This document shows positions 1-64,000 of a stretch of 64,000 nucleotides of DNA, piece by piece (within the stretch, counting starts at the first letter, position 1; each line of letters starts with the position of its first letter). This DNA comes from Onchidella celtica (Eukaryota > Mollusca > Gastropoda > Systellommatophora > Onchidiidae). The position numbers were made by a program, and so were the translations under genes. The stretch is taken from positions 19,893,947 through 19,957,946 of the forward strand of contig OZ007581.1 of assembly GCA_963931925.1 (NCBI GenBank), given 5' to 3'. The notes under the pieces were generated by a model. It was not told where the DNA came from. It did no database searches and saw only the letters and a list, made by a program, of their open reading frames with translations.

Positions 1-60
1 TGTGTGTGTTTGGGTTGATGGCGCGTGTGTGTGTGTGTCTTCTGGAGGATGGTTGTTTGT
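1..60. repeat. TG-rich microsatellite
   Basis: Imperfect TG/GT dinucleotide run at the window edge. Between it and 522 I see no gene or recognised repeat. Confidence 0.6.
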
Positions 61-522
61 CACGGATAGGTTGCATGTGCGTGTCTGTGTGCTGGGAGGT
101 TGTGATGTTGATGTTGGATAATATTTGTAGCTGATTATGTATATGTTTGACACCAGTGAGATTGTACATGTTCTCATCCTTATAGTGGTCTGTATGTACT
201 AAACGGGGGAGCAATGTGGTCTATACTGAATCTTCGGGTCCTGTAATTGAGTGGATGCTCAAAATCAGCAACACAAGTTTGTGTTGGTTTTGAGTATGGA
301 GAAGGCTCGTTGACACGGTGATGACGATATGTGAGTATGCATGAGAAAACCCACAAGTCGGCAACATGACATTTTGAGTTCTGTACATATAATAAAAGAC
401 AAGACATTTCTGATAAATTGAAGTCAGTGATCCCCCCTAAACCAAGATTTTGAGAAAACTGCATTTAATTCTACAAGTGGAAATAGCTAATTGACCAAGT
501 AATATTGGAGTGATTGTTGTTT

Positions 523-778
523 GGAGACCGTAGTCTAATAACTAAGCCGTTATAGAGATCATAGTGAGTAGTGTTTACTGCTCACCTACAGTTTACCCTG
601 TAACATGCCGCGGTCCCTAAACAACAGCCAAGTCGGAAGTTTTTGAATCATGTTAGGAGACCGTAATCTAATTACAAAGCCGTTATAGAGATCATAGTAA
701 GTAGTGTTCACTGCTCATCTACAGTTTACCCTGTAACATGCCATGGTCCCCTAAACAACAGCCAAGTTGGAAGTTTGT
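523..778. repeat. Two tandem copies of a 133-bp-period unit
   Basis: The unit beginning GGAGACCGTAGTCTAAT at 523 recurs at 656 with a few substitutions (523-645 and 656-778). Diverged relatives of its CACTG...CTATAAC/CTACAG section are seen near 15194-15290 and inverted near 55120-55220, so it is a dispersed repeat that duplicated locally. Position 779-1301 holds nothing I can assign. Confidence 0.6.
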
Positions 779-1301
779 GTTGGACTCATATTTTCACTTC
801 AAAGCCCTTTTTCTCAAAATCAGCTTTGCCGACTGATTGTGGGTTTTCTCATGCACACTCACATAATTATTGCGCTAGGAAGGCGCAAGACGACTGACAG
901 AATAATAAAAGATTAACAGGACAGAAAGAGTCCCTACCAGGAGCGTCCACCAACCCACAAAAGAGATGGAAAACATATAGACGAGAACTGGGATCTGAAG
1001 TTGCAACAAGACTACAACGACAATTTTGATGAACAATTGTATCATTTTAGTCTTCTGCTCATTTCAGATGTATCAACTCGAATGGTACAATATTTTAAAG
1101 TGCAAGCAAATTATTTTTTTCCAAACCATTTCTAGGTCCCACATCCTCCGCTTAACCCTCTAGTACCAAGCAACGGTCTTGCCAGAAAAAAATTCAAACA
1201 AACAAATCTGATTTAAAATAATCAGATAAATACAAAACTCAAAATAATGTGCGTGTTTATAATTAAAATCTATTTGTTGCTGATAAATTAGAAAATCACA
1301 C

Positions 1302-1589
1302 CTGGAGGAATTTGACAGGTCATGTTGGAAGTTCTGGCGCATGAGTCCACGTGGGCGATCCAGAATTCTTTATTGCCATAGCTTCTATCGAATTTCATAC
1401 TCATGAAGCCACATCTGGCGTCGAAAGTGCAATGATTCTGGGAGTCAAACCAAATAGTGAGGTGGGGATCTTCCACCTTCTCCACACAGAAATAGAGTAA
1501 AGTGTTGGCAGTAAGTGGTAGACTCGGGCACTTGTTTTTTGTGATATTGAAAACATCACCGTTGACGATCACGTAGACGTATGGTCTAT
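1302..1589 (-). CDS. Gene A exon 4: Ig-like domain
   Basis: 288 nt, phase 1 at both ends (acceptor TTACTTCACAG, donor GTGTGA). The product has NGDVFNIT (sequon NIT), then LLYFCVEK, LTIWFDSQ, CTFDARCGFM, FWIAHVDSC and SNMTCQIPPG. The spacing Cys-x(11)-Trp and 56 residues between the YFC and TC cysteines matches the B-strand Cys, C-strand Trp and F-strand Cys of Ig domains; the CTF...RC pair suggests an extra disulfide. Being phase 1-1, it is a self-contained shuffling module. Closely similar exons occur at 26684-26974 and 63666-63955. Family assignment needs a profile search. Confidence 0.75.
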
Positions 1590-2040
1590 CTGTGAAGTAA
1601 CATCAGAAGGAGGGTGAGGTGATTTTACACAGTACAACCGGAGACATTGGATACCAAGGCGTATCAATTCCGTTGGTCTCGCCGAGCGCGTATCAATAAT
1701 CTCTACAGTACAACATAGCCATATCTCACGCCTTGATAATGGAACGATAAATAACCATTCTGTCGTGCAAAAGCAGCGCGACGTAATGGCTGATTTCATA
1801 GCTTTGAGAAAAACACAAAATTTTATGTGGCATAATCAGTCTATATAATATAAATTTATGAGTTTGCCACATTAAAACTATTACTTCGGTAGTAGCCACG
1901 TTCTGCCGCATTGTTTTATTATTTTTTTTATTGTTGAAACAATTTCAATCCTCAGTTCTGTGAGGAGCCCCTGTGTAGAGATATCTGGTTCTGGATAATC
2001 GCTGATTTGGGTATTTGAAGCTCTCTTTTCATGCTGTAGT

Positions 2041-2205
2041 TTCTTTCTTGTTTTGTATTCGATGGCTTCGCAGCCCTTGAAAGAGCTTAGGAGAACAAGA
2101 AAGCAGTCTCGTTCCGCTTTGCAAAAAATTCTCTCTGAGGCCCTAGCAATCAGCATGGCTTTTTATTGTGTGCATCTGGCAGTCTTGAGTTTCAGTTAGA
2201 TTTAA
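2041..2205. repeat. Intron 3 block shared by genes A and B
   Basis: A stretch ending in a GAGTTTCAG...TTTAATG section resembles 28400-28512 in gene B intron 3, in the same orientation relative to the exons. Interpreted as retained homology from the gene duplication, though a dispersed repeat is possible. The rest of 1590-3318 holds only an AAT microsatellite and unassigned AT-rich intron. Confidence 0.45.
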
Positions 2206-2262
2206 TGTATTGAGTGCGTGGAGTGAATTTCTCATGAAATGGTTGGTCGCGTAAAGTAATAA

Positions 2263-2269
2263 CATCAAC

Positions 2270-2325
<56 letters not shown>
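2263..2325. repeat. (AAT)n microsatellite
   Basis: About 20 trinucleotide units inside intron 3 of gene A. Confidence 0.9.
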
Positions 2326-2327
<2 letters not shown>

Positions 2328-3318
2328 GTGTTTCACTATCACTCAGGGGCTCTCAATTTTACATTTCACAAAATACACGAACTATTTACAAATCTGTATA
2401 TTATAGCACTTAAAATAAATAAATAAAATGGCACGATGAAGAAATAAAACCATTTTTAGCAAAAGCCCATGGATGCAAACATTTAAATTTGACAATTAAA
2501 AATGAACATTAAAAGATAATGCAAAATTATTACAGTCATAAATCAGACTTACAATGGTGAAACGTGCAGTGGGAACAATTTGGACAAGCGTTGTTTAAAA
2601 TAGAACAAGAAAACATTAAAAAAAAAAAAGACAGCACTTCCGCCAGTTTTGTGTGACTAATGTCATCAATCAAGGCTACGACTCTTACATATAATAAATC
2701 TTGAGATTTTTAACAATATATATGAAAGAAAGTAATCTTAATGCTCATATTATACTGTAAAGTACAGAGTAACAGGCGTAAACTGTTTCGTACGCTTAAC
2801 GGTTGGCCCCCCGGGTGTACCTAGCGAAATACAGGCGTTTTAGGATAGGTGGACTCCAGACCAATGAAAAGCTGTCTTTCATCGCCAAGTTAGGATAGGG
2901 TAAGAAAACAAACATTCGAATGGCGGCATGGATGTCGATAGATCTAGATCTACATGTTTTGTTGGACCTGGGGGGCATGAGGGTCTAGTCAGTTTGTATC
3001 AATGGACGGTAGTCAGATTGACTAATCAGGCGAAAAGGGGCTGGGGTAGCCATTGGTGATCGATGTACACACAAGTAGGCCTACATTGGCTGAGATCATA
3101 CCACCGTGGTGCAGGGGTTGAGTGAGTAAGACTTGAATGCCAAGTTTCTGGTACCACCAGATAAGTACTCATGACTGGAATTTGTTGCTGAATTACAATA
3201 TAATTTTTCTTTCTGCAACATCACTCTTACGGGACGAACCACTTTTAAGAACTACTATCCTAAAACATTTGACTACAATGAACCCAGCCCGGGGTCCACC
3301 TATCCTTAAACCTACCAT

Positions 3319-3720
3319 GGGGACAAGGTGGTCTAGAGGCAAGGTGCTCGCCTCTCATGTCAAGGGTCCCGGGTTCAAAACCCGGGCTGTGCAGGCATGT
3401 TGGAAATTGGGATTTTTCTCATATTATTATTTTCGTGTCCCTGATCCTATTGGGGGGGGGGGGGTATAGTAGGATCGAGTACCTAGTCTTCTCGGATAAG
3501 GACGAAAAATTCGGAGGGCCCGTGTGCACGTTAAAGGTACCTTGGCATTTGGAAATCGTAAAGAGCAGGCCGAACAGGCCTCTGCCCTGGCAAAATTGAA
3601 ATTAAAATTAATAGATTAAAATGTATATCATCACCCCCCCCCCCCTCATATCACCAACGAAAATTTATAATTCATTATTAAATAAATATTATCTATATTA
3701 ATAAAAGTGAAACCTTACGA
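3319..3720 (+). mobile_element. tRNA-derived SINE
   Basis: The head has an RNA polymerase III A box (TGGTCTAGAGG, 3329-3339) and B box (GGTTCAAAACC, 3372-3382) with tRNA-like spacing. A body containing TAGGATCGAGTACCTAGTC, GTGCACGTTAAAG and GTAAAGAGCAGGCC follows, then an AT-rich tail with a C run. The body recurs at 39749-39985 and the tail at 32847-32955. It is not a functional tRNA: the acceptor stem does not close and the family is dispersed. Confidence 0.7.
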
Positions 3721-3990
3721 CAATTGCAGCGCGCCTTTCGCTACTCCTCCGTTAATGCTGATTCGGTGGCCCTCAGAGATCATACAGCGCTTGGTATAGA
3801 CCGTGGTCGTGTCCCCGGCACAGAAAATAAAAAAAATAATTAACAACTCGCAGAACGTTTGTATTAGTTGCTATGTTGCGACACATTGGAGTTCGGTCTT
3901 TTTTTTCGGCAAATTAATGTAACTAAGATTGGTTCAGGTATAGACTGTATCACACTCACAAAACAACTTCCGGTTAGGACTGGTTTGAAT

Positions 3991-4876
3991 GGCCTAAACC
4001 TGGGATCCACCTATCTCATACAGATAGGTAGGCCTAAACCTGGGGTCCACCTATCTTATACAGATAGGTAGGCCTACACCCCCGGTGACCACCTATCTTA
4101 TACAGATAGGTAGGCCTACACCCCGGGGTCCACCTGTCTTATACAGATAGGTAGGCCTACACCCCGGGGTCCACCTATCTTATACAGATAGGTAGGCCTA
4201 CACCACGGGGTCCACCTATCTTATACAGACGGGTAGGCCTACACCCCGGGGTCCACCTATCTTATACAGATAGGTAGGCCTACACCCCGGGGTCCACTTA
4301 TCTCATACAGATAGGTAGGCCTATACCCCGGGGTCCACCTATCTTATACAGATAGGTAGGCCTACACCACGGGGTCCACCTATCTTATACAGACGGGTAG
4401 GCCTACACCCCGGGGTCTACCTATCTTATACAGATAGGTAGGCCTACACCCCGGGGTCCACTTATCTCATACAGATAGGTAGGCCTACACCCCGGGGTCC
4501 ACTTATCTCATACAGATAGGTAGGCCTACACCCCGGTTTCCACCTATCTCATACAGATAGGTAGGCCTACACCCCGGGGTCCACTTATCTCATACAGATA
4601 GGTAGGCCTACACCCCGGGGTCCACTTATCTCATACAGATAGGTAGGCCTACACCCCGGGGTCCACTTATCTCATACAGATAGGTAGGCCTACACCCCGG
4701 GGTCCACTTATCTCATACAGATAGGTAGGCCTACACTCCGGGGTCCACTTATCTCATACAGATAGGTAGGCCTACACCCCGGGGTCCACTTATCTCATAC
4801 AGATAGGTAGGCCTACACCCCGGGGTCCACTTATCTCATACAGATAGGTAGGCCTATACCCCGGGGTCCACCTATC
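3991..4876. repeat. 41-bp minisatellite, about 21 copies
   Basis: Period 40-42 bp, mostly 41. Each unit holds three palindromes: TAGGCCTA, ACCCCGGGGT, and the hairpin CCTATCT-TATAC-AGATAGG. Variants such as CTTATCTCATAC dominate the right-hand half, suggesting local homogenisation. It lies in intron 3 of gene A, about 90 bp past the exon 3 donor. Short ORFs inside are translation of the repeat only. Confidence 0.93.
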
Positions 4877-4966
4877 CTCTACCAACATTATGAGCAATTG
4901 CTGAACAATGAGCGCAAATCGGTATTTTCTCTGTTTGCCTTTGTGATTTAGACTACCATAACATAC

Positions 4967-5186
4967 CATAGATCTTGATCTCATCTGAGGTTCCTAAATG
5001 GTGGAGCCTGTGGTCATGCGCCACCCACCTGACTGTGACGACTCGACCACTCAGACTGTCTCTGGCAGGGATATTGCCTCTAACCAGATACCTTGTTAAG
5101 CTCACGGGCAAGTCTTGACACCAACAGCCATCCTTCGGCTGATTACCGGGGTTACAACTACCATGCTTGATATTGATTCTGCAGTG
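4967..5186 (-). CDS. Gene A exon 3: Cys-rich segment
   Basis: 220 nt between the acceptor AACTTCAG (phase 0) and the donor GTATGT (phase 1). It encodes HCRINIKHGSCNPG, then KDGCWCQD, RYLVRGNIP, GRVVTVRWVAH and DEIKIYG. Four cysteines, a Gly-Cys-Trp-Cys motif, an alternating V-V-T-V-R-W strand and a terminal I-K-I-Y-G align with exon 3 of genes B and C. The strand-rich C-terminal half would suit the last strands of a beta-sandwich, but this is inference. The 41-bp minisatellite begins about 90 bp beyond the donor. Confidence 0.75.
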
Positions 5187-5224
5187 CTGAAGTTGAGGAA
5201 AGCACACAAAAATTAGAGAAAGAC

Positions 5225-5885
5225 TAGTCTGAGTGGAGTTTGAGTTTTAAGAAAACACATCGACACGACAAGGGTCATACTGTGCTGGGATGCAAGAAGA
5301 TAGACAGAATAAAGCAGGATGATAAGACAAACGGTGACACTACCAACCGCACCCACCAGTAACACGCTAAGAGAAATGCGGCCCGTATGCATGCACTTGG
5401 TATAAATCCATCCGTTTTGCACCATCGTGCAGGCTTTGTAGTGCATACGGCCGCCTAGGCGTAAACTCAAATTTAGCCGGTATGCATGAACTAAAGTTAC
5501 ACCTTCCTCTCCCTACGTATCAATTGCCACTTACCGTTATAAAACAAAACAAAAAATAACATTGCATCTGTATCGGCCAATCTCTGCCACAAGAAACAAC
5601 GCTGATCCAATTTTTTTCCTTGGCTCGTGAAATCGTAGGTTGGAATAAAATATTAGTTACTCCTTTGTTCCTTTCTAGCAGATGCCACTGCGTAGCTGAA
5701 TTAGGCGTCCTTGGAGGAAGTCTAAAGTTACGAACCCTTGACTGTATGCATGAACTTGGTGAAAATCCGCCCGTTTTGCACCATGGTACAGTCGCTCGAC
5801 CACCTTGGTGTAAACTCAAATTTAGTCAGTGTGCATAAATTAGTTTCAACCACCCCTCAATGCATCATTGCCGCTCAAAACAAAA
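5225..5885. repeat. Dispersed repeat blocks in gene A intron 2
   Basis: 5225-5390 (GAGTTT...ACACGAC...GGTGACACTACCAACC) has relatives at 21610-21770 and 32150-32310; the last is also in intron 2 of gene B. Then two units starting GTATGCATG(A/C)ACTTGGT follow at 5384-5530 and 5743-5885. Relatives of these are at 14708-14830 and, more diverged, 13690-13990. Confidence 0.5.
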
Positions 5886-5989
5886 ATGATCGGGAATGAG
5901 TAGAAATCCATTTTTTTTTCCTTGGCCCCTGCAGTCGGGTTGCAATAAAATGCTAGTTTCTTTCTGTCTTTCTTTCTTTCTAGTTGTCA

Positions 5990-6945
5990 AGAGTCAAACT
6001 ACGATGTAATATATTGGCCTAAGATTAATATTCCCCTATTGAATTAACTCAATTAGTGTATTGTATTGGCCTAATTTAATTGACGTCAGGAGAGTGAAAA
6101 GATGGAGTGACAGGACAGCGGAGATAAACAGAGTAAATAGGATATCGCTGATATTTTTATTAATAGACGAGAACAAGTCAGCAAATATATATACTAAGGG
6201 AGATGGTGGATACTTAGATAAAAGCCACTAGGGCATTAATAAAAGATTAACACCCCGTTTTAGTCTTGGGGGTGGGATTATATTTCTCTACGTCAATTGG
6301 CGGTTAAATTGACAGCCAATGGACAGCCGGCGTATTAATAGCGCCTTCGTAGAGCTAGGAAAGCAGCTGTTCGTCTGGTGGGGACCAGTCAAAGCAGAAA
6401 ACCCATTTGTGTAGGAATCGGAGTGATTCCGCCTGAGGGAATTTACCAAAGAGATGTCTAGATGTAGATCTAGTTTATGAGAATCTATGGCTATTGATGT
6501 TTGCACAATGTGCTGAACGCTTGTAATGAATTGTTCTCGGCCAACTGGTTACGAACACAATGGTGAGTCTCGTCCCCAAGTAACTGTTCGATGAATCAAG
6601 CACATGTAGGCTAACTACTAATCCAAGATGATGCGTGCGTGATTATCCTCGAAGAGGAGAGAAGATGTTCCACCAAGAATGAGTGTGCGAGGAATTGAAG
6701 ATGAATGGTTAAACTTCAGCTAGAGCTACAACTATTTAATGTATAAGATATAACTGTGATTTGAATTGTCTGGGTGAGTCTGGGAATTGCCAGCTCATCC
6801 TAGAGTTATACATCTAACTGTGCCCGACGTCTCCTTGGCGACCTAGGCCAGCTATGAACTTAAGTATTGGAGATAGTCTGATGTCTCCAGAGACTATGTC
6901 AATTGTAATACAGTAAACAGTCCAGATCTTGGAAATAGAAACTAT
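5990..6945 (+). repeat. About 1-kb dispersed repeat (LTR-like?), copy 1
   Basis: Shares ordered blocks with 40065-40910 (same strand), 21930-22990 (same strand) and 49080-49560 (reverse): a TAAAAGCCA(C/G)TAGGGC block, a TGTCTGGGTGAG...TTGCCAGC block and an ATGTCTCCAGAGA block. LINE A sits at its right end and 13330-13700 looks like its continuation, so it was apparently broken by LINE insertions. Ends and coding capacity are unclear; a solo LTR or non-autonomous element is possible. Confidence 0.5.
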
Positions 6946-7057
6946 TTAGTTAGAGTAGTAGAATTTATTAGGAACCATTATTACTACTTTAGTGGGGGAT
7001 TTATGAGAATATATACGACCCTTTTCGCCCTTTTCGTCTTTGCAGCATTTTCTGACT

Positions 7058-8899
7058 TCAAGACAGATGCCGAGAGCAGCTCCTCTCATGACTAATCCGT
7101 CCGATATTCGATTTACATCTTCGGTCACAGAGTGAGCACATATACTCGCCTTCGTTTGTGACTTCATTTGTCTTTTCCTTCCTTTTCTGTCTTTTTTCTT
7201 CCCTAATTTCCCTTTGATTTTTTTCAAATTTGGCAGCACCTTTCCTGACGGCTCCCTTCCAGGTCATTCGATCTTCTGCCACATTTTCCCATGATTTTTC
7301 ATCGATCCCAAAATCTTTCAGTGTGGTCCTGCAGATATCTTTGAAACGTAGTTTTGGTCTACCTCTTTGACGTTTTCCCTCTTTTAGCTCACCATACAGT
7401 ATCTGCTTTGGGATTCTACTATCATCCATTCTTTTGACATGTCCTATCCACCTGAGTCGTCTTGTTCTCAGTGTTGCTTGAATTGAGGTGAGCTTTGCTC
7501 GTTTGAGAACTTCGCTGTTGGTGATTTTGTCCTGCCATCTGATGTCCATGATTTTCCGCAGGCAGCGAAGATGGAAGCTGTTTAATCGTTTTTCGTGTCT
7601 TGTATAGGTGGTCCACGTTTCGCAGCTATACAACAAGGTACTGATGACACAAGCTTGATAAATAAGAATTTTGGTCTTGAGTGTCAGCTTTTTGTTGTTC
7701 CAAGCTCTCTGAGATAACCTGCCAAAAGTTGTAGCTGCTTTCCCAATTCTGGCGTTTAGTTCTTCATCCAGGGATAGTGATGCTGTTACTGTGGAGCCAA
7801 GATAGGTAAACTTTTCAACTGAGTTGATCTTGTTGCCGTTCAATGAAATGTCGGGAGGAGATAGTGTACCTTGTCCGATTACCTCTGTCTTTTTAACACT
7901 AATTGTCAAGGAAAAGAGGTCGCATGCATTTGACAATAAGTCCATCATATTTTGCAGTTGTTCGTTGTTTTGGGCTACTAATGCAGCATCGTCTGCAAAG
8001 AGGAGTTCACGCAGCATGATTTCTCGAGTCTTTGTTTTTGCTTTTAACCTGGCCAAGTTGAACAGAGACCCATCTGATCTTGTTCGGATGAAAATACCAT
8101 CTGTGGAGTCTTGAAAAGCGAACTGTAGGAGTGCTGCAAAGTAAATTCCAAACAGAGTTGGTGCCAGTACACATCCTTGTTTTACTCCGGTCTTCACTGC
8201 AAATTTACCTGAGATGTTTCCGTCAAACTGGACGCATGCACTCATGTCGTCATGAAAGGAGATGATCAGCTTCAATAGCTGTGGTGGACATCCAATGGAC
8301 TTCAGTACAATGTAAAGCGATGGTCTGCTTACGGTGTCGAAGGCTTTTGTCAGATCTATGAAAGCCATGTACAGTGGTTTTCCTTGTTCTCTGCATTTTT
8401 CCTGTAGTTGACGGACTGTAAATATCATATCTGCAGTTGATCGTTCTGCTCTGAATCCGCATTGGGATTCTGGTAAGATTCTTTCAGCGAGCCTGTGTAA
8501 TCGTTTGAGTATGATTTTGGCGAACGCTTTCCCTGTAATACACATCAATGATATGCCGCGGTAATTGTTACAATCCCCTTTGTCTCCTTTATTCTTGTAA
8601 AGAGTTACAATTTTTGCATTTTTCATATCGGATGGAATTGTTCCAGTTTTCCAGCACACGATTAGTAGGTGGTATAGGTGTGGTAGTAGTGTTTCAAGGT
8701 TTTCTTTGAGGACTTCAGCTGGAATGTTATCCTCTCCACAAGCTTTTCCATTTTTCATATCCTGGATGGCTTCAGAGAGTTCTTTCATTGTTGGTTCCAC
8801 ATCCAGATCCGTCATTTCAGGTAGCTTTGGGACTGCTTCTTCTAAGCCTTGATTTGTGGCTTTTCGTTTGCATATAGTTTGGAATAATGTTCGACCCAT
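7058..8899 (-). CDS. LINE A reverse transcriptase with C-terminal zinc finger
   Basis: 613 codons. RT blocks: IVTLYKNKGDKGDCNNYRGI, AFIDLTKAFDTV, GVKQGCVLAPTLFG and the catalytic LLFADDAALVA (FADD instead of YADD). The thumb/C-terminal region has LRWIGHVKRM and RGRPKLRFKD. It ends in CSLCDRRC...HERSC, a Cys-x2-Cys-x12-His-x3-Cys zinc finger. The reported Met is not the true start: the upstream part lies in the frame of the endonuclease ORF, one frameshift away. No internal stop, so the insertion is fairly young. Confidence 0.87.
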   Translation of the reverse strand: MGRTLFQTICKRKATNQGLEEAVPKLPEMTDLDVEPTMKELSEAIQDMKNGKACGEDNIPAEVLKENLETLLPHLYHLLIVCWKTGTIPSDMKNAKIVTLYKNKGDKGDCNNYRGISLMCITGKAFAKIILKRLHRLAERILPESQCGFRAERSTADMIFTVRQLQEKCREQGKPLYMAFIDLTKAFDTVSRPSLYIVLKSIGCPPQLLKLIISFHDDMSACVQFDGNISGKFAVKTGVKQGCVLAPTLFGIYFAALLQFAFQDSTDGIFIRTRSDGSLFNLARLKAKTKTREIMLRELLFADDAALVAQNNEQLQNMMDLLSNACDLFSLTISVKKTEVIGQGTLSPPDISLNGNKINSVEKFTYLGSTVTASLSLDEELNARIGKAATTFGRLSQRAWNNKKLTLKTKILIYQACVISTLLYSCETWTTYTRHEKRLNSFHLRCLRKIMDIRWQDKITNSEVLKRAKLTSIQATLRTRRLRWIGHVKRMDDSRIPKQILYGELKEGKRQRGRPKLRFKDICRTTLKDFGIDEKSWENVAEDRMTWKGAVRKGAAKFEKNQREIREEKRQKRKEKTNEVTNEGEYMCSLCDRRCKSNIGRISHERSCSRHLS

Positions 8900-10200
8900 C
8901 TCTCCAGTTGTTCCTTCTTGTCGGTAAGTTCTTGGCCGTTTTCTGTCTTGATGGGGGCACTTTTTGAAATGGTTGGTCCTAGTGCAACTTTAATCTTTTC
9001 ATACATGTTTCTGGAGTCTCCTGCATCAGAGGCCGATTGAATTTCAGAGCATAAGTTGGTCCAGTACTCATTGGCGCATTTTCTTGTTTCACTTTGAACC
9101 TTTGCCTTGATGTGTTTGAATTTGTCTTTGTTGCTTTGCGAGCGATCTTTCTTGTATTCAAGCATCATTTTCCTCTTTTCTTCTAACAGGGGAAGAAGTG
9201 TGGTGGAGTTTTCTCCAACCCAATCATGTCTGAAAGATGGCTTTGTACCATAAGCTGTTGAGGCACTGTTATATATGTTGGTCTTAATTGTGTTCCATGT
9301 TTCATCCACGCTTGGTGATTCCATATCATTTGCCGGGATGTTACTAAATTCTCTTGTGAAAACGTTCTTACAGTCTTCTTGTTTTGCTTTTGTAATGTTT
9401 AATTTGGGTTGTCGTTTCGTGATGCTCCTAAATATTCTCATTGGCTTTGTATGCATTTTGCTGATCACAAGGGCGTGGTCTGTATCGCAGTCAGCGCTGT
9501 GGAAGCTCCTTGTTGATTTAACCGTGTTCAGATCTTTCCTTCTGGTGATAATCAAGTCCAATTGATGCCAATGTCCTGATCTTGGGTGTTGCCACGTAAC
9601 TTTCTTTGAGTCATTCAATTTGAAGAAGGTGTTGGTAATGCACAAGTCATTTTGTGAACAGAATTCCAGGAGACGCTGTCCATTTTCGTTAATTTTGCCT
9701 ATGCCGTGGTGTCCTAGGCAAACAGGCCAAGACTGATGGTCCGCGCCAACTCTTGCGTTGAAGTCTCCTAAGAGAACTACTGATTCGTTTTTCGGAATGG
9801 TGGCATACATTTCGTTTAGCATGTTGTAGAACTGGTCCTTATCGTCTGCTGATGACATAAGCGTTGGTGCGTAAACACAGATTATGTTGGTGTGACCAGT
9901 TTTTGTGCGTAATCTTAGGGAAATGAGTCTTTCAGACTTTCCAGTGGGTGTGTTGATGGAACTGAGCAGGCGATTGTTGATGGCAAAGCCAACACCATGA
10001 CGACGAGGTTGGTTCGAGTCAAGTCCTTTCCAAAAAAATGTGTAGTGTTGCTCTTTGAGTGTACCAGTATCTGCCAGTCTGGTTTCTTGTAAAGCTGCGA
10101 TGTCCACTTTCAGCCTAAGCAATTCTTTGTCTATTATTGCAGTTTTTCTTAATGAGTCGTTCTTTGTCATATCGATGTTTTGGTCAAGTCCAGGGCACAT
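8842..10200 (-). CDS. LINE A APE-type endonuclease region
   Basis: 452 codons from the first ATG. The conserved opening TWNVRT precedes that ATG in frame (frame open to a TAG near 10290), so translation probably begins upstream or at a non-ATG codon. Motifs seen: AALQETRL, LLGDFNARVGAD, SADCDTDHALV, which hold the catalytic Glu, Asp/Asn and Asp/His of APE-like nucleases. Role: nicks target DNA for target-primed reverse transcription. The C-terminal part (EQLERWVEHYSKLY) is the linker to the RT; the frame is lost around 8850-8890. Confidence 0.85.
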   Translation of the reverse strand: MCPGLDQNIDMTKNDSLRKTAIIDKELLRLKVDIAALQETRLADTGTLKEQHYTFFWKGLDSNQPRRHGVGFAINNRLLSSINTPTGKSERLISLRLRTKTGHTNIICVYAPTLMSSADDKDQFYNMLNEMYATIPKNESVVLLGDFNARVGADHQSWPVCLGHHGIGKINENGQRLLEFCSQNDLCITNTFFKLNDSKKVTWQHPRSGHWHQLDLIITRRKDLNTVKSTRSFHSADCDTDHALVISKMHTKPMRIFRSITKRQPKLNITKAKQEDCKNVFTREFSNIPANDMESPSVDETWNTIKTNIYNSASTAYGTKPSFRHDWVGENSTTLLPLLEEKRKMMLEYKKDRSQSNKDKFKHIKAKVQSETRKCANEYWTNLCSEIQSASDAGDSRNMYEKIKVALGPTISKSAPIKTENGQELTDKKEQLERWVEHYSKLYANEKPQIKA

Positions 10201-10809
10201 GGTCCTAACGTTCCAAGTGCTAATTTTTATTTGGTTTTTTCGTTTTGAGCGAGGTACATCATTTACATCAACTTTTCGATTTTTGATCTATCCCCATGTA
10301 CCCAATGAGGCAGGCAGATGTGGCTGGTCGGCACCCAACTGGCTGAGGGCTGCTCAGCTTAAGGCGGGCGGTAGCTGACCAGTCTAACTAAATAGTCACT
10401 CCCACCGATAGAAGAGGCCCCTGGCGCCTTCCCCTTCGCCAATTTGGGAAAACTTAAAACCGGTAACTGCCCCTCCCCTTTTTGTTTTCATGGCATTACC
10501 CATGACAGAGTGACATCTCCGTGTTGACATAGAGCTGTGAGAGCTTTTTTGGCATGGGTTTTGTACACTGTATTTGCCCAGGTTGGCAGTGTTCTCCCTC
10601 TGTATGCTGCATTAGCCTGGGCAAAAAGTATGGAACCTGTGCCTAGCCCATTTTGCACAGACCCCCTCTCTTCTCCACAGATTTAATCCAAAGGAAAGGC
10701 ATAGCCAATACGTTTGGAATCGCATAGAGCTGCAGGGGATGCCAGATGATGGATTGGAACAGACCTCCCCACCAACTGCCTTGGGGTCCCTCCCACCGGA
10801 TTTTGTTTG

Positions 10810-10924
10810 GGTTTACTCCCTAGCCTTTAACTCTCCCGAGTCACACACAAGGCAGTGCGGTTTTTTTATCAGGGTTTTCTCCCCCAGCCTTTGACACTCC
10901 CGAGTCACACACAAGGCAGTGCGG
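10810..10924 (-). repeat. LINE A 5' UTR tandem monomers
   Basis: Two copies of a roughly 64-bp unit, each (in + orientation) running from a (G)GGTTT(A/T)CTCCC block to a CACACAAGGCAGTGCGG block. Homologous monomers stand at the 5' end of LINE B (35686 and 35752). Such monomers in LINEs commonly carry promoter activity. Confidence 0.6.
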
Positions 10925-11526
10925 ACAGTACCAGGTAGTATTGCACACTGTCATGCAATAGCAGCTATGCCGAACTGACATGAAAATAATATGAGAATAA
11001 TAATGATAATAATAATGAAGATCATTTATATAGCGCCCAATCCAAACCGTTTGCTCTAGGCGCTTTACAGAAAGTCGTGTTCTCTCCATCTGCAACTCAC
11101 TCTCTCTCTCTCTCTCTCACTCTCTCTCTCACCCTCCCTCTCTGCTATACAACATTGTATACATAGATACACACACATAACATACTATAAGACAGAAATT
11201 AAACGATAAAACAGCAAAATTAAAGTGAAATGAGAAAATAAATGGATTGGGAATGAGACTTCACAACTGAAAGTGTTTTTTAAAAAGGTGGGTTTTTAGA
11301 CCAGTTTTGAATTTTGACTCGGTAGATGCCTCCCGCAATGATTTTGGCAGTGCGGGGCACAGTGTGCAAATGCTCTGCCTCCTAGTTTCTTTGACTTGCA
11401 GTTAAAAATCTTAAGAAGGCCCTGATCGCTTGATCTTAAAGAACGAGGTGGTGAGTAGGGCTCTACCAGAGTGGAAAGGTAAGGTGGTGCAGTTTTGTTT
11501 ATGCACTTGTAACACAGAACTGCTAT

Positions 11527-12222
11527 TTAGTACTGGATTCGCAACTTAACTGGTAACCAGTGCAGTTTAATAAGCATGGGAGTAATGTGTTCACTCTTTT
11601 TCTTCTTTAAGACAATTCTGGCAGCTTGGTTTTGAAATCGTTGCAGTCTGTTTAAAGTTTCATTGGGTAAGTTCCCAAGAAGGGAATTGCAGTAATCTAA
11701 GCGAGAAAATATAAACGATGAGATCAAGACCCTAAGAGAGTCTTCGCTTGGAAAAGATGACATTTGACCTACTCTGCGCATCTCACAGTAGATGGTTCTA
11801 CACAAATTATGAACATGGAAATGCATGGAGAGCTTTGAGTCAAAATATACCCCCAAATTTCTAGCCTTCTCTGAAAAAGATATGTTCTCATTCCCAATGC
11901 AGATATGATCTACATCACTCGGATTCCATCCTCTCTTTGTGTTACACAGTATCACCTCAGTCTTATCTTCATTCATCTTTAGCTTGTTAGATTCCATCCA
12001 GTTTTTCACATCATCAATGCAACACTCTATAGAAGTAACTAGTTTCTTGATGTCACAGGGTGGAACAGACATATACAGCTGGGTGTCGTCAGCGTACATA
12101 TGATATTTCACGTTATGCTTTCTTATGATTGAACCAAGTGGCTGTGTATACAGCGTGTACAAAAGAGGACCCAATACAGATCCTTGGGGCACACCAAAAT
12201 GTAGTTTGAAAGATGTTGACAT
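11527..12222 (-). pseudogene. LINE D RT, C-terminal part
   Basis: Has FGVPQGSVLGPLLYTLYTQP, the catalytic MYADDTQLY, NEDKTEVILC, NLGVYFDSKLSM and LDYCNSLLGNLP. These blocks are diagnostic of the CR1/L2/Jockey group. The last third of the usual ORF (around APxYL...WN.LP) is lost to stops near 11527. Confidence 0.82.
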
Positions 12223-12282
12223 ATTTCTATCTACAAGAACTGATTGAGTATGGTCACATAGATATGACTTGAACCATTTGTT

Positions 12283-12440
12283 AATTTAGTTAATTTATCA
12301 GTGTGTGTGTATATATGTGTGTGTGCGCGCTATGTATCATACTTTCTGCTTCTGTAACTGTATTGTTATGTATTCAATGATCAGAACAAATTTCCTTGTA
12401 CAAGGACGAATAAAATTTATCTTATCTTATCTTATCTTAT
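12283..12440 (+). mobile_element. LINE 3' fragment with (TTATC)n tail inside LINE D
   Basis: Runs from TTAATTTATCAGTGTG through TTCCTTGTACAAGGACGAAT to (TTATC)4. Near-identical copies end the elements at 17632-18112 and 50167-50561. It interrupts the LINE D RT, so it inserted later. Confidence 0.75.
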
Positions 12441-13285
12441 AAACCAAATGTCTCATCTAGCCTCTCAATGAGGATAGAATGGTCAATAGTATCAAAAGCT
12501 GCACTAAGGTCAAGAAGGGCCAAGATGGAAACCATCCCTCCATCAGCAGCACACAAGAGATCGTTTTGAACTTTGAGAAGGGCAGTCTCTGTGTTATGGA
12601 ATTCTCTGTAGGCAGGTTGATACACTTCATTTAAATTATTTTGACTCAGATGGTTCTTCAATTGACCAAGAACTACTTTTTCTAAAATTTTTGATACAAA
12701 TGGAAGATTTGACACGGGCCTGAAATTCTTCAATTCTTCTGGGGACAAATTGTTCTTCTTCAAAAGGGGTGTGACGATTGCTTGTTTAAAAGGTGATGGG
12801 ACTGTTCCTAACTGGATCGATTCGTTAATAATAACTGTAACAATCTCAGCAAAACTATCTATGTTGTCAATTAACACAGGTGTTGGAATGGGGTCCAGGC
12901 AGCATGACTTAGGTGGGGAGAACTTTATAATTGACTGAACAGTTTCCACTGAAACAGTGTCAAAATGTGACATTTCAGTGCCAGCAAATGATTCAAATTT
13001 GGGTGGTGGTGCGGAAGACAAATCAAGTTTTGATCGTATTGCTAAGATCTTTTCACTAAAATACTTGCCAAAACTGTCAGCTATCTCACTTTGTGGGATA
13101 TACTGAGGAAATGCGCTTGATTTTGCTGTACCACAAATAAATTTACTTAATCGAAATAAGTTCCTCGTTGAAGCACAATCTGATATCATGTGATTAAAAA
13201 ATTCGTTTTTAGCAGCACAGATCAGTTCTTTCACTCTATGATGCATCTGTTTGTATATTTGTCTGTGTACTGTTAATTTTGTCAC
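12437..13285 (-). pseudogene. LINE D RT, N-terminal part
   Basis: Contains the linker preceding CR1/L2 RTs (SIIKFSPPKSCCLDPIPTPV), then ATVTPLL-like VTPLLKKNNL, NFRPVSNLPFVSKILEKVV and LALLDLSAAFDTIDH. It stops at ETFGL where the inserted fragment begins; the host frame resumes after the insert with KWFKSYLCDHTQ. Confidence 0.8.
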
Positions 13286-13329
13286 TCTCCACTTCCTCTC
13301 TGCCTTTCGTCGTTCAGCCTTGAAAGGAA

Positions 13330-13700
13330 TTGATTTAAATCTAGTAGATAGTTAGCTAGAATTAAAGTTAACTGATATTATGGGAAACCTAGATCTAGAC
13401 TTATAATGAAGTACTATTGATTTTGGATTTTATGATGTTGATTCTCATCCTTACTACATGAATAGATCTAGTTGAAATTGTTTCTGGAACTAGCGTAATT
13501 AAAGTGTGGCCCTGCAGGCCTGATTGTTGAAAGTCATTCAGTTTTTTTTTTTTTTAGTATTTGGCGTGGTCTGGGAGTGAGGGTTAGATTCTAGTTATTA
13601 AAAATATGCAGTCGAACACACATCCAAATATAACATATTAAAATACCAACACCCCATCCACGACACTAGTAAACGTCACTTTCCCTAGTTAGTTAAGCAT
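13330..13700 (+). repeat. Right part of the 1-kb dispersed repeat
   Basis: Shares GCCCTGCAGGCCTGA and AATGCAGTCGAA-type blocks with 22660-22990. It follows LINE D directly, consistent with LINEs A and D having split one repeat copy that starts at 5990. Confidence 0.4.
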
Positions 13701-14910
13701 TGCGCAGCTGATTTAGTCGTCCTCGGAGAAAGCGTAAAGTCACGAACCCTTTCACACGTGGGTGTAGGCCTATGCAAAGTTTATGCATGCCGGGTAGAGT
13801 TTTGCACCGACGCGTAAGGCCGGCACCACTGTGCAACCAGTTAAGCACAGTTCATGCACACCGCCACTTTTACAGGAGGGTGTAGGCTCACGCAAAGTCA
13901 TGAATACTGGGTAGCGTTTTGCACCAACACGTAAGGCCTACACCATCGTGTAACAAGTTACGCACAGTCCATGCATACGGCCCCTGGTGACTGGCCCGGT
14001 CTGGTTGATTGATTGATTAAAGACCGAGTTTGCGTTTTACGGCGCGTCGGCACGATAACGGCCACTTTGCGCCCTTCAGGGTCTATTTGGGTACACATTC
14101 TTTATTTATGTTTCGTATTCAGTGCTTTTAACATAGGATTAAATACAGTCATATAACTTTATCATATTGGTAAAGTTCTCAAAAGTTTTTTTTTTTTTTT
14201 TGCATAGATCTGGAAAAAAATGTTTTGTAACCGAGTATAAAGGGGATTAAATCATATAGCAGATCTTAATCTCTCTCAGAAAGGACAGCATGTGTTGCGG
14301 GTCCATGTCAGAAAATAATTCTTTTATGGATCCACAGGCATAGTGCCTTCGTTGGATATGTATGAAGTCTACACAGTCAGTTAAAATATGTTTTATTGAT
14401 AGTTGGCAATTGCATGCCACACGTTCGAGGGGAACTTCTCCCCTAGGTAAAAAAGAAAATAAAACGGTGTGTAAGGTGGGTATGACTCAGTCTATTAAGG
14501 ACAAATTCATCTCTCAGAGTTTGTTGAGAGGCCATGGGTCCATTGTCCAAGTTGATCTTGGATCAAGCGTAGTTTATTTGATGTTTGTTGATCCCATCTT
14601 TCTTTGCCAACGTAAAAGACAAGACAGAAAGCATCACTTCCTAAAGACCGACACGATTCCAGTTTCAGAGTTAGAATCTGCAGTTTTGCTACAAGTCACA
14701 TCTGGCCGTATGCATGAACTTGGTGTCTATGGCCACCTTGATCTAAACTCAGATTTAGACGGTATGCACTAAGAGAAGTTACACCTACCCCTCCGTGCGC
14801 ATCGGTGCAACTCAGTTGCCCTTTACCACTGTAATTCTGAAAACTAAAGGATGAGTACCCTTTTTTGTCGTTGTTGTCTTAAACTATCATAAATATGAAG
14901 TCTGATAACG

Positions 14911-15164
14911 CGAGTATAGAGCAAAATTGTGGTATCTCCAGTGATATGAATGGGGATTCATAATGGCAATAACTGTAATAATGACAAACTGCTTCTTGCA
15001 ATTTTTTTCATGATTCCGCTATCTTTAATCAGTTCCAAGTTACAGAGAAGCAGTATTGTTGTATCTCCCTTAAACATGAGATCATTGAGACCAATATTGT
15101 GGTATTTCCGAGTAAGCTCCCATTATTCATATCACTGGAGATACAACATTTTGCTCTATACACG
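14911..15164. repeat. Foldback element with 45-bp inverted arms
   Basis: Left arm 14911-14954 (TATAGAGCAAAATTGTGGTA...) and right arm 15118-15164 are reverse complements with few mismatches. The 160-bp centre repeats the motif TATTGT(T/G)GTAT(C/T)TCC. Likely a MITE or foldback repeat in gene A intron 2. The ORFs on both strands here are incidental. Confidence 0.65.
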
Positions 15165-15517
15165 CTATAAAAGCTTTTGTCAGTGGACAGTAGTCTAATT
15201 AAAAAAGTCAAAAAGATAAAATATTTTGTCGTGTTCACTGTTCAGCTATAACTTACTATGCAAGACACTATCGTTCCTTAACGTTAGGCGTCTGGATATA
15301 GAAAGTAAATTTGGTTTTTGCTTCTCCGGAAAAAAATGTGCAAAAACTAAGACGCTATAGTTTATTGTGCGACCCTCGCTCAGGGAAAACAGTGCTTTAA
15401 AAATGGTTGAAATTTGCATTGGCTCGTATTCGCACCGAACGTTATGAAAGTAAATCTCTATCGATTTCGATGTCACGTTCATCCTTTGCAAAGCTTTTCC
15501 GTATACAACCGATACAC

Positions 15518-15749
15518 GTGAGTGGGTCTGGCAAAATCGGCCACAAGGTGAAACTTTTATACCCGTATAAAAAAATCAAAATAAAATATTCTTAGCAAAA
15601 TATTTGAACTGAGTGCAGAAAAATGGCTAATCTTTCATTTTATAGACAAATCTCAATTACCGTGAAAATATTTTCCCCTTTTGAGATTTTTTTTTAAAAA
15701 TCAGGAATTTGGTCTTTCACCTACGCCCGATTTCGCCAGACCCACTCAC
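15518..15749. mobile_element. 232-bp MITE next to gene A exon 2
   Basis: Ends in inverted repeats GTGAGTGGGTCTGGC(A/G)AAAT of 23 bp with one mismatch. No clear target duplication. The left flank (CCGATACAC) and right flank (AAATTAGCC) together resemble the uninterrupted GATAAATTAGCC beside gene B exon 2, which supports a real insertion 21 bp from the splice donor. Confidence 0.65.
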
Positions 15750-15770
15750 AAATTAGCCAGAAATACTCAC

Positions 15771-15955
15771 GCGCCTCCCTAGTGGTTGTCTCTTACTGCC
15801 TATAAACACTTCTGCTATGTTTGTAAAATCCTTTGCTTCCACATTCGCTGTGTAAATGTATGATTCAAAAAATATAGTATCTACATGGGGAAGAAACCCA
15901 TCGAAACAGGATCCATTTGTAAACACGGTTGTCAATATATCTTGACATGAGGCGC
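15771..15955 (-). CDS. Gene A exon 2: N-terminal half of extracellular region
   Basis: Flanked by a TTCTTTTTCAG acceptor (phase 1) and a GTGAGT donor (phase 0); 185 nt, exactly as in genes B and C. The product contains TTVFTNGSCFDGF, with an N-glycosylation sequon (NGS), then DTIFFESY, KDFTNIAEVFIG and an arginine-rich end. Residues shared by all three copies are Cys-x-(D/N)-G-F, an Asp-Phe pair and the AEVF/ADVY-x-G block. No known domain is recognised; it may form the first half of an N-terminal Ig-like or Cys-rich domain completed by exon 3. A MITE (15518-15749) ends 21 bp from the donor. Confidence 0.72.
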
Positions 15956-17147
15956 CTGAAAAAGAAGGAACAAAGATAGGGAGACGCATAGGACGACTTC
16001 TAACAGAACATCGGTGTGCAAGTAATGTGCAGTTCAAAAAAATAATAGGTAGCCCAGACTGACTCCCCGTGTTGCCCTGGATAAACCTGCTTCCACCCTA
16101 CACCCATCTCCCCGTTACCCTCGTTTTTCCCTTTTCCTTCGCTTAAATACAATGTCCCATGCACACTTATGTGCTACGAACGCTGTTCCTGTAAAGGAAA
16201 AACGCACCGAATTGCACTTTCTTTAAATGCGGTCAGACGAAAGCCATAAAGGCCGAGAAAGGTCACGATGCGAGAACAAAATAAATCGAAAAAATATATA
16301 AATACTGTTTGAAAAATAGAAGCCTTAGTTTTGATAATAATTATTACCAATGAATGGGTGAGTTATGGTCTGAGTATCAGTTATATCATGTGTCAAAATT
16401 TGAAGCGTGAAGTTTTTGCGGTTTAGTCACTAACTGGTGCCAAGCATTAGCAGGTTCTGAAATACAGAAGCGAAATTGTTGATTATTGATTTTTCTAACT
16501 AGTTCAGGCACCGAACCATGCTTGGAGGAAACCTGTGTTTCTGCCCTCCCCCTTCTCCCCGTCCCGCTCTCTCTCTCGCTCTCTCGCTCTATTCCCCCTG
16601 CTTTTTCCGTCTCAGAAAGACCCTATTATGAAGCCAAATCTGCCCATATTTTCTTTACACCTAGGTGGTTTGACACAATAGTTGTTGCGAATTGAAACAA
16701 CCTGACAATTCTCACAATTTGAGACATGACGTCGGGGCCACAATTGGTCTCATGTGAATCAGAACACCACGCATTCCATTTGGCAGACCGCATTGACGGT
16801 GCATTCTTCAAGTACGGTATTTATGAGCTCATGCACCGTGGCTTAGATCCATCATGTCTATGACTATGCGAAAAGTACCAAGGCACTGCTGGTAACCTAC
16901 GCACAATGTTTTATTTTATTTATTTATATGGTAATAAGCATGTTGCATGAGTAAACTGTTTGTACCTTACTTTTCCGGTACCGCCTGGATTAGATTTTCA
17001 AGAAGGGGGAACATTTTTTTATTCGGATGGAAGAGTACTGAGGTTCTTTGACCTTTGCTGACACCCGTTTTTCCTGTTCACTGACCCCTTCTTTGCTCCT
17101 ACGCCATTTTACTGCAATGGCTATGACAATAACCGGGACACGTTTAC

Positions 17148-17193
17148 CTGCAATCAGTGAGACAATGGCCAGGAGTAGATGTGCTCGATCCAT
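17148..17193 (-). CDS. Gene A exon 1: signal peptide
   Basis: Starts at an ATG and encodes MDRAHLLLAIVSLIA plus the first base of a Gly codon, followed by the donor GTAAAC (phase 1). Charged N-terminus, hydrophobic core and small residues at the end make a classical secretion signal. The exon is 46 nt, the same as in genes B and C, and the peptide is nearly identical to MAGIHLLLVIVSLPA and MARIHLLLVIVSLIA there. Part of the 5' flank (CTTCTTTAGG, then a GGAAAT block) is shared with gene B, suggesting a conserved 5' UTR. An ORF running on past the donor is intronic. Confidence 0.75.
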
Positions 17194-17631
17194 TTCACAA
17201 TTAGAAAAACTAGCCAGTATTTCCCGGCACTAGTACCCTAAAGAAGACAAAGAACAGTTTTCTGTGGTTTTTATAATATTTGGTAATAATTATAATGTGT
17301 CCTTTTTTAGAATACGCTGGATCAACATCAGTTGTCTCGAAAACTTTTTGTTGGATTTATTTGAAATTTTGCTTGGACTCAGATTTCCCACTGATTCTTA
17401 TTAAACTGATATTTTATTTGTTAGACTGTGTAGCCTGACTTTGAATTTACTTCTTTATGCTTTGTAAAAACTCATAAGCAGACAAAGTACAACAAAGCAC
17501 TTCTACATTACTCATCTGTGCGAAACAGTAAAATGTTTTCCGCCTTGGGTACTTCAATGCATGGACTAGTGCTCAGTGAATGTAACATATTTCCAATTCA
17601 ATGTGAACACACAAACTAACTAAAATAAGAC

Positions 17632-18112
17632 AAGATAAGATAAGATAAGATAAATTTTATTCGTCCTTGTACAAGGAAATTTGTTTTGATCATTGAATAC
17701 ATAACAATACAGTTACAGAAGCAGAAAGTATGATACATAGCGCGCACACACACATATATACACACACACTGATAAATTAACTAAATTAACAAAATGAACA
17801 GTGCACACAATATGCTTCCCTAACTAAAACACATTGACCTGACACGCAGGACATAATTCAACTGTGCACAGATTACGATCAAGATGACGACATTATTGTA
17901 ACATCCTAGTTGATGATGGAATAAACGATTTAAAGTAGCGCTCAGTTTTAGTTTTCTTTGACAACAGCCTTAAACTTCTTACAGATCTTATATATTCCTT
18001 GTTCAGGGGATGTTGGGGGTCATTTATAATAATATTAGCTTTTTTAATACAAGCACCAGTGTACAGCTCATCAAAATAGGCACCATTTCCACAATGTTTA
18101 GTCTGCATCTCT
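17632..18112 (-). mobile_element. 5'-truncated LINE 3' end, (TTATC)n tail
   Basis: On the minus strand it encodes the end of an RT ORF (NDPQHPLNKEYIRSVRSL, then SFIPSSTRMLQ and stop, 17893), followed by about 250 bp of 3' UTR and a TTATC tail at 17657-17632. Almost identical to 50167-50561, implying recent activity. Confidence 0.75.
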
Positions 18113-18639
18113 GTTAAATAAGGTCGTGCAAAATTTAAAATGAATCCAATAGACAGTTTTCAATCAAATCAGAGCTGATTCTACAAAAAAAAAACACAAA
18201 AAGATACTGAATAACAATTCCCCCACATACACGATAGTCCTTGCTTGCTGGTTTCTTGTGCGATATGGACCATGGCGTTAAGCAGGACATGGCACACAGG
18301 GGAAATAGGCCTGTCTCACAAGTTCGGGTTAGTTGGCGGAAATATAGAAGCTTTGCAATTCATAATGTTGAAATGAGTGCAACGTGGCAAATTTCGGATG
18401 AGAATCATTAATCATCAATGAGAATTTAATTGAGCCTTTGATTTCACTTACAATGACGTGTGTACTTCTTACAGCGGGGGTCTCCTAGGCTTGGGGAGCA
18501 TTTCCAAAGCCTGGTCGAGCCCCGTTGTAGTGTTATGGGCCCGTCCATTTGAAGGGAAAAACGTGTGAAGTTGATAATACATTTACTATAAATATCGATG
18601 ATGGCATGAGCTTCCTACAGATATATTTACCTCTTGTAA

Positions 18640-18772
18640 CAAGTGGAATAGGGCTGGACATGTGGGAAGGATGAATGACAATAGATGGACAAAACACTGC
18701 ACTGAATGGCAACCAGGGACAGGAAGGAGAACAAGAGAACGACCAGGAAGAAGCTGGCAAGAAGATTTCTAG
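18640..18772 (+). pseudogene. Fragment of a LINE RT C-terminus
   Basis: Translates as WNRAGHVGRMNDNRWTKHC, TEWQPGTGRRTRERPGRSWQ and a stop. The AGHVxRMxDNRWT and RGRP-like blocks are typical of the region after the RT domain in LINEs. No upstream RT remains. Confidence 0.65.
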
Positions 18773-18915
18773 AACAGATAGAGCACCATGGACGAGGAGA
18801 ACATCAGACAGAAAAGAATGGAAATCATTATCGGAGTGCTAGATCTACATCCTGCAGTGAAAGAACAATGCTTAGGTGAAAGGTGAAGGGTGTAACAAGG
18901 CGCCCAGTTTTACTT

Positions 18916-19250
18916 TTACCTGTGTAGACAATCACCACTTTTCCCGATAGAAACGCCTCGTTTCCTGCCCTTATTCTTGAAGAGATAACATAAAATAGTC
19001 AAGACAATTTTCAGTTTCCAGGTTCCTTCAGAAACACTTTCAACGACATATAAAAGTGTGATATTACTGGAGACAGCTCCATCTGATGGAAATGAAGTCA
19101 ACGCCTTCTCGAAAGACAACGCCTTGAATTATGACGTAGCCTGCTAGACCTAAGTGCATCTAAGCAAGTCTTGATGACGTAATATCACAATTTATACAAT
19201 TGACGAAATCTATATAAAAAAACAGCAAGGAAAAAAAATTCACTGCTGCG
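18916..19250 (-). repeat. Segment homologous to 51120-51450; possible exon
   Basis: Shares ordered blocks (TTATCTCTTCA-AAATAAG, TTTCCATCAGA, CTACGTCA, GTTTATACAA in one orientation or its complement) with 51120-51450. On the minus strand it is open for 67 codons and ends at a CACAG|GTAAAA donor-like site. Either a dispersed repeat or an exon of an unrecognised gene; it might be a 3' exon of gene B, but no phase-compatible reading convinced me. Confidence 0.3.
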
Positions 19251-19789
19251 AGGAAGAAATGCCCAGACCTGAAAAAATTACACGTGAAAGATAGTTCTTT
19301 TTGCTACTATGTCTATTCCTTTGACATGAAAGCGAAGTATCGTAATTTGTAATAAATGAAAATAGACCTAAAAATATCGAATAATGCTTTCTCCTCAACA
19401 ATGATGGCCTCCCTCCTGCCTTTGTTTTGTTTCGACTTTAGTACCGTGCATGTCATAAAAAGTAACCATATCAAGCTTGGTGCGCAGTGTCCTGGCGCGC
19501 ATGAGTTCTGAAGCAGGACTGCAGATTACTACTTTTATTGTAAAAGAGAGAGACTAGAGTACGTCATCGAATAATGCTTTCTCCTCAACAATGGTTGCTT
19601 CCCTCCTGCCTTTGTTTTGTTTCGACTTTAAGCTTCCGGTTGCGTTTCAAAGTTTGAAGGCATGAGTTTCTGTGCCGTCTGCTTTATGCACGGTACGGGC
19701 TATGCGGGTGTTGCTGTGCCAGTTGTGAGTTGTTTTCTTCCTAGATCTACATAATCTGTGTGCTCATTGTGCGTGTTGTTTGCAATCCG

Positions 19790-20660
19790 TTCTTTGAACG
19801 GGCCCTTACACTAGTATTATAAAAAACCAGAGAAAATCTCTGGGGTGGTACCAAGGCTTGAAGCAAAGACAAATTATGGCAAAAAAAAAAAAAAGTTGTA
19901 TGTAGGCTTTTCTACAAACAACTTTGCCATACTTTGTCTTCACAGTTTATACAACCGATTAAACCGACAAAACTGGGGAGAAGTAGCCTAATTTTAAATG
20001 TAAACATAACGAGTAGGATGCTCGAAAATGTATTTGAAATCTAATATCTGTCCCTTTCAATAAACGATAAAAGACAAAATGCACCGCCTCGGACCGAAAG
20101 GAATCTGCACAGAAAGACAGGTTATCATGGACGCCGAGAGGCGCTGGGTCATCCACAAAATTCAACGAGTTGGAGATGTAAAGAATAGTAACTAGTGTGC
20201 CAATGTACTCACCAAAAATTCAGCATGGCGTCATGGGCTCATGCCTTTGTGAACATGCTTTCGTGAAATCAAAAGATCGGAGGGGAAATCAGCGGCACAC
20301 ACTCGAAAACGATTTCTCTATCAATAACCGAGTTGGACGAATTCAGTTTTTCCCCCTAAACCTGCCAACATAATGCAGCCAGATTTTGCACATGTTATTG
20401 TTTGTCAACCGAAATATCATAAAAATCACAGAAAAACTGTGGGGTCGCAGCAGGGCTATAAGCAATGGCACAATTGTGCAAAAAGAAAAAGTTGTATGTA
20501 GCGAAATCCTGCGTGAGAAATGAAATCCAAAAGATACAAAGCAAACTAAAGAGAAGACAGAAAATACACCGAGTATCCTATCTGAACATGCTTTCATTAA
20601 ATTTCGTACACTTGCAAAACGTTCTTCCTTCGTGCGAGTTTTTCATAAATGTTGTTACAC
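19790..20660. repeat. Cluster of dispersed short repeats
   Basis: 20041-20260 (ACCGAAAGGAATC...GGGTCATCCAC...) recurs at 29690-29900 and 30100-30320. 20370-20520, with ACAGAAAAACTGTGGGGTCG, is the complement of 28930-29125, and a weaker relative is at 19800-19950. No terminal repeats were resolved; probably non-autonomous elements. No gene is seen between 19260 and 20728. Confidence 0.45.
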
Positions 20661-20728
20661 AGGCGTAAACATACAAAGGAAGAAGTTTTACAGCAGTGAC
20701 GTACTTTGTCAAGGAAAATGAGTGACTA

Positions 20729-20963
20729 AGAGCCCCGACACAGTGGCTTCAGTTTCGTTTCGTGTTCGGCTCCGTTTTGGCAGTTTTGCCGAATGACATC
20801 TGTCTCGTCTTGATGAATAACTGAGATGTCAAAAACCTTCACAGTGACTTTTAAAGCGCACAGTGCTTCCACTTTCGTCTTTTTTCATTTTTCATCAAGA
20901 CTGTCGGCTCCGCCAAACTGCCGACAACGAAACGAAATCAAAACCACTGTGTGTCTGGGCTCT
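20729..20963. mobile_element. 235-bp MITE with about 40-bp TIRs, TA duplication
   Basis: The ends AGAGCCC(C/A)GACAC...AGTGG and their complement face each other and are flanked by TA on both sides (20727-20728, 20964-20965). Inner arms (TTTCGTTTCGT, GTCGGC) also pair. Consistent with a Tc1/mariner-type non-autonomous element. Confidence 0.65.
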
Positions 20964-21929
20964 TATATAGAGCTTTCTTGACATGATTTTATTCATATTT
21001 TGAGAAATCATGGCTAATTGTTTTAATGAAAGCTGTTTTAACTCTTTGAGGACAAGTGCTGGCAAAAAAGACGGATGTATTAGAATTGCTGCAGAGACGT
21101 GAAAATTCTTCAATACGATATTAAACACTGCTCCTGAGGTGTATGGCAGCCGAAAGCTGGAAAAATCGGATATTCAGAATATTGGGCTAGGATGGTGGCT
21201 GTAGCTAAGCAAAGGGTTAAATTTAATGAAATAAAATGTACTTTGACACAAAAGACATCGTAAAGTATTTCAGATGACAACAGCAACTTTATCAGCAAAA
21301 TCATTAGAGAACAGATATAAAAAACAGTGATTGAGGTACAAAAACAACACCAAAACAGAAAAACTCGGCATGAAAACTAAAAGACGTTTAAACATACAAT
21401 TATGTATACTTCAGTGTATGGAGTACTGTTCGCTGAGTATTCATCGATTGATTTTCCGCTCAAGGGTGAATATACCGTTTCTCACTGTACAGTACTCTAG
21501 AATTATTTTTCTTTCATAATGGTTAAACTAGTATAATTATTATTTATTAACAAACTGCGAAGAAGCAAACTCACTCTCAGGCCACAGGTGTACAAATCAG
21601 TTCCAAAAAGTTTATTTTGAAATATGAGGTAGAGTTTGAATTTTTAGAAAGCACGTGGACACGATACCGCCATATTAAGGTAGGAAGCAGCAAAGCAATA
21701 GACAGGATATAACAGAGTGATTCAACAGAAGGTGACCCTACCAATCACACCAGTGTGAATTCTGAGCCCTTGCAAAATTTCAAACATAAAGTGGCTGTTG
21801 TTACGAACGACTGTTGGGATAGGGGAAATAATAACCCAATTAACAGAATTGCACATAGAGAATCAAAATCGTGTTCATGTATGGATATGCTTTTACTTAG
21901 GGCTAGGGAACTAATCAGAAGCCTAGCTG

Positions 21930-22990
21930 TGGTCATGTGACTAATAATTGGAGTTGAGAGTATATTAACGACTGCACCACGAGCGTTCAGTTAGTGTTAG
22001 GCGAGCAAGCCCGCTCGTGAGATCACTCAGACTTTCACGTTTTCTACTGAAGTAAAACTAAGGTGTGGCAACGTGCTGAGTATGAACGTGCTGACAACCT
22101 GCTCTGCTGAACAGCAGACCATGACCATGGCCATGTCACTAACCATCCAAAGCTTTTGAAAGATTTCTGGCTGATTGGATCAGCCAGACAATCGTAAGTA
22201 GTAGGGACAGTCATTGACGAAATGCCACGTGCTTCCAAAGATGAGAGTAGCCATCTTGACATAGAACTATCTTTAGCGGAGGACAGGATGAGGAGACCAG
22301 GATTGGAAGTCAACATTTAGAAATTATCTATTTTGTGAATTTAAACTGTCTTCTGAACTTGGTGAGACTGGGAATTACCAGCTCATCACAGTTCGCGAAC
22401 ACTTACGCCAAGTGAAGTTATTTTGATGGTATGATGTCTTTTAAATGTAGATCTTCTATTCTACCTGTGGGATTATTATATGCCCAGGTCTCCGTAGTGA
22501 GCTAGGCAAGTTTGAGAATTGTTTTGGATTTCAGCATAATCTGAAATATTCAGTCTACAGCTTCTGTACGACCTGTAGAATTACTTGAGTAACCCTACCT
22601 GCTCTGTCTTGTGCATAACGATAGATATAGCATCATTAAGAGGCTAGTGTTTTAGTGAGGAATTTATGAGAAGGGAATGGATGTAGTTTAGTTAGGTAAC
22701 TAAGTTAGCTTGAATCAGATTTATATTAGAGGGATTTCATTCTAAATTGCTATTGATTTTGTTTTACATTTATATATTTATATTGTAATTGTTTATTACA
22801 TCGTGGTTCAGGCCCTGCAGGCCTGACCAAAAAGTTACACAATTTTGTTATCTAGTGATTGGTATGCTTGGAGTGGGATGTAGTTAGTTCTTAAACCTAA
22901 ATGCAGTCGAAAAATATCTCCATATAACATAGTAACTTCTAGACAAACCAACCCCCGACATCTGGAGGGGTCATAAAAATAATAAATAAG
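21930..22990 (+). repeat. 1-kb dispersed repeat, most complete copy
   Basis: Shares GAGACTGGGAATTACCAGC and AGGCCCTGCAGGCCTGACC blocks with the copies at 5990-6945 plus 13330-13700 and 40065-40910. Uninterrupted here, so the best template to define its ends. It contains no meaningful ORF, which suits an LTR or non-autonomous element. Confidence 0.5.
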
Positions 22991-23276
22991 TACTAAACGT
23001 TCCCCATTCATAACATCTAAAGGGGATCGTGTCAGCTGTTGTTAAGGGACAGTTGTATTAAACATTGTAAGCTTTAGCTGAAAAGTGAACATAATTCGCA
23101 CTTTCTCTATTGGTCTTTGTAATTACACTATGGTCCCCGCACAACACCAAACATAAAGAGAATTTCCGAGAAAATCGATGTTGATTCCACTTATACGGGA
23201 TAAAAGGACACGCGCTAAACGGCAGGGAACTGTCACAAAGGCAAGGACAACTCGCCGCCTTTAGAAAAAAAACTCT

Positions 23277-23298
23277 CCTCTCTCTCTCTCTCTCTCTC

Positions 23299-23332
<34 letters not shown>
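23277..23332. repeat. (TC)n microsatellite
   Basis: CT dinucleotide tract with one interruption. A 121-codon minus-strand ORF across it is low-complexity Arg-Glu and not a gene. Confidence 0.9.
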
Positions 23333-23334
<2 letters not shown>

Positions 23335-23805
23335 CCTAGTCTTGTGGACCGTCTGAGGCGCCACAGGTGATCTGCCAACCAGCATCCTGCAATCCTGTCG
23401 GTTTTCTGACCTCCTGATAGCATCGCTCAATCTCAAGCCCGTCTATTCTGGGATATTGTCCGCCCATCTCTTCCTCTGTCTGCGACTCCTTCTCCCTCCT
23501 TGCACTGTGCTCTCGTCTTTTCACAGACATCCAGAACATAGCAGTAAAGCTGCCTCGTGAAATCGTTAATGTTGAGAGAAATGCTTTCCTCGATTGACTT
23601 TCCTATGTCTTTCCAGCCACCAACGACTCTACACAAAAACAATATCGTTATGCTTAGACCTAATACATACCTGATTTAAAAGAGACATTCACATTTAGTT
23701 GCTCTTGAGCAGATAACCAACAGCTACAACTGCCAGCATTGCTTTCATGACTTGTAGAGAAGAAGATTCACAGCAGTCTGTCAAATAATGAGTTGGTTTG
23801 TAATA

Positions 23806-24735
23806 CTTGAGTTATTGGAGTGGTTGCGAGCATTATTGTGTGCCACCCTACTTGAGTTATTGGAGTGGTTGCGAGCATTATTGTGTGCCACCCTACTTGA
23901 GTTATTGGAGTGGTTGCGAGCATTATTGTGTGCCACCCTACTTGAGTTATTGGAGTGGTTGCGAGCATTATTGTGTGCCACCCTACTTGAGTTATTGGAG
24001 TGGTTGCGACCATTATTGTGTGCCACCCTACTTGAGTTATTGGAGTGGTTACGACCATTATTGTGTGCCACCCTACTTGAGTTATTGGAGTGGTTGCGAG
24101 CATTATTGTGTGCCACCCTACTTGAGTTATTGGAGTGGTTGCGAGCATTATTGTGTGCCACCCTACTTGAGTTATTGGAGTGGTTGCGATCATTATTATG
24201 TGCCACCCTACTTGAGTTATTGGAGTGGTTGCGAGCATTATTGTGTGCCACCCTACTTGAGTTATTGGAGTGGTTGCGAGCATTATTGTGTGCCACCCTA
24301 CTTGAGTTATTGGAGTGGTTGCGAGCATTATTGTGTGCCACCCTACTTGAGTTATTGGAGTGGTTGCGACCATTATTGTGTGCCACCCTACTTGAGTTAT
24401 TGGAGTGGTTGCGATCATTATTATGTGCCACCCTACTTGAGTTATTGGAGTGGTTGCGAGCATTATTGTGTGCCACCCTACTTGAGTTATTGGAGTGGTT
24501 GCGAGCATTATTGTGTGCCACCCTACTTGAGTTATTGGAGTGGTTGCGAGCATTATTGTGTGCCACCCTACTTGAGTTATTGGAGTGGTTGCGAGCATTA
24601 TTGTGTGCCACCCTACTTGAGTTATTGGAGTGGTTGCGAGCATTATTGTGTGCCACCCTACTTGAGTTATTGGAGTGGTTGCGACCATTATTGTGTGCCA
24701 CCCTACTTGAGTTATTGGAGCAGTTGAGGTCGTAA
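23806..24735. repeat. 45-bp minisatellite, about 20 copies
   Basis: Unit starts CTTGAGTTATTGGAGTGG. Because 45 is divisible by three and several frames of the unit lack stops, four ORFs of over 300 codons appear on both strands. Variation is confined to the base after GCGA (G, C or T) and to TTGTG/TTATG. The order of variants (GGGGCCGGTGGGCTGGGGGC) is irregular. I reject coding function. Confidence 0.95.
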
Positions 24736-24807
24736 TTGTTCCCCCATGCTCTTGTTTACCTTTCCGGGTTTTCATCTTTGAAGTTATTTCCCGCCTCTAC
24801 CCTTTAC

Positions 24808-25058
24808 CATCCATCCACCCACCCATCCATCTATTCATCCATTCATCCATCCACCCATCCATTCATCCATCCATCCATCCATCTATCCATCCATCCCTCC
24901 ATCCATCCATTCACCCATCCATTCATCCATCCATCCATCCATCCCTCCATCCATCCACCCATCCATCCCTCCCTCCCTCCCTCCCTCCATCCATCCATCC
25001 ATGCATCCACCCATCCATCCATCCATCCATCCATCCATCCACCCACCCATCCACCCAT

Positions 25059-25093
<35 letters not shown>

Positions 25094-25094
25094 C
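24808..25094. repeat. (ATCC)n tetranucleotide tract
   Basis: Nearly 290 bp of CATC/ATCC units with CCTCCCTC interruptions, starting about 70 bp after the 45-bp array. The Ser-His-Pro ORF on one strand and the Trp-Met-Asp-Gly ORFs on the other are artefacts of the repeat. Confidence 0.95.
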
Positions 25095-25643
25095 CAGGAT
25101 TGTCAGATGTATGAAAGAACTGCTTTATTTGTGTCTAAGGACGGGTGGAGACCCTACCAGAAGTTCCCGACGACCATCCGTGATGTCTGAGACAAGACCA
25201 TGTGTGAATCTAAAATATTGCATAGAATGCCTAGATATTCTAAAGAATGTTTAACGTTTAAGATAAGTCAATAGGTCATAATTATTCATCCGGACCTTTT
25301 TATTCTACCATGACATGTTATAAATTACCCAGGTAGTGCACCTTTTGAATATTAGTTCAGCTACCCGGCCTTGACCGGGGTAAATCTATTCAGTAGTTTG
25401 GATTCTGGATGATTAGAGTGAATCTGCTTCCCCTTGCCCGTACCTTTAAGTTCATTTGTTTATTTGTTTGTTTTTTTCAGACAATATCTTACTGCACTTC
25501 CTTTGGGCTTTACTCTCCCTCCCCCCACCTCCCCCTCCCCAGTCTGTCTGATTCTATCCACCCTAGCCCATCTAATTCATTTCCAAACTGAACGTGTAAC
25601 AATACGGTCTACGAATACTTGAGTAAAATTTTTTTCCAGTCAG

Positions 25644-25772
25644 TGCAAGCACGTATTCAGGGCAAACACGTACTCAGGGCAAACACGCGTCAGGGCAAAC
25701 ACGTACTCAGGGCAAACACGTACTCAGGGCAAACACGTACTCAGGGCAAACACATACTCAGGACAAACACCG
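25644..25772. repeat. 17-bp tandem repeat, about 7 copies
   Basis: Unit CAGGGCAAACACGTACT, with one shortened unit (ACACGCGT). The surrounding 25255-26683 holds no exon I recognise. Confidence 0.85.
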
Positions 25773-26683
25773 GTATCGGAAGGAGCCAACAAAGTATCAA
25801 CATTTTTTATAGATTGCTTCAAACTCCAGTGAAGACAATAGTTCGATAGAAAAGCGATTGGGTTAGATAATCTGACACCTAAGACAAAATTCTAAACTGT
25901 CATTGAGGCTGCAGCGTCGAGCAAAAAAAGTGGACAAAATACACCACACTGAAATACTCCTGCCACTTTTTTTTTTTTAAATGATATGCGACAAAGTCTG
26001 GCTTTCTTAGTCAGACAATATTAAGAGTTTCAAAAGAACCTAAAATGCTATACTAATTCCATTAATACGGACCCAGGGTTTGGACACTTTACTGACAAAA
26101 TGGAATCATAACCCACAACACAAATGGAAAAACTATGACCTGAAGCCTGGATTAATGAAAAAAAAATTATGAACATTGCATCATTTGAGAGTTCTAATCA
26201 TTGCAGTAGTCTTGGCTTGAATAGTATTTTAATTTGCATGGTACTTTTCTTTTTTTTCAAAAACTATTTCTGGGACCCTCCTCCTGGGAACCTCCTCACC
26301 TTTAACTCTTGGAAGACGATATAGAGCCGATGATCGGTTCGACTGTATTATAGTGAAAGAGACGACCGGGCCGATTAAAGGACCATTGTGAATGCATTTG
26401 TGATTAGTCGCGGTCTTGCAGCCAATCAAGAGTGCCTATTTCATAAAATCTAATGATCTGTACATATCAAAAGGCGGATCTTTCTGCTATTTTAAACACA
26501 TTATTGTTTTTTGTCTTGTGAACCTCCGTGTTTCTACATGTACATGGGTAACATACAAAATAGCCCCCGTCTCCAAACGGTTAAATTGAAACTATGGACA
26601 AATAATTATTATAATAAACATTCCGGTCAATATTGTTTCTTCTTCTTTCAATCATAGGCCTAAAAACATAACAAGAGACATAC

Positions 26684-26974
26684 CTGGAGGTATTTCACAG
26701 GTGAAGTTTGATGTTCTTCGGCATGCATCCGTGTAGGCGAACCAGAATTGTTTATTGGCATAACTTTCATGGAACTCCATCTGCATGAAGCCGCACCTGG
26801 CGTCGAAAGTGCAGTGACTCTGGGAGTCAAACCAAATGGTGAGCTGGGGATCTTCCGCGTTCTCCACACAGAAGTAGAATAAAGTAGATCGAGTAAGTGG
26901 TAGACTCGGGCACTCCATATTCTCCGTGATATTGAAGACATCACCATTCACGACAATGGAGGCTTTTGGTACAG
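26684..26974 (-). CDS. Gene B exon 4: Ig-like domain
   Basis: 291 nt, phase 1-1, acceptor AATGTACAG and donor GTATGT. Contains VVNGDVFNIT, LFYFCVEN, LTIWFDSQ, CTFDARCGFM, FWFAYTDAC and SNFTCEIPPG. It keeps all six cysteines and both predicted N-glycosylation sequons (NIT, NFT) of gene A exon 4. Substitutions cluster between the conserved blocks, consistent with a translated gene. An alternative acceptor 12 nt further in (also phase 1) cannot be excluded. Confidence 0.77.
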
Positions 26975-27099
26975 CTGTACATTAAGATATAGGGGAATAA
27001 AAAAGTATAAGGCGATTTTACAAAGAGGAACTGGCAGTGCCTGAAATTGATGTTTCTGTTTGGGGGGGGGGGGGGTTTGCACAAGAAAAGGCCCATGAA

Positions 27100-27476
27100 T
27101 TTCTGACGGCCAGTTCAGTGTGGCCCAGTATATTTTGAATAAAACCGGTAAAAGAATTGAAATAAATGAGAAAATTGCACTTTTTGGAATAATACGTGGG
27201 GACTTGGACTATACTGTAAATCAAAATATTATTGATGATATTAACTTTGTACTATTAGTTGCTAAAATGTGTATCGGTAAAATAAAATATGGCAAATCAA
27301 TGAATCTTAAATTGGCATTTGAGACAGAAATGCAGGTAAGGGAAAAATATCTGAAGGTATGTCCGAATAAATAATCAGAGAATGCAAGGACGATTGAAAA
27401 GTGTGGAGAATGTGTAAATGAAGTAAGAGTCAAATGAAAACAAATAAACTTTGAAAAAAAAAAAAAAAAAAAAAGG
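27100..27476 (+). mobile_element. 3' end of an L1/Tx1-like LINE with poly(A)
   Basis: An 84-codon open stretch reads RIEINEKIALFGIIRGDLD, then INFVLLVAKMCIGKIKYGK and a stop at 27374. This follows the L1/Tx1 C-terminal pattern (ALFG...N..LL.AK..I...K). A 75-bp 3' UTR and an A21 tract (27455-27475) follow. Heavily 5'-truncated; lies in gene B intron 3. Confidence 0.6.
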
Positions 27477-28399
27477 GCAATGACGAAAAGATGAAAATGC
27501 AAAAACTAGAACATTCCAAAGTGCATGAAGTAAAGTATAATTGGTATACGGCCGTATACTGCTATTATTATTATTCTGTTATTGGCAATATATTATTACC
27601 ATCTAGTACAATAATTGATTGTCGTGTCGCATCTGGCTGATAATAACCTATTTATTTATTTATTTATCCTTATTTTTATCTCGTTTTCTTTCTTCTTTGT
27701 TTTTATCTTACTTGCCTTTGTATTTGTTGAGATGTTTATACATTATATCGTTATTATTTAATTATAGCTGTTTTTCACGCACTCGTAATAATTTGTAAAT
27801 GAAGCATTCACTCAGGTTTTTTTTTGTTTTTTTTTTGCTGTTGAAAATGAATTGTAAAAACTGTCAGCTGATAATGAAAAGACCAAAATGGTTCGAGAAC
27901 AGCCGACAACATAGAATTCAGCAACTGACAATTCTGGGAGATAAAAGACTGCAATTGGGTCCGATCCTCAGAATAGTCCTTATAGACAGCCATGTATTTA
28001 TTTGCTGGACTATTATCAGGTCATACGTACTTCATACTTATCTATTTATTCATTTAACCAGCCACTTTGAACTAGACTTCTCTACATGTTTATTTGCTTT
28101 ATATGGATAAATTCTTAAAGTAGGTTTTTTTGTTGCTGTTTTTTTTTGGTATTTTTTTCAAATTTCCGTAAATTTTAAAAAATATACCAGACCTATTAAG
28201 TGATCTCCAATCACTGAGTCATGCACGAAATGAATGCACTGCATTTGAATCTGAGCCCAAAAAAAAACAAAAAAAAACTCACATCGCTCTTCTGCATTAT
28301 TATTATTATTACTATTTTATCATTATTTGGTTCTGTTATTAAATTACTTAAATCCTCAATTTTAAAAAGATTCCCCCCCCCCCCCCCCCTCATCGAACA

Positions 28400-28512
28400 C
28401 GAAAGCAGCCTTGGTCTTTCTCGCAAAATTTCTTTTGAGGGCCCTGACAAACTAGCATGGCTTATTTTTATGGTGTATCCCACAGCCATCGAGTTTGAGT
28501 TTGAGTTTAATG
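28400..28512. repeat. Intron 3 block shared by genes A and B
   Basis: Partner of 2041-2205. The neighbourhood (27480-31000) is AT-rich with homopolymers (a C run at 28373, a G run at 29140) and no convincing exon. Confidence 0.4.
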
Positions 28513-29689
28513 TCAAAATCGGAATGAAAACAGCCACTTTGCAATTATCGTTGTTTTGTTTTGTTTTTTGGAAATGGGAGAGGGGATGTTCCTTATTGTA
28601 GCTTGACTCTCAGAGCTGGATCAATTAACATTTCACAAATGAAAATACAACTGGGATATTCCATATAAAATTTTGTTCTATCTATAAAGGTCTCAAAATG
28701 CCTTTTGTATAGATCTAGAATGAATTTTATTCGAGTTCGGGTTTATGGCCCACCAGCACAACAACGTCAAATAATTTTTAAAATTGTGTGTAGCAAAGCC
28801 TTGCAAAAGAAATACTACCCAAATATTTCATATTGTTATTTTTTTTATTGTTCGATTGTTTTATCTGTTCAATTTTCGATATTTTTTTTCTGTTGTTTTT
28901 TTTCCTTGAAGAACGGCTGTTGCCGAAATGCCGACATTTTCTGTCTTCCTTTTTAGTTTGCCTTTGGGTTTTATTTCTTTATGCGAAGATTTGCTACATA
29001 CACCATTTTCTTTCTTTTTCATCTATGTACTTTGTTTCAGAGGCCTTGCTGCGACCCCACAGTTTTTCTGTGGTTTTTAAAATATTTCGGCACGATAACG
29101 GCAACTTCGCACCTTTCACGTCTTTTGTTTGTTTTTTTTGGGGGGGGGGGGGGGGGGAGGTTGTGATATTCAGAGTTTCATCAGTTCAAAGTTTACAAAT
29201 AATTAAAATTTCGTGGGGAAGTGACATCGTTGACAATGAAAACTCATCAGGAGAATCCCCGAAAGTTGTTTTGTATAGACTCAAAGGAAATTTTGTAAAT
29301 ACGTAGAGAATTCTTCAAATTAAGCTGTACATCTTAAACCTCTTTCAGAATTTCGTATTACTATTAAAGTTAAAAATCTGTGATCCATGTCTGGAACTCG
29401 CAGTTAAGTATTCGTATTTGTAAACATCTTACAATCTTTTATTTGTCCAGTTTTGTTATCTGTACTTTTTTTGTTCTTTTATCCTGTATCGTTTTGTTCT
29501 TCCCTGAGTATGCTCATTGCGTATGTGATTATATGTTATAAATATTGTAAAGCGGTTAGATCCTGGTTGTTAACTAAAAGGGGTGCAATATAAAGGAATT
29601 ATATTTTACCAGCTGAGTACCCGTTCGATGAACAGGTTTGTGTATTTTTGGGGGGGGGATAAAACTTAAGACGCCTGTGAACTAAGAAA

Positions 29690-30320
29690 GGCATTAATGC
29701 TGCATAGATAGCTTATAAAAGAGATGCAACAACAAAGGACACCACTTCAGACCGAAAGGAATAAGAACAAAAGCCGAGATGCGTAGGGTCATCCCCAAAA
29801 CTCAGCGATAGGACAGTACACAATGTGCAGTGGTGCGCACCGAAAATTTTCAGGAAGTGATGATGTCACAAAAACCCAGCATGTCAATGAGCCTAGTGAA
29901 AATTGAGGAAACAATAAATTTCCAATAAGAAAAAAAACTACACCGATTTGAGACTTCTATTAAAAACTGTACACCCTTACATCCATTCTGATGCACCATA
30001 TAGAATTTGAAGTCTGAGTGTTGGGTGGTTCAGAAGCCTTTTGCAACGAAAAATCTCAAGTCCACAAATATATATATTATATAGTATAGATTATTATTAT
30101 TATTATTACTAGTAACTGCCCCATTCTTCGAATGGTAAAAAACAAAGCTCACCACTCCAGACCGAAAGGAATCAGCACAAAGACATTGATGTCGAGACAC
30201 TTTGGGTCATCCACATAAAATCGGCGATCAATAGATAGCTAGGATAGTATTACAGTAGTACACAGTGCACAGTAATGCGCACCGAGCATTTTTCATGGGC
30301 TCATGTGTTCGTAAAAAATG
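29690..30320 (+). repeat. Two copies of a 220-bp dispersed repeat
   Basis: 29690-29900 and 30100-30320 both carry AGACCGAAAGGAAT, GGGTCATCC and AATGCGCACCGA-like blocks; a third copy is at 20041-20260. An L2-like tail remnant (TTGTAAAGCGGTTAGATCCTGG) precedes them at 29545. Confidence 0.5.
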
Positions 30321-31022
30321 ATCTAAATATTTACGCACAGTTTTCTTGGTATGAATGAATGGCACTCACCTCATCTGTATAACACTATACTCGGTATCAC
30401 TATCAAAGTTTTCTTGGTATGGCTGGATCGTGAACTCTAGTTTACATTTCCGGTGAGAGGCGGAAATGACGAAATTGACGGAAGTACATTATCACGTCGT
30501 ATTCGCAATCATGAATTGATAACTGATAATTATAAGTGAATTTCTGGGAAAAGTAAAGTGTTTCGGGAAAAAATGAGCTCGACACGTACAGGCTTAATAA
30601 ATGTTACATACATGTGCCAAGTTTCATTTCTCTACGTTGCGTAGTAAAAAAGCCTTTGCGGTCGCAAAGTTGGGCCCAAGCTCCATTATTATATGATTAT
30701 TAAGCCTAATCATCAACGGCTGATGTAATGAATCTACATTGGCAAGTGTCACTTGTTGGCTGATCCCCTGTGATTGTGATACGTTTGTTTAGCGTAAAGT
30801 CTGTACATAAGACAGGAAATGTTAATATTATTTCAAAACAGAGCTAAAATCAGTCCTGTATCGGATTTATTCTAAACTGGCTGACTGAAACTGTTTCCCA
30901 TAAGCCTCGTATATTTAGTACATAATAATATGAAAGTATAATAACACATTATACAATATAATATAAATGATTTATTTATACTAAGAGAAAAAGACAAAGC
31001 GAGAGACACATACAGACACGCT

Positions 31023-31274
31023 TAGAGAGAGAGAAAGAGAGAGAGAGAAAGAGAGAGAGAGAGGGAAGAGAGAGAAAGAGAGCGAGAGAGGGAAAGAGAG
31101 AGAGGAAGACAGAGAGGAAGAGAGCGAGAGAGAGAGAGAAAGAGAGAGAGAGATAAAGAGAGAGAGAGAGAGAGAGAGGGAGAAAGAGAGCCAGAGAGAG
31201 AGAAAGAGAGCGAGGGAGAGAGAGAAAGAGAGAGAGAGACAGAGAGAGAAAGAGAGAGAGAGAGAGAGTGTGTG
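31023..31274. repeat. GA-rich purine tract, 250 bp
   Basis: GA repeats with regular AAAG and GGAAG interruptions, 140 bp beyond the exon 3 donor of gene B. A 125-codon Ser-Leu ORF on the minus strand is low complexity. Long polypurine tracts of this kind can form triplexes. Confidence 0.9.
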
Positions 31275-31413
31275 TGCTACTATTCCATTGTAAAGAGCTT
31301 TGTCTCCATCTGTGGAGACAGACATTCTATAAACGTACTTCATCACTATTATTGTCATATATTATTATATCTTTTTCTTTTTTTTTATCCCCTTTGAACC
31401 TTCTGAAACATAC

Positions 31414-31633
31414 CATAGACCTTGATCTCCTTTGAACTTCCTAAAAGATCGCCCCTGTAGCTTTGTGCCCTCCACCTGATTGTGACTACTTGACCATCCA
31501 TCCGGGGGGTTGCGTCAATATAGCCTTTAACCAGGTACTTTCTGGAGCTTTCGGGTTGGTCTTCGCACCAGCAGCCATCCCTCCGCCGATTACGGTAGTT
31601 ACAGTGACCTCGCCTAATATCTATATTGCAGAG
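31414..31633 (-). CDS. Gene B exon 3: Cys-rich segment
   Basis: 220 nt, acceptor CCCTTAACTTCAG (phase 0) and donor GTATGT (phase 1). The product reads LCNIDIRRGHCNYRNRR, DGCWCEDQ, KYLVKGYID, DGQVVTIRWRAQ and SKEIKVYG. Same length and cysteine pattern as gene A exon 3. No long ORF covers it in the right frame, which is why it is easily missed. A MITE (31687-32145) lies just upstream in intron 2. Confidence 0.75.
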
Positions 31634-31686
31634 CTGAAGTTAAGGGAAGTAAAGCACACAATTACCCTGGGGGAACTGACTTGAGT

Positions 31687-32145
31687 CACTGCTCTACGCC
31701 AATGGCACTAAGTCATTCCTGACACTTTGAGATAGTAAAAAAAAACTGTTTTTTTTTCCTTGACTTTGGTGACTTATGCCATTATGATTTTTTTTTATTG
31801 TTACCATATTCCTACAGGCGTATTTCTTTATTTATAATAGTATAGGCTTCACCAACTTTACCAAAAATTCCCAAATTCTGTGACCCTAAAAGTGAGACAA
31901 ACATTGCATTTCGTACTAGTCAGTTGATATGAGTAGTCTGAGCTTTACTCATAGCCAGTTGTTTGCCTCACCTTCTCCACTCACCACTCTATTTGATGGC
32001 TGACCTACATTCAACTAGCTGGGTTTTCCCCAAAATCTTGGTTTCTACTATTATCTGATAACCTGCATGCTCAGAAATGCAGTGAAACACCTGTTGTCTT
32101 TTGGCATACGCCTGACATATATTATGACATTAGCGTAGAGCAGTG
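31687..32145. mobile_element. 459-bp element with 21-bp TIRs
   Basis: The ends CACTGCTCTACGC(C/T)AATG are inverted copies, 19 of 21 matching. A candidate 10-bp flanking duplication GGGGAACTGA occurs at 31670 and 32153. It separates gene B exon 3 from an intronic block (32150-32310) that in gene A directly abuts exon 3, an independent sign of insertion. No transposase inside. Confidence 0.65.
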
Positions 32146-32348
32146 ATGATTTGGGGAACTGAATTTCAATTTAAGTTCGGAGAAATCACCTCGACACGAC
32201 GACACTGGCAATGTGCTAAGGAAAAGCAAGACTATAGTAGAATAAAACAGAATGATAAATCAGAAGGAGACACTACCATGCGCCTCCCGAGCAACCCGCT
32301 AGGACAATTCGCCCCCTCGGATAGAATGGGTTTGAGTTTGAGTTTACA

Positions 32349-32870
32349 GTGAACTATTGTTAAAGACATTATGTGCAGCAATTGAAGGAGGTTGATGTCA
32401 TGTATACATTATCTGAAAAGAGATCATTCACCACCTCTACTGCCGAAAAACGAATAATGTATAAGCTGGCTAACTCGTGTCACAATGCATTGCACAAAAA
32501 CGCACCAACTTATCTAAGTGATCTTTTGACTCCCTTTGTTCCATCACTACATCGGCAGACGCTGGAAAGTTTAAAATTCCTAAGAATATAAGATGTCCCT
32601 TGAGACCATGGATGAAAAATCTTTTTCTTATCAAGGACCGCAGATTTGGAATTCTCTGCCTCTGTGTTTGACAGAGACTGAACATTTTATGTCTTTAAAA
32701 CATCAGCCGAAGAGTTATCTTTTTAAACTCTGAATGTCCATCAAGCTCTTGTTTTTCCTGAGTATGCCTGTGTATTGTGTAAATAATACAAATGTTGTAA
32801 AGCGCTTAGAGCCTGGTTGCTAACGGGATGAAGCACTATTTTAAAAAAAAAATTGAAATTAAAATTAATA
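32349..32870 (+). pseudogene. 5'-truncated CR1/L2-like LINE, decayed
   Basis: Pieces of the RT C-terminus in order: KLANSCHNALHKNAPTYLSD, then (other frame) GPQIWNSLPLCLTETEHF and SYLFKL with a stop. These match the HLxAPxYL...WNSLP...LK..L end of CR1/L2 RTs. The 3' tail has TTGTAAAGCGCTTAGAGCC. A SINE tail (32847-32955) adjoins. Confidence 0.65.
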
Positions 32871-33059
32871 GATTAAAATTTATCCCTATCACCCCCTCCC
32901 CCCCCCCCCCACATCACCAACGAAAATTTATAATTCATTATTAAATAAATATTATATAATATATATTCAAATAATATCATAGTACTTTGGAAAACAAGTC
33001 GTAAGTTGTGAACTGTTGTGAGTTGCAAACTGCGCCTAACAGGCTGCGTTACAATTTGC

Positions 33060-33235
33060 TTTGAGATAGAGAGAGATAGAGAGAGTGAGAGAAAGAGGGT
33101 GAGAGAAAGAAAGAGAGAGTGAGAGAGATGCAAATCGAGAGAACGAGACTTTCTGTAAAGCGCCTAGAGCAAACTCGTTTGGATTAGGCGCTATATAAAT
33201 GATCTTCATTATTATTATTATTATTATAAATGCTT
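33060..33235 (+). mobile_element. 3' tail of LINE D family
   Basis: GAGA tract, then CTTTCTGTAAAGCGCCTAGAG and GCGCTATATAAATGATC followed by ATT repeats; the same order stands (complemented) at the 3' end of LINE D. It ends 75 bp from gene B exon 2. Confidence 0.65.
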
Positions 33236-33309
33236 TGTATGATTATTATTATTATTAATATTACCTTGTTATGTAGCAGATGATTGATAAATTAGCCTGA
33301 AATACTCAC

Positions 33310-33494
33310 GCGTGTATAAAGTGGATGGTCCATAGGGCCCAAGAACACTTCGGCTTTGTCCTTAAAATCTCCTCTTTTCACATACCCTAGGTGAAGATAT
33401 GATTCATAAAATATAGTATCTCTTTGGGAGAGAAACCCATCTTGACATGATCCATTTGTAAACACAGTGGTCACTATTCCTTCACTTGCGGCAC
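33310..33494 (-). CDS. Gene B exon 2: N-terminal half of extracellular region
   Basis: 185 nt between a CAG acceptor (phase 1) and the donor GTGAGT (phase 0). It encodes GIVTTVFTNGSCQDGF, DTIFYESYLHLGY and GDFKDKAEVFLG, about half identical to gene A. The NGS sequon and the Cys-x-D-G-F block are kept. Neighbouring exon 3 lies 1.7 kb further left. Confidence 0.72.
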
Positions 33495-34191
33495 CTGGCG
33501 AAGAGAGAACAGAATTATGGAAACCCGTAGGGCGACTTCTAACTGAAACCCTGTGTGCAAGTCTTTGAATGCCCTCTCCCCACTCCCTCCCCAAACTAAA
33601 AAAAAAAAGAAAAAAATTTTTCCTCCCTGCTTTCCCTCTGTCCGATAGGTTCTAATCAAGCTAGATCCGCCCATACTTTCCTACATTAGGTAAACTGATG
33701 AGAGTTAACATCTTCAAAAGACATGGCTGCAACGTCTTGAAACAACCCGACTAGTCTCAAAATGTAAGGGCAGAATGAGGTCAAGACCAGAATGATCTCA
33801 TGAGAACCAGGACCTTATGCATTCTTTCCTCGCAGGTTTCAATCGTTTGACGGTGCATTCTTCAAGCAGGATATTTATGCGTGCACCGATGAGACAAGTG
33901 CATCATCTACGGTGGTGAGTCCGTGAAAAAGAAGCAGAGTAGTGCTGGTAACCTATGCATAATGTTTTATTAAATTTGTATCGCAATAAAATGTTGCGTT
34001 AGTAACTATTTGTACTTTCTTTTTCGGACGCCGCTTAGATTACATTTTCTGTATGAGGGTGGGGCGGTTTAATATGTTTGGAAGGAAGGGGGCACTGAGG
34101 TCCGTTGACATTTGTTGACCTCCATTTTCATGTTCACTGATCCCTTCTTTATTCACTGCTTTGACAATGACAGTAAAGAGGGTACTGTTAC

Positions 34192-34237
34192 CTGCAGGCA
34201 GTGAGACAATGACCAGGAGTAGGTGTATTCCAGCCAT
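34192..34237 (-). CDS. Gene B exon 1: signal peptide
   Basis: ATG followed by MAGIHLLLVIVSLPA and the first base of a Gly codon, then the donor GTAACA (phase 1). Length is 46 nt as in genes A and C. The start is set by the ATG closest to the hydrophobic core and by conservation of this Met in all three copies. Confidence 0.75.
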
Positions 34238-34979
34238 TTCTTGGTCGTGTCAATAAGAATGATCGTCTAGCATTTCCTCGCACTTATAACCTAAAGAAGA
34301 AAAACGAAATGACGGCAACTGACCGATTTAACAGTACTCACTTGCAATGAATAACATCTCCTCACCCGCATACACAATAGTACGAGACGAGTAAGTTATA
34401 TAACATTCCACGATAACTGTCTGGACGTTCAGACAATACTTTTTTAAAGAAAGAAAAGGCCATTAAATAAATAACCAAGAAATTAAAAACAAAAAACATT
34501 AAAAAATTAAGGTAAGTTCATTCAGTTGTCTCCACTTTAGTTGGTAACTGATGGGAAAGAAAAAATACCATGTGTTTAACATACCAACGTGAACCTGCAA
34601 AATTTGTGAAACCAAACCAAGAGGACTAGTGAAAAATGTTTTTTACATAAAAAAATGCATTTGAGCATTAGAGACAAGTTCTACTTTTAAGCACAGTGGG
34701 GCAATTAGTTTGAGTGAGTGATGGGACATAATCTTGGTAACTGATGGGAGGTTGTAGACATGTGCTCTTTTCCAAAACGGTCGCCAGGCCACATGATCAC
34801 GTGAGGAAGATGGTGCTAACCAAAAATGTTAATTTAACTACTACCCTTTACAACATAATCATTAATTTTTTTCCCAGGCATGGTTTGAAAAATGGCTCCT
34901 AGGGAACATATTACGTGGAATGTCCCTATAGCGTCTGTCCCCATACTGTGGACCCAATGAATTTAACAGTGAAAGAGTA

Positions 34980-35015
<36 letters not shown>

Positions 35016-35640
35016 CTCTCTCTCTCTCTTATGCAGTATGCTCTAATGCTGTACAAAACGTACGATGTTAAGGGGGGAAGATGTCAGTCAGTGCATAATA
35101 ATTTCCGACCCCAGACTGATGTTTTAAGTAAGCTTTGAATCCTCAAATATCTCTCTATCTTGCAGGCAGGGCATTCCTTATATTTGAGATAGAATATAAA
35201 AAGAAGGTTCCCAATCTTTCTTTAATGAACACCATGCAGGCATTCGTGTACATATACAGAAATATAATATTTATTTTGCAAACGTTAAAATATGTGTTTA
35301 GCGACCCGACGACCGCTGCCTTGGGCCGTTCACGTTTATTGGGTGCTTTATCGCAACCTGTCTATCAGAGCTTGATCAGTTAAAATTGCAGCAATTAATA
35401 AAACATGCACCCAGACACACTCTCGTACTCAAAAACAGTTTTGAAGATAGTGAAACCCTAAAACCCAATCCAAATCCTAAACCCTGTGTTACGGCGGGGT
35501 CAAATTCTTCTGAAGTCCCCTCGAGTTATTATGACTTGGGTTATATGGGGAAGGATGTGCCCTCCGGTGTTACAGAGAGGGTCTTCTTGTCAAGAATCAA
35601 ATACGGTCAAAGGGAAATAACCTAATTAATATAGCCTAGA
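34238..35640. other. Gene B upstream region, no gene recognised
   Basis: Expected to hold the gene B promoter. The first 60 bp upstream of the ATG resemble the gene A flank. No clear TATA box was assigned. A (TC)n tract lies at 34979-35031. No other exon or repeat is recognised. Confidence 0.4.
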
Positions 35641-35642
35641 AT

Positions 35643-35670
35643 GGGATATCAAGATTAAATACGTTGGCCT
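35643..35670. repeat. 28-bp direct repeat flanking LINE B (left)
   Basis: GGGATAT(CA)AGATTAAATAC... matches 39635-39662 at 26 of 28 positions. Candidate target site duplication or copied 3' UTR unit of LINE B. Confidence 0.55.
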
Positions 35671-35712
35671 CTCCCGAGATGACCCACTGTCTTGTGGGTC
35701 ATCTCGGGAGAG
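35669..35712. repeat. Perfect 19-bp inverted repeat with 6-nt loop
   Basis: CTCTCCCGAGATGACCCAC, loop TGTCTT, then the exact complement. It sits on the 5' boundary of LINE B and overlaps the first of its 66-bp monomers. Confidence 0.8.
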
Positions 35713-36387
35713 AGGAAGACTAGGGGAAGGTAACCCTAATACAAATACCACACTGCCTTGTGTGTTGCTATGATAGCAAAGGCTATGGGAGTAAACCCAG
35801 ACAGAAAATCAGGAGTGGAGACCCGAAGGTGGTTGTCAGGGAGAACTGCATCAAACTGGCTTCCAGCATCTCCTGCAGCCGGACTAGTTCCAAATGTATT
35901 GACCTGGTCTCTCCCTTGGGTTTAACTAGAATGGCAGAGAGAGGGGTGGTGCCTCTGGGCAAAGCACCATCTCTTAAAAATAGCCCAGGCAAGGCAGCAA
36001 AACGAGGAGACGTTTGCTCGGGCTTGGCAAGCGTCTGTCTCTCCTCTATAAGCCCACCCATTTCCGATTTGGAGAGGACACTCCAGCCATCCGTTACGGA
36101 TGGGCACAACACGGGAGGTGGCAGTTACCGGTGATAAGCTCAATCCATTTGGCGTACGGATGAGCGCCAGGGGTCCCCTCTGTCGGTGGGAGCGGCTTTT
36201 CAGCTGCATTGATCAACTACCGCCCGCCGTAACCTGGGCAGCCCCCAGGCAGTTGGGTGTTGTTCCGCCACGTCAGCCTGCTTCATAAGGTGGTTGGAGC
36301 TAGACCAAAAGTCGAAAAGCTGACGTAAAGTGTGCACCTGGCAAAAACAGAAAAATACTAAAACTTGGTACCTGGAACGTCAGAACA

Positions 36388-39300
36388 ATGCGCCCAGGCT
36401 TGCAACACCAAGATCTCACTGTTTCCATCAGGAAATCCCAAATTATTGATCGAGAACTTCAGCTACTAAACATCGACATCGCTGCCCTTCAAGAAACTCG
36501 ACTTCCCGACTCCGGGTCAGTCAAAGAAGAAAACTACACCTTCTTCTGGCAGGGCCTTAGCAGCGAACAGCCGAGAATCCACGGTGTGGGCTTCGCCATA
36601 AAAAACTCCCTTATCAATTCGATCGCAACTCCAATTGGAGTGTCAGAACGCATCATGACACTCAGACTGAACACCCGGTCTGGTTTTACCAACATTATCT
36701 GTGTCTATGCCCCTACACTTACCTCCTCTGACGAAACCAAAGACATTTTCTACGAGGCATTGCAGAGGACTCTCCACAACATCCCTCTCACCGAAGGCCT
36801 GCTAATTCTGGGTGACTTTAACGCTCGAGTGGGAGCAGATCACTCCGCATGGCCAAGGTGCATTGGGCACTTCGGCATTGGCAACATCAACGAAAACGGG
36901 CAGCGCCTTCTGGAGCTATGCTCCGTAAACTCATTATGTGTTACAAACACGTACTTTGACCTTAAGAGATGCCAAAGAACATCATGGCGCCATCCCAGGT
37001 CTGGCCATTGGCATCAATTATATCTTATTCTCTCAAGGAGGAAGAGTTTGGGCTGTATAAAAATAACTCGTTCCCTCCACAGTGCTGACTGTGACACCGA
37101 CCATGCACTGGTAGTCAGCAAAATCAAAATTTCGGCCAAGAAAATATACAGATCAAAAGCCCCTTCAATCCCTAAGATCAATGTAATAGCAATCAGAGAT
37201 GAATCAAATAGAAAGTCATTTGAAAAGTTATTTGCTGAAAGCATGGATAATGTCACCCAATGTGACTCGGTAGATGAAACATGGAACACTCTCAGTTCAA
37301 AAATTCATGACTGTGCCATCAAGTCTTTTGGACAGCATAAAGTTTCAAACAACGACTGGGTAGCCCAGAACAGCGAAATTCTCCTACCTCTCATTGAGCA
37401 AAAGAAATCTGCTTTCAATGAGTATAACAAAAATTGCAATCAGAGTACAAAAACTTGTTTGAAAAATGCAAAAGCTAAACTTCAGCTGGAGGTAAGACGT
37501 TGCGCCAACAAATACTGGACAGACTTGTGTAACAGCATACAAGAGGCAAATGAAAAGGGAGATATGAAAACCGCCTTTAGTCAGATGAAAGTAGCTCTTG
37601 GGCCAATCATCACCAAAAGCGCCCCACTTAAGTCTGTAAATGGTGAACCCATCACAGATAAAAATGAACAACTGAATAGGTGGGTAGAGCATTACTCTCT
37701 GTTGTATTCAACTGAGAAAAATATTCCACCAGATTTTGAGGAACACCTCCAAAAACTGCCAATAATGGCCGAACTTGACGCTGAACCTTCCTTAGTCGAG
37801 CTTTCCAATGCAATCGACCACCTGTCTGCTGGAAAAGCCACAGGAAGTGACAACATTCCTGCAGAGGTATTAAAAGACCTAAAAGGCCCACTATTACCAC
37901 ACCTGTATAATCTGTTACTGCAGTGTTGGAAAGAAGGCGTGATACCACATGATATGAGAGACGCCAAAATTGTCACACTTTACAAGAACAAAGGAGACAA
38001 AGGCGACTGCAACAACTATCGAGGCATATCCCTCCTCAGCATTACTGGAAAGGCTTTTGCTCGCGTCATCCTCTGCCGCCTTCAACAACTGGCGGAAAAA
38101 GTCTTACCAGAAACACAGTGTGGCTTTCGAAGCAAACGATCAACTATTGACATGATATTTGCACTTCGGCAAGTCCAAGAAAAATGTAAAGAACAAAACA
38201 GGCCGCTTATAACATGCTTTGTGGACCTAACAAAGGCTTTCGACACCGTAAGCCGATCTGGCCTGTATGCAGTCCTTAAATCCATAGGCTGTCCACCAAC
38301 ATTGCTAAAACTTATTGCATCCTTCCACACTGACATGAGGGCATGTGTCAACTTTGAGGGCTGCACATCCAATTCATTTGCTGTAAACAGCGGTGTGAAG
38401 CAGGGATGTGTTCTTGCTCCTACCTTATTTGGTATATATTTTGCAGCCCTACTCAAGAATGCCTTTGGTCAATGTTCAGGTGGAGTACTTATTAACACCA
38501 GAGTGGACGGCTCCATTTTTAATGTTGCCAGACTAAAAGCAAAATCTCGTACAGAGCATATTATGTTACAAGAGCTCCTCTTCGCAGATGATGCTGCAAT
38601 CGTGGCCCACGATGAAACCACGCTCCAGGCTCTCATCAATAGCCTTGCCAAAGCCTGTGACAAATTCATGCTAAAGATCAGTGTCTCAAAAACTGTAGTT
38701 TTGACACAAGGCTTGAGAAACCCCAACCCAATCATGCTGAATGGCTCTCCTCTGGAGCAAGTGGGAAAATTCTGCTACCTAGGCTCAACCATCAGTGGTA
38801 GCACAGACATAACAACTGAAATAAATGCCAGAATAGGAAAGGCGGCCACAGCTTTTGGCAAACTCTCAAAAAGGGTGTGGAACAATAGCAAGCTGACCAT
38901 CAAAACAAAGGTACTCGTGTACCAAACTTGCGTCCTAAGCACCCTGCTGTATGGCTCAGAGACATGGACCACCTACTCCAAACATGAAAGATCCCTCAAC
39001 TCCTTCCACCTGCGCTGCCTACGCAAAATTCTCAAGATCAAGTGGCAAGACAGGATCTCAAATATCGAAGTTCTGAGCCGAGCCAACATTCCATCAACTC
39101 AGGCTCTCCTAGGCAAAAAAAGACTGCGGTGGCTTGGACATCTCCACCGTATGGAAAATGATCGCATCCCCAGACAAATTCTCTACGGGGAACTTGCTAC
39201 TGGCAACCGACCCAGAGGTAGGCCACATCTGCGATTCAAAGACACTTGCAAGGTCACGATGAAAGCATTCAACATCGACCCCAATGAATGGGAGAACCTT

Positions 39301-39513
39301 GCAAATGATCGAAGCAGATGGAGACAAAAATTGCGCAGTGGCACGCTCGCAATAGACTTCAAGGCAAAAGAAACATACCTGACAAAACGACAGAGGCGGA
39401 ATGAAAACACTCGCCAAAGTGAACCCAAAAGACTGACCTGCAATCACTGCCATCGCACTCTCGGGTCAAACATTGGTAGAATAAGCCACGAGAGAAGCTG
39501 TCAGTCAAAATGA
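36388..39513 (+). CDS. LINE B ORF: APE endonuclease - reverse transcriptase - zinc finger
   Basis: 1041 codons from the first ATG. Endonuclease: AALQETRLPDSG, GDFNARVGAD (about residue 142), SADCDTDHALV (about 232). RT: YKNKGDKGDCNNYRGISLL, FVDLTKAFDTV (about 613), GVKQGCVLAPTLFG (about 668), LLFADDAAIVA (about 732). C-terminal Cys-x2-Cys-x12-His-x3-Cys finger CNHC...HERSC (about 1017-1037). The frame is open upstream to a TAG near 36301 and includes LGTWNVRT just before the ATG; this block carries the conserved Asn of APE folds, so the annotated ATG probably truncates the protein. LINE A has the same arrangement. Confidence 0.92.
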   Translation: MRPGLQHQDLTVSIRKSQIIDRELQLLNIDIAALQETRLPDSGSVKEENYTFFWQGLSSEQPRIHGVGFAIKNSLINSIATPIGVSERIMTLRLNTRSGFTNIICVYAPTLTSSDETKDIFYEALQRTLHNIPLTEGLLILGDFNARVGADHSAWPRCIGHFGIGNINENGQRLLELCSVNSLCVTNTYFDLKRCQRTSWRHPRSGHWHQLYLILSRRKSLGCIKITRSLHSADCDTDHALVVSKIKISAKKIYRSKAPSIPKINVIAIRDESNRKSFEKLFAESMDNVTQCDSVDETWNTLSSKIHDCAIKSFGQHKVSNNDWVAQNSEILLPLIEQKKSAFNEYNKNCNQSTKTCLKNAKAKLQLEVRRCANKYWTDLCNSIQEANEKGDMKTAFSQMKVALGPIITKSAPLKSVNGEPITDKNEQLNRWVEHYSLLYSTEKNIPPDFEEHLQKLPIMAELDAEPSLVELSNAIDHLSAGKATGSDNIPAEVLKDLKGPLLPHLYNLLLQCWKEGVIPHDMRDAKIVTLYKNKGDKGDCNNYRGISLLSITGKAFARVILCRLQQLAEKVLPETQCGFRSKRSTIDMIFALRQVQEKCKEQNRPLITCFVDLTKAFDTVSRSGLYAVLKSIGCPPTLLKLIASFHTDMRACVNFEGCTSNSFAVNSGVKQGCVLAPTLFGIYFAALLKNAFGQCSGGVLINTRVDGSIFNVARLKAKSRTEHIMLQELLFADDAAIVAHDETTLQALINSLAKACDKFMLKISVSKTVVLTQGLRNPNPIMLNGSPLEQVGKFCYLGSTISGSTDITTEINARIGKAATAFGKLSKRVWNNSKLTIKTKVLVYQTCVLSTLLYGSETWTTYSKHERSLNSFHLRCLRKILKIKWQDRISNIEVLSRANIPSTQALLGKKRLRWLGHLHRMENDRIPRQILYGELATGNRPRGRPHLRFKDTCKVTMKAFNIDPNEWENLANDRSRWRQKLRSGTLAIDFKAKETYLTKRQRRNENTRQSEPKRLTCNHCHRTLGSNIGRISHERSCQSK

Positions 39514-39634
39514 AAGTGAATATTCTAGCTGCTAAGACCGTCTGTAAAGACGCTAAAGGCCATGTACGTTGGCCTCAGAGTAAAAACCACTTTTGTGAAA
39601 ACCCAAAATATCTATTAGAGTGACCTTAAAGAGT

Positions 39635-39662
39635 GGGATATGCAGATTAAATACGTTGGCCT
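39635..39662. repeat. 28-bp direct repeat flanking LINE B (right)
   Basis: Right-hand partner of 35643-35670, lying inside the 87-bp duplicated 3' unit. Confidence 0.5.
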
Positions 39663-39748
39663 CAGAGTAAAACCACTTTTATGAAAAACCAGAATATCTA
39701 TTAGAGTGGCCTTAAAGAATTGTCGTCTGCTATGGATCGAGTAGTTCT

Positions 39749-39985
39749 TGGAAATTGGATTTTTCTCATATTTTCATGTCCCTGGTCCTATTGGGGGGTA
39801 GGATCGAGTACCTAGTCTTTTCGGATAAGGACGAAAAAATTCGGAGGGCCCGTGTGCACGTTGCGCACGTTAAAGATACCTTGGCAGTTGGAAATCGTAA
39901 AGAGCAGGCCGAAAGGCCGCTGCCCGGGCAAAATTGAAATTAATAGATTAAAATTTATCCATATCATCTCCCCCCCCCCCCCCCC
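39749..39985 (+). mobile_element. SINE copy lacking the tRNA head
   Basis: Matches the body of 3319-3720 from GGATTTTTCTCATAT through GTAAAGAGCAGGCCG to the C run, with a short internal duplication (GCACGTTGCGCACGTT). 5'-truncated. Confidence 0.65.
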
Positions 39986-40064
39986 CGCCAGAACAAGAAA
40001 TAATAAAACAAGTAAAGTGAGGTGTAAATGCCAAGGGCAGCGAACCTCCTAAAATAAAGACCTC

Positions 40065-40910
40065 AAATCATGTCGTCTGCTATGTCAATTGTTAACTTTT
40101 AACAAATTAGCATATAGGAAGTTAACAACCACGTCTAGAAATCTTCGTGGATTGATAATAATAAGAAAACATATATATTAGGAGGTAGGAAAGAGTTAAA
40201 TAAAAGCCAGTAGGGCTTAGACGAAAGATTAGCGCCCCAGTTTTACTTTCCTAAGGGGATTATATTTCCTATTACTTCAATGCGTAGTAATCGTGCTGCT
40301 TGCAAACCGGACGGGCAGCATTAGTTATTCATTCCAGGCAGAAAGTCCAATCTGCGAAGGTCTCAGCGCAGATCCCGCTTGAGTGGATCCAGTTATAATG
40401 AACAGCATGGCTGGATGAATATCTTGCCACTAATCCATGGCTCATTGAATATGACACCGCTTTTATCTACTGTTTCTGGCCTTTAGCGCCAGAACAATCG
40501 TAAGTAAGATCTGACCAAAGCTCGTGATGATTGTGAATAGATCTAGTGAGGCGAAAAGCATGACAGTTATCCAGTAGGAGTCTTGAACACTTGATGGAAT
40601 CCCAGGAGTGCTTGCCGGAGAATGCAAGATGAAACATATATAGATCTAGCTGTGATTCCTAGAACTGCAACTCGTATTAATGTGTGAATCATAATATAAT
40701 TGTAATTGAATTGTCTGGGTGAGGCTCGGAGTTGCCAGCCCATCCTTGATCTACATTTAACTGTGCCGACGACACTTCGACGGGCAAGACCTAGAGTCTA
40801 GATGTCTAGACCTATAAATTTGAATCTAAATATCTGAGATGACCTTATGTCTCCAGAGATTGTACTAGTATCTTGATTGCCATACAATAAGCAGACCAGA
40901 TTTTAGAGAT
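40065..40910 (+). repeat. 1-kb dispersed repeat, copy beside LINE C
   Basis: Same ordered blocks as 5990-6945, ending where the 3' tail of LINE C starts. Both copies are therefore interrupted by an RTE-like LINE at a comparable position. Confidence 0.5.
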
Positions 40911-41055
40911 AATAATAATAATAGTTCGTCCATCAGGTATGATGATGACCTTAACAACACCAGAGGAATAAAGAACAGAAATTGTTGAGAATTTCAACAC
41001 ATGGACAATAAAGAGAACTAAAGGACACACAGGACAGAATGGAAAGACTGTTCTT

Positions 41056-43175
41056 TCATGACTTATGGCTTCTCATGTGACTGATAAGTCCTATTTTTGC
41101 CCTGCAGACCCTTCCGCATAAATGACAAGAGTGCTCCGTTGGTTCAGTACCACTGGGCCTTTTCTTGCGCCGTTCTCTTTTTTTGATAGCCTGCTGGACT
41201 CTGTCAGCTGCCCATGCTTTGCTGCCTCTGGTAAGGGCCGCCCTCCAATTTGCTCGATCAAGCGAGAGCTTTTCCCACTCACTCACATCAATGGCAAAGG
41301 CCTTCAGTGATTGCTTGAGAGTGTCTTTGTAACGTCTCTTTGGGGCCCCAACATTCCTCGTTCCATTGGAGAGGTCAGAGAAGAAGATTTGCTTAGGGAG
41401 TCTGGAGTCGGGCATTCTGACAACATGTCCTGCCCAACGTAGCTGAATTTTTTTCAGGTGGCAGAAGATGCTCAATTCCTTGGCACGATTGAGGACCTCA
41501 GTGTCTGGAATTTTATCCTGCCATTTGATCCTTAGGATCTTTCTAAGGCAGGCCAGATGAAAGTGATTTAGCTTTCTGGCATGCGATTGGTACACTGTCC
41601 AGGTTTCAGCCCCATAGAGTAGGGTGTGAAGGACCACAGCATTGTACACTTTCAGCTTAGTGTCTGTGCGAATGCCGGCAACATCCCACACTCTCTTTCG
41701 AAGCCTGCCAAATGCAGAGCTGGCTTTGCTGATTCTTGAGAGAATTTCAGTATCAACACGAGCCGCGGAGGACAGTGTACTGCCAAGATAGGTGAAGTTC
41801 TCCGACACCTTCAGAAGACTGTCATGGACTTTGATATTTTGGGTCATAGGATACTTGTCGTCTGGAGTAGGCTGATGGAGCACTTCCGTCTTATTTGTGC
41901 TTATTGTGAGGCCAAAGTTGTCACAGGCACTAGAGAACTTATCAACACAGTTTTTCATGCTATCCTCATCGTGTGCCAGAAGTGCACAATCATCAGCAAA
42001 TAGTAGGTCACAGACTTGAGTACTTTTGGTTTTGGTTTTTGCCTGAAGTCTCCTGAGGTTGAATAGACTGCCATCAGTTCGGTACTTGATGCTTACCCCT
42101 TGAGGAGGAGAGCTAAAGGCTTCTTGTAACATTGCAGAGAACATGATGCTGAACAGAGTTGGGGCTAAGACACAACCCTGTTTTACCCCATTTGTGACAG
42201 CAAAGGGCTCTGAAACACTGCCGTTGCTTTTGACTGCAGCTTGCATGCCATCATGAAACTGGCGCACTATTGTGATGAATTCGGGTGGACACCCAAACTT
42301 CGCCAAGATTTTCCAGAGGCCTTCACGACACACTGTGTCAAATGCTTTTGTGAGGTCAACAAATGTGATGTACAGCGCTTTATTTTGTTCCATGCATTTT
42401 TCCTGAATCTGTCTCGCAGCAAAGATCATATCCGCCGTTCCCCTCTCTTTACGAAAGCCATATTGGCTCTCGGGAAGCAAGTCATTTGACGAGAGGTGAT
42501 CAAGAAGGCGATTCAGAAGCATTCTTGCCAATATTTTGCCAGCAATTGAAAGTAGAGAGATTCAACGATGGTTGTCACAGACTTGGCTGTCCCCTTTGTT
42601 TTTGTACAGATGGATGATTGAAGCATCTTTGAAGTCCTGTGGCAGCTTCCCTGCTTTCAACATATGATTGAACAACTCGGTCAGCCTTTCAATAAGCTTT
42701 TCTCCACCGAAGGCATACACCTCAGCAGGAATTGAATCCCCGCCTGGTGATTTGTTAAAGGACATCTGATTTGTGGCAGTCCGGGTCTCATTTGCTGTGA
42801 ATGGCTTGGCAAGAGCTGCATTAATAGGAGTCTGAGGGAGGCGGTCAATGGACTCAGTATTTATATTTGATGGCCGATTTAGCACACCTCCGAAATGTTC
42901 TGCCCAACGCTGAATTATGGCATTCAATTCAACAATGCGTGTTGAACCATCTGACGCAAGAAGTGGCGTAGTGCCAGAGCGGGATGGTCCAAACACAGCT
43001 CGGAGGCTCTCAAAGAACTTTCTAGTGTTGTTTGTGTCGGCATATTTCTGAGTTTCTCTTACTTGCTCTTCTAGCCAGTCATTTTTCATTTTCCTCAGCT
43101 TCTTCTGGAGTACACCCTTACATGCACGCAGTGCATCAGCTTTTGCTGTGGAAGAGGGGTCACTGCAGTGAGCTT
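41056..43175 (-). pseudogene. LINE C reverse transcriptase with one nonsense codon
   Basis: From the right: linker (QKYADTNNTRKFFESL), IIHLYKNKGDSQVCDNHR, then a TGA at 42562-42564 where a Gly of the NYRGISLLS block is expected, then FVDLTKAFDTVCREG, GVKQGCVLAPTLFS, LLFADDCALLAHD, LRWAGHVVRMPDSR and a terminal C2H2 finger CHLCGRVC...HMRSH. A single base change accounts for the break; the rest is open. Confidence 0.83.
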
Positions 43176-43348
43176 GTAGTTTGAAAACAGCCCCCTGAGC
43201 TGCTGACAGCCGAATGCTCTGCAGACAGGATTCTGGCGTGGAGATCATCAGGAGAGAATGCGTCGCTGTTTCGGGCTCTACCTCTCTACAGCTATTTTAA
43301 TGACGCACCGAGCCCCCTCACTGATGTGAGGTCTCCTTGCCAGTTCGA
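43176..43348. repeat. 173-bp direct repeat, left copy
   Basis: Matches 46884-47056 at 171 of 173 positions. It separates the nested LINE from the RT half of LINE C. Confidence 0.93.
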
Positions 43349-46300
43349 CTGTGTGCCTCTACTGTCAACCGTCAGGACTCATTCCAGGTGGTATCCTCTC
43401 TCTTCAACCAGATCCAATGGCTTGCTCTTTCTACGGTCTTTTGTAGATCTCTCCTCATGGCATTTCCTTTCTTTGGGCCAAGTCCAGCCACTCTCATCCA
43501 CCTGCTGACGCTGTCTGCAATGAAGCCTCTACACCCGACCTCGACTGGGAAATGCGATACCTTCCAATCCGCCTCCGCGCACTCTTCGACAAGAGCTTCG
43601 TAGCGGCTCTCCTTCCTCTCGTGTGCTGCCTTGATATTATCTTTATAAGGCACCGTCAGCTCTACCAGATGTACCTCTTTCTCTTCTTCGCTCCATAACA
43701 CCAGGTCAGGCTTCTTTGTTGTTGGAATGGGAAAAAATTTCTTGCTGCCTTCTAGATCTGCAGACACTTCCCATTGGCCATCACTTTCGTCAGCAGGGGC
43801 TTTGCTTGTCTTCTCTCTTTCAGGCACCTTACTTCCTTGCAGCACGAACGTGATCTTTCTCAGTCCGTGGTCCTGCGATTTAGGAGCGTACTTTCCCTCA
43901 TTCACCTGCTCCTTTGCTGTCTTTGTGAGAATCTTGAGCACCTCATTGTGCCTCCACGTGTATCTGTTCAGCGCTAAGTGGCAGTTTGAGAGGATATGTT
44001 TCATGGTTCCTAGCTTTCCGCATCTGCACTTGTCATCTTCCTGGGCCTTCCATCTGACCAGGTTCACCGGTGAAGGCAGAACGTCGTAGGTAGCCCGAAG
44101 AAGGAAGCTCAGCCTTGAAGTATTGCACTCCCATACCTCACTCCACCCAATCTTTCTTTCCACTACATGCTCCTCCCAACTCGTCACTTGTCCTTGCTGA
44201 GCACACTCAACTAGATGAACTTCCCGCCTCTCCGCCTCCATCTTTCGCACCTGCCCTGCTGCAGCTGATCTTCTCTCCTTCTGTGACATTTTCCCAAAGG
44301 GCTTGAAGACGCCACTACCCAGTCCCAGCCTGTCTGCCTGTGCAGGGCCAACAATGTCGCCATGCTTCAACACAGAGATGACCTCATCAGCCGCGTCCTC
44401 CGCCCTCCATTTTCTTGCCGTTCTGACATCCGGTGGGTTGTCGCTGATCTTATGGTCCTTCGACTCCCTCAGCATCATCACTGTCCTGATCTTTCCTGCC
44501 TAGTAGATCTCCACGATTGAAGTGAGTGGCACCTGGAGCGCGCCTTTCTGCCTGTACAGGGCTGATGTGTTAATTGTTCGTGGTAGGCCTAGCCACTTTC
44601 TGATGAAGTTGTTACACGCTCTCTCTATCATTTCAACTCTTGACAAGGCGACTTCGTACATTGTCAGTGGCCATGCAAGCCGCGGGTATAGGGCGAACTG
44701 AAGACACCATATCTTGTACTTTCCTGGCAGCCTAGTCTTGTCAATGGCTTTCAGGCCATCCTCTGCTTGTTTCATGATAGCCACGCCACGGCTCTTGTCG
44801 TTCAGTGCTCCCGCATACCATCGTCCTAAACTCTTAACAGGCTCATCTTTCACTGTGGGTATCTTCTCCCCCGCGATCGTGAATTTCTGTTGCTTCTGCT
44901 TTCCTTTGTGCAAGGTCAGGCTCCTGGACTTCTTGGCTTTGAATTTCATCCTCGACCACGTTACCAGCTCATCCAGCCGCGCCAAGACCGTCTGCATTAT
45001 GTCCGCATCTTTTGTCAGCAGAGTCACATCATCCATGAATGCCTTCTTCGGTGCTCTTACTTCTGCCTCTTCTTCACTTAAGCCTGCTGACCTCAAGAGC
45101 ATCTCCATCACTAGGATGAACCAGATGACCGAAATCGTGCAGCCAGCTGCTATACCGATCTCCAAACGGTGCCACTCAGTTGTGAATTCTTCTGTTGAGA
45201 ATCGCATCTGGAATTTGCTGTAGTACTCGTTCATGATGTCTTGCACCTTGCGCGGGATGTAGAAGAATTCCATTGCTTTCATCAGCAGTTTGTGGGGTAC
45301 TGACCCATAGGCATTCGCCAGATCCAACCAGACCACGTTCAGGTTACTTTTGGCTTTCTTGGCATCCTGAATTGCCTCCCAAATCGTGAAAGCATGCTCA
45401 ATGCAGCCCGGCGTCCCTGGTACTCCTGCTTTCTGGACGCTTTCGTCCACGTAGCCATTGCCCTGCAAATAAGCAACAACCCTCCTCGCAAGTATACCCA
45501 TGAAGATCTTGCACGTCACATTGATTATGGAGATAGGGCGAAATTGTCCGATGCTTTCTGCATCCTGTTCCTTCGGTAGGTATACACCTTCCGCTTTGCA
45601 CCAGTCGTCGACAAGCTCCTTATCATCCCACAGGTCCCTCAGCAATACGTACAGAATGTGTCTTAGTTCGCCGCAATATTTAAAAACCCTGTAGGACACT
45701 CCATCGCCAACGGGTGCGCTTTTGGCTCTTGCTCTTTTGACAAAATCGTCCACTTCCTTCTCAGTGAACGGTCCCAGTCGGAAGCTCACGCCAGGGGCGG
45801 TCGGTCGCTTCAGGCCTCTCATGTCTGGTAGCGGCTCATTACTTTTGGGATCGCTGTATGTCTGCCTGACGTGAGCATCCAGCTCTTCTTTTGTGCAAGT
45901 CAGCTTCCCGCTTCGTGCTTCTGTGAATAACTTCTTGGCTGCCTCATAAGGGTTTTTCAAAAACTGCTCCCGTGCTCTTTTGCGTTCCTTTCGCCTGCTG
46001 CACCTTCTTTCTTGCCTCTGCAGGTCTCTGCTCCTCTTTTTTAGGTCTTCATACAAGATTTTCAGGCCTTCTTCCTGGTCTGGTGGTGCACTTTTTCTCT
46101 GCTTCTGCAGGTCTCTTTTCTGTTTTCTGATTTGCGCCAGAGCTCTACTCGGCCCTCCCGCCTTCGCCGGAGTTTTCTTCTTACTCTCGCAGCTGTCAAA
46201 CTTTTCCATTGCTGTCTCGTAGATGATGTTTGCGAACAGACCCAACATCTCTTTGGCATCTCCTATGCTGGCCTTCTCCTTGGATTCTCTCAGTTTCTCT

Positions 46301-46883
46301 TTGACTTTCTTTTCCAGTATTTTGTATTTGTCCTTCTTGTTGGCAGCAGGCCACAGAATTCTCGGCTTTCTTGACCCTGGTTCCTGGGTTGTCGGATCTG
46401 CACCGACCTGGACCTGGACAGAAGAAGAGTTGACCGAAGCACTAATCTCTCCGCTGTGGTTTTCATCCTGGGATGATTTGCTTCGCGTCTTACGATCTGT
46501 CGATCCGCACTGTCTTCTCTCCTTCAAACAGGCTCTCCCTTGATGCACTCTCATTCCCCGCCAAGTGCCGAAACTCCTGCCGCACTGCCCGCAAATGGAG
46601 CTGTTTTCTCGTTGATCATTGGTCATTGTCCTTTTCATGCTTGGGTCGTTATCCATAGGGTCAATCCTTGTGGATCCATCCTCAACTCCCCCCTCTCGGT
46701 GGATCCTGGGGCTGTCTTTACTTGTGGTTGACGTAACAGTGAATACAGTGACATGGGTTGTTAGCCCCTGCCACCGTCGGTCTCTCCCGACGTCCTCGGT
46801 CTCTCCCGATGTCCACCCGTCACTCCGGGTTGTCGTCCTGTCTTTCCAGGATGTCAGTGGCATGCACCTGCCACAGGTGATAA
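43349..46883 (-). mobile_element. Nested LINE with restriction-like endonuclease
   Basis: Same strand as its host LINE C. A single long ORF of about 1190 codons, interrupted by one TAG at 44500-44502: N-terminal zinc finger, central RT, C-terminal Cys-His finger and PD-(D/E)xK-like nuclease. That is the R2-type layout, distinct from the APE LINEs around it. The 3' UTR between the stop (43372) and the repeat is only about 25 bp unless the repeat is part of the element. Confidence 0.82.
43372..44481 (-). CDS. Nested LINE: C-terminal finger and restriction-like endonuclease
   Basis: 369 codons in the same frame as the upstream RT, after one nonsense codon. CRCGKLGTMKHILSNC is the Cys-x1-Cys-x7-His-x4-Cys motif that precedes the nuclease in R2-type LINEs. 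KKPDLVLWSEEE...VHLVELTVPY carries the Pro-Asp...Glu core of a PD-(D/E)xK nuclease. Role: target nicking for insertion. Reported Met corresponds to a GTG codon and is not a real start. Confidence 0.83.
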   Translation of the reverse strand: MMMLRESKDHKISDNPPDVRTARKWRAEDAADEVISVLKHGDIVGPAQADRLGLGSGVFKPFGKMSQKERRSAAAGQVRKMEAERREVHLVECAQQGQVTSWEEHVVERKIGWSEVWECNTSRLSFLLRATYDVLPSPVNLVRWKAQEDDKCRCGKLGTMKHILSNCHLALNRYTWRHNEVLKILTKTAKEQVNEGKYAPKSQDHGLRKITFVLQGSKVPEREKTSKAPADESDGQWEVSADLEGSKKFFPIPTTKKPDLVLWSEEEKEVHLVELTVPYKDNIKAAHERKESRYEALVEECAEADWKVSHFPVEVGCRGFIADSVSRWMRVAGLGPKKGNAMRRDLQKTVERASHWIWLKREDTTWNES

Positions 46884-46956
46884 GTAGTTTGAAAACAGCC
46901 CCCTGAGCTGCTGACAGCCGAATGCTCCGCAGACCGGATTCTGGCGTGGAGATCAT
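44500..46956 (-). CDS. Nested LINE: zinc finger and reverse transcriptase
   Basis: 818 codons to an in-frame TAG; the reported Met lies in the flanking repeat, so the true start is further in. N-terminal finger CGQCGRSF...HQGRAC (Cys-x2-Cys-x12-His-x4-Cys). RT blocks: FRPISIINVTCKIFMGILA, VVWLDLANAYGSVPH and the unusual catalytic AFMDDVTLL, with Met-Asp-Asp in place of Ala-Asp-Asp. A Lys/Arg-rich stretch between finger and RT may bind nucleic acid. Clade (R2 superclade, Hero-like?) is tentative. Confidence 0.85.
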   Translation of the reverse strand: MISTPESGLRSIRLSAAQGAVFKLLITCGRCMPLTSWKDRTTTRSDGWTSGETEDVGRDRRWQGLTTHVTVFTVTSTTSKDSPRIHREGGVEDGSTRIDPMDNDPSMKRTMTNDQRENSSICGQCGRSFGTWRGMRVHQGRACLKERRQCGSTDRKTRSKSSQDENHSGEISASVNSSSVQVQVGADPTTQEPGSRKPRILWPAANKKDKYKILEKKVKEKLRESKEKASIGDAKEMLGLFANIIYETAMEKFDSCESKKKTPAKAGGPSRALAQIRKQKRDLQKQRKSAPPDQEEGLKILYEDLKKRSRDLQRQERRCSRRKERKRAREQFLKNPYEAAKKLFTEARSGKLTCTKEELDAHVRQTYSDPKSNEPLPDMRGLKRPTAPGVSFRLGPFTEKEVDDFVKRARAKSAPVGDGVSYRVFKYCGELRHILYVLLRDLWDDKELVDDWCKAEGVYLPKEQDAESIGQFRPISIINVTCKIFMGILARRVVAYLQGNGYVDESVQKAGVPGTPGCIEHAFTIWEAIQDAKKAKSNLNVVWLDLANAYGSVPHKLLMKAMEFFYIPRKVQDIMNEYYSKFQMRFSTEEFTTEWHRLEIGIAAGCTISVIWFILVMEMLLRSAGLSEEEAEVRAPKKAFMDDVTLLTKDADIMQTVLARLDELVTWSRMKFKAKKSRSLTLHKGKQKQQKFTIAGEKIPTVKDEPVKSLGRWYAGALNDKSRGVAIMKQAEDGLKAIDKTRLPGKYKIWCLQFALYPRLAWPLTMYEVALSRVEMIERACNNFIRKWLGLPRTINTSALYRQKGALQVPLTSIVEIY

Positions 46957-47056
46957 CAGGAGAGAATGCGTCGCTGTTTCGGGCTCTACCTCTCTACAGC
47001 TATTTTAATGACGCACCGAGCCCCCTCACTGATGTGAGGTCTCCTTGCCAGTTCGA
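46884..47056. repeat. 173-bp direct repeat, right copy
   Basis: Partner of 43176-43348, separating the nested LINE from the endonuclease half of LINE C. Confidence 0.93.
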
Positions 47057-48173
47057 TGAGACTATTTTTTTCTTTGATGAGCACTTTGATTTCATTATCA
47101 TTATCATTGAACCAGTCCTGGTGCTTGCGGACAGGAAAACCAACTGTGCTGCTGGCGCAAGAGTGTACAGTCGTATTTAGGTCAGTCCAGCTCTGTTCAA
47201 TGTTCTCAGGGTCAAAAGTCACGCAATCCAATTTTGAGGAGAGTTCTGAGGAGAGCTCGTTCTGTTTCTCAGCTGAGCAGAGTTTTGAAACATCATTTTT
47301 GAAACATGAACGTTTAGGTGGCGCTTTCCCTTGAGGGCGTCTATTGCGCCCCAATGTTAGTCTGAGCTTGCAAACAATGAGTCTGTGGTCAGTTCCACAC
47401 TCGGCACCACACATCGCCTTTGTTACAAGGACATCCTTTCTGTCAGTCTTCCTCACAATGACATAGTCTATGAGATGCCAATGCTTTGAGCGGGGATGCA
47501 TCCATGACGTTCTGTTTCTCACGGGGAGACTAAAATTTGTGTTGGTAATGAACAGGCCAAATTCAGCGCACAAAGTAAGTAAGCGCAACCCATTGTTATT
47601 GCATGAACCAACTCCATGAGGGCCCAAAACATTTGGCCACGCTGAGATTTCGGAGCCAACCCTAGCATTGAAGTCCCCCAAGAGAATCAGCTTATCAGCT
47701 GCCGGGACAGAGCATATGACAGATTCTAGATCAGAATAGAACTTGTCTTTGGCTTCATCTGGGTTTGTCATGGTGGGCGCATATGCGCTAATGAGGGTGG
47801 CTGACTGGCTTTTCCCAACTGGGATCCTGAGTGTCATTAGCCTGTCATTTATTTCAATTGGCATGGACTGCAAGTTTCTGACAAGGTCATTTTTAATTGC
47901 AAACCCAACACCATGCTGTCTTGGTTCGACTGCACCCTTGCCTTTCCAGAAGAAGGTGTATCCACCACAGAGCTCTTTGAGTTGGCTACTATCAGGGAGT
48001 CTGGTCTCAGTGAGTGCCACTATGTCCAGGTTGTACCTGCTGAGATCAATGGCAATAAGTGCAGTGCGTCTTTCCGGGTTGTTTGAGTTGTCCTGTAGTG
48101 TGCGTATATTCCAGGCTCCTGGCCTGAGTAAGCTGAATTTCTTTTTTTTTCGACCGCAAAAAGGGATCCCCAC
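47056..48173 (-). CDS. LINE C APE-type endonuclease region
   Basis: Opens with RPGAWNIRTL, so unlike LINEs A and B its ATG precedes the conserved first strand. Then LTETRLPDSS, GVGFAIKNDL, LLGDFNARVGSE, HLIDYVIVRK and CGAECGTDHRLIV. After NSLIE the frame enters the 173-bp repeat at the insertion boundary and reaches a stop at 46986. Confidence 0.85.
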
Positions 48174-49079
48174 TGGTCGCGGTATACCAGTCAGGGTGAT
48201 GTGAAGTGGGCTTTCTTTAGGGCACCTTTTCTAGCCCCTTCCTCAGTTGAGGTGAGCAGTGCTATCCTTAAATAAGGCTGCTCAGCTACTGTGGGTGCTG
48301 CCTCCCCACGCCTCCACTTCAATCGACGATGAAGCGACCATAGCCCACAGCCACCAACGTGTAGGTCTGTGCTAACAGCTTCCAGTCTATCCAAACCTGC
48401 TGCCACCGCACTCGCCCATCGCCGTTGGAATTTTGAGAGGAAAGAAGACGAACGCAAAGATGAAAAAAGACGAGGTGAGTGTTAAGACTGGCGCAAAGAG
48501 TTTGTTTTTAGTGAAAAAGAGCTGCGCAAACATCAGACTCACTCTCTCGCCTGGACACAACTTATCCAAGTGGCAAGACAAGGTCAAGGCGACTGGAAAT
48601 GTATCCAGGTGCAGGAGGATGCCAGAGGGACAGTCATATTGCCTGACCGGCTGCCTGTAGGCTAATCCACAGCCTCGCAGTCCCAACTGACTAGGGTGAA
48701 AGGCCCAAACCAAAGAACACCAATACTGGTGGATGCTCTGTGTCACGATATCCAGGCCAGAGTGACGGTATATTGCCATCTGCCCTATCAATCAACCACT
48801 GGCCTGCTGCCGCCAGCTTCGAAGCTGCGTCCGGGAAGTTTGCTCAATTCTTCGTCTGTGATTTAGGCAAACAAGCCTATGACCACACTGCTACCGGGTG
48901 CCAATATGAAGGACTCAAATACTGAGGGTCACATTGTGCCCTAGCATGTGGCCGTTGGGTTAGATGAAACCTCCTCCGCCCTGGCCGTTTGCACCGACAG
49001 GTGCACGCCCACTGATACCATGCTAGCGTACCAGTTCATGGAACAGGTTGTACTGGATTACATGTTACCAGTAGCAAAA

Positions 49080-49560
49080 ACAATCTAAGTACTAATTATA
49101 TATATCTCAGATCTGGTCTGCCTACTATATGTCAATCAATACACTAAGATGGTCTCTGGCGACAATGTCATCTCAGCTATTTGTGCCTAACGCTTATAAT
49201 AATCGAGCCCGTCAATACAAACTGACGTAGTTAAGTCTAGAGATCTACTCTAGGATGGGCTGGCAATGCCCAGTCTCATCCAGACAAATCAATCACAATT
49301 CACAGATGTGTATGCCATACATTCATACTAGTTGCAAGTCTATATATATCTTTATCTTGCATTCTTTGGTAGCACTCCTAGTATATGCGACAATCCTGTC
49401 CTACTGGATAACTTATGTTCAGCTCCTCGTTCATTGTTGAGTCATCAATAGACAAACACATACGATTATTCCCTGGTGGGAACCAGGGAACGATGGACAA
49501 TAGCGGTGGGCATATCTCATCCAGGCATATGGATTCATCTCAAATGTCTATAGTGGACTA
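49080..49560 (-). repeat. 1-kb dispersed repeat, inverted copy
   Basis: Reverse complement carries the TGTCTGGATGAGACTGGGC, TTGCCAGCCCATCCTAGAG and GACATTGTCGCCAGAGACC blocks of 6745-6945. 48960-49080 and 49560-50166 contain no gene or repeat I recognise. Confidence 0.5.
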
Positions 49561-50166
49561 GACATGAAGTCGTACAAAGCTTTATGATTCTTCAGGCAGA
49601 ATCGTGCCGACGCCTGCACAGATTGGAGTTTTCTGTATGGAGTGCAGGATATATGTCTGGGCTGACTTTTATACTGTCTAGCCACCTGCAACTACCGTCC
49701 AAATCCCTAGATTTCATTGGCGCGGTCAGCTCCGAGCTGAGCTCGCAGTATAATTTATTCTATTGTATAAGTCGGTTACGGCCTTGCACTAAGACAGACA
49801 AGGTCGTCTTCTAAATAGGTTAATAACAATTAAATCCAAAAATCTTACTAACTTGACTCAGCACAATTCGTGCTTTCACGAACTACTGAATGTCAAAATC
49901 AATCACAACCACCTCACACCCTCTAACAATGCTATTACTCCCGAACTGGAGATATTCTGCCATCCCTAGTTTACCTACACATATTGCTTAACCATTTGCA
50001 AGGAAAAAAAATGTTTCAAAACAAACTGTTCACGAGAACAGCTCAAGGACAAATTACGCTGGATCTAATCAACAACATCGTAAAAAATTAACTCATGCAC
50101 TCATGACCTAGCACGGCATTTATGAACTTAATCTGTTCTTGACACCCTGCCCTAAACGTAACCATA

Positions 50167-50561
50167 ACCCCAACATCCCCTGAACAAGGAATATATAAGA
50201 TCTGTAAGAAGTTTAAGGCTGTTGTCAAAGAAAACTAAAACTGAGCGCTACTTTAAATCGTTTATTCCATCATCAACTAGGATGTTACAATAATGTCGTC
50301 ATCTTGATCGTAATCTGTGCACAGTTGAATTATGTCCTGCGTGTCAGGTCAATGTGTTTTAGTTAGGGAAGCATATTGTGTGCACTGTTAATTTTGTTAA
50401 TTTAGGTAATTTATCAGTGTGTGTGTATATATGTGTGTGTGCGCGCTATGTATCATACTTTCTGCTTCTGTAACTGTATTGTTATGTATTCAATGATTAA
50501 AACAAATTTCCTTGTACAAGGACGAATAAAATTTATCTTATCTTATCTTATCTTATCTTAT
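50167..50561 (+). mobile_element. 5'-truncated LINE 3' end, (TTATC)n tail
   Basis: Begins inside the RT C-terminus (PQHPLNKEYIRSVRSL ... SFIPSSTRMLQ stop) and ends with TTATC repeats. Almost identical to the complement of 17632-18030. Confidence 0.8.
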
Positions 50562-50875
50562 TAGCCAAAACCCCCAACCCCAGAGCTTTTTAAGTTTAAC
50601 AATAGCATGAAGTACTTTCATATAATTTTATCTCATTGGTACAGTTATCAAAAAATATTTTATATAGAAAAAGTTTTGTAAATTAATATAAAAGTTTTTA
50701 AACCAAGTTGTAGATATTAGCCTCTCTCAGAAAGAACAGGATGCTAACAATTAACAAAGAGAATGGAGCCATGACGATTTTGTAATTTCGAGATGATTTT
50801 CATATGCATTGCTAGGTTTCCGATGAGTACACGTATGAAATTCCGCCCACCATCATTGCTCTACTTTAATTGCAT

Positions 50876-51079
50876 AAGTCATTTTTACTGTGGTTTGTTC
50901 ATATATTTAGGCTGATTGAAACCATTTGTAAGCTCTTACGCCCCGTGGAAATGCACAAATTGGTATTGTTTACCGCAGCGTCCTACTTTCCGCTCCATGC
51001 TAACAATGTTTTTGCGGAGCATCCCGTGTCACACTGCAAATCGACCAATAGTGAAACATATCTCCAATACGTGCTCTCT
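50876..51079 (+). repeat. Diverged relative of the MITE at 55451-55783
   Basis: TGTGGTTTGTT...CTCTTACGCC...TACCGCAGCG...CTATTGG... corresponds to the complement of 55478-55662, with a degraded right terminal repeat near 51060-51079. 50562-50875 holds a diverged AT-rich repeat also seen at 14150-14290. Confidence 0.55.
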
Positions 51080-51813
51080 GATATTTAATAAGTCTGACAA
51101 ATGCCATTATCGTAAATAATCGCCACTTTTTAACATGATACTTGCCCAGTTTAATGTTCTTATTTCTGAAGAGATAGACTAGATCAATGTTCAAGGCATC
51201 TTTCAGTGGTCCAGTCCCTCCAAACACTGCTGGTGGAATACTATGATACTGATATAGAAACAGGAACGTCTGATGGAAGTAAACAAAGTGGGCCGGGGTT
51301 GGTTTTTCGTCTAGGCTTCCTCAAATTGCAACACCTACAGTCGTGACGTAGGCCGCTAAACCTAACTGCATGTAAGTGGGTTTTGCTGACGCAGTGTCAC
51401 AGTTTATACAAACGATTGAAGAAAAAAAAAATGCACGCGGGCAAAGTAATTTTGTTCTCAAAAATGAAACGTAAGATGAGCTGGAACATTTCTTTAAAAA
51501 CACTTAAAAAGGTAAAATGATAATTATGTCCATTAGCATGAACCCTATTCAAATATGTAAATTCATATCAATATTAAACGAAATCAGTTTTTCCCCCGAT
51601 TTCTTCTTTATACATCAACAGACTGAAACCAATTATTGCACACGTTTGTCACCCCCTGGGGACCTTGGTTCTTGTTTGTTTTCTATCTTTATTTTCTGAA
51701 AAACTGGATATCTTCTAATAATGCAGAATGGATATAAATGCACACTTTGACACTGTCGTGTTTATAATTCTTCTTTTTTCGTTCACCAAATCTAAATCTG
51801 CAGATTTGTTCCT

Positions 51814-52008
51814 TTAAGAAAATCTAGTTTTCTGCAGTTCTGACAGAGCATCATAGAGTTTGACATTCAGGTCGGTGGGTTTGGGCCAATATGTTTCTCG
51901 TAGTGCTGAGAAAAGTGTGCAGTTCTGCAATATAATGCTCTGTGTTTTGAGGAGACTGGCTGCACTCACATAATGGCAGATTTTATAATGTGTGTTGGTA
52001 CTTGCCAA
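51814..52008 (-). pseudogene. Fragment of a retroelement RNase H tail region
   Basis: Minus strand reads SIILQNCTLFSALRETYWPK, then PTDLNVKLYDALSELQKT. The C...LR...WP..T.L..KLYG.L..L..T pattern is common at the end of LINE ORFs with an RNase H domain. Short and isolated. Confidence 0.5.
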
Positions 52009-52091
52009 GCTGTTTCACAGTCCCGATTTAGTCTAAGTCCTTATCATAATACCAGTAACCTATATAATAGAAGCATGTCTCTGCATAATAC

Positions 52092-52309
52092 CCGAGACAC
52101 AGGATACCGAGACGAACCATCCTTTCTCTCACTATTTAATATGTCCACACATTGCGCGCCCATAAATACTGTGAGTACCACTCTTTTTCGTTCAATTCTG
52201 AAGGGGATTTGTGGGAATTGTTGCATTGTTGACATCGATGATACGCACGAGCACAAAGTCGGCGGATGGAAAATGACGAATTGGTTCATCTCGGTATCCT
52301 GTGTCTCAG
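52092..52309. mobile_element. 218-bp MITE, 28-bp TIRs, 7-bp TSD
   Basis: The ends C(C/T)GAGACACAGGATACC are inverted copies with two mismatches. The 7-bp duplication ATAATAC flanks it (52085-52091, 52310-52316). The related sequence at 63103-63115 (CATCATACTAAAGCC) looks like the empty site. Confidence 0.75.
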
Positions 52310-52615
52310 ATAATACTAAAGCCGGAAGCGAAAACTAAAACCCCAAGCGTGTAACATCGAATTTCTCAGTTGTGCAAAAAGAGTTGGAACAAACATGAAC
52401 TTAAGGCCCCGGCTTGCTGTAACTGAAACTGTTTCCTTTTTTTCTTTTTCATTAAATTTTGTACAGAGGCAAATCTTTTTCCTTTCGTGAAATTAGATTC
52501 ATCATTACTTAAGACTTCAGTCAAACAATTTGACATCTCACGTTAAGTTTTATTTTATTAACAAATAAAACAAAAACCACGTGCCAATCTTCCTCAAGGC
52601 AAGTCCAGGCAATTA

Positions 52616-54782
52616 TAGTTCGTTCCAAAATTCATGTCCACAGAAAAACTTTATTTTCTCAAAAAAGACTTTACATTCAAATTTGAGATTTTGCATGCAG
52701 TGTTAGAATTTCAATGACGTTATGAATCCGAAAAATGAAATTTGCAGCTTTTATAGTTTTCACAAAGCGGTGAATTCCTTTGATCTTTTCGGCTTTTTTT
52801 CTTTCAGATAACAGCAGATTGAAGAATATTTACTGTAATGACAGTTTTACTGCATTATCGCGCTGGTTTGTCAGTGGCGTAGCAAACAGGTGTAACAGGG
52901 GGGCCATGAGCCGCCTAGGGTCATAGCCTAATAGTAATACAACTGTTTATGGGATTGATTCAACAGGTGGAGCGAGGTTGATTTGGCATGTCAATATAAA
53001 GTTGTGCCGTATGTTTAGATAGTATGTTTGATTAGTTGTCTAGCTCTGAATCCAACGATTCCAGAGGATTGATAATAATATTTGGTTGGATGAAATTAAG
53101 TCCGTCGTTTTGCCAATATTCTTCTTCCAAACGTATTGTATGGTCTTCGCATTTGGTGAAAAATTCTCTGTCAATTTCTTTAATAGCTGTGCAGGCAATT
53201 TTTTCGACGTCTGACATCTTGAACGTTGTATTTTCCATAGCGACCTTCCCTTTGACTTTAGCCCACACGAGTTCAATGGGGTTGAGATGTGAATGGTAAG
53301 GAGGCAATCGCAGGCTTGTGTGTCCAAATTGATGGAGATAATCTTGTCGACCTCGAATATTATGGGCTTCTTATTTTTTCGCACGAGAAAGCAACTCTGG
53401 TTTAAGATGAGCTGAAAGGAATATTTTCCTTCATCAGCCATGCCTTGACATCGTCTTTCTTGCTACTAGATGTTGGAGTTTTATCATCGTCTAACTTGAT
53501 GTTGTGGTATGATCCGTTGTCCATAACCAAACATGAAGGTCTGTCCAGTGAAGGAAGAAGAGAATGTTCCAACCAGTTTTTAAAAATTGTTCCATTCATT
53601 TCTGCATGATAGTCTCGATTATCCGTTGAAATTGAATTATAAACGAGCTCTGAGTTTTGGATGAGCCCCTGATTTCTGCTTCCAGCATGCGCTAATATAA
53701 TTCTATCACCTTTACTGGTAGGAATATTTCTCCTGTGCTTTCCGTCTTTGGATTGCCATTCCTTGTCATATGTATGGTGAGCATTGACCCATGTTTCGTC
53801 CAGGCAGACAATATCAAAGCCATGCGTGCGCTTTTCCTTTATTTGACGCAGGTACTTACTCCTCGTTTCCACTAGGTGCGCTCTTTCACAAAGTAAGTTT
53901 CTGCCGGATGAAGATTTCTTGAATGCAAAGCCCATGCTTCTAACAATCCTCCACAAATGTGTTTTTGAAATTTGAAATCCATTTTTTTTCTGAAGATGAG
54001 ATCTAAGCTTTCTCAAAGTGACAAATTCTTCCCTCTGAAACATGCTTTCAATTTCTCGCTTTATCACGTCCTTATCAAAATCATCTATCTTCTCCTTTCT
54101 TCCTCTTTTCGACGGGGTGGACGCAGTGTCTGATTCCTGCAACCATCTTTTGAGAGACTTTAGACCAATTCCCAAAGCATATCGAGTCCTTTTAAATGGG
54201 TCATTGATGTTAACATAAAGACAGCCACGTCTTGTTTCTCGTGTGAAATATCGGAACAATTTCAAAGCAATACTTCTAACTGTAGTAAATTTGTACTTCA
54301 ACGCCATAATAGTGAAATATAGTGTGATTGATAATGAAAAATACGAGTTTCAACGGATTGAATAAAAACGCCACTGAAAGATTCAGCTGTTGTATATCAA
54401 TGGTGCGTCAGCGTGACCTCATAAGTTATTGAACGGAAGGCACGTTTTTCTTGGTGCACACATTCTGAACGTAGGGGATTTCATTGTAATTACAAGTGTT
54501 TTTGTTCCCGACTTTCATGATTTCCGTTCATTTGGAGTGAGTCAGCACAAATTGAGAAAATTTAGTAGTGTATACTATCTAATATTCTACTCAGTGTGTT
54601 GCTGTAGTATTTTATATAGCGTTAAGAGACAAATTTTAAAACTGCTGGTCTTTTAGGGGTGTAAAAAATATTGTTTAACGTCATGGATATCCTAAACATA
54701 CATACAAATTTTTACTTTAGTCAAACAGACAGTTTAAAAGATATAAGACAATTGCCATGGTCATGAATTTCGGAACGAACTA
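52616..54782 (-). mobile_element. IS630/Tc1-like DNA transposon, 2.17 kb
   Basis: Terminal inverted repeats TAGTTCGTTCC(A/G)AAATTCATG of about 21 bp with one mismatch, flanked by TA on both sides (52614-52615, 54783-54784), enclose a broken DDE transposase. The TA target duplication fits the Tc1/mariner/IS630 superfamily. Confidence 0.82.
53032..54307 (-). pseudogene. DDE transposase (IS630/Tc1-like), frameshifted
   Basis: 301-codon N-terminal piece (54307-53402): helix-turn-helix region (ALGIGLKSLKRWLQES, LRKLRSHLQKKNGFQISKTH), first catalytic Asp in IVCLDETWVNAHH, second in CLVMDNGSYHN. The frame breaks at about 53400; a middle piece is in another frame, and the end resumes at 53307 with MPPYHSHLNPIELVWAKVK, containing the third acidic residue (Glu). 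At least two frameshifts, so inactive. Role when intact: cut-and-paste transposition. Confidence 0.83.
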
Positions 54783-54784
54783 TA

Positions 54785-55190
54785 GTAAGCCATATCATAT
54801 ATAGGATAACTGACATCAAACTAACTTAATCTTGCAAACAGACTTCGCTTTTCCATGTCGCAAAATAAAATTGGTTTGATGTCAGTTACCAATGGAAAAG
54901 TGACTATTAACACACTTAAAGTGTGTCAATACTCGGAACTAAATAGATCGCATTGTTTGACCCCAATTTTATAAAGTTTGTTACATAAGCGTAAAAAAAA
55001 CAACAACAAATAAGTAAACAAACAAACAAACAATGGTAGAGGTTTTCAGCAGTGACATACTATCAAGGAATTAGTGATTAAATTTTCACTAGATGTTTTT
55101 TTTTGCCGTGACTTCGTTAGTTCTTAACGGTTATTGGTAGGGGAGCATAAAATTTACATAGCAAGCTATAACAGTGAACGCAACTCGGTA
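54785..55190. other. Spacer with a 15-bp hairpin
   Basis: TAACTGACATCAAAC (about 54808) and GTTTGATGTCAGTTA (about 54874) are exact inverted copies 50 bp apart. Nothing else assigned; 55190-55410 is AAT-rich microsatellite. Confidence 0.5.
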
Positions 55191-55450
55191 TTTTGTCTAT
55201 TCTGCTTTGTAATTAGTCTTCGATCCTACAACAATAGCCTGATAACAATACTGATATAATAATAATAAAACAATAATAATAATAATAATAATAAATCTAA
55301 TAATGATAATAATATAATAATAAATACTACTACTACTTGTACCACTAATAATATAACAATAATAATAATGAATAATAATATTATAATAATAATAATAATA
55401 ATGTATACATTTTTTTAAAACACAAATTGAAACTTTAGGTAAAGTAATAG

Positions 55451-55783
55451 CAGAGAGTATAGATATATAGAGAGGGTTCACTATTGGTCAATTTGCACTG
55501 CGAGACATGAGAGGCGCCTCGAAACCATTGTTAGCATGGAGCAGAAAGTAGGTCGCTGCGGTAAAAAATACCCGTTTGTGCATTTCCACGTGGCGTAAGA
55601 GCTTACAAACGGCTCTAAATAGTTTCATTCAGCCCAAAAATATAAACAAACCACACTAAACAGATATGCACACTATCTTTGGTGAAGAAGGTCTCTTTCA
55701 ATTCTTCAATTTCTTGTTTACCGCAGCGACCTAGTTTCGCAATTTGGAGGAGGTGAACCCTCTCTATACATCTATACTCTCTG
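55451..55783. mobile_element. 333-bp MITE, 31-bp TIRs, 7-bp TSD
   Basis: The ends CAGAGAGTATAGAT(A/G)TATAG are inverted repeats (30 of 31 bp match) and GTAATAG is duplicated on both sides (55444-55450, 55784-55790). Internal sequence is related to 50876-51079. No coding capacity. Confidence 0.82.
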
Positions 55784-55821
55784 GTAATAGACAATGCTTT
55801 CTGTCCTTGACGTCTCTTCTA

Positions 55822-56532
55822 TCTATACAAAAAAAATGTAAGAAAACCCCTTTGTTCCCTATGGACTCAAAAACTACTGGACGTATTGAACTGAAATTTG
55901 GCACACACAATTGTACGATACTGACCAGTGTTCCTATGTACATAGCATAAAAAAGCTTATGGGATTCGTGAGTTATTCCAATAATGCGATAAGAATGGAA
56001 CAGTAAATTTGCGAGAGCGTTTGATCCGAATTGTACGTTCGTTAACCTATGACCTCTTTCTTTGTTAGTCGCTTTTTCACTTCCGGCCACGGAATTCGAT
56101 TCATAATCACAGTAGTGTCTGTGAGAGCTAGATCTAGCATGCACTGATGCAGCATGCCCCCTAAAAAACGTACTACCGGTAGGCATACTAGTCTCAAATC
56201 GCTGTAGTTTTTTTTTATTGGAAATTTATTGTTTCGCCATCATTCAGATCCATTTCGAGTCATGGTTCGCCATTTTAAGGTTTCGTTATCATTACCTGCG
56301 ATGTGTTCACTATCAAACACACTAAACCTTTGCGCAAATCATGCAGTTGTACGGGATGCGCAGGGAGTCAACTCACAAAGGCAGAGCAGTAAGACTTATT
56401 TAAAAACATACAAACAAAAATAAAATAAACAAATAGGAACAGGCCAGATGAAGCAGGTCCATAATAACCACCCAGAACTGAAACCAATATTCAAACCGAT
56501 TTATCCCCGGCAGGGCCGGGGACCTCAGCTAG
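55822..56532 (+). mobile_element. Helitron-like element, first unit of a tandem pair
   Basis: Starts TCTATACAAAA after an A and ends in a GC hairpin CCCCGGC-AGG-GCCGGGG followed by ACCTCAGCTAG. The TC start, 3' hairpin and CTAG end match non-autonomous Helitrons. The internal AAAACTACTGGACG...ATTTGGCAC block is also typical. ORFs inside are not conserved between the two units. Confidence 0.75.
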
Positions 56533-57225
56533 TATACAAAAAAAATGTTAGAAAACCCCTTTGTTCCCTATGGACTCAAAAACTACTGGACGTATTGAAC
56601 TGAAATTTGGCACACACACTTGTACGATACTGACCAGTGTTCCTATGTACATAGGCATAAAAAAGCTTATGGCATTCGTGAGTTATTCCAATAATGTGAT
56701 AAGAATGGAACAGTAAATTTGCGAGAGCGTTTGATCCGAACTGTACGTTCGTTAACCTATGACCTCTTTCTTTGTTAATCGCTTTTCCACTTCCGGCCCC
56801 GGAATTCGATTCATAATCACAGCTAGATCTAGCATGCACTGATGCAGCATGCCCCCTAAAAAACGTACTATCGGTAGGCATACAAGTCTCAAATCGTTGT
56901 AGTTTTTTTTATTGGAAATTTATTGTTTCGCCATCATTCAGATCTATTTCGAGTCATGGTTCGCCATTTTAAGGTTTCGTTATCATTACCTGCGATGCTT
57001 TCACTATCAAACACACTAACCCGTGCGCAAATCATGCAGTTGTACGGGATGCGCAGGGTGTCAACTCACAAAGGCAGAGCAGTAAGACTTATTTAAAAAC
57101 AAACAAACAAAAATAAAATAAACAAATAGGAACAGGCCAGATGAAGCAGGTCCATAATAACCACCCAGAACTGAAACCAATATTCAAACCGATTTATCCC
57201 CGGTAGGGCCGGGGACCTCAGCTAG
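56533..57225 (+). mobile_element. Helitron-like element, second unit
   Basis: Begins TATACAAAAAAAATG immediately after the CTAG of the first unit, and ends with the same hairpin (one G-T change) and CTAG. Over 95 percent similar by eye, minus a few small deletions (for example near 56819). Confidence 0.75.
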
Positions 57226-57740
57226 TTCTGAAAACGCTCGCAAAAAATTCTTAAAGTTTAGAATTTTAATTGTCCAGACTGTGATATTTGGTCACCAAAA
57301 TCTGCTTAGATGCACATAATAACGTCACCATTCAATGCATTGCACGCCCAGGAAGCGGAGATGAAGGAAGAGTCCCACCCATTTCATTCATTTCGGTCGG
57401 ACGGAAAAGCATCAGCCAATATCTGTTTCATGTGTGTAGAGGTGTCTCTGTGGGAGAACTGCGAAAGTAAGACTAGTAGCCCACTGAGTTAAGTCTGCTT
57501 TTTAGACGTTTGCAGACGCTTTGTACCATCTGTCCACGACTTACTGCTTGCATGTAGCCAATCCAGTGGTATTTAGGAGGATACCGCCCACGGCTGTCGA
57601 ATGGCAGTCTGTTTCAGATTCACGTCAGTTTTAACGCAGACTTGAAACTCCTTTGAATCAACCAGATCTAGATCTAGATCTAACAAAAATCGACTTATTT
57701 CATTCTAAGTAAGATTATGGTAAAAAGAAAAATTTGTATA
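57226..57740. other. Spacer without recognised gene
   Basis: Contains short ORFs (60 codons) with no recognisable motif. Begins directly after the Helitron pair. Confidence 0.4.
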
Positions 57741-59195
57741 AAATATGTAATAATAATAATAATAGTAAATAGAATTTCTATAGCGCATTTCTAATAAAAT
57801 TATTACTCAGTGCGCTGTACATTGCATCAATAACTCATGCATACACTTTCCAAATCTCATACTAAAACACGCACTCTCATCCATACAAACTTTCAGTTTT
57901 ACACACATAGACGCTCTTAGTCATATAACACTAGCTTATATAATCAATTGTAACATCAAAGTACAGAATAGAATTTTGAACATTTAAAAGTTTCGGAGGA
58001 AAAGGTGATGTTTTACGCTTTTCTTAAAGCTTTCAAGATTCGGTGATTCACGAATGTTCAAGGGTATCTGGTTCCAGACAAAAGGTCCAAAATAGTTGAA
58101 GGATCTATGGCCTATAGTTTTATAGTTTTTAGATGGGATTCTTAGGATTGTTTTGTCACTTGATGATCTTAGTGAACGAGATGGTGTGTAAACTTGTAAA
58201 GAATTTTTGAGATAGCTGGGTGCGGTGTTATTTAAACATTTATAGCAAAAAACAGCAATTTTGTATGTAATTCTTTCTGTTATAGGAAGCCAGTGCAGTT
58301 CTTTTAACAAAGGCGTAACGTGGTCAGCTTGTTTTTTCTTGGTAATCAATTTGGCTGCGTTGTTTTGAATGGCTTGAATTTTAGACAGTTTATCTGATGT
58401 TATTCCAGCAAGAAGAGAATTGCAATAATCTGTTCGAGATAAAATGAGTGAAGTAACTAAAGCTTTGGTAATGGCTTCTGTGAGGAAATTTCGAACTCTG
58501 CTGATGTTTCTTAGTTGGAAACGTGCATTTCTGCAAATATTATTTACCTGGGAATTGAAAGACATATCAGAGTCAAAAAGAACGCCTAGATTTTTTATGC
58601 ACAAAGATGATTGTATGATATGTCCGTTGATGTTCAATTGGATGTTTGGTAGATCACTTATCTTAGCAACATAGGAGTTCGTACACAACATGACTTCAGT
58701 TTTATCTTCATTAAGTTTTAATCTATTGCTGTTCATCCATTCTTTTACTTTGATGATACAATTGTTGGTACAAGAAATTAGATCTGAAAGATGATCTACG
58801 TGAGAACTTTTATAAATTTGACTATCGTCTGCATACAGGTGATATTTCCTATCAAAGCTTGTCAAAATATCAGTGAGAGGCTGAGTGTACATGACAAACA
58901 AAATGGGACCTAGGACAGAGCCCTGAGGTACACCACAATCTAAAAGAACCTCATCAGATGACTCATTCCCGATGGTTACACATTGATACCTATTGGTTAT
59001 ATATGACCCAAACCAACGCAAAGCCGCCCCTGAAATCCCAAATGTTGTTTCGAGGCGTTCTAACAAAATAGCATGGTCGATGGTATCGAAAGCTGCGGAT
59101 AAGTCCAAAAGAGTGAGGAGGCAAACGTTCTTTTCGTCCAAACTATCTAAAATATCAGATGACACATGTAGTATAATGTATCGAAGGCTGTATTT
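57740..59195 (-). mobile_element. LINE E: CR1/L2-like retrotransposon, 5'-truncated
   Basis: RT ORF followed by a 3' UTR with GCGCACTGAGTAATAA and GCGCTATAGAAATTC and an ATT tail (about 57740-57760). The endonuclease and N-terminal RT are missing; the 5' break is near 59195, 230 bp before gene C. Confidence 0.83.
57984..59165 (-). CDS. LINE E reverse transcriptase, C-terminal two thirds
   Basis: 393 codons open without stops. TLLDLSAAFDTIDH, CGVPQGSVLGPILFVMYTQ, the catalytic HLYADDSQIY, NEDKTEVMLC, NLGVLFDSDMSF, TDYCNSLLAGI, LHWLPITERITYKI, FGPFVWNQIPLNIR, and a KHHLFLRNF end. Longer and better kept than LINE D. The reported start is a GTG inside the domain, reflecting 5' truncation at insertion. 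Confidence 0.87.
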   Translation of the reverse strand: MSSDILDSLDEKNVCLLTLLDLSAAFDTIDHAILLERLETTFGISGAALRWFGSYITNRYQCVTIGNESSDEVLLDCGVPQGSVLGPILFVMYTQPLTDILTSFDRKYHLYADDSQIYKSSHVDHLSDLISCTNNCIIKVKEWMNSNRLKLNEDKTEVMLCTNSYVAKISDLPNIQLNINGHIIQSSLCIKNLGVLFDSDMSFNSQVNNICRNARFQLRNISRVRNFLTEAITKALVTSLILSRTDYCNSLLAGITSDKLSKIQAIQNNAAKLITKKKQADHVTPLLKELHWLPITERITYKIAVFCYKCLNNTAPSYLKNSLQVYTPSRSLRSSSDKTILRIPSKNYKTIGHRSFNYFGPFVWNQIPLNIRESPNLESFKKSVKHHLFLRNF

Positions 59196-59428
59196 TATGT
59201 GTTAACATACCCGTTAGCGAATGGATGCAATAGTGTACATTGGTATAAATATGGGTTTGCAGATACATAGTTTATATTGCGAGCAGGCAATGTTGTGTGT
59301 GCAGTTGCAGAGATGTTATTCAGTGTATGTAGGTAATGTCACACCAACACGCTGCTGTCACTTCTGTTTCGACTTTCATTTTTCAAATGCAGGAAATCTT
59401 GGCCAGTTAATGTGACTGATGAAGTTGT

Positions 59429-59474
59429 ATGGCTAGGATACATCTACTTCTGGTCATTGTCTCTCTGATTGCAG
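59429..59474 (+). CDS. Gene C exon 1: signal peptide
   Basis: Encodes MARIHLLLVIVSLIA plus one base of the next Gly codon, then the donor GTATAC (phase 1). Nearly identical to the signal peptides of genes A and B; 46 nt. Upstream, a GCAGGAAAT stretch resembles the GAGGAAAT in the 5' flank of gene B. Confidence 0.73.
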
Positions 59475-60606
59475 GTATACGTGTCCGGCTTGTTGTCTTT
59501 GCAGTAAATGTAACCGTAGGAACAGTTCATCAAGAGATATCAGTGACAATGTAAGGAGTGAAACAGATCAAAGCTGGTGTAGGCGCCAGACTGATGGCTC
59601 GCCGCCCATAAATTTTGCTTCACACTAACACAATCAGCACTGCACAGACGGCGACCCAGCGGGATGCACCGAACAGTGCCTGTTGTGCTAGAGTAAAGCA
59701 AAATGTACGGGCGATGAGCCACCGGTCTAGAACCTATACCAGCCTTATCCTGTTTTAACTCCTGACAGTGGCAAAGTCTGAACACACTTCATATGCCCAA
59801 GTTGTTTTACATCCCCCTCCCTCCATGTGGTTGATGGATATTTCTAGACGGATTTTCTTCTTTGTTATCATTCTGCCTGTAGCATGTCTATCGCCTGTGC
59901 TGATTGCTAGCATTGTGGTGCCAACGTGCTTTCTGATAACTGAAACTCAAAAATAGAAAAAAAAAAAAAAGCCATACTGCCACTGTCAAAAATAGAGGTT
60001 TGGATAACTATATTTTCGCGAAACTGGCGCGTAGACAGTATCCCCCATAGATAATTCTATAGTTGTGGCTTAAACTTTACTAAGGTCCTGAGGAACATTC
60101 ATAGCAATTTGGTTATGTATCAAATTTAAAACGGCAGTTACGGGATCCAAACCATAATTTTTCAAACATTCAAAACTAGTAGCCTTAAAGCTTTACGCCT
60201 AGTGCCTAAACATGGCCGGAGTTAAGCTGACATTGACACTATGTCAAGAAGTTATTGAAAACTTAACTACCATAAGCTGTGCATATTCTTTTAATGATAA
60301 ACTTAAGGCGCTTTTCTTGGCAGGTCTTGGTTTACAATACATTCCTCAGATGCTCCCCTTTGTCTACTGTTGAAGTGGCAAGAAAGAGAAAGCATTTACA
60401 TTTAAGGGAAATTATGACACCCCCCCCCCCATTCCAAAAAAAAGACGCATGCAACTGTAACATTTACAATCTGCAATAATAATGCTATTACATTGCTTAC
60501 AATACCAAAGATATACATCATACATTCAGTTGCTAATCACAAATATATCTCCTTTTCCTTCTGGCCTCCATGATTTAAATACTGTCTCTTTGGTTCTCTC
60601 AATCAG

Positions 60607-60791
60607 GTACCGTGAGCCAAAACATTGAATTAACTTATAGAGACAGAGGACGTTGTCAAAATGGGTTTCCTACCTCAAAAGATAGTTTGTCGCTGGAGGC
60701 TTTTTTGCACTTTGGTCGAGCGAGGACATCTGACTTTGAGAGAATGGCGGATGTGTATGTAGGCACGAACAAAATCCCGTATGCCAAGTTG
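60607..60791 (+). CDS. Gene C exon 2
   Basis: 185 nt between CTCAATCAG (phase 1) and GTGAGT (phase 0). It encodes VSQNIELTYRDRGRCQNGF, LEAFLHFGR, SDFERMADVYVG and IPYAKL. It is diverged from A and B (the NGS sequon is lost, RGRC instead of NGSC), but Cys-x-N-G-F, Asp-Phe and ADVYVG are retained in register. The preserved length and reading frame argue that it was under selection for some time. Confidence 0.68.
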
Positions 60792-61639
60792 GTGAGTATT
60801 CCCTGTAACTCTGTTGCTACTTGTATGTATGCACCTCAAGCGGTTTGCGTTAGGGGTGCGTCCGTTTACGTACCTATCCCTAACCCCTTCTTATCCTCAA
60901 CCCTAAATCTTATCGAATCCCTAACCCTGTCCACCCCCCCCCCTTTGGAACCAAAAAACAGGAGAAAAACAAAAACAAATTCAGACAAAATAATTAAATA
61001 ACGCTGTTGTTTACGAATATTTCGTGAGGGGCTCTCTAGCTCTGGGGTCACAAAAGGCTTTATGCGTGCCCCTAAAGCAAAAAAATTGGTGGACGTAGGC
61101 CTTTGTAACAACATTTTTATGCGCAAGTGCTTGGGTCCCGTATGTAGCCTACTTGTAACAACATTCATGTTAACTTATACTATCAACAGTTACTGTAAGG
61201 TTTGTGTCTGTAACCCTAAGGCACTAGTCGAATTGATCGGTTGATTAGTTGGATGGTGACGTCACGATATTGAGTTTCTGGGAGATCCAACTAGTTGGTT
61301 GGTGCCCAGGTCTCATTGGAACTGATGGCGTCATCATCCAAGTAGTTGGCAGATCGACATCGGCCAAGGCGCGCCTGGGCTAAAGGTTGGAAGGAACAGC
61401 ACGTGGTCACTATTGGATCATTTTCTTGTCTGTGGGTGGATCAGGCCCTGTCGCTATTCAGATTATTAAAAGTTGGTTGAATTAGTGACGGAGTTCTACT
61501 GACTGGTGAGAAACGGTGACTAAAGCGTAACACCCGATAAGGTGTCTGACAGAAGGTCTACGGGTCTCAATAAGAGACAGGGAATAAGGAATGGGGAAAT
61601 AAGAGCAAAAAACAGGTCTCGAACCAGTACTCAGCTCTG

Positions 61640-61860
61640 TACAGAAGCAACAAGTGAAATGATTAGGACACCTCATAAGAATGCTTCCAAATGCACCACC
61701 TCAAAGGGCATTGACATTGAAATGCAATGGCAGAAAACCCAGAGGGCAACAACGCAAACAGTGAAGTGATGACATTAAAGAGACGCTTGCAGTTCGCCGC
61801 AAACCCTGCCAGAAGCGGCGTCCTCTCCGTGGTACAAGAGGCAGCCACGATGAAGGAGAA
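61640..61860 (+). pseudogene. Decayed LINE RT C-terminal fragment in gene C intron 2
   Basis: One frame reads GHLIRMLPNAPPQRALTLK, CNGRKPRGQQRKQ, then after a stop DDIKETLAVRRKP. The GHxxRM...R.P.G...DD pattern is that of the region following the RT domain. Confidence 0.5.
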
Positions 61861-62048
61861 GAAGAAGGAGGTAGTCTTGCCTCAGTCCGATTACTTGGAA
61901 TTAACCTGTTTGCTCATAGGAATGGCATCGTCCCGATATAGGTCTGCTAGTTACGATAAGGCTCCGCCGTCGGTCTGATGTAGGAAATTCGCTCCCGTCA
62001 ATTGTATTTCACTCAAACACAGTAGGCACTGCCAGTGGCATCCCGCTT

Positions 62049-62626
62049 GGTCGAGGTGTGGGCAGTGCCTACTGTGTTAGTGGTTAGCAAACTTTACAAG
62101 CTGCGAGCCACCAGATGGCGCCTACACCAGCCTTGGTCTATTTCAACCGTAAGAACGCTGGCTGGGATATTGTCTGATAACATTTTGTACTTTTATTCTG
62201 AACTTTGATGAGTTATTTGTGCATTCGCGCAAACAGAAACTAAAATCAATTCTAAATGATTGCTCCCACCCCTTGTTCTATAAGATAGTCCGACCCCAAA
62301 GAAGTGGAAGGATACTGTATTTAAATACAAACAGAGAGCGCTATAGACAATCTTTTTTGCCATCCGCAGTTCGAGGTAGCAGTGTTTCCTGGTGTAGTAC
62401 ATGCTGTTGTTAGTTTTTCCTAATGGATTGTTCTTACAGTGCGTGCGTGTGAGCAATGTTCTTACTTGTTGGTAATGTCATGTGAGCCATGTGCGTGTGT
62501 GCGGCGTGCGTTAAAGACCTGTAGGTCTTAGATATTGTATTTGTAATGTTCCTGGAAACAGGACAATAAAGTCATATCTTATCTTATCTTATCTTATCTT
62601 ATCTTATCTTATCTTATCTTATCAAC
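62049..62626 (+). mobile_element. 5'-truncated LINE 3' end with (TTATC)n tail, abutting gene C exon 3
   Basis: Encodes LNDCSHPLFYKIVRPQRSG and RYRQSFLPSAVRG, a LINE C-terminus related to but distinct from the 17.6/50.2 kb family, then a 3' UTR (GACCTGTAGGTCTTAG) and about nine TTATC units. The tail ends eight bases before the exon 3 splice acceptor. The left boundary is approximate. Confidence 0.7.
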
Positions 62627-62631
62627 TTCAG

Positions 62632-62854
62632 CAATGCATACTCCGATTTCGTCAAGGTGAGTGCACTAACCGGGCTCTGACGAGGCCAGCCTGCTGGTGT
62701 AATGCGATTACAAACGGTGGCAAAACTTACGTGGCCAGAATCAATATCCTAATAACCGATGATCTAGACGGCAAAACAGTCTCAGTCAAATGGATGTCAA
62801 GAATTAGTTGGTATGCTTTACAATCATCCTCAACACCCCCCTTGCGGGTTTATG
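62632..62854 (+). CDS. Gene C exon 3: Cys-rich segment
   Basis: 223 nt, acceptor AACTTCAG (phase 0) and donor GTAAGT (phase 1). Product: QCILRFRQGECTNRAL, ACWCNAITNGG, TYVARINIL, DGKTVSVKWMS and LRVYG. Same cysteine spacing and terminal strand as genes A and B, one residue longer. Only the last eight acceptor nucleotides are like the paralogues; directly upstream is the (TTATC)n tail of a LINE fragment, which now forms the pyrimidine tract. Confidence 0.72.
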
Positions 62855-62979
62855 GTAAGTTTTCCTCACTGTGGCCCAAAGCGCATTGGGTCTAGTCTGT
62901 TTTGTTTTCTTTGTAAAAATGGAGATAATCACTTCTTGCACTGAACGGACGATATCAGGGTCTCAGTTCTTGTTCATTA

Positions 62980-63250
62980 TGTGAGAGCTTTTAACTAATA
63001 ATATGTAGAAAAGGTATGACAAATGCACACTCTGATACTTGTTTAAGCTGCGTTGTGGCACTATCAAGCCGTTTCACAATTCCGATTTATTCCAACTCCT
63101 TATCATCATACTAAAGCCACAAATATCTAACATCGGATTTCTCGGTTGTGCAAAAAGTGGAATGGGAACAAACAAGAAATTGGTCGGGATAATTTTGTTC
63201 CTGATACAACAGTTAAAAAAAGAGTTCATGTGACAGGCCACTTAAACATT
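62980..63250. repeat. Gene C intron 3 block shared with 51700-52400
   Basis: Blocks AATGCACACT(C/T)TGA, AAGC(C/T)GTTTCACA and GTTGTGCAAAAAG are shared in order with 51700-52400, where a LINE fragment and a MITE interrupt them. May mark a decayed fourth gene copy near 52 kb or simply a dispersed repeat. Confidence 0.45.
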
Positions 63251-63665
63251 TCATAATATCATAGCCTTGCCATGTTAGCATTAATTTACCTTTCTGATGG
63301 TCGTAGGCTTGTTCAAGGGGAGTGACGAACTGAAGGCGTATATGAAAAGAATACGGGAGGAGGGTGTCGCCTAGGTGTTCTATAGAATTATTAGAATGTC
63401 TTGCTTTTTTTTTTTAAAATACGCTTATTTCCATCTGAACTTCCTGTAATAATACACTGCATTGGTCTTACACACCGCGATAGCCAGAGAGGGCTGTTCA
63501 CAATAGTACGGTATTTCAACTCTGTACGCTTAGTACGAGCCTTGGAATTTCATTTGCCATCAGAGGCACAGGGATCACCACAAACTCGCCAAAATCTAGC
63601 ACACGTACTTTATGGACGGTCTTGTATGTAAAATCACCCCGTAATAATAATTGTTTCCAATCTAG

Positions 63666-63955
63666 CATCGACACCTTACGTCAGTGTGGTCGTCAACGGA
63701 GATGTTTTCAATATCACGGAGAACAATTGCCCCAGCTTGCCAATTACCGCCAATACTACTTTCTATTTCTGTGTGGACAACTTGGAAGATCCCACCTCAT
63801 TATTTGGTTTGACTCCCAGCATCAATGCACTTTCAACTCCAGATGTGGCTTCATGAGCATGCTGTTTGACGCACGTTATGGGAATAGACAGTTCTGGATT
63901 GCATTCACCGATGTATGCAGAAGGGATTACAACGTCACATGTCAAATACCTCCAG
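63666..63955 (+). pseudogene. Gene C exon 4: Ig-like domain with frameshift
   Basis: Acceptor TTTCCAATCTAG, phase 1. The first frame gives VVVNGDVFNIT and TTFYFCVDNLEDP; then the frame must shift to continue as IIWFDSQ, CTFNSRCGFM, FWIAFTDVC and YNVTCQIPPG. Compared with genes A and B one C is missing in the CCC run at 63791-63793, so exon length is 290 instead of 291. The following GCATGT replaces the GTATGT of gene B. All cysteines survive, so the lesion is recent or a sequencing error. Confidence 0.68.
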
Positions 63956-64000
63956 GCATGTCTCTCATAATATTTTGCGTCAGTGGTTGAAGGAAACAGA

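Follow-up and report, generated by a model that had tools for sequence, protein, structure and literature searches.

A 64,000-nucleotide stretch of the Onchidella celtica genome, hereafter the window (C15:19893947-19957946; the animal genome totals 1.14 Gb in 43 contigs), raises the question of what is encoded by its small exons, which are dispersed among LINEs, a transposase and minisatellites, and to which family these exons belong. The LINEs are abundant in the window, the transposase carries DDE_3 and helix-turn-helix matches, and the minisatellites number two. The original prediction joined the exons into three paralogous genes for secreted, Ig-like proteins of a receptor or defence type. 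The minus strand carries genes 1 and 2, the plus strand gene 3; the first four exons of each, with boundaries set from DNA reading and splice sites, are as follows.

17148..17193, minus strand, gene 1 exon 1, 46 nt, start of the signal peptide, ending in phase 1
15771..15955, minus strand, gene 1 exon 2, 185 nt, first half of domain A
4967..5186, minus strand, gene 1 exon 3, 220 nt, second half of domain A
1302..1589, minus strand, gene 1 exon 4, 288 nt, domain B
34192..34237, minus strand, gene 2 exon 1, 46 nt, start of the signal peptide
33310..33494, minus strand, gene 2 exon 2, 185 nt, first half of domain A
31414..31633, minus strand, gene 2 exon 3, 220 nt, second half of domain A
26684..26974, minus strand, gene 2 exon 4, 291 nt, domain B
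59429..59474, plus strand, gene 3 exon 1, 46 nt, start of the signal peptide
60607..60791, plus strand, gene 3 exon 2, 185 nt, first half of domain A
62632..62854, plus strand, gene 3 exon 3, 223 nt, second half of domain A
63666..63955, plus strand, gene 3 exon 4, 290 nt, domain B, frameshifted near 63790, GC donor

All twelve exons were found where they had been predicted, with lengths of 46, 185, 220/220/223 and 288/291/290 nt in genes 1/2/3, and the splice sites confirmed the identical intron phases of 1, 0 and 1 in the three genes. The acceptors of exons 2-4 are AG in 9/9 cases, and the donors of exons 1-4 are GT in 11 of 12 cases and GC in the remaining one (gene 3 exon 4). Both exon 3 copies that had been described as hidden from long-ORF searches (31414-31633 and 62632-62854) proved to be real. 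The signal-peptide exons of genes 1-3 encode MDRAHLLLAIVSLIAG, MAGIHLLLVIVSLPAG and MARIHLLLVIVSLIAG, and the claim of conserved signal peptides is borne out by hydrophobic N-termini in all three genes, the best 11-residue hydropathy being 2.6-3.0 (a value based on hydropathy, not on a predictor). The conserved Cys pattern is likewise present, with eleven Cys common to genes 1-3 when gene 3 is counted in two pieces. Domain A, formed by exons 2 and 3, has five conserved Cys including a C-x-C motif, and the sequons NIT and N-x-T close to the end of exon 4 are present in 3/3 genes. Each ATG is preceded, at a distance of 36-53 nt, by an acceptor-like site, so that a non-coding first exon may lie ahead of the ATG exon.

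The similarity among these exons was compared with that expected by chance. For exons 2-4 of genes 1-3, the paralogue-to-paralogue tblastn E values range from 1.8e-7 to 3e-48, far under the best E of 0.003 obtained from 50 dinucleotide shuffles, and this similarity is therefore not due to chance. Exon 1, which has 16 residues, is by itself no better than the shuffles (E of 0.002-0.14), and it is backed by DNA alignments that span the exon and its flanks (E of 2e-47, 1e-17 and 5e-13). Judged from sequence similarity and exon structure together, genes 1-3 are related genes.

Exon 4 of genes 1-3 ends at a phase-1 donor in 3/3 cases, so the models consisting of exons 1-4 were incomplete. The genome DNA flanking the window (220 kb on its left side, 70 kb on its right) was brought into the comparison, and one block downstream of exon 4 was found to be common to genes 1, 2 and 3 in order. 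Its acceptor, phase and frame identify this block as the terminal exon, which is positioned as follows.

Window coordinates -623 to -705, outside the window, minus strand, gene 1 exon 5, aligned downstream block
23695..23777, minus strand, gene 2 exon 5, 83 nt with the stop codon, GPI-signal-like C-terminus DCCESSSLQVMKAMLAVVAVGYLLKSN, absent from the original model
70634-70716, outside the window, plus strand, gene 3 exon 5, aligned downstream block

The exon 5 peptides are DCCGASSLQVMKAMLAVVALGHLLKMN in gene 1, DCCESSSLQVMKAMLAVVAVGYLLKSN in gene 2, DYCDAAALQVMKAMVAVVAVGYLLKTD in gene 3 and DCCDASSLKALTSMLAVVAIGHLLKMSLI in gene 6, a further copy to the right of the window. In these four genes the acceptor is in phase and the tail frame is open (4/4); one of the other frames contains stops in all four, and the last is stopped in genes 2, 3 and 6 and open in gene 1. 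The stop codon lies 27-29 residues into exon 5, at an identical position in genes 1, 2 and 3 (TAG, TAA and TGA, respectively), and the completed proteins have 273 aa in gene 1 and 274 aa in gene 2.

In GPI-anchored proteins, the signal peptide is followed by a Cys-rich ectodomain and then, at the C-terminus, by small residues, a spacer and a hydrophobic end. Examined by eye and by hydropathy, the tails of genes 1, 2, 3 and 6 consist of small residues, a short spacer and 12 hydrophobic residues near the C-terminus, and the 12-residue hydrophobic windows adjoining the C-terminus have Kyte-Doolittle values of 2.2-2.5. The hydrophobic stretch of about 12 residues, which is under the usual length of a transmembrane helix, ends 3 residues ahead of the stop in genes 1-3. 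This end is GPI-signal-like and is taken, by eye and hydropathy only, as a candidate attachment signal; the N-terminal signal peptide, the Cys-rich ectodomain and the C-terminal layout of GPI-anchored proteins all appear to be present, although the ectodomains of the cluster match no Pfam family. With this GPI-signal-like tail, anchoring at the surface is a likelier outcome than free secretion.

The three predicted genes belong to a larger cluster. Profiles of exons 1-5 were run against the six-frame ORFs of 354 kb (the window and its flanks), and this search for further copies revealed at least five more, about 34-66 kb to the right of the window, which gives at least eight genes in total in a tandem and inverted arrangement. 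Genes 4-8 span approximately 95.5 to 132 kb in window coordinates, with the following exons.

Gene 4, right of the window, exons 3 and 4, with a borderline exon 2 (12.5 bits)
Gene 5, right of the window, exons 2-4 and tail (14.6 bits)
Gene 6, right of the window, all five exons
Gene 7, right of the window, exons 2-4, with a weak tail (9.6 bits)
Gene 8, right of the window, exons 3 and 4, with a doubtful exon 2 (6.8 bits)

The exon 3 and 4 matches of genes 4-8 reach 61-165 bits; the profiles included the copies of genes 4-6 but not the copies of genes 7 and 8, which score 61-114 bits. In the three control sequences, of which one was reversed and two were shuffled, the maxima were 14.1, 12.3, 9.4, 10.9 and 11.4 bits for exons 1-5, and exon 2 of gene 4, the tail of gene 7 and exon 2 of gene 8 are near or under these control scores. 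Genes 5 and 7 have related candidate hydrophobic tails, and no tail was located for genes 4 and 8 in the profile search of the 354 kb. In the left flank, besides exon 5 of gene 1, only one exon-4-like ORF (13.8 bits) exceeds the controls; on the right, where the stretch that was read ends at 133.9 kb, the cluster may extend further. The gene models are complete for genes 1, 2 and 6, with five exons and every known exon open. The original three-gene prediction is largely right and needs three corrections: exon 5 was absent, gene 3 is frameshifted, and the cluster has at least eight copies.

As to the identity of the proteins, none of the ectodomains matched any Pfam family, and the three conceptual proteins match no known family, in agreement with the original view of a family without a name. 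The three proteins gave 0 matches to an Ig family in Pfam at E<=10, a search that divergent Ig domains can escape, and seven domain B and five domain A sequences gave 0 Ig matches at E<=1. Protein homologues were likewise absent at E<=1 among 126 and 23 candidates, in a search in which relatives must share 5-residue words and distant ones are missed. As a control of this search, a LINE protein from the window retrieved 710 proteins at E<=1e-20, and Batillaria and Branchiostoma nr entries were among the 120 matches listed of these 710, so animal proteins were covered. Among the titles listed in a search of the literature, none deals with this gene family.

The cluster resembles the FREPs of Biomphalaria (PMC7588048) in its duplicated genes and in the layout of the proteins, with two extracellular domains of some 100-135 aa each after the signal peptide, but its proteins end 27 aa past exon 4 without a fibrinogen domain, and their Ig nature is not established. 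FREP identity was rejected, because the stop 27-29 residues into exon 5 means that no fibrinogen domain follows. Pfam likewise matched nothing when the 9.5 kb downstream of exon 4 of gene 2 were scanned in all three frames of the minus strand, a scan that exons of the size of exon 5 fall below. The cluster is assigned to no named family.

In domain B, the two candidate Ig Cys are invariant and the Trp is found in 4/7 copies, being missing in 3/7; direct reading of domain A found no Cys...Trp...Cys core. With this distribution, a conserved Ig core of that type was rejected. Two structure models of exon 4 (domain B) are all beta; their pLDDT is 59 and 60, and their structural matches are mixed and weak. 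The label Ig-like is thus not established, given the lack of a Pfam match, the low confidence of the all-beta models and the Trp missing in 3/7 copies. That both domains are nevertheless true, diverged members of the immunoglobulin superfamily, regardless of anchoring, is quite conceivable, and we lean against it.

The two domains were also compared in their divergence. Between genes 1 and 2, dN is 0.34, 0.36 and 0.20 and dS is 0.42, 0.51 and 0.45 in exons 2, 3 and 4, respectively, and a Fisher test of A versus B on rounded counts yields p = 0.0039 at nonsynonymous and p = 1.0 at synonymous level. By these estimates, domain A of this pair shows more amino-acid change than domain B at equal silent change. 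Exon 2 of the two genes is 71% identical, no higher than the intron flanks (68% and 73%). In pairs of genes 1-3, the omega of domain A is 0.5-1.06 and mostly <1, so positive selection is unsupported; the omega of exon 4 among genes 1, 2 and 6 is 0.31-0.44. Gene 6 is 63-68% alike to genes 1 and 2 in exon 4 and 29-33% in exon 3, and its comparisons give a dS of 0.68 in exon 4 versus 1.37 and 2.46 in domain A. Since dS is higher in A than in B here, saturation or gene conversion contributes to the contrast between the domains. The contrast in omega is absent in genes 5/7 (0.55 and 0.52 in exons 2 and 3 versus 0.50 in exon 4) and in gene 2 versus gene 6 (0.34 versus 0.31).

The explanation that we favour, and hold to be somewhat probable, is that the cluster encodes GPI-anchored surface recognition proteins, in which domain B would lie near the membrane under constraint and domain A would be outermost and diversifying. 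The signal peptide would direct the two-domain protein outward, and the exon 5 tail would attach a GPI anchor at the cell surface. Domain B would act as the membrane-near support and domain A as the outermost, fast-changing binding face; an outer domain that changes faster than the remainder is common among recognition proteins. Duplication would enlarge the cluster so that changing partners can be recognised, and these partners would most likely be parasites or microbes, possibly gametes or kin. It is unlikely, in our estimate, that this represents an undescribed recognition system whose GPI-anchored receptors have a new fold, with A diversifying for ligand binding and with constraint and gene conversion preserving the likeness of B and the anchor exon between copies; a new fold, if true, would add a domain to animal recognition modules.

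Reproductive proteins, too, are known to occur in clusters, to duplicate and to change unevenly from domain to domain. These features of the cluster fit such proteins too, and the same architecture may have gametes, mates or kin as its partners, or a role in developmental adhesion, not defence. We consider this rather unlikely, but defence is preferred solely by analogy with the snail PTC2 and GRC clusters. In Biomphalaria, PTC2 and GRC (PTC1) are clusters of polymorphic single-pass transmembrane genes (PMC7494358, PMC10875847); they encode orphan surface proteins and govern the resistance of snails to parasites (PMC7494358). PTC2 is stated to have no known domain besides its transmembrane segment, and its paralogues are <50% alike (PMC7494358). 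The present cluster shares with PTC2 and GRC small and diverse surface-protein paralogues in clusters, and with PTC2 also the lack of known domains; compared by description, it differs in a short GPI-signal-like end in place of a transmembrane segment and tail. Of the predicted receptor or defence-type family expanding locally, the clustered copies are upheld and a surface protein is likely; an immune role would be favoured only through the PTC2/GRC analogy, and reproductive or kin recognition would fit equally. Orphan surface-protein genes resemble no known family and for that reason easily escape discovery. The present cluster supplies complete models of genes 1, 2 and 6, a likely anchoring mode and a defined fast domain, which makes polymorphism, expression and binding directly testable.

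The proteins may instead be secreted in soluble form, if the hydrophobic exon 5 terminus is no anchor signal or is replaced by alternative splicing. A donor-like site about 30 nt past the exon 5 stop in genes 2, 3 and 6, conservation of the DNA beyond the stop, and the judgement of the tail by eye and hydropathy, not by a predictor, are in line with this explanation. Over 26 codons, exon 5 has an omega of 0.46-1.06 and an unusually low dS of 0.14-0.35, and these rates, with the donor-like site, make an alternative 3' end possible. However, the tail frame is the sole one open in genes 1, 2, 3 and 6 alike, the stop position is common to genes 1-3, and related hydrophobic tails recur in genes 5 and 7; a soluble form is accordingly improbable, and GPI anchoring is retained as the preferred reading.

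A decaying cluster composed mostly of pseudogenes, to which the frameshift and GC donor of gene 3 and the incomplete genes 4 and 8, as found, would belong, is very improbable, as all known exons are open in genes 1, 2 and 6 and the omega of exon 4 stays low in these genes (0.31-0.44) and on either side of the shift in gene 3. The exon concerned (63666-63955) has 290 nt, which is not a multiple of three though it lies between two phase-1 introns, and the frameshift comes from a C run near 63790 that is one base short compared with genes 1 and 2. As read, gene 3 is not intact and is either a pseudogene or an assembly error. Its exon 4 has an omega of 0.26-0.31 before and after the shift alike, which indicates that the shift is recent or an assembly error.

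The terminal exon of these putative surface proteins (exon 5, which encodes the GPI-signal-like tail) is conserved at its silent sites, with dS of 0.14-0.35 among the copies in genes 1, 2, 3 and 6, the last lying to the right of the window. The conservation extends beyond the stop codon, as far as a donor-like site, and the last two thirds of the exon hold a second open frame in all four genes. These sequence features suggest a possible overlapping or alternative use of exon 5.

23660-23777, minus strand: exon 5 of gene 2 and sequence beyond its stop, with copies also in genes 1, 3 and 6
-24902 to -25195 (left of the window), minus strand: lone exon-4-like ORF, contig C15, 25 kb from the window

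The lone ORF resembles exon 4, which encodes domain B, and scored 13.8 bits in the profile search, against a maximum of 10.9 for the reversed or shuffled controls. Five Cys are in register, as judged by eye, and the exon profile search found no further exon with it. The ORF may be a distant relative of the cluster genes.

Minisatellites occupy two introns, and LINE sequences are also present.

3991-4882: minisatellite, 41-nt units, within gene 1 intron 3
23804-24739: minisatellite, 45-nt units, between gene 2 exons 4 and 5
36304-39513: LINE with an unbroken 1069-aa ORF (endonuclease and reverse transcriptase)
43176-43348 and 46884-47056: direct repeats, 173 nt each, flanking an inserted reverse-transcriptase element

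The closest database relatives of the uninterrupted LINE are 72% identical, among the matches listed. A second LINE is interrupted by the element between the 173-nt repeats, which matches RVT_1 (E 4e-19); matches of the host LINE carry on along its two sides, covering LINE residues 14-369 and 386-1068. The repeat copies differ by 2 mismatches and look like an unusually long target-site duplication. An exceptionally long target-site duplication is reported for rotifer R9, going by the title of a cited work.
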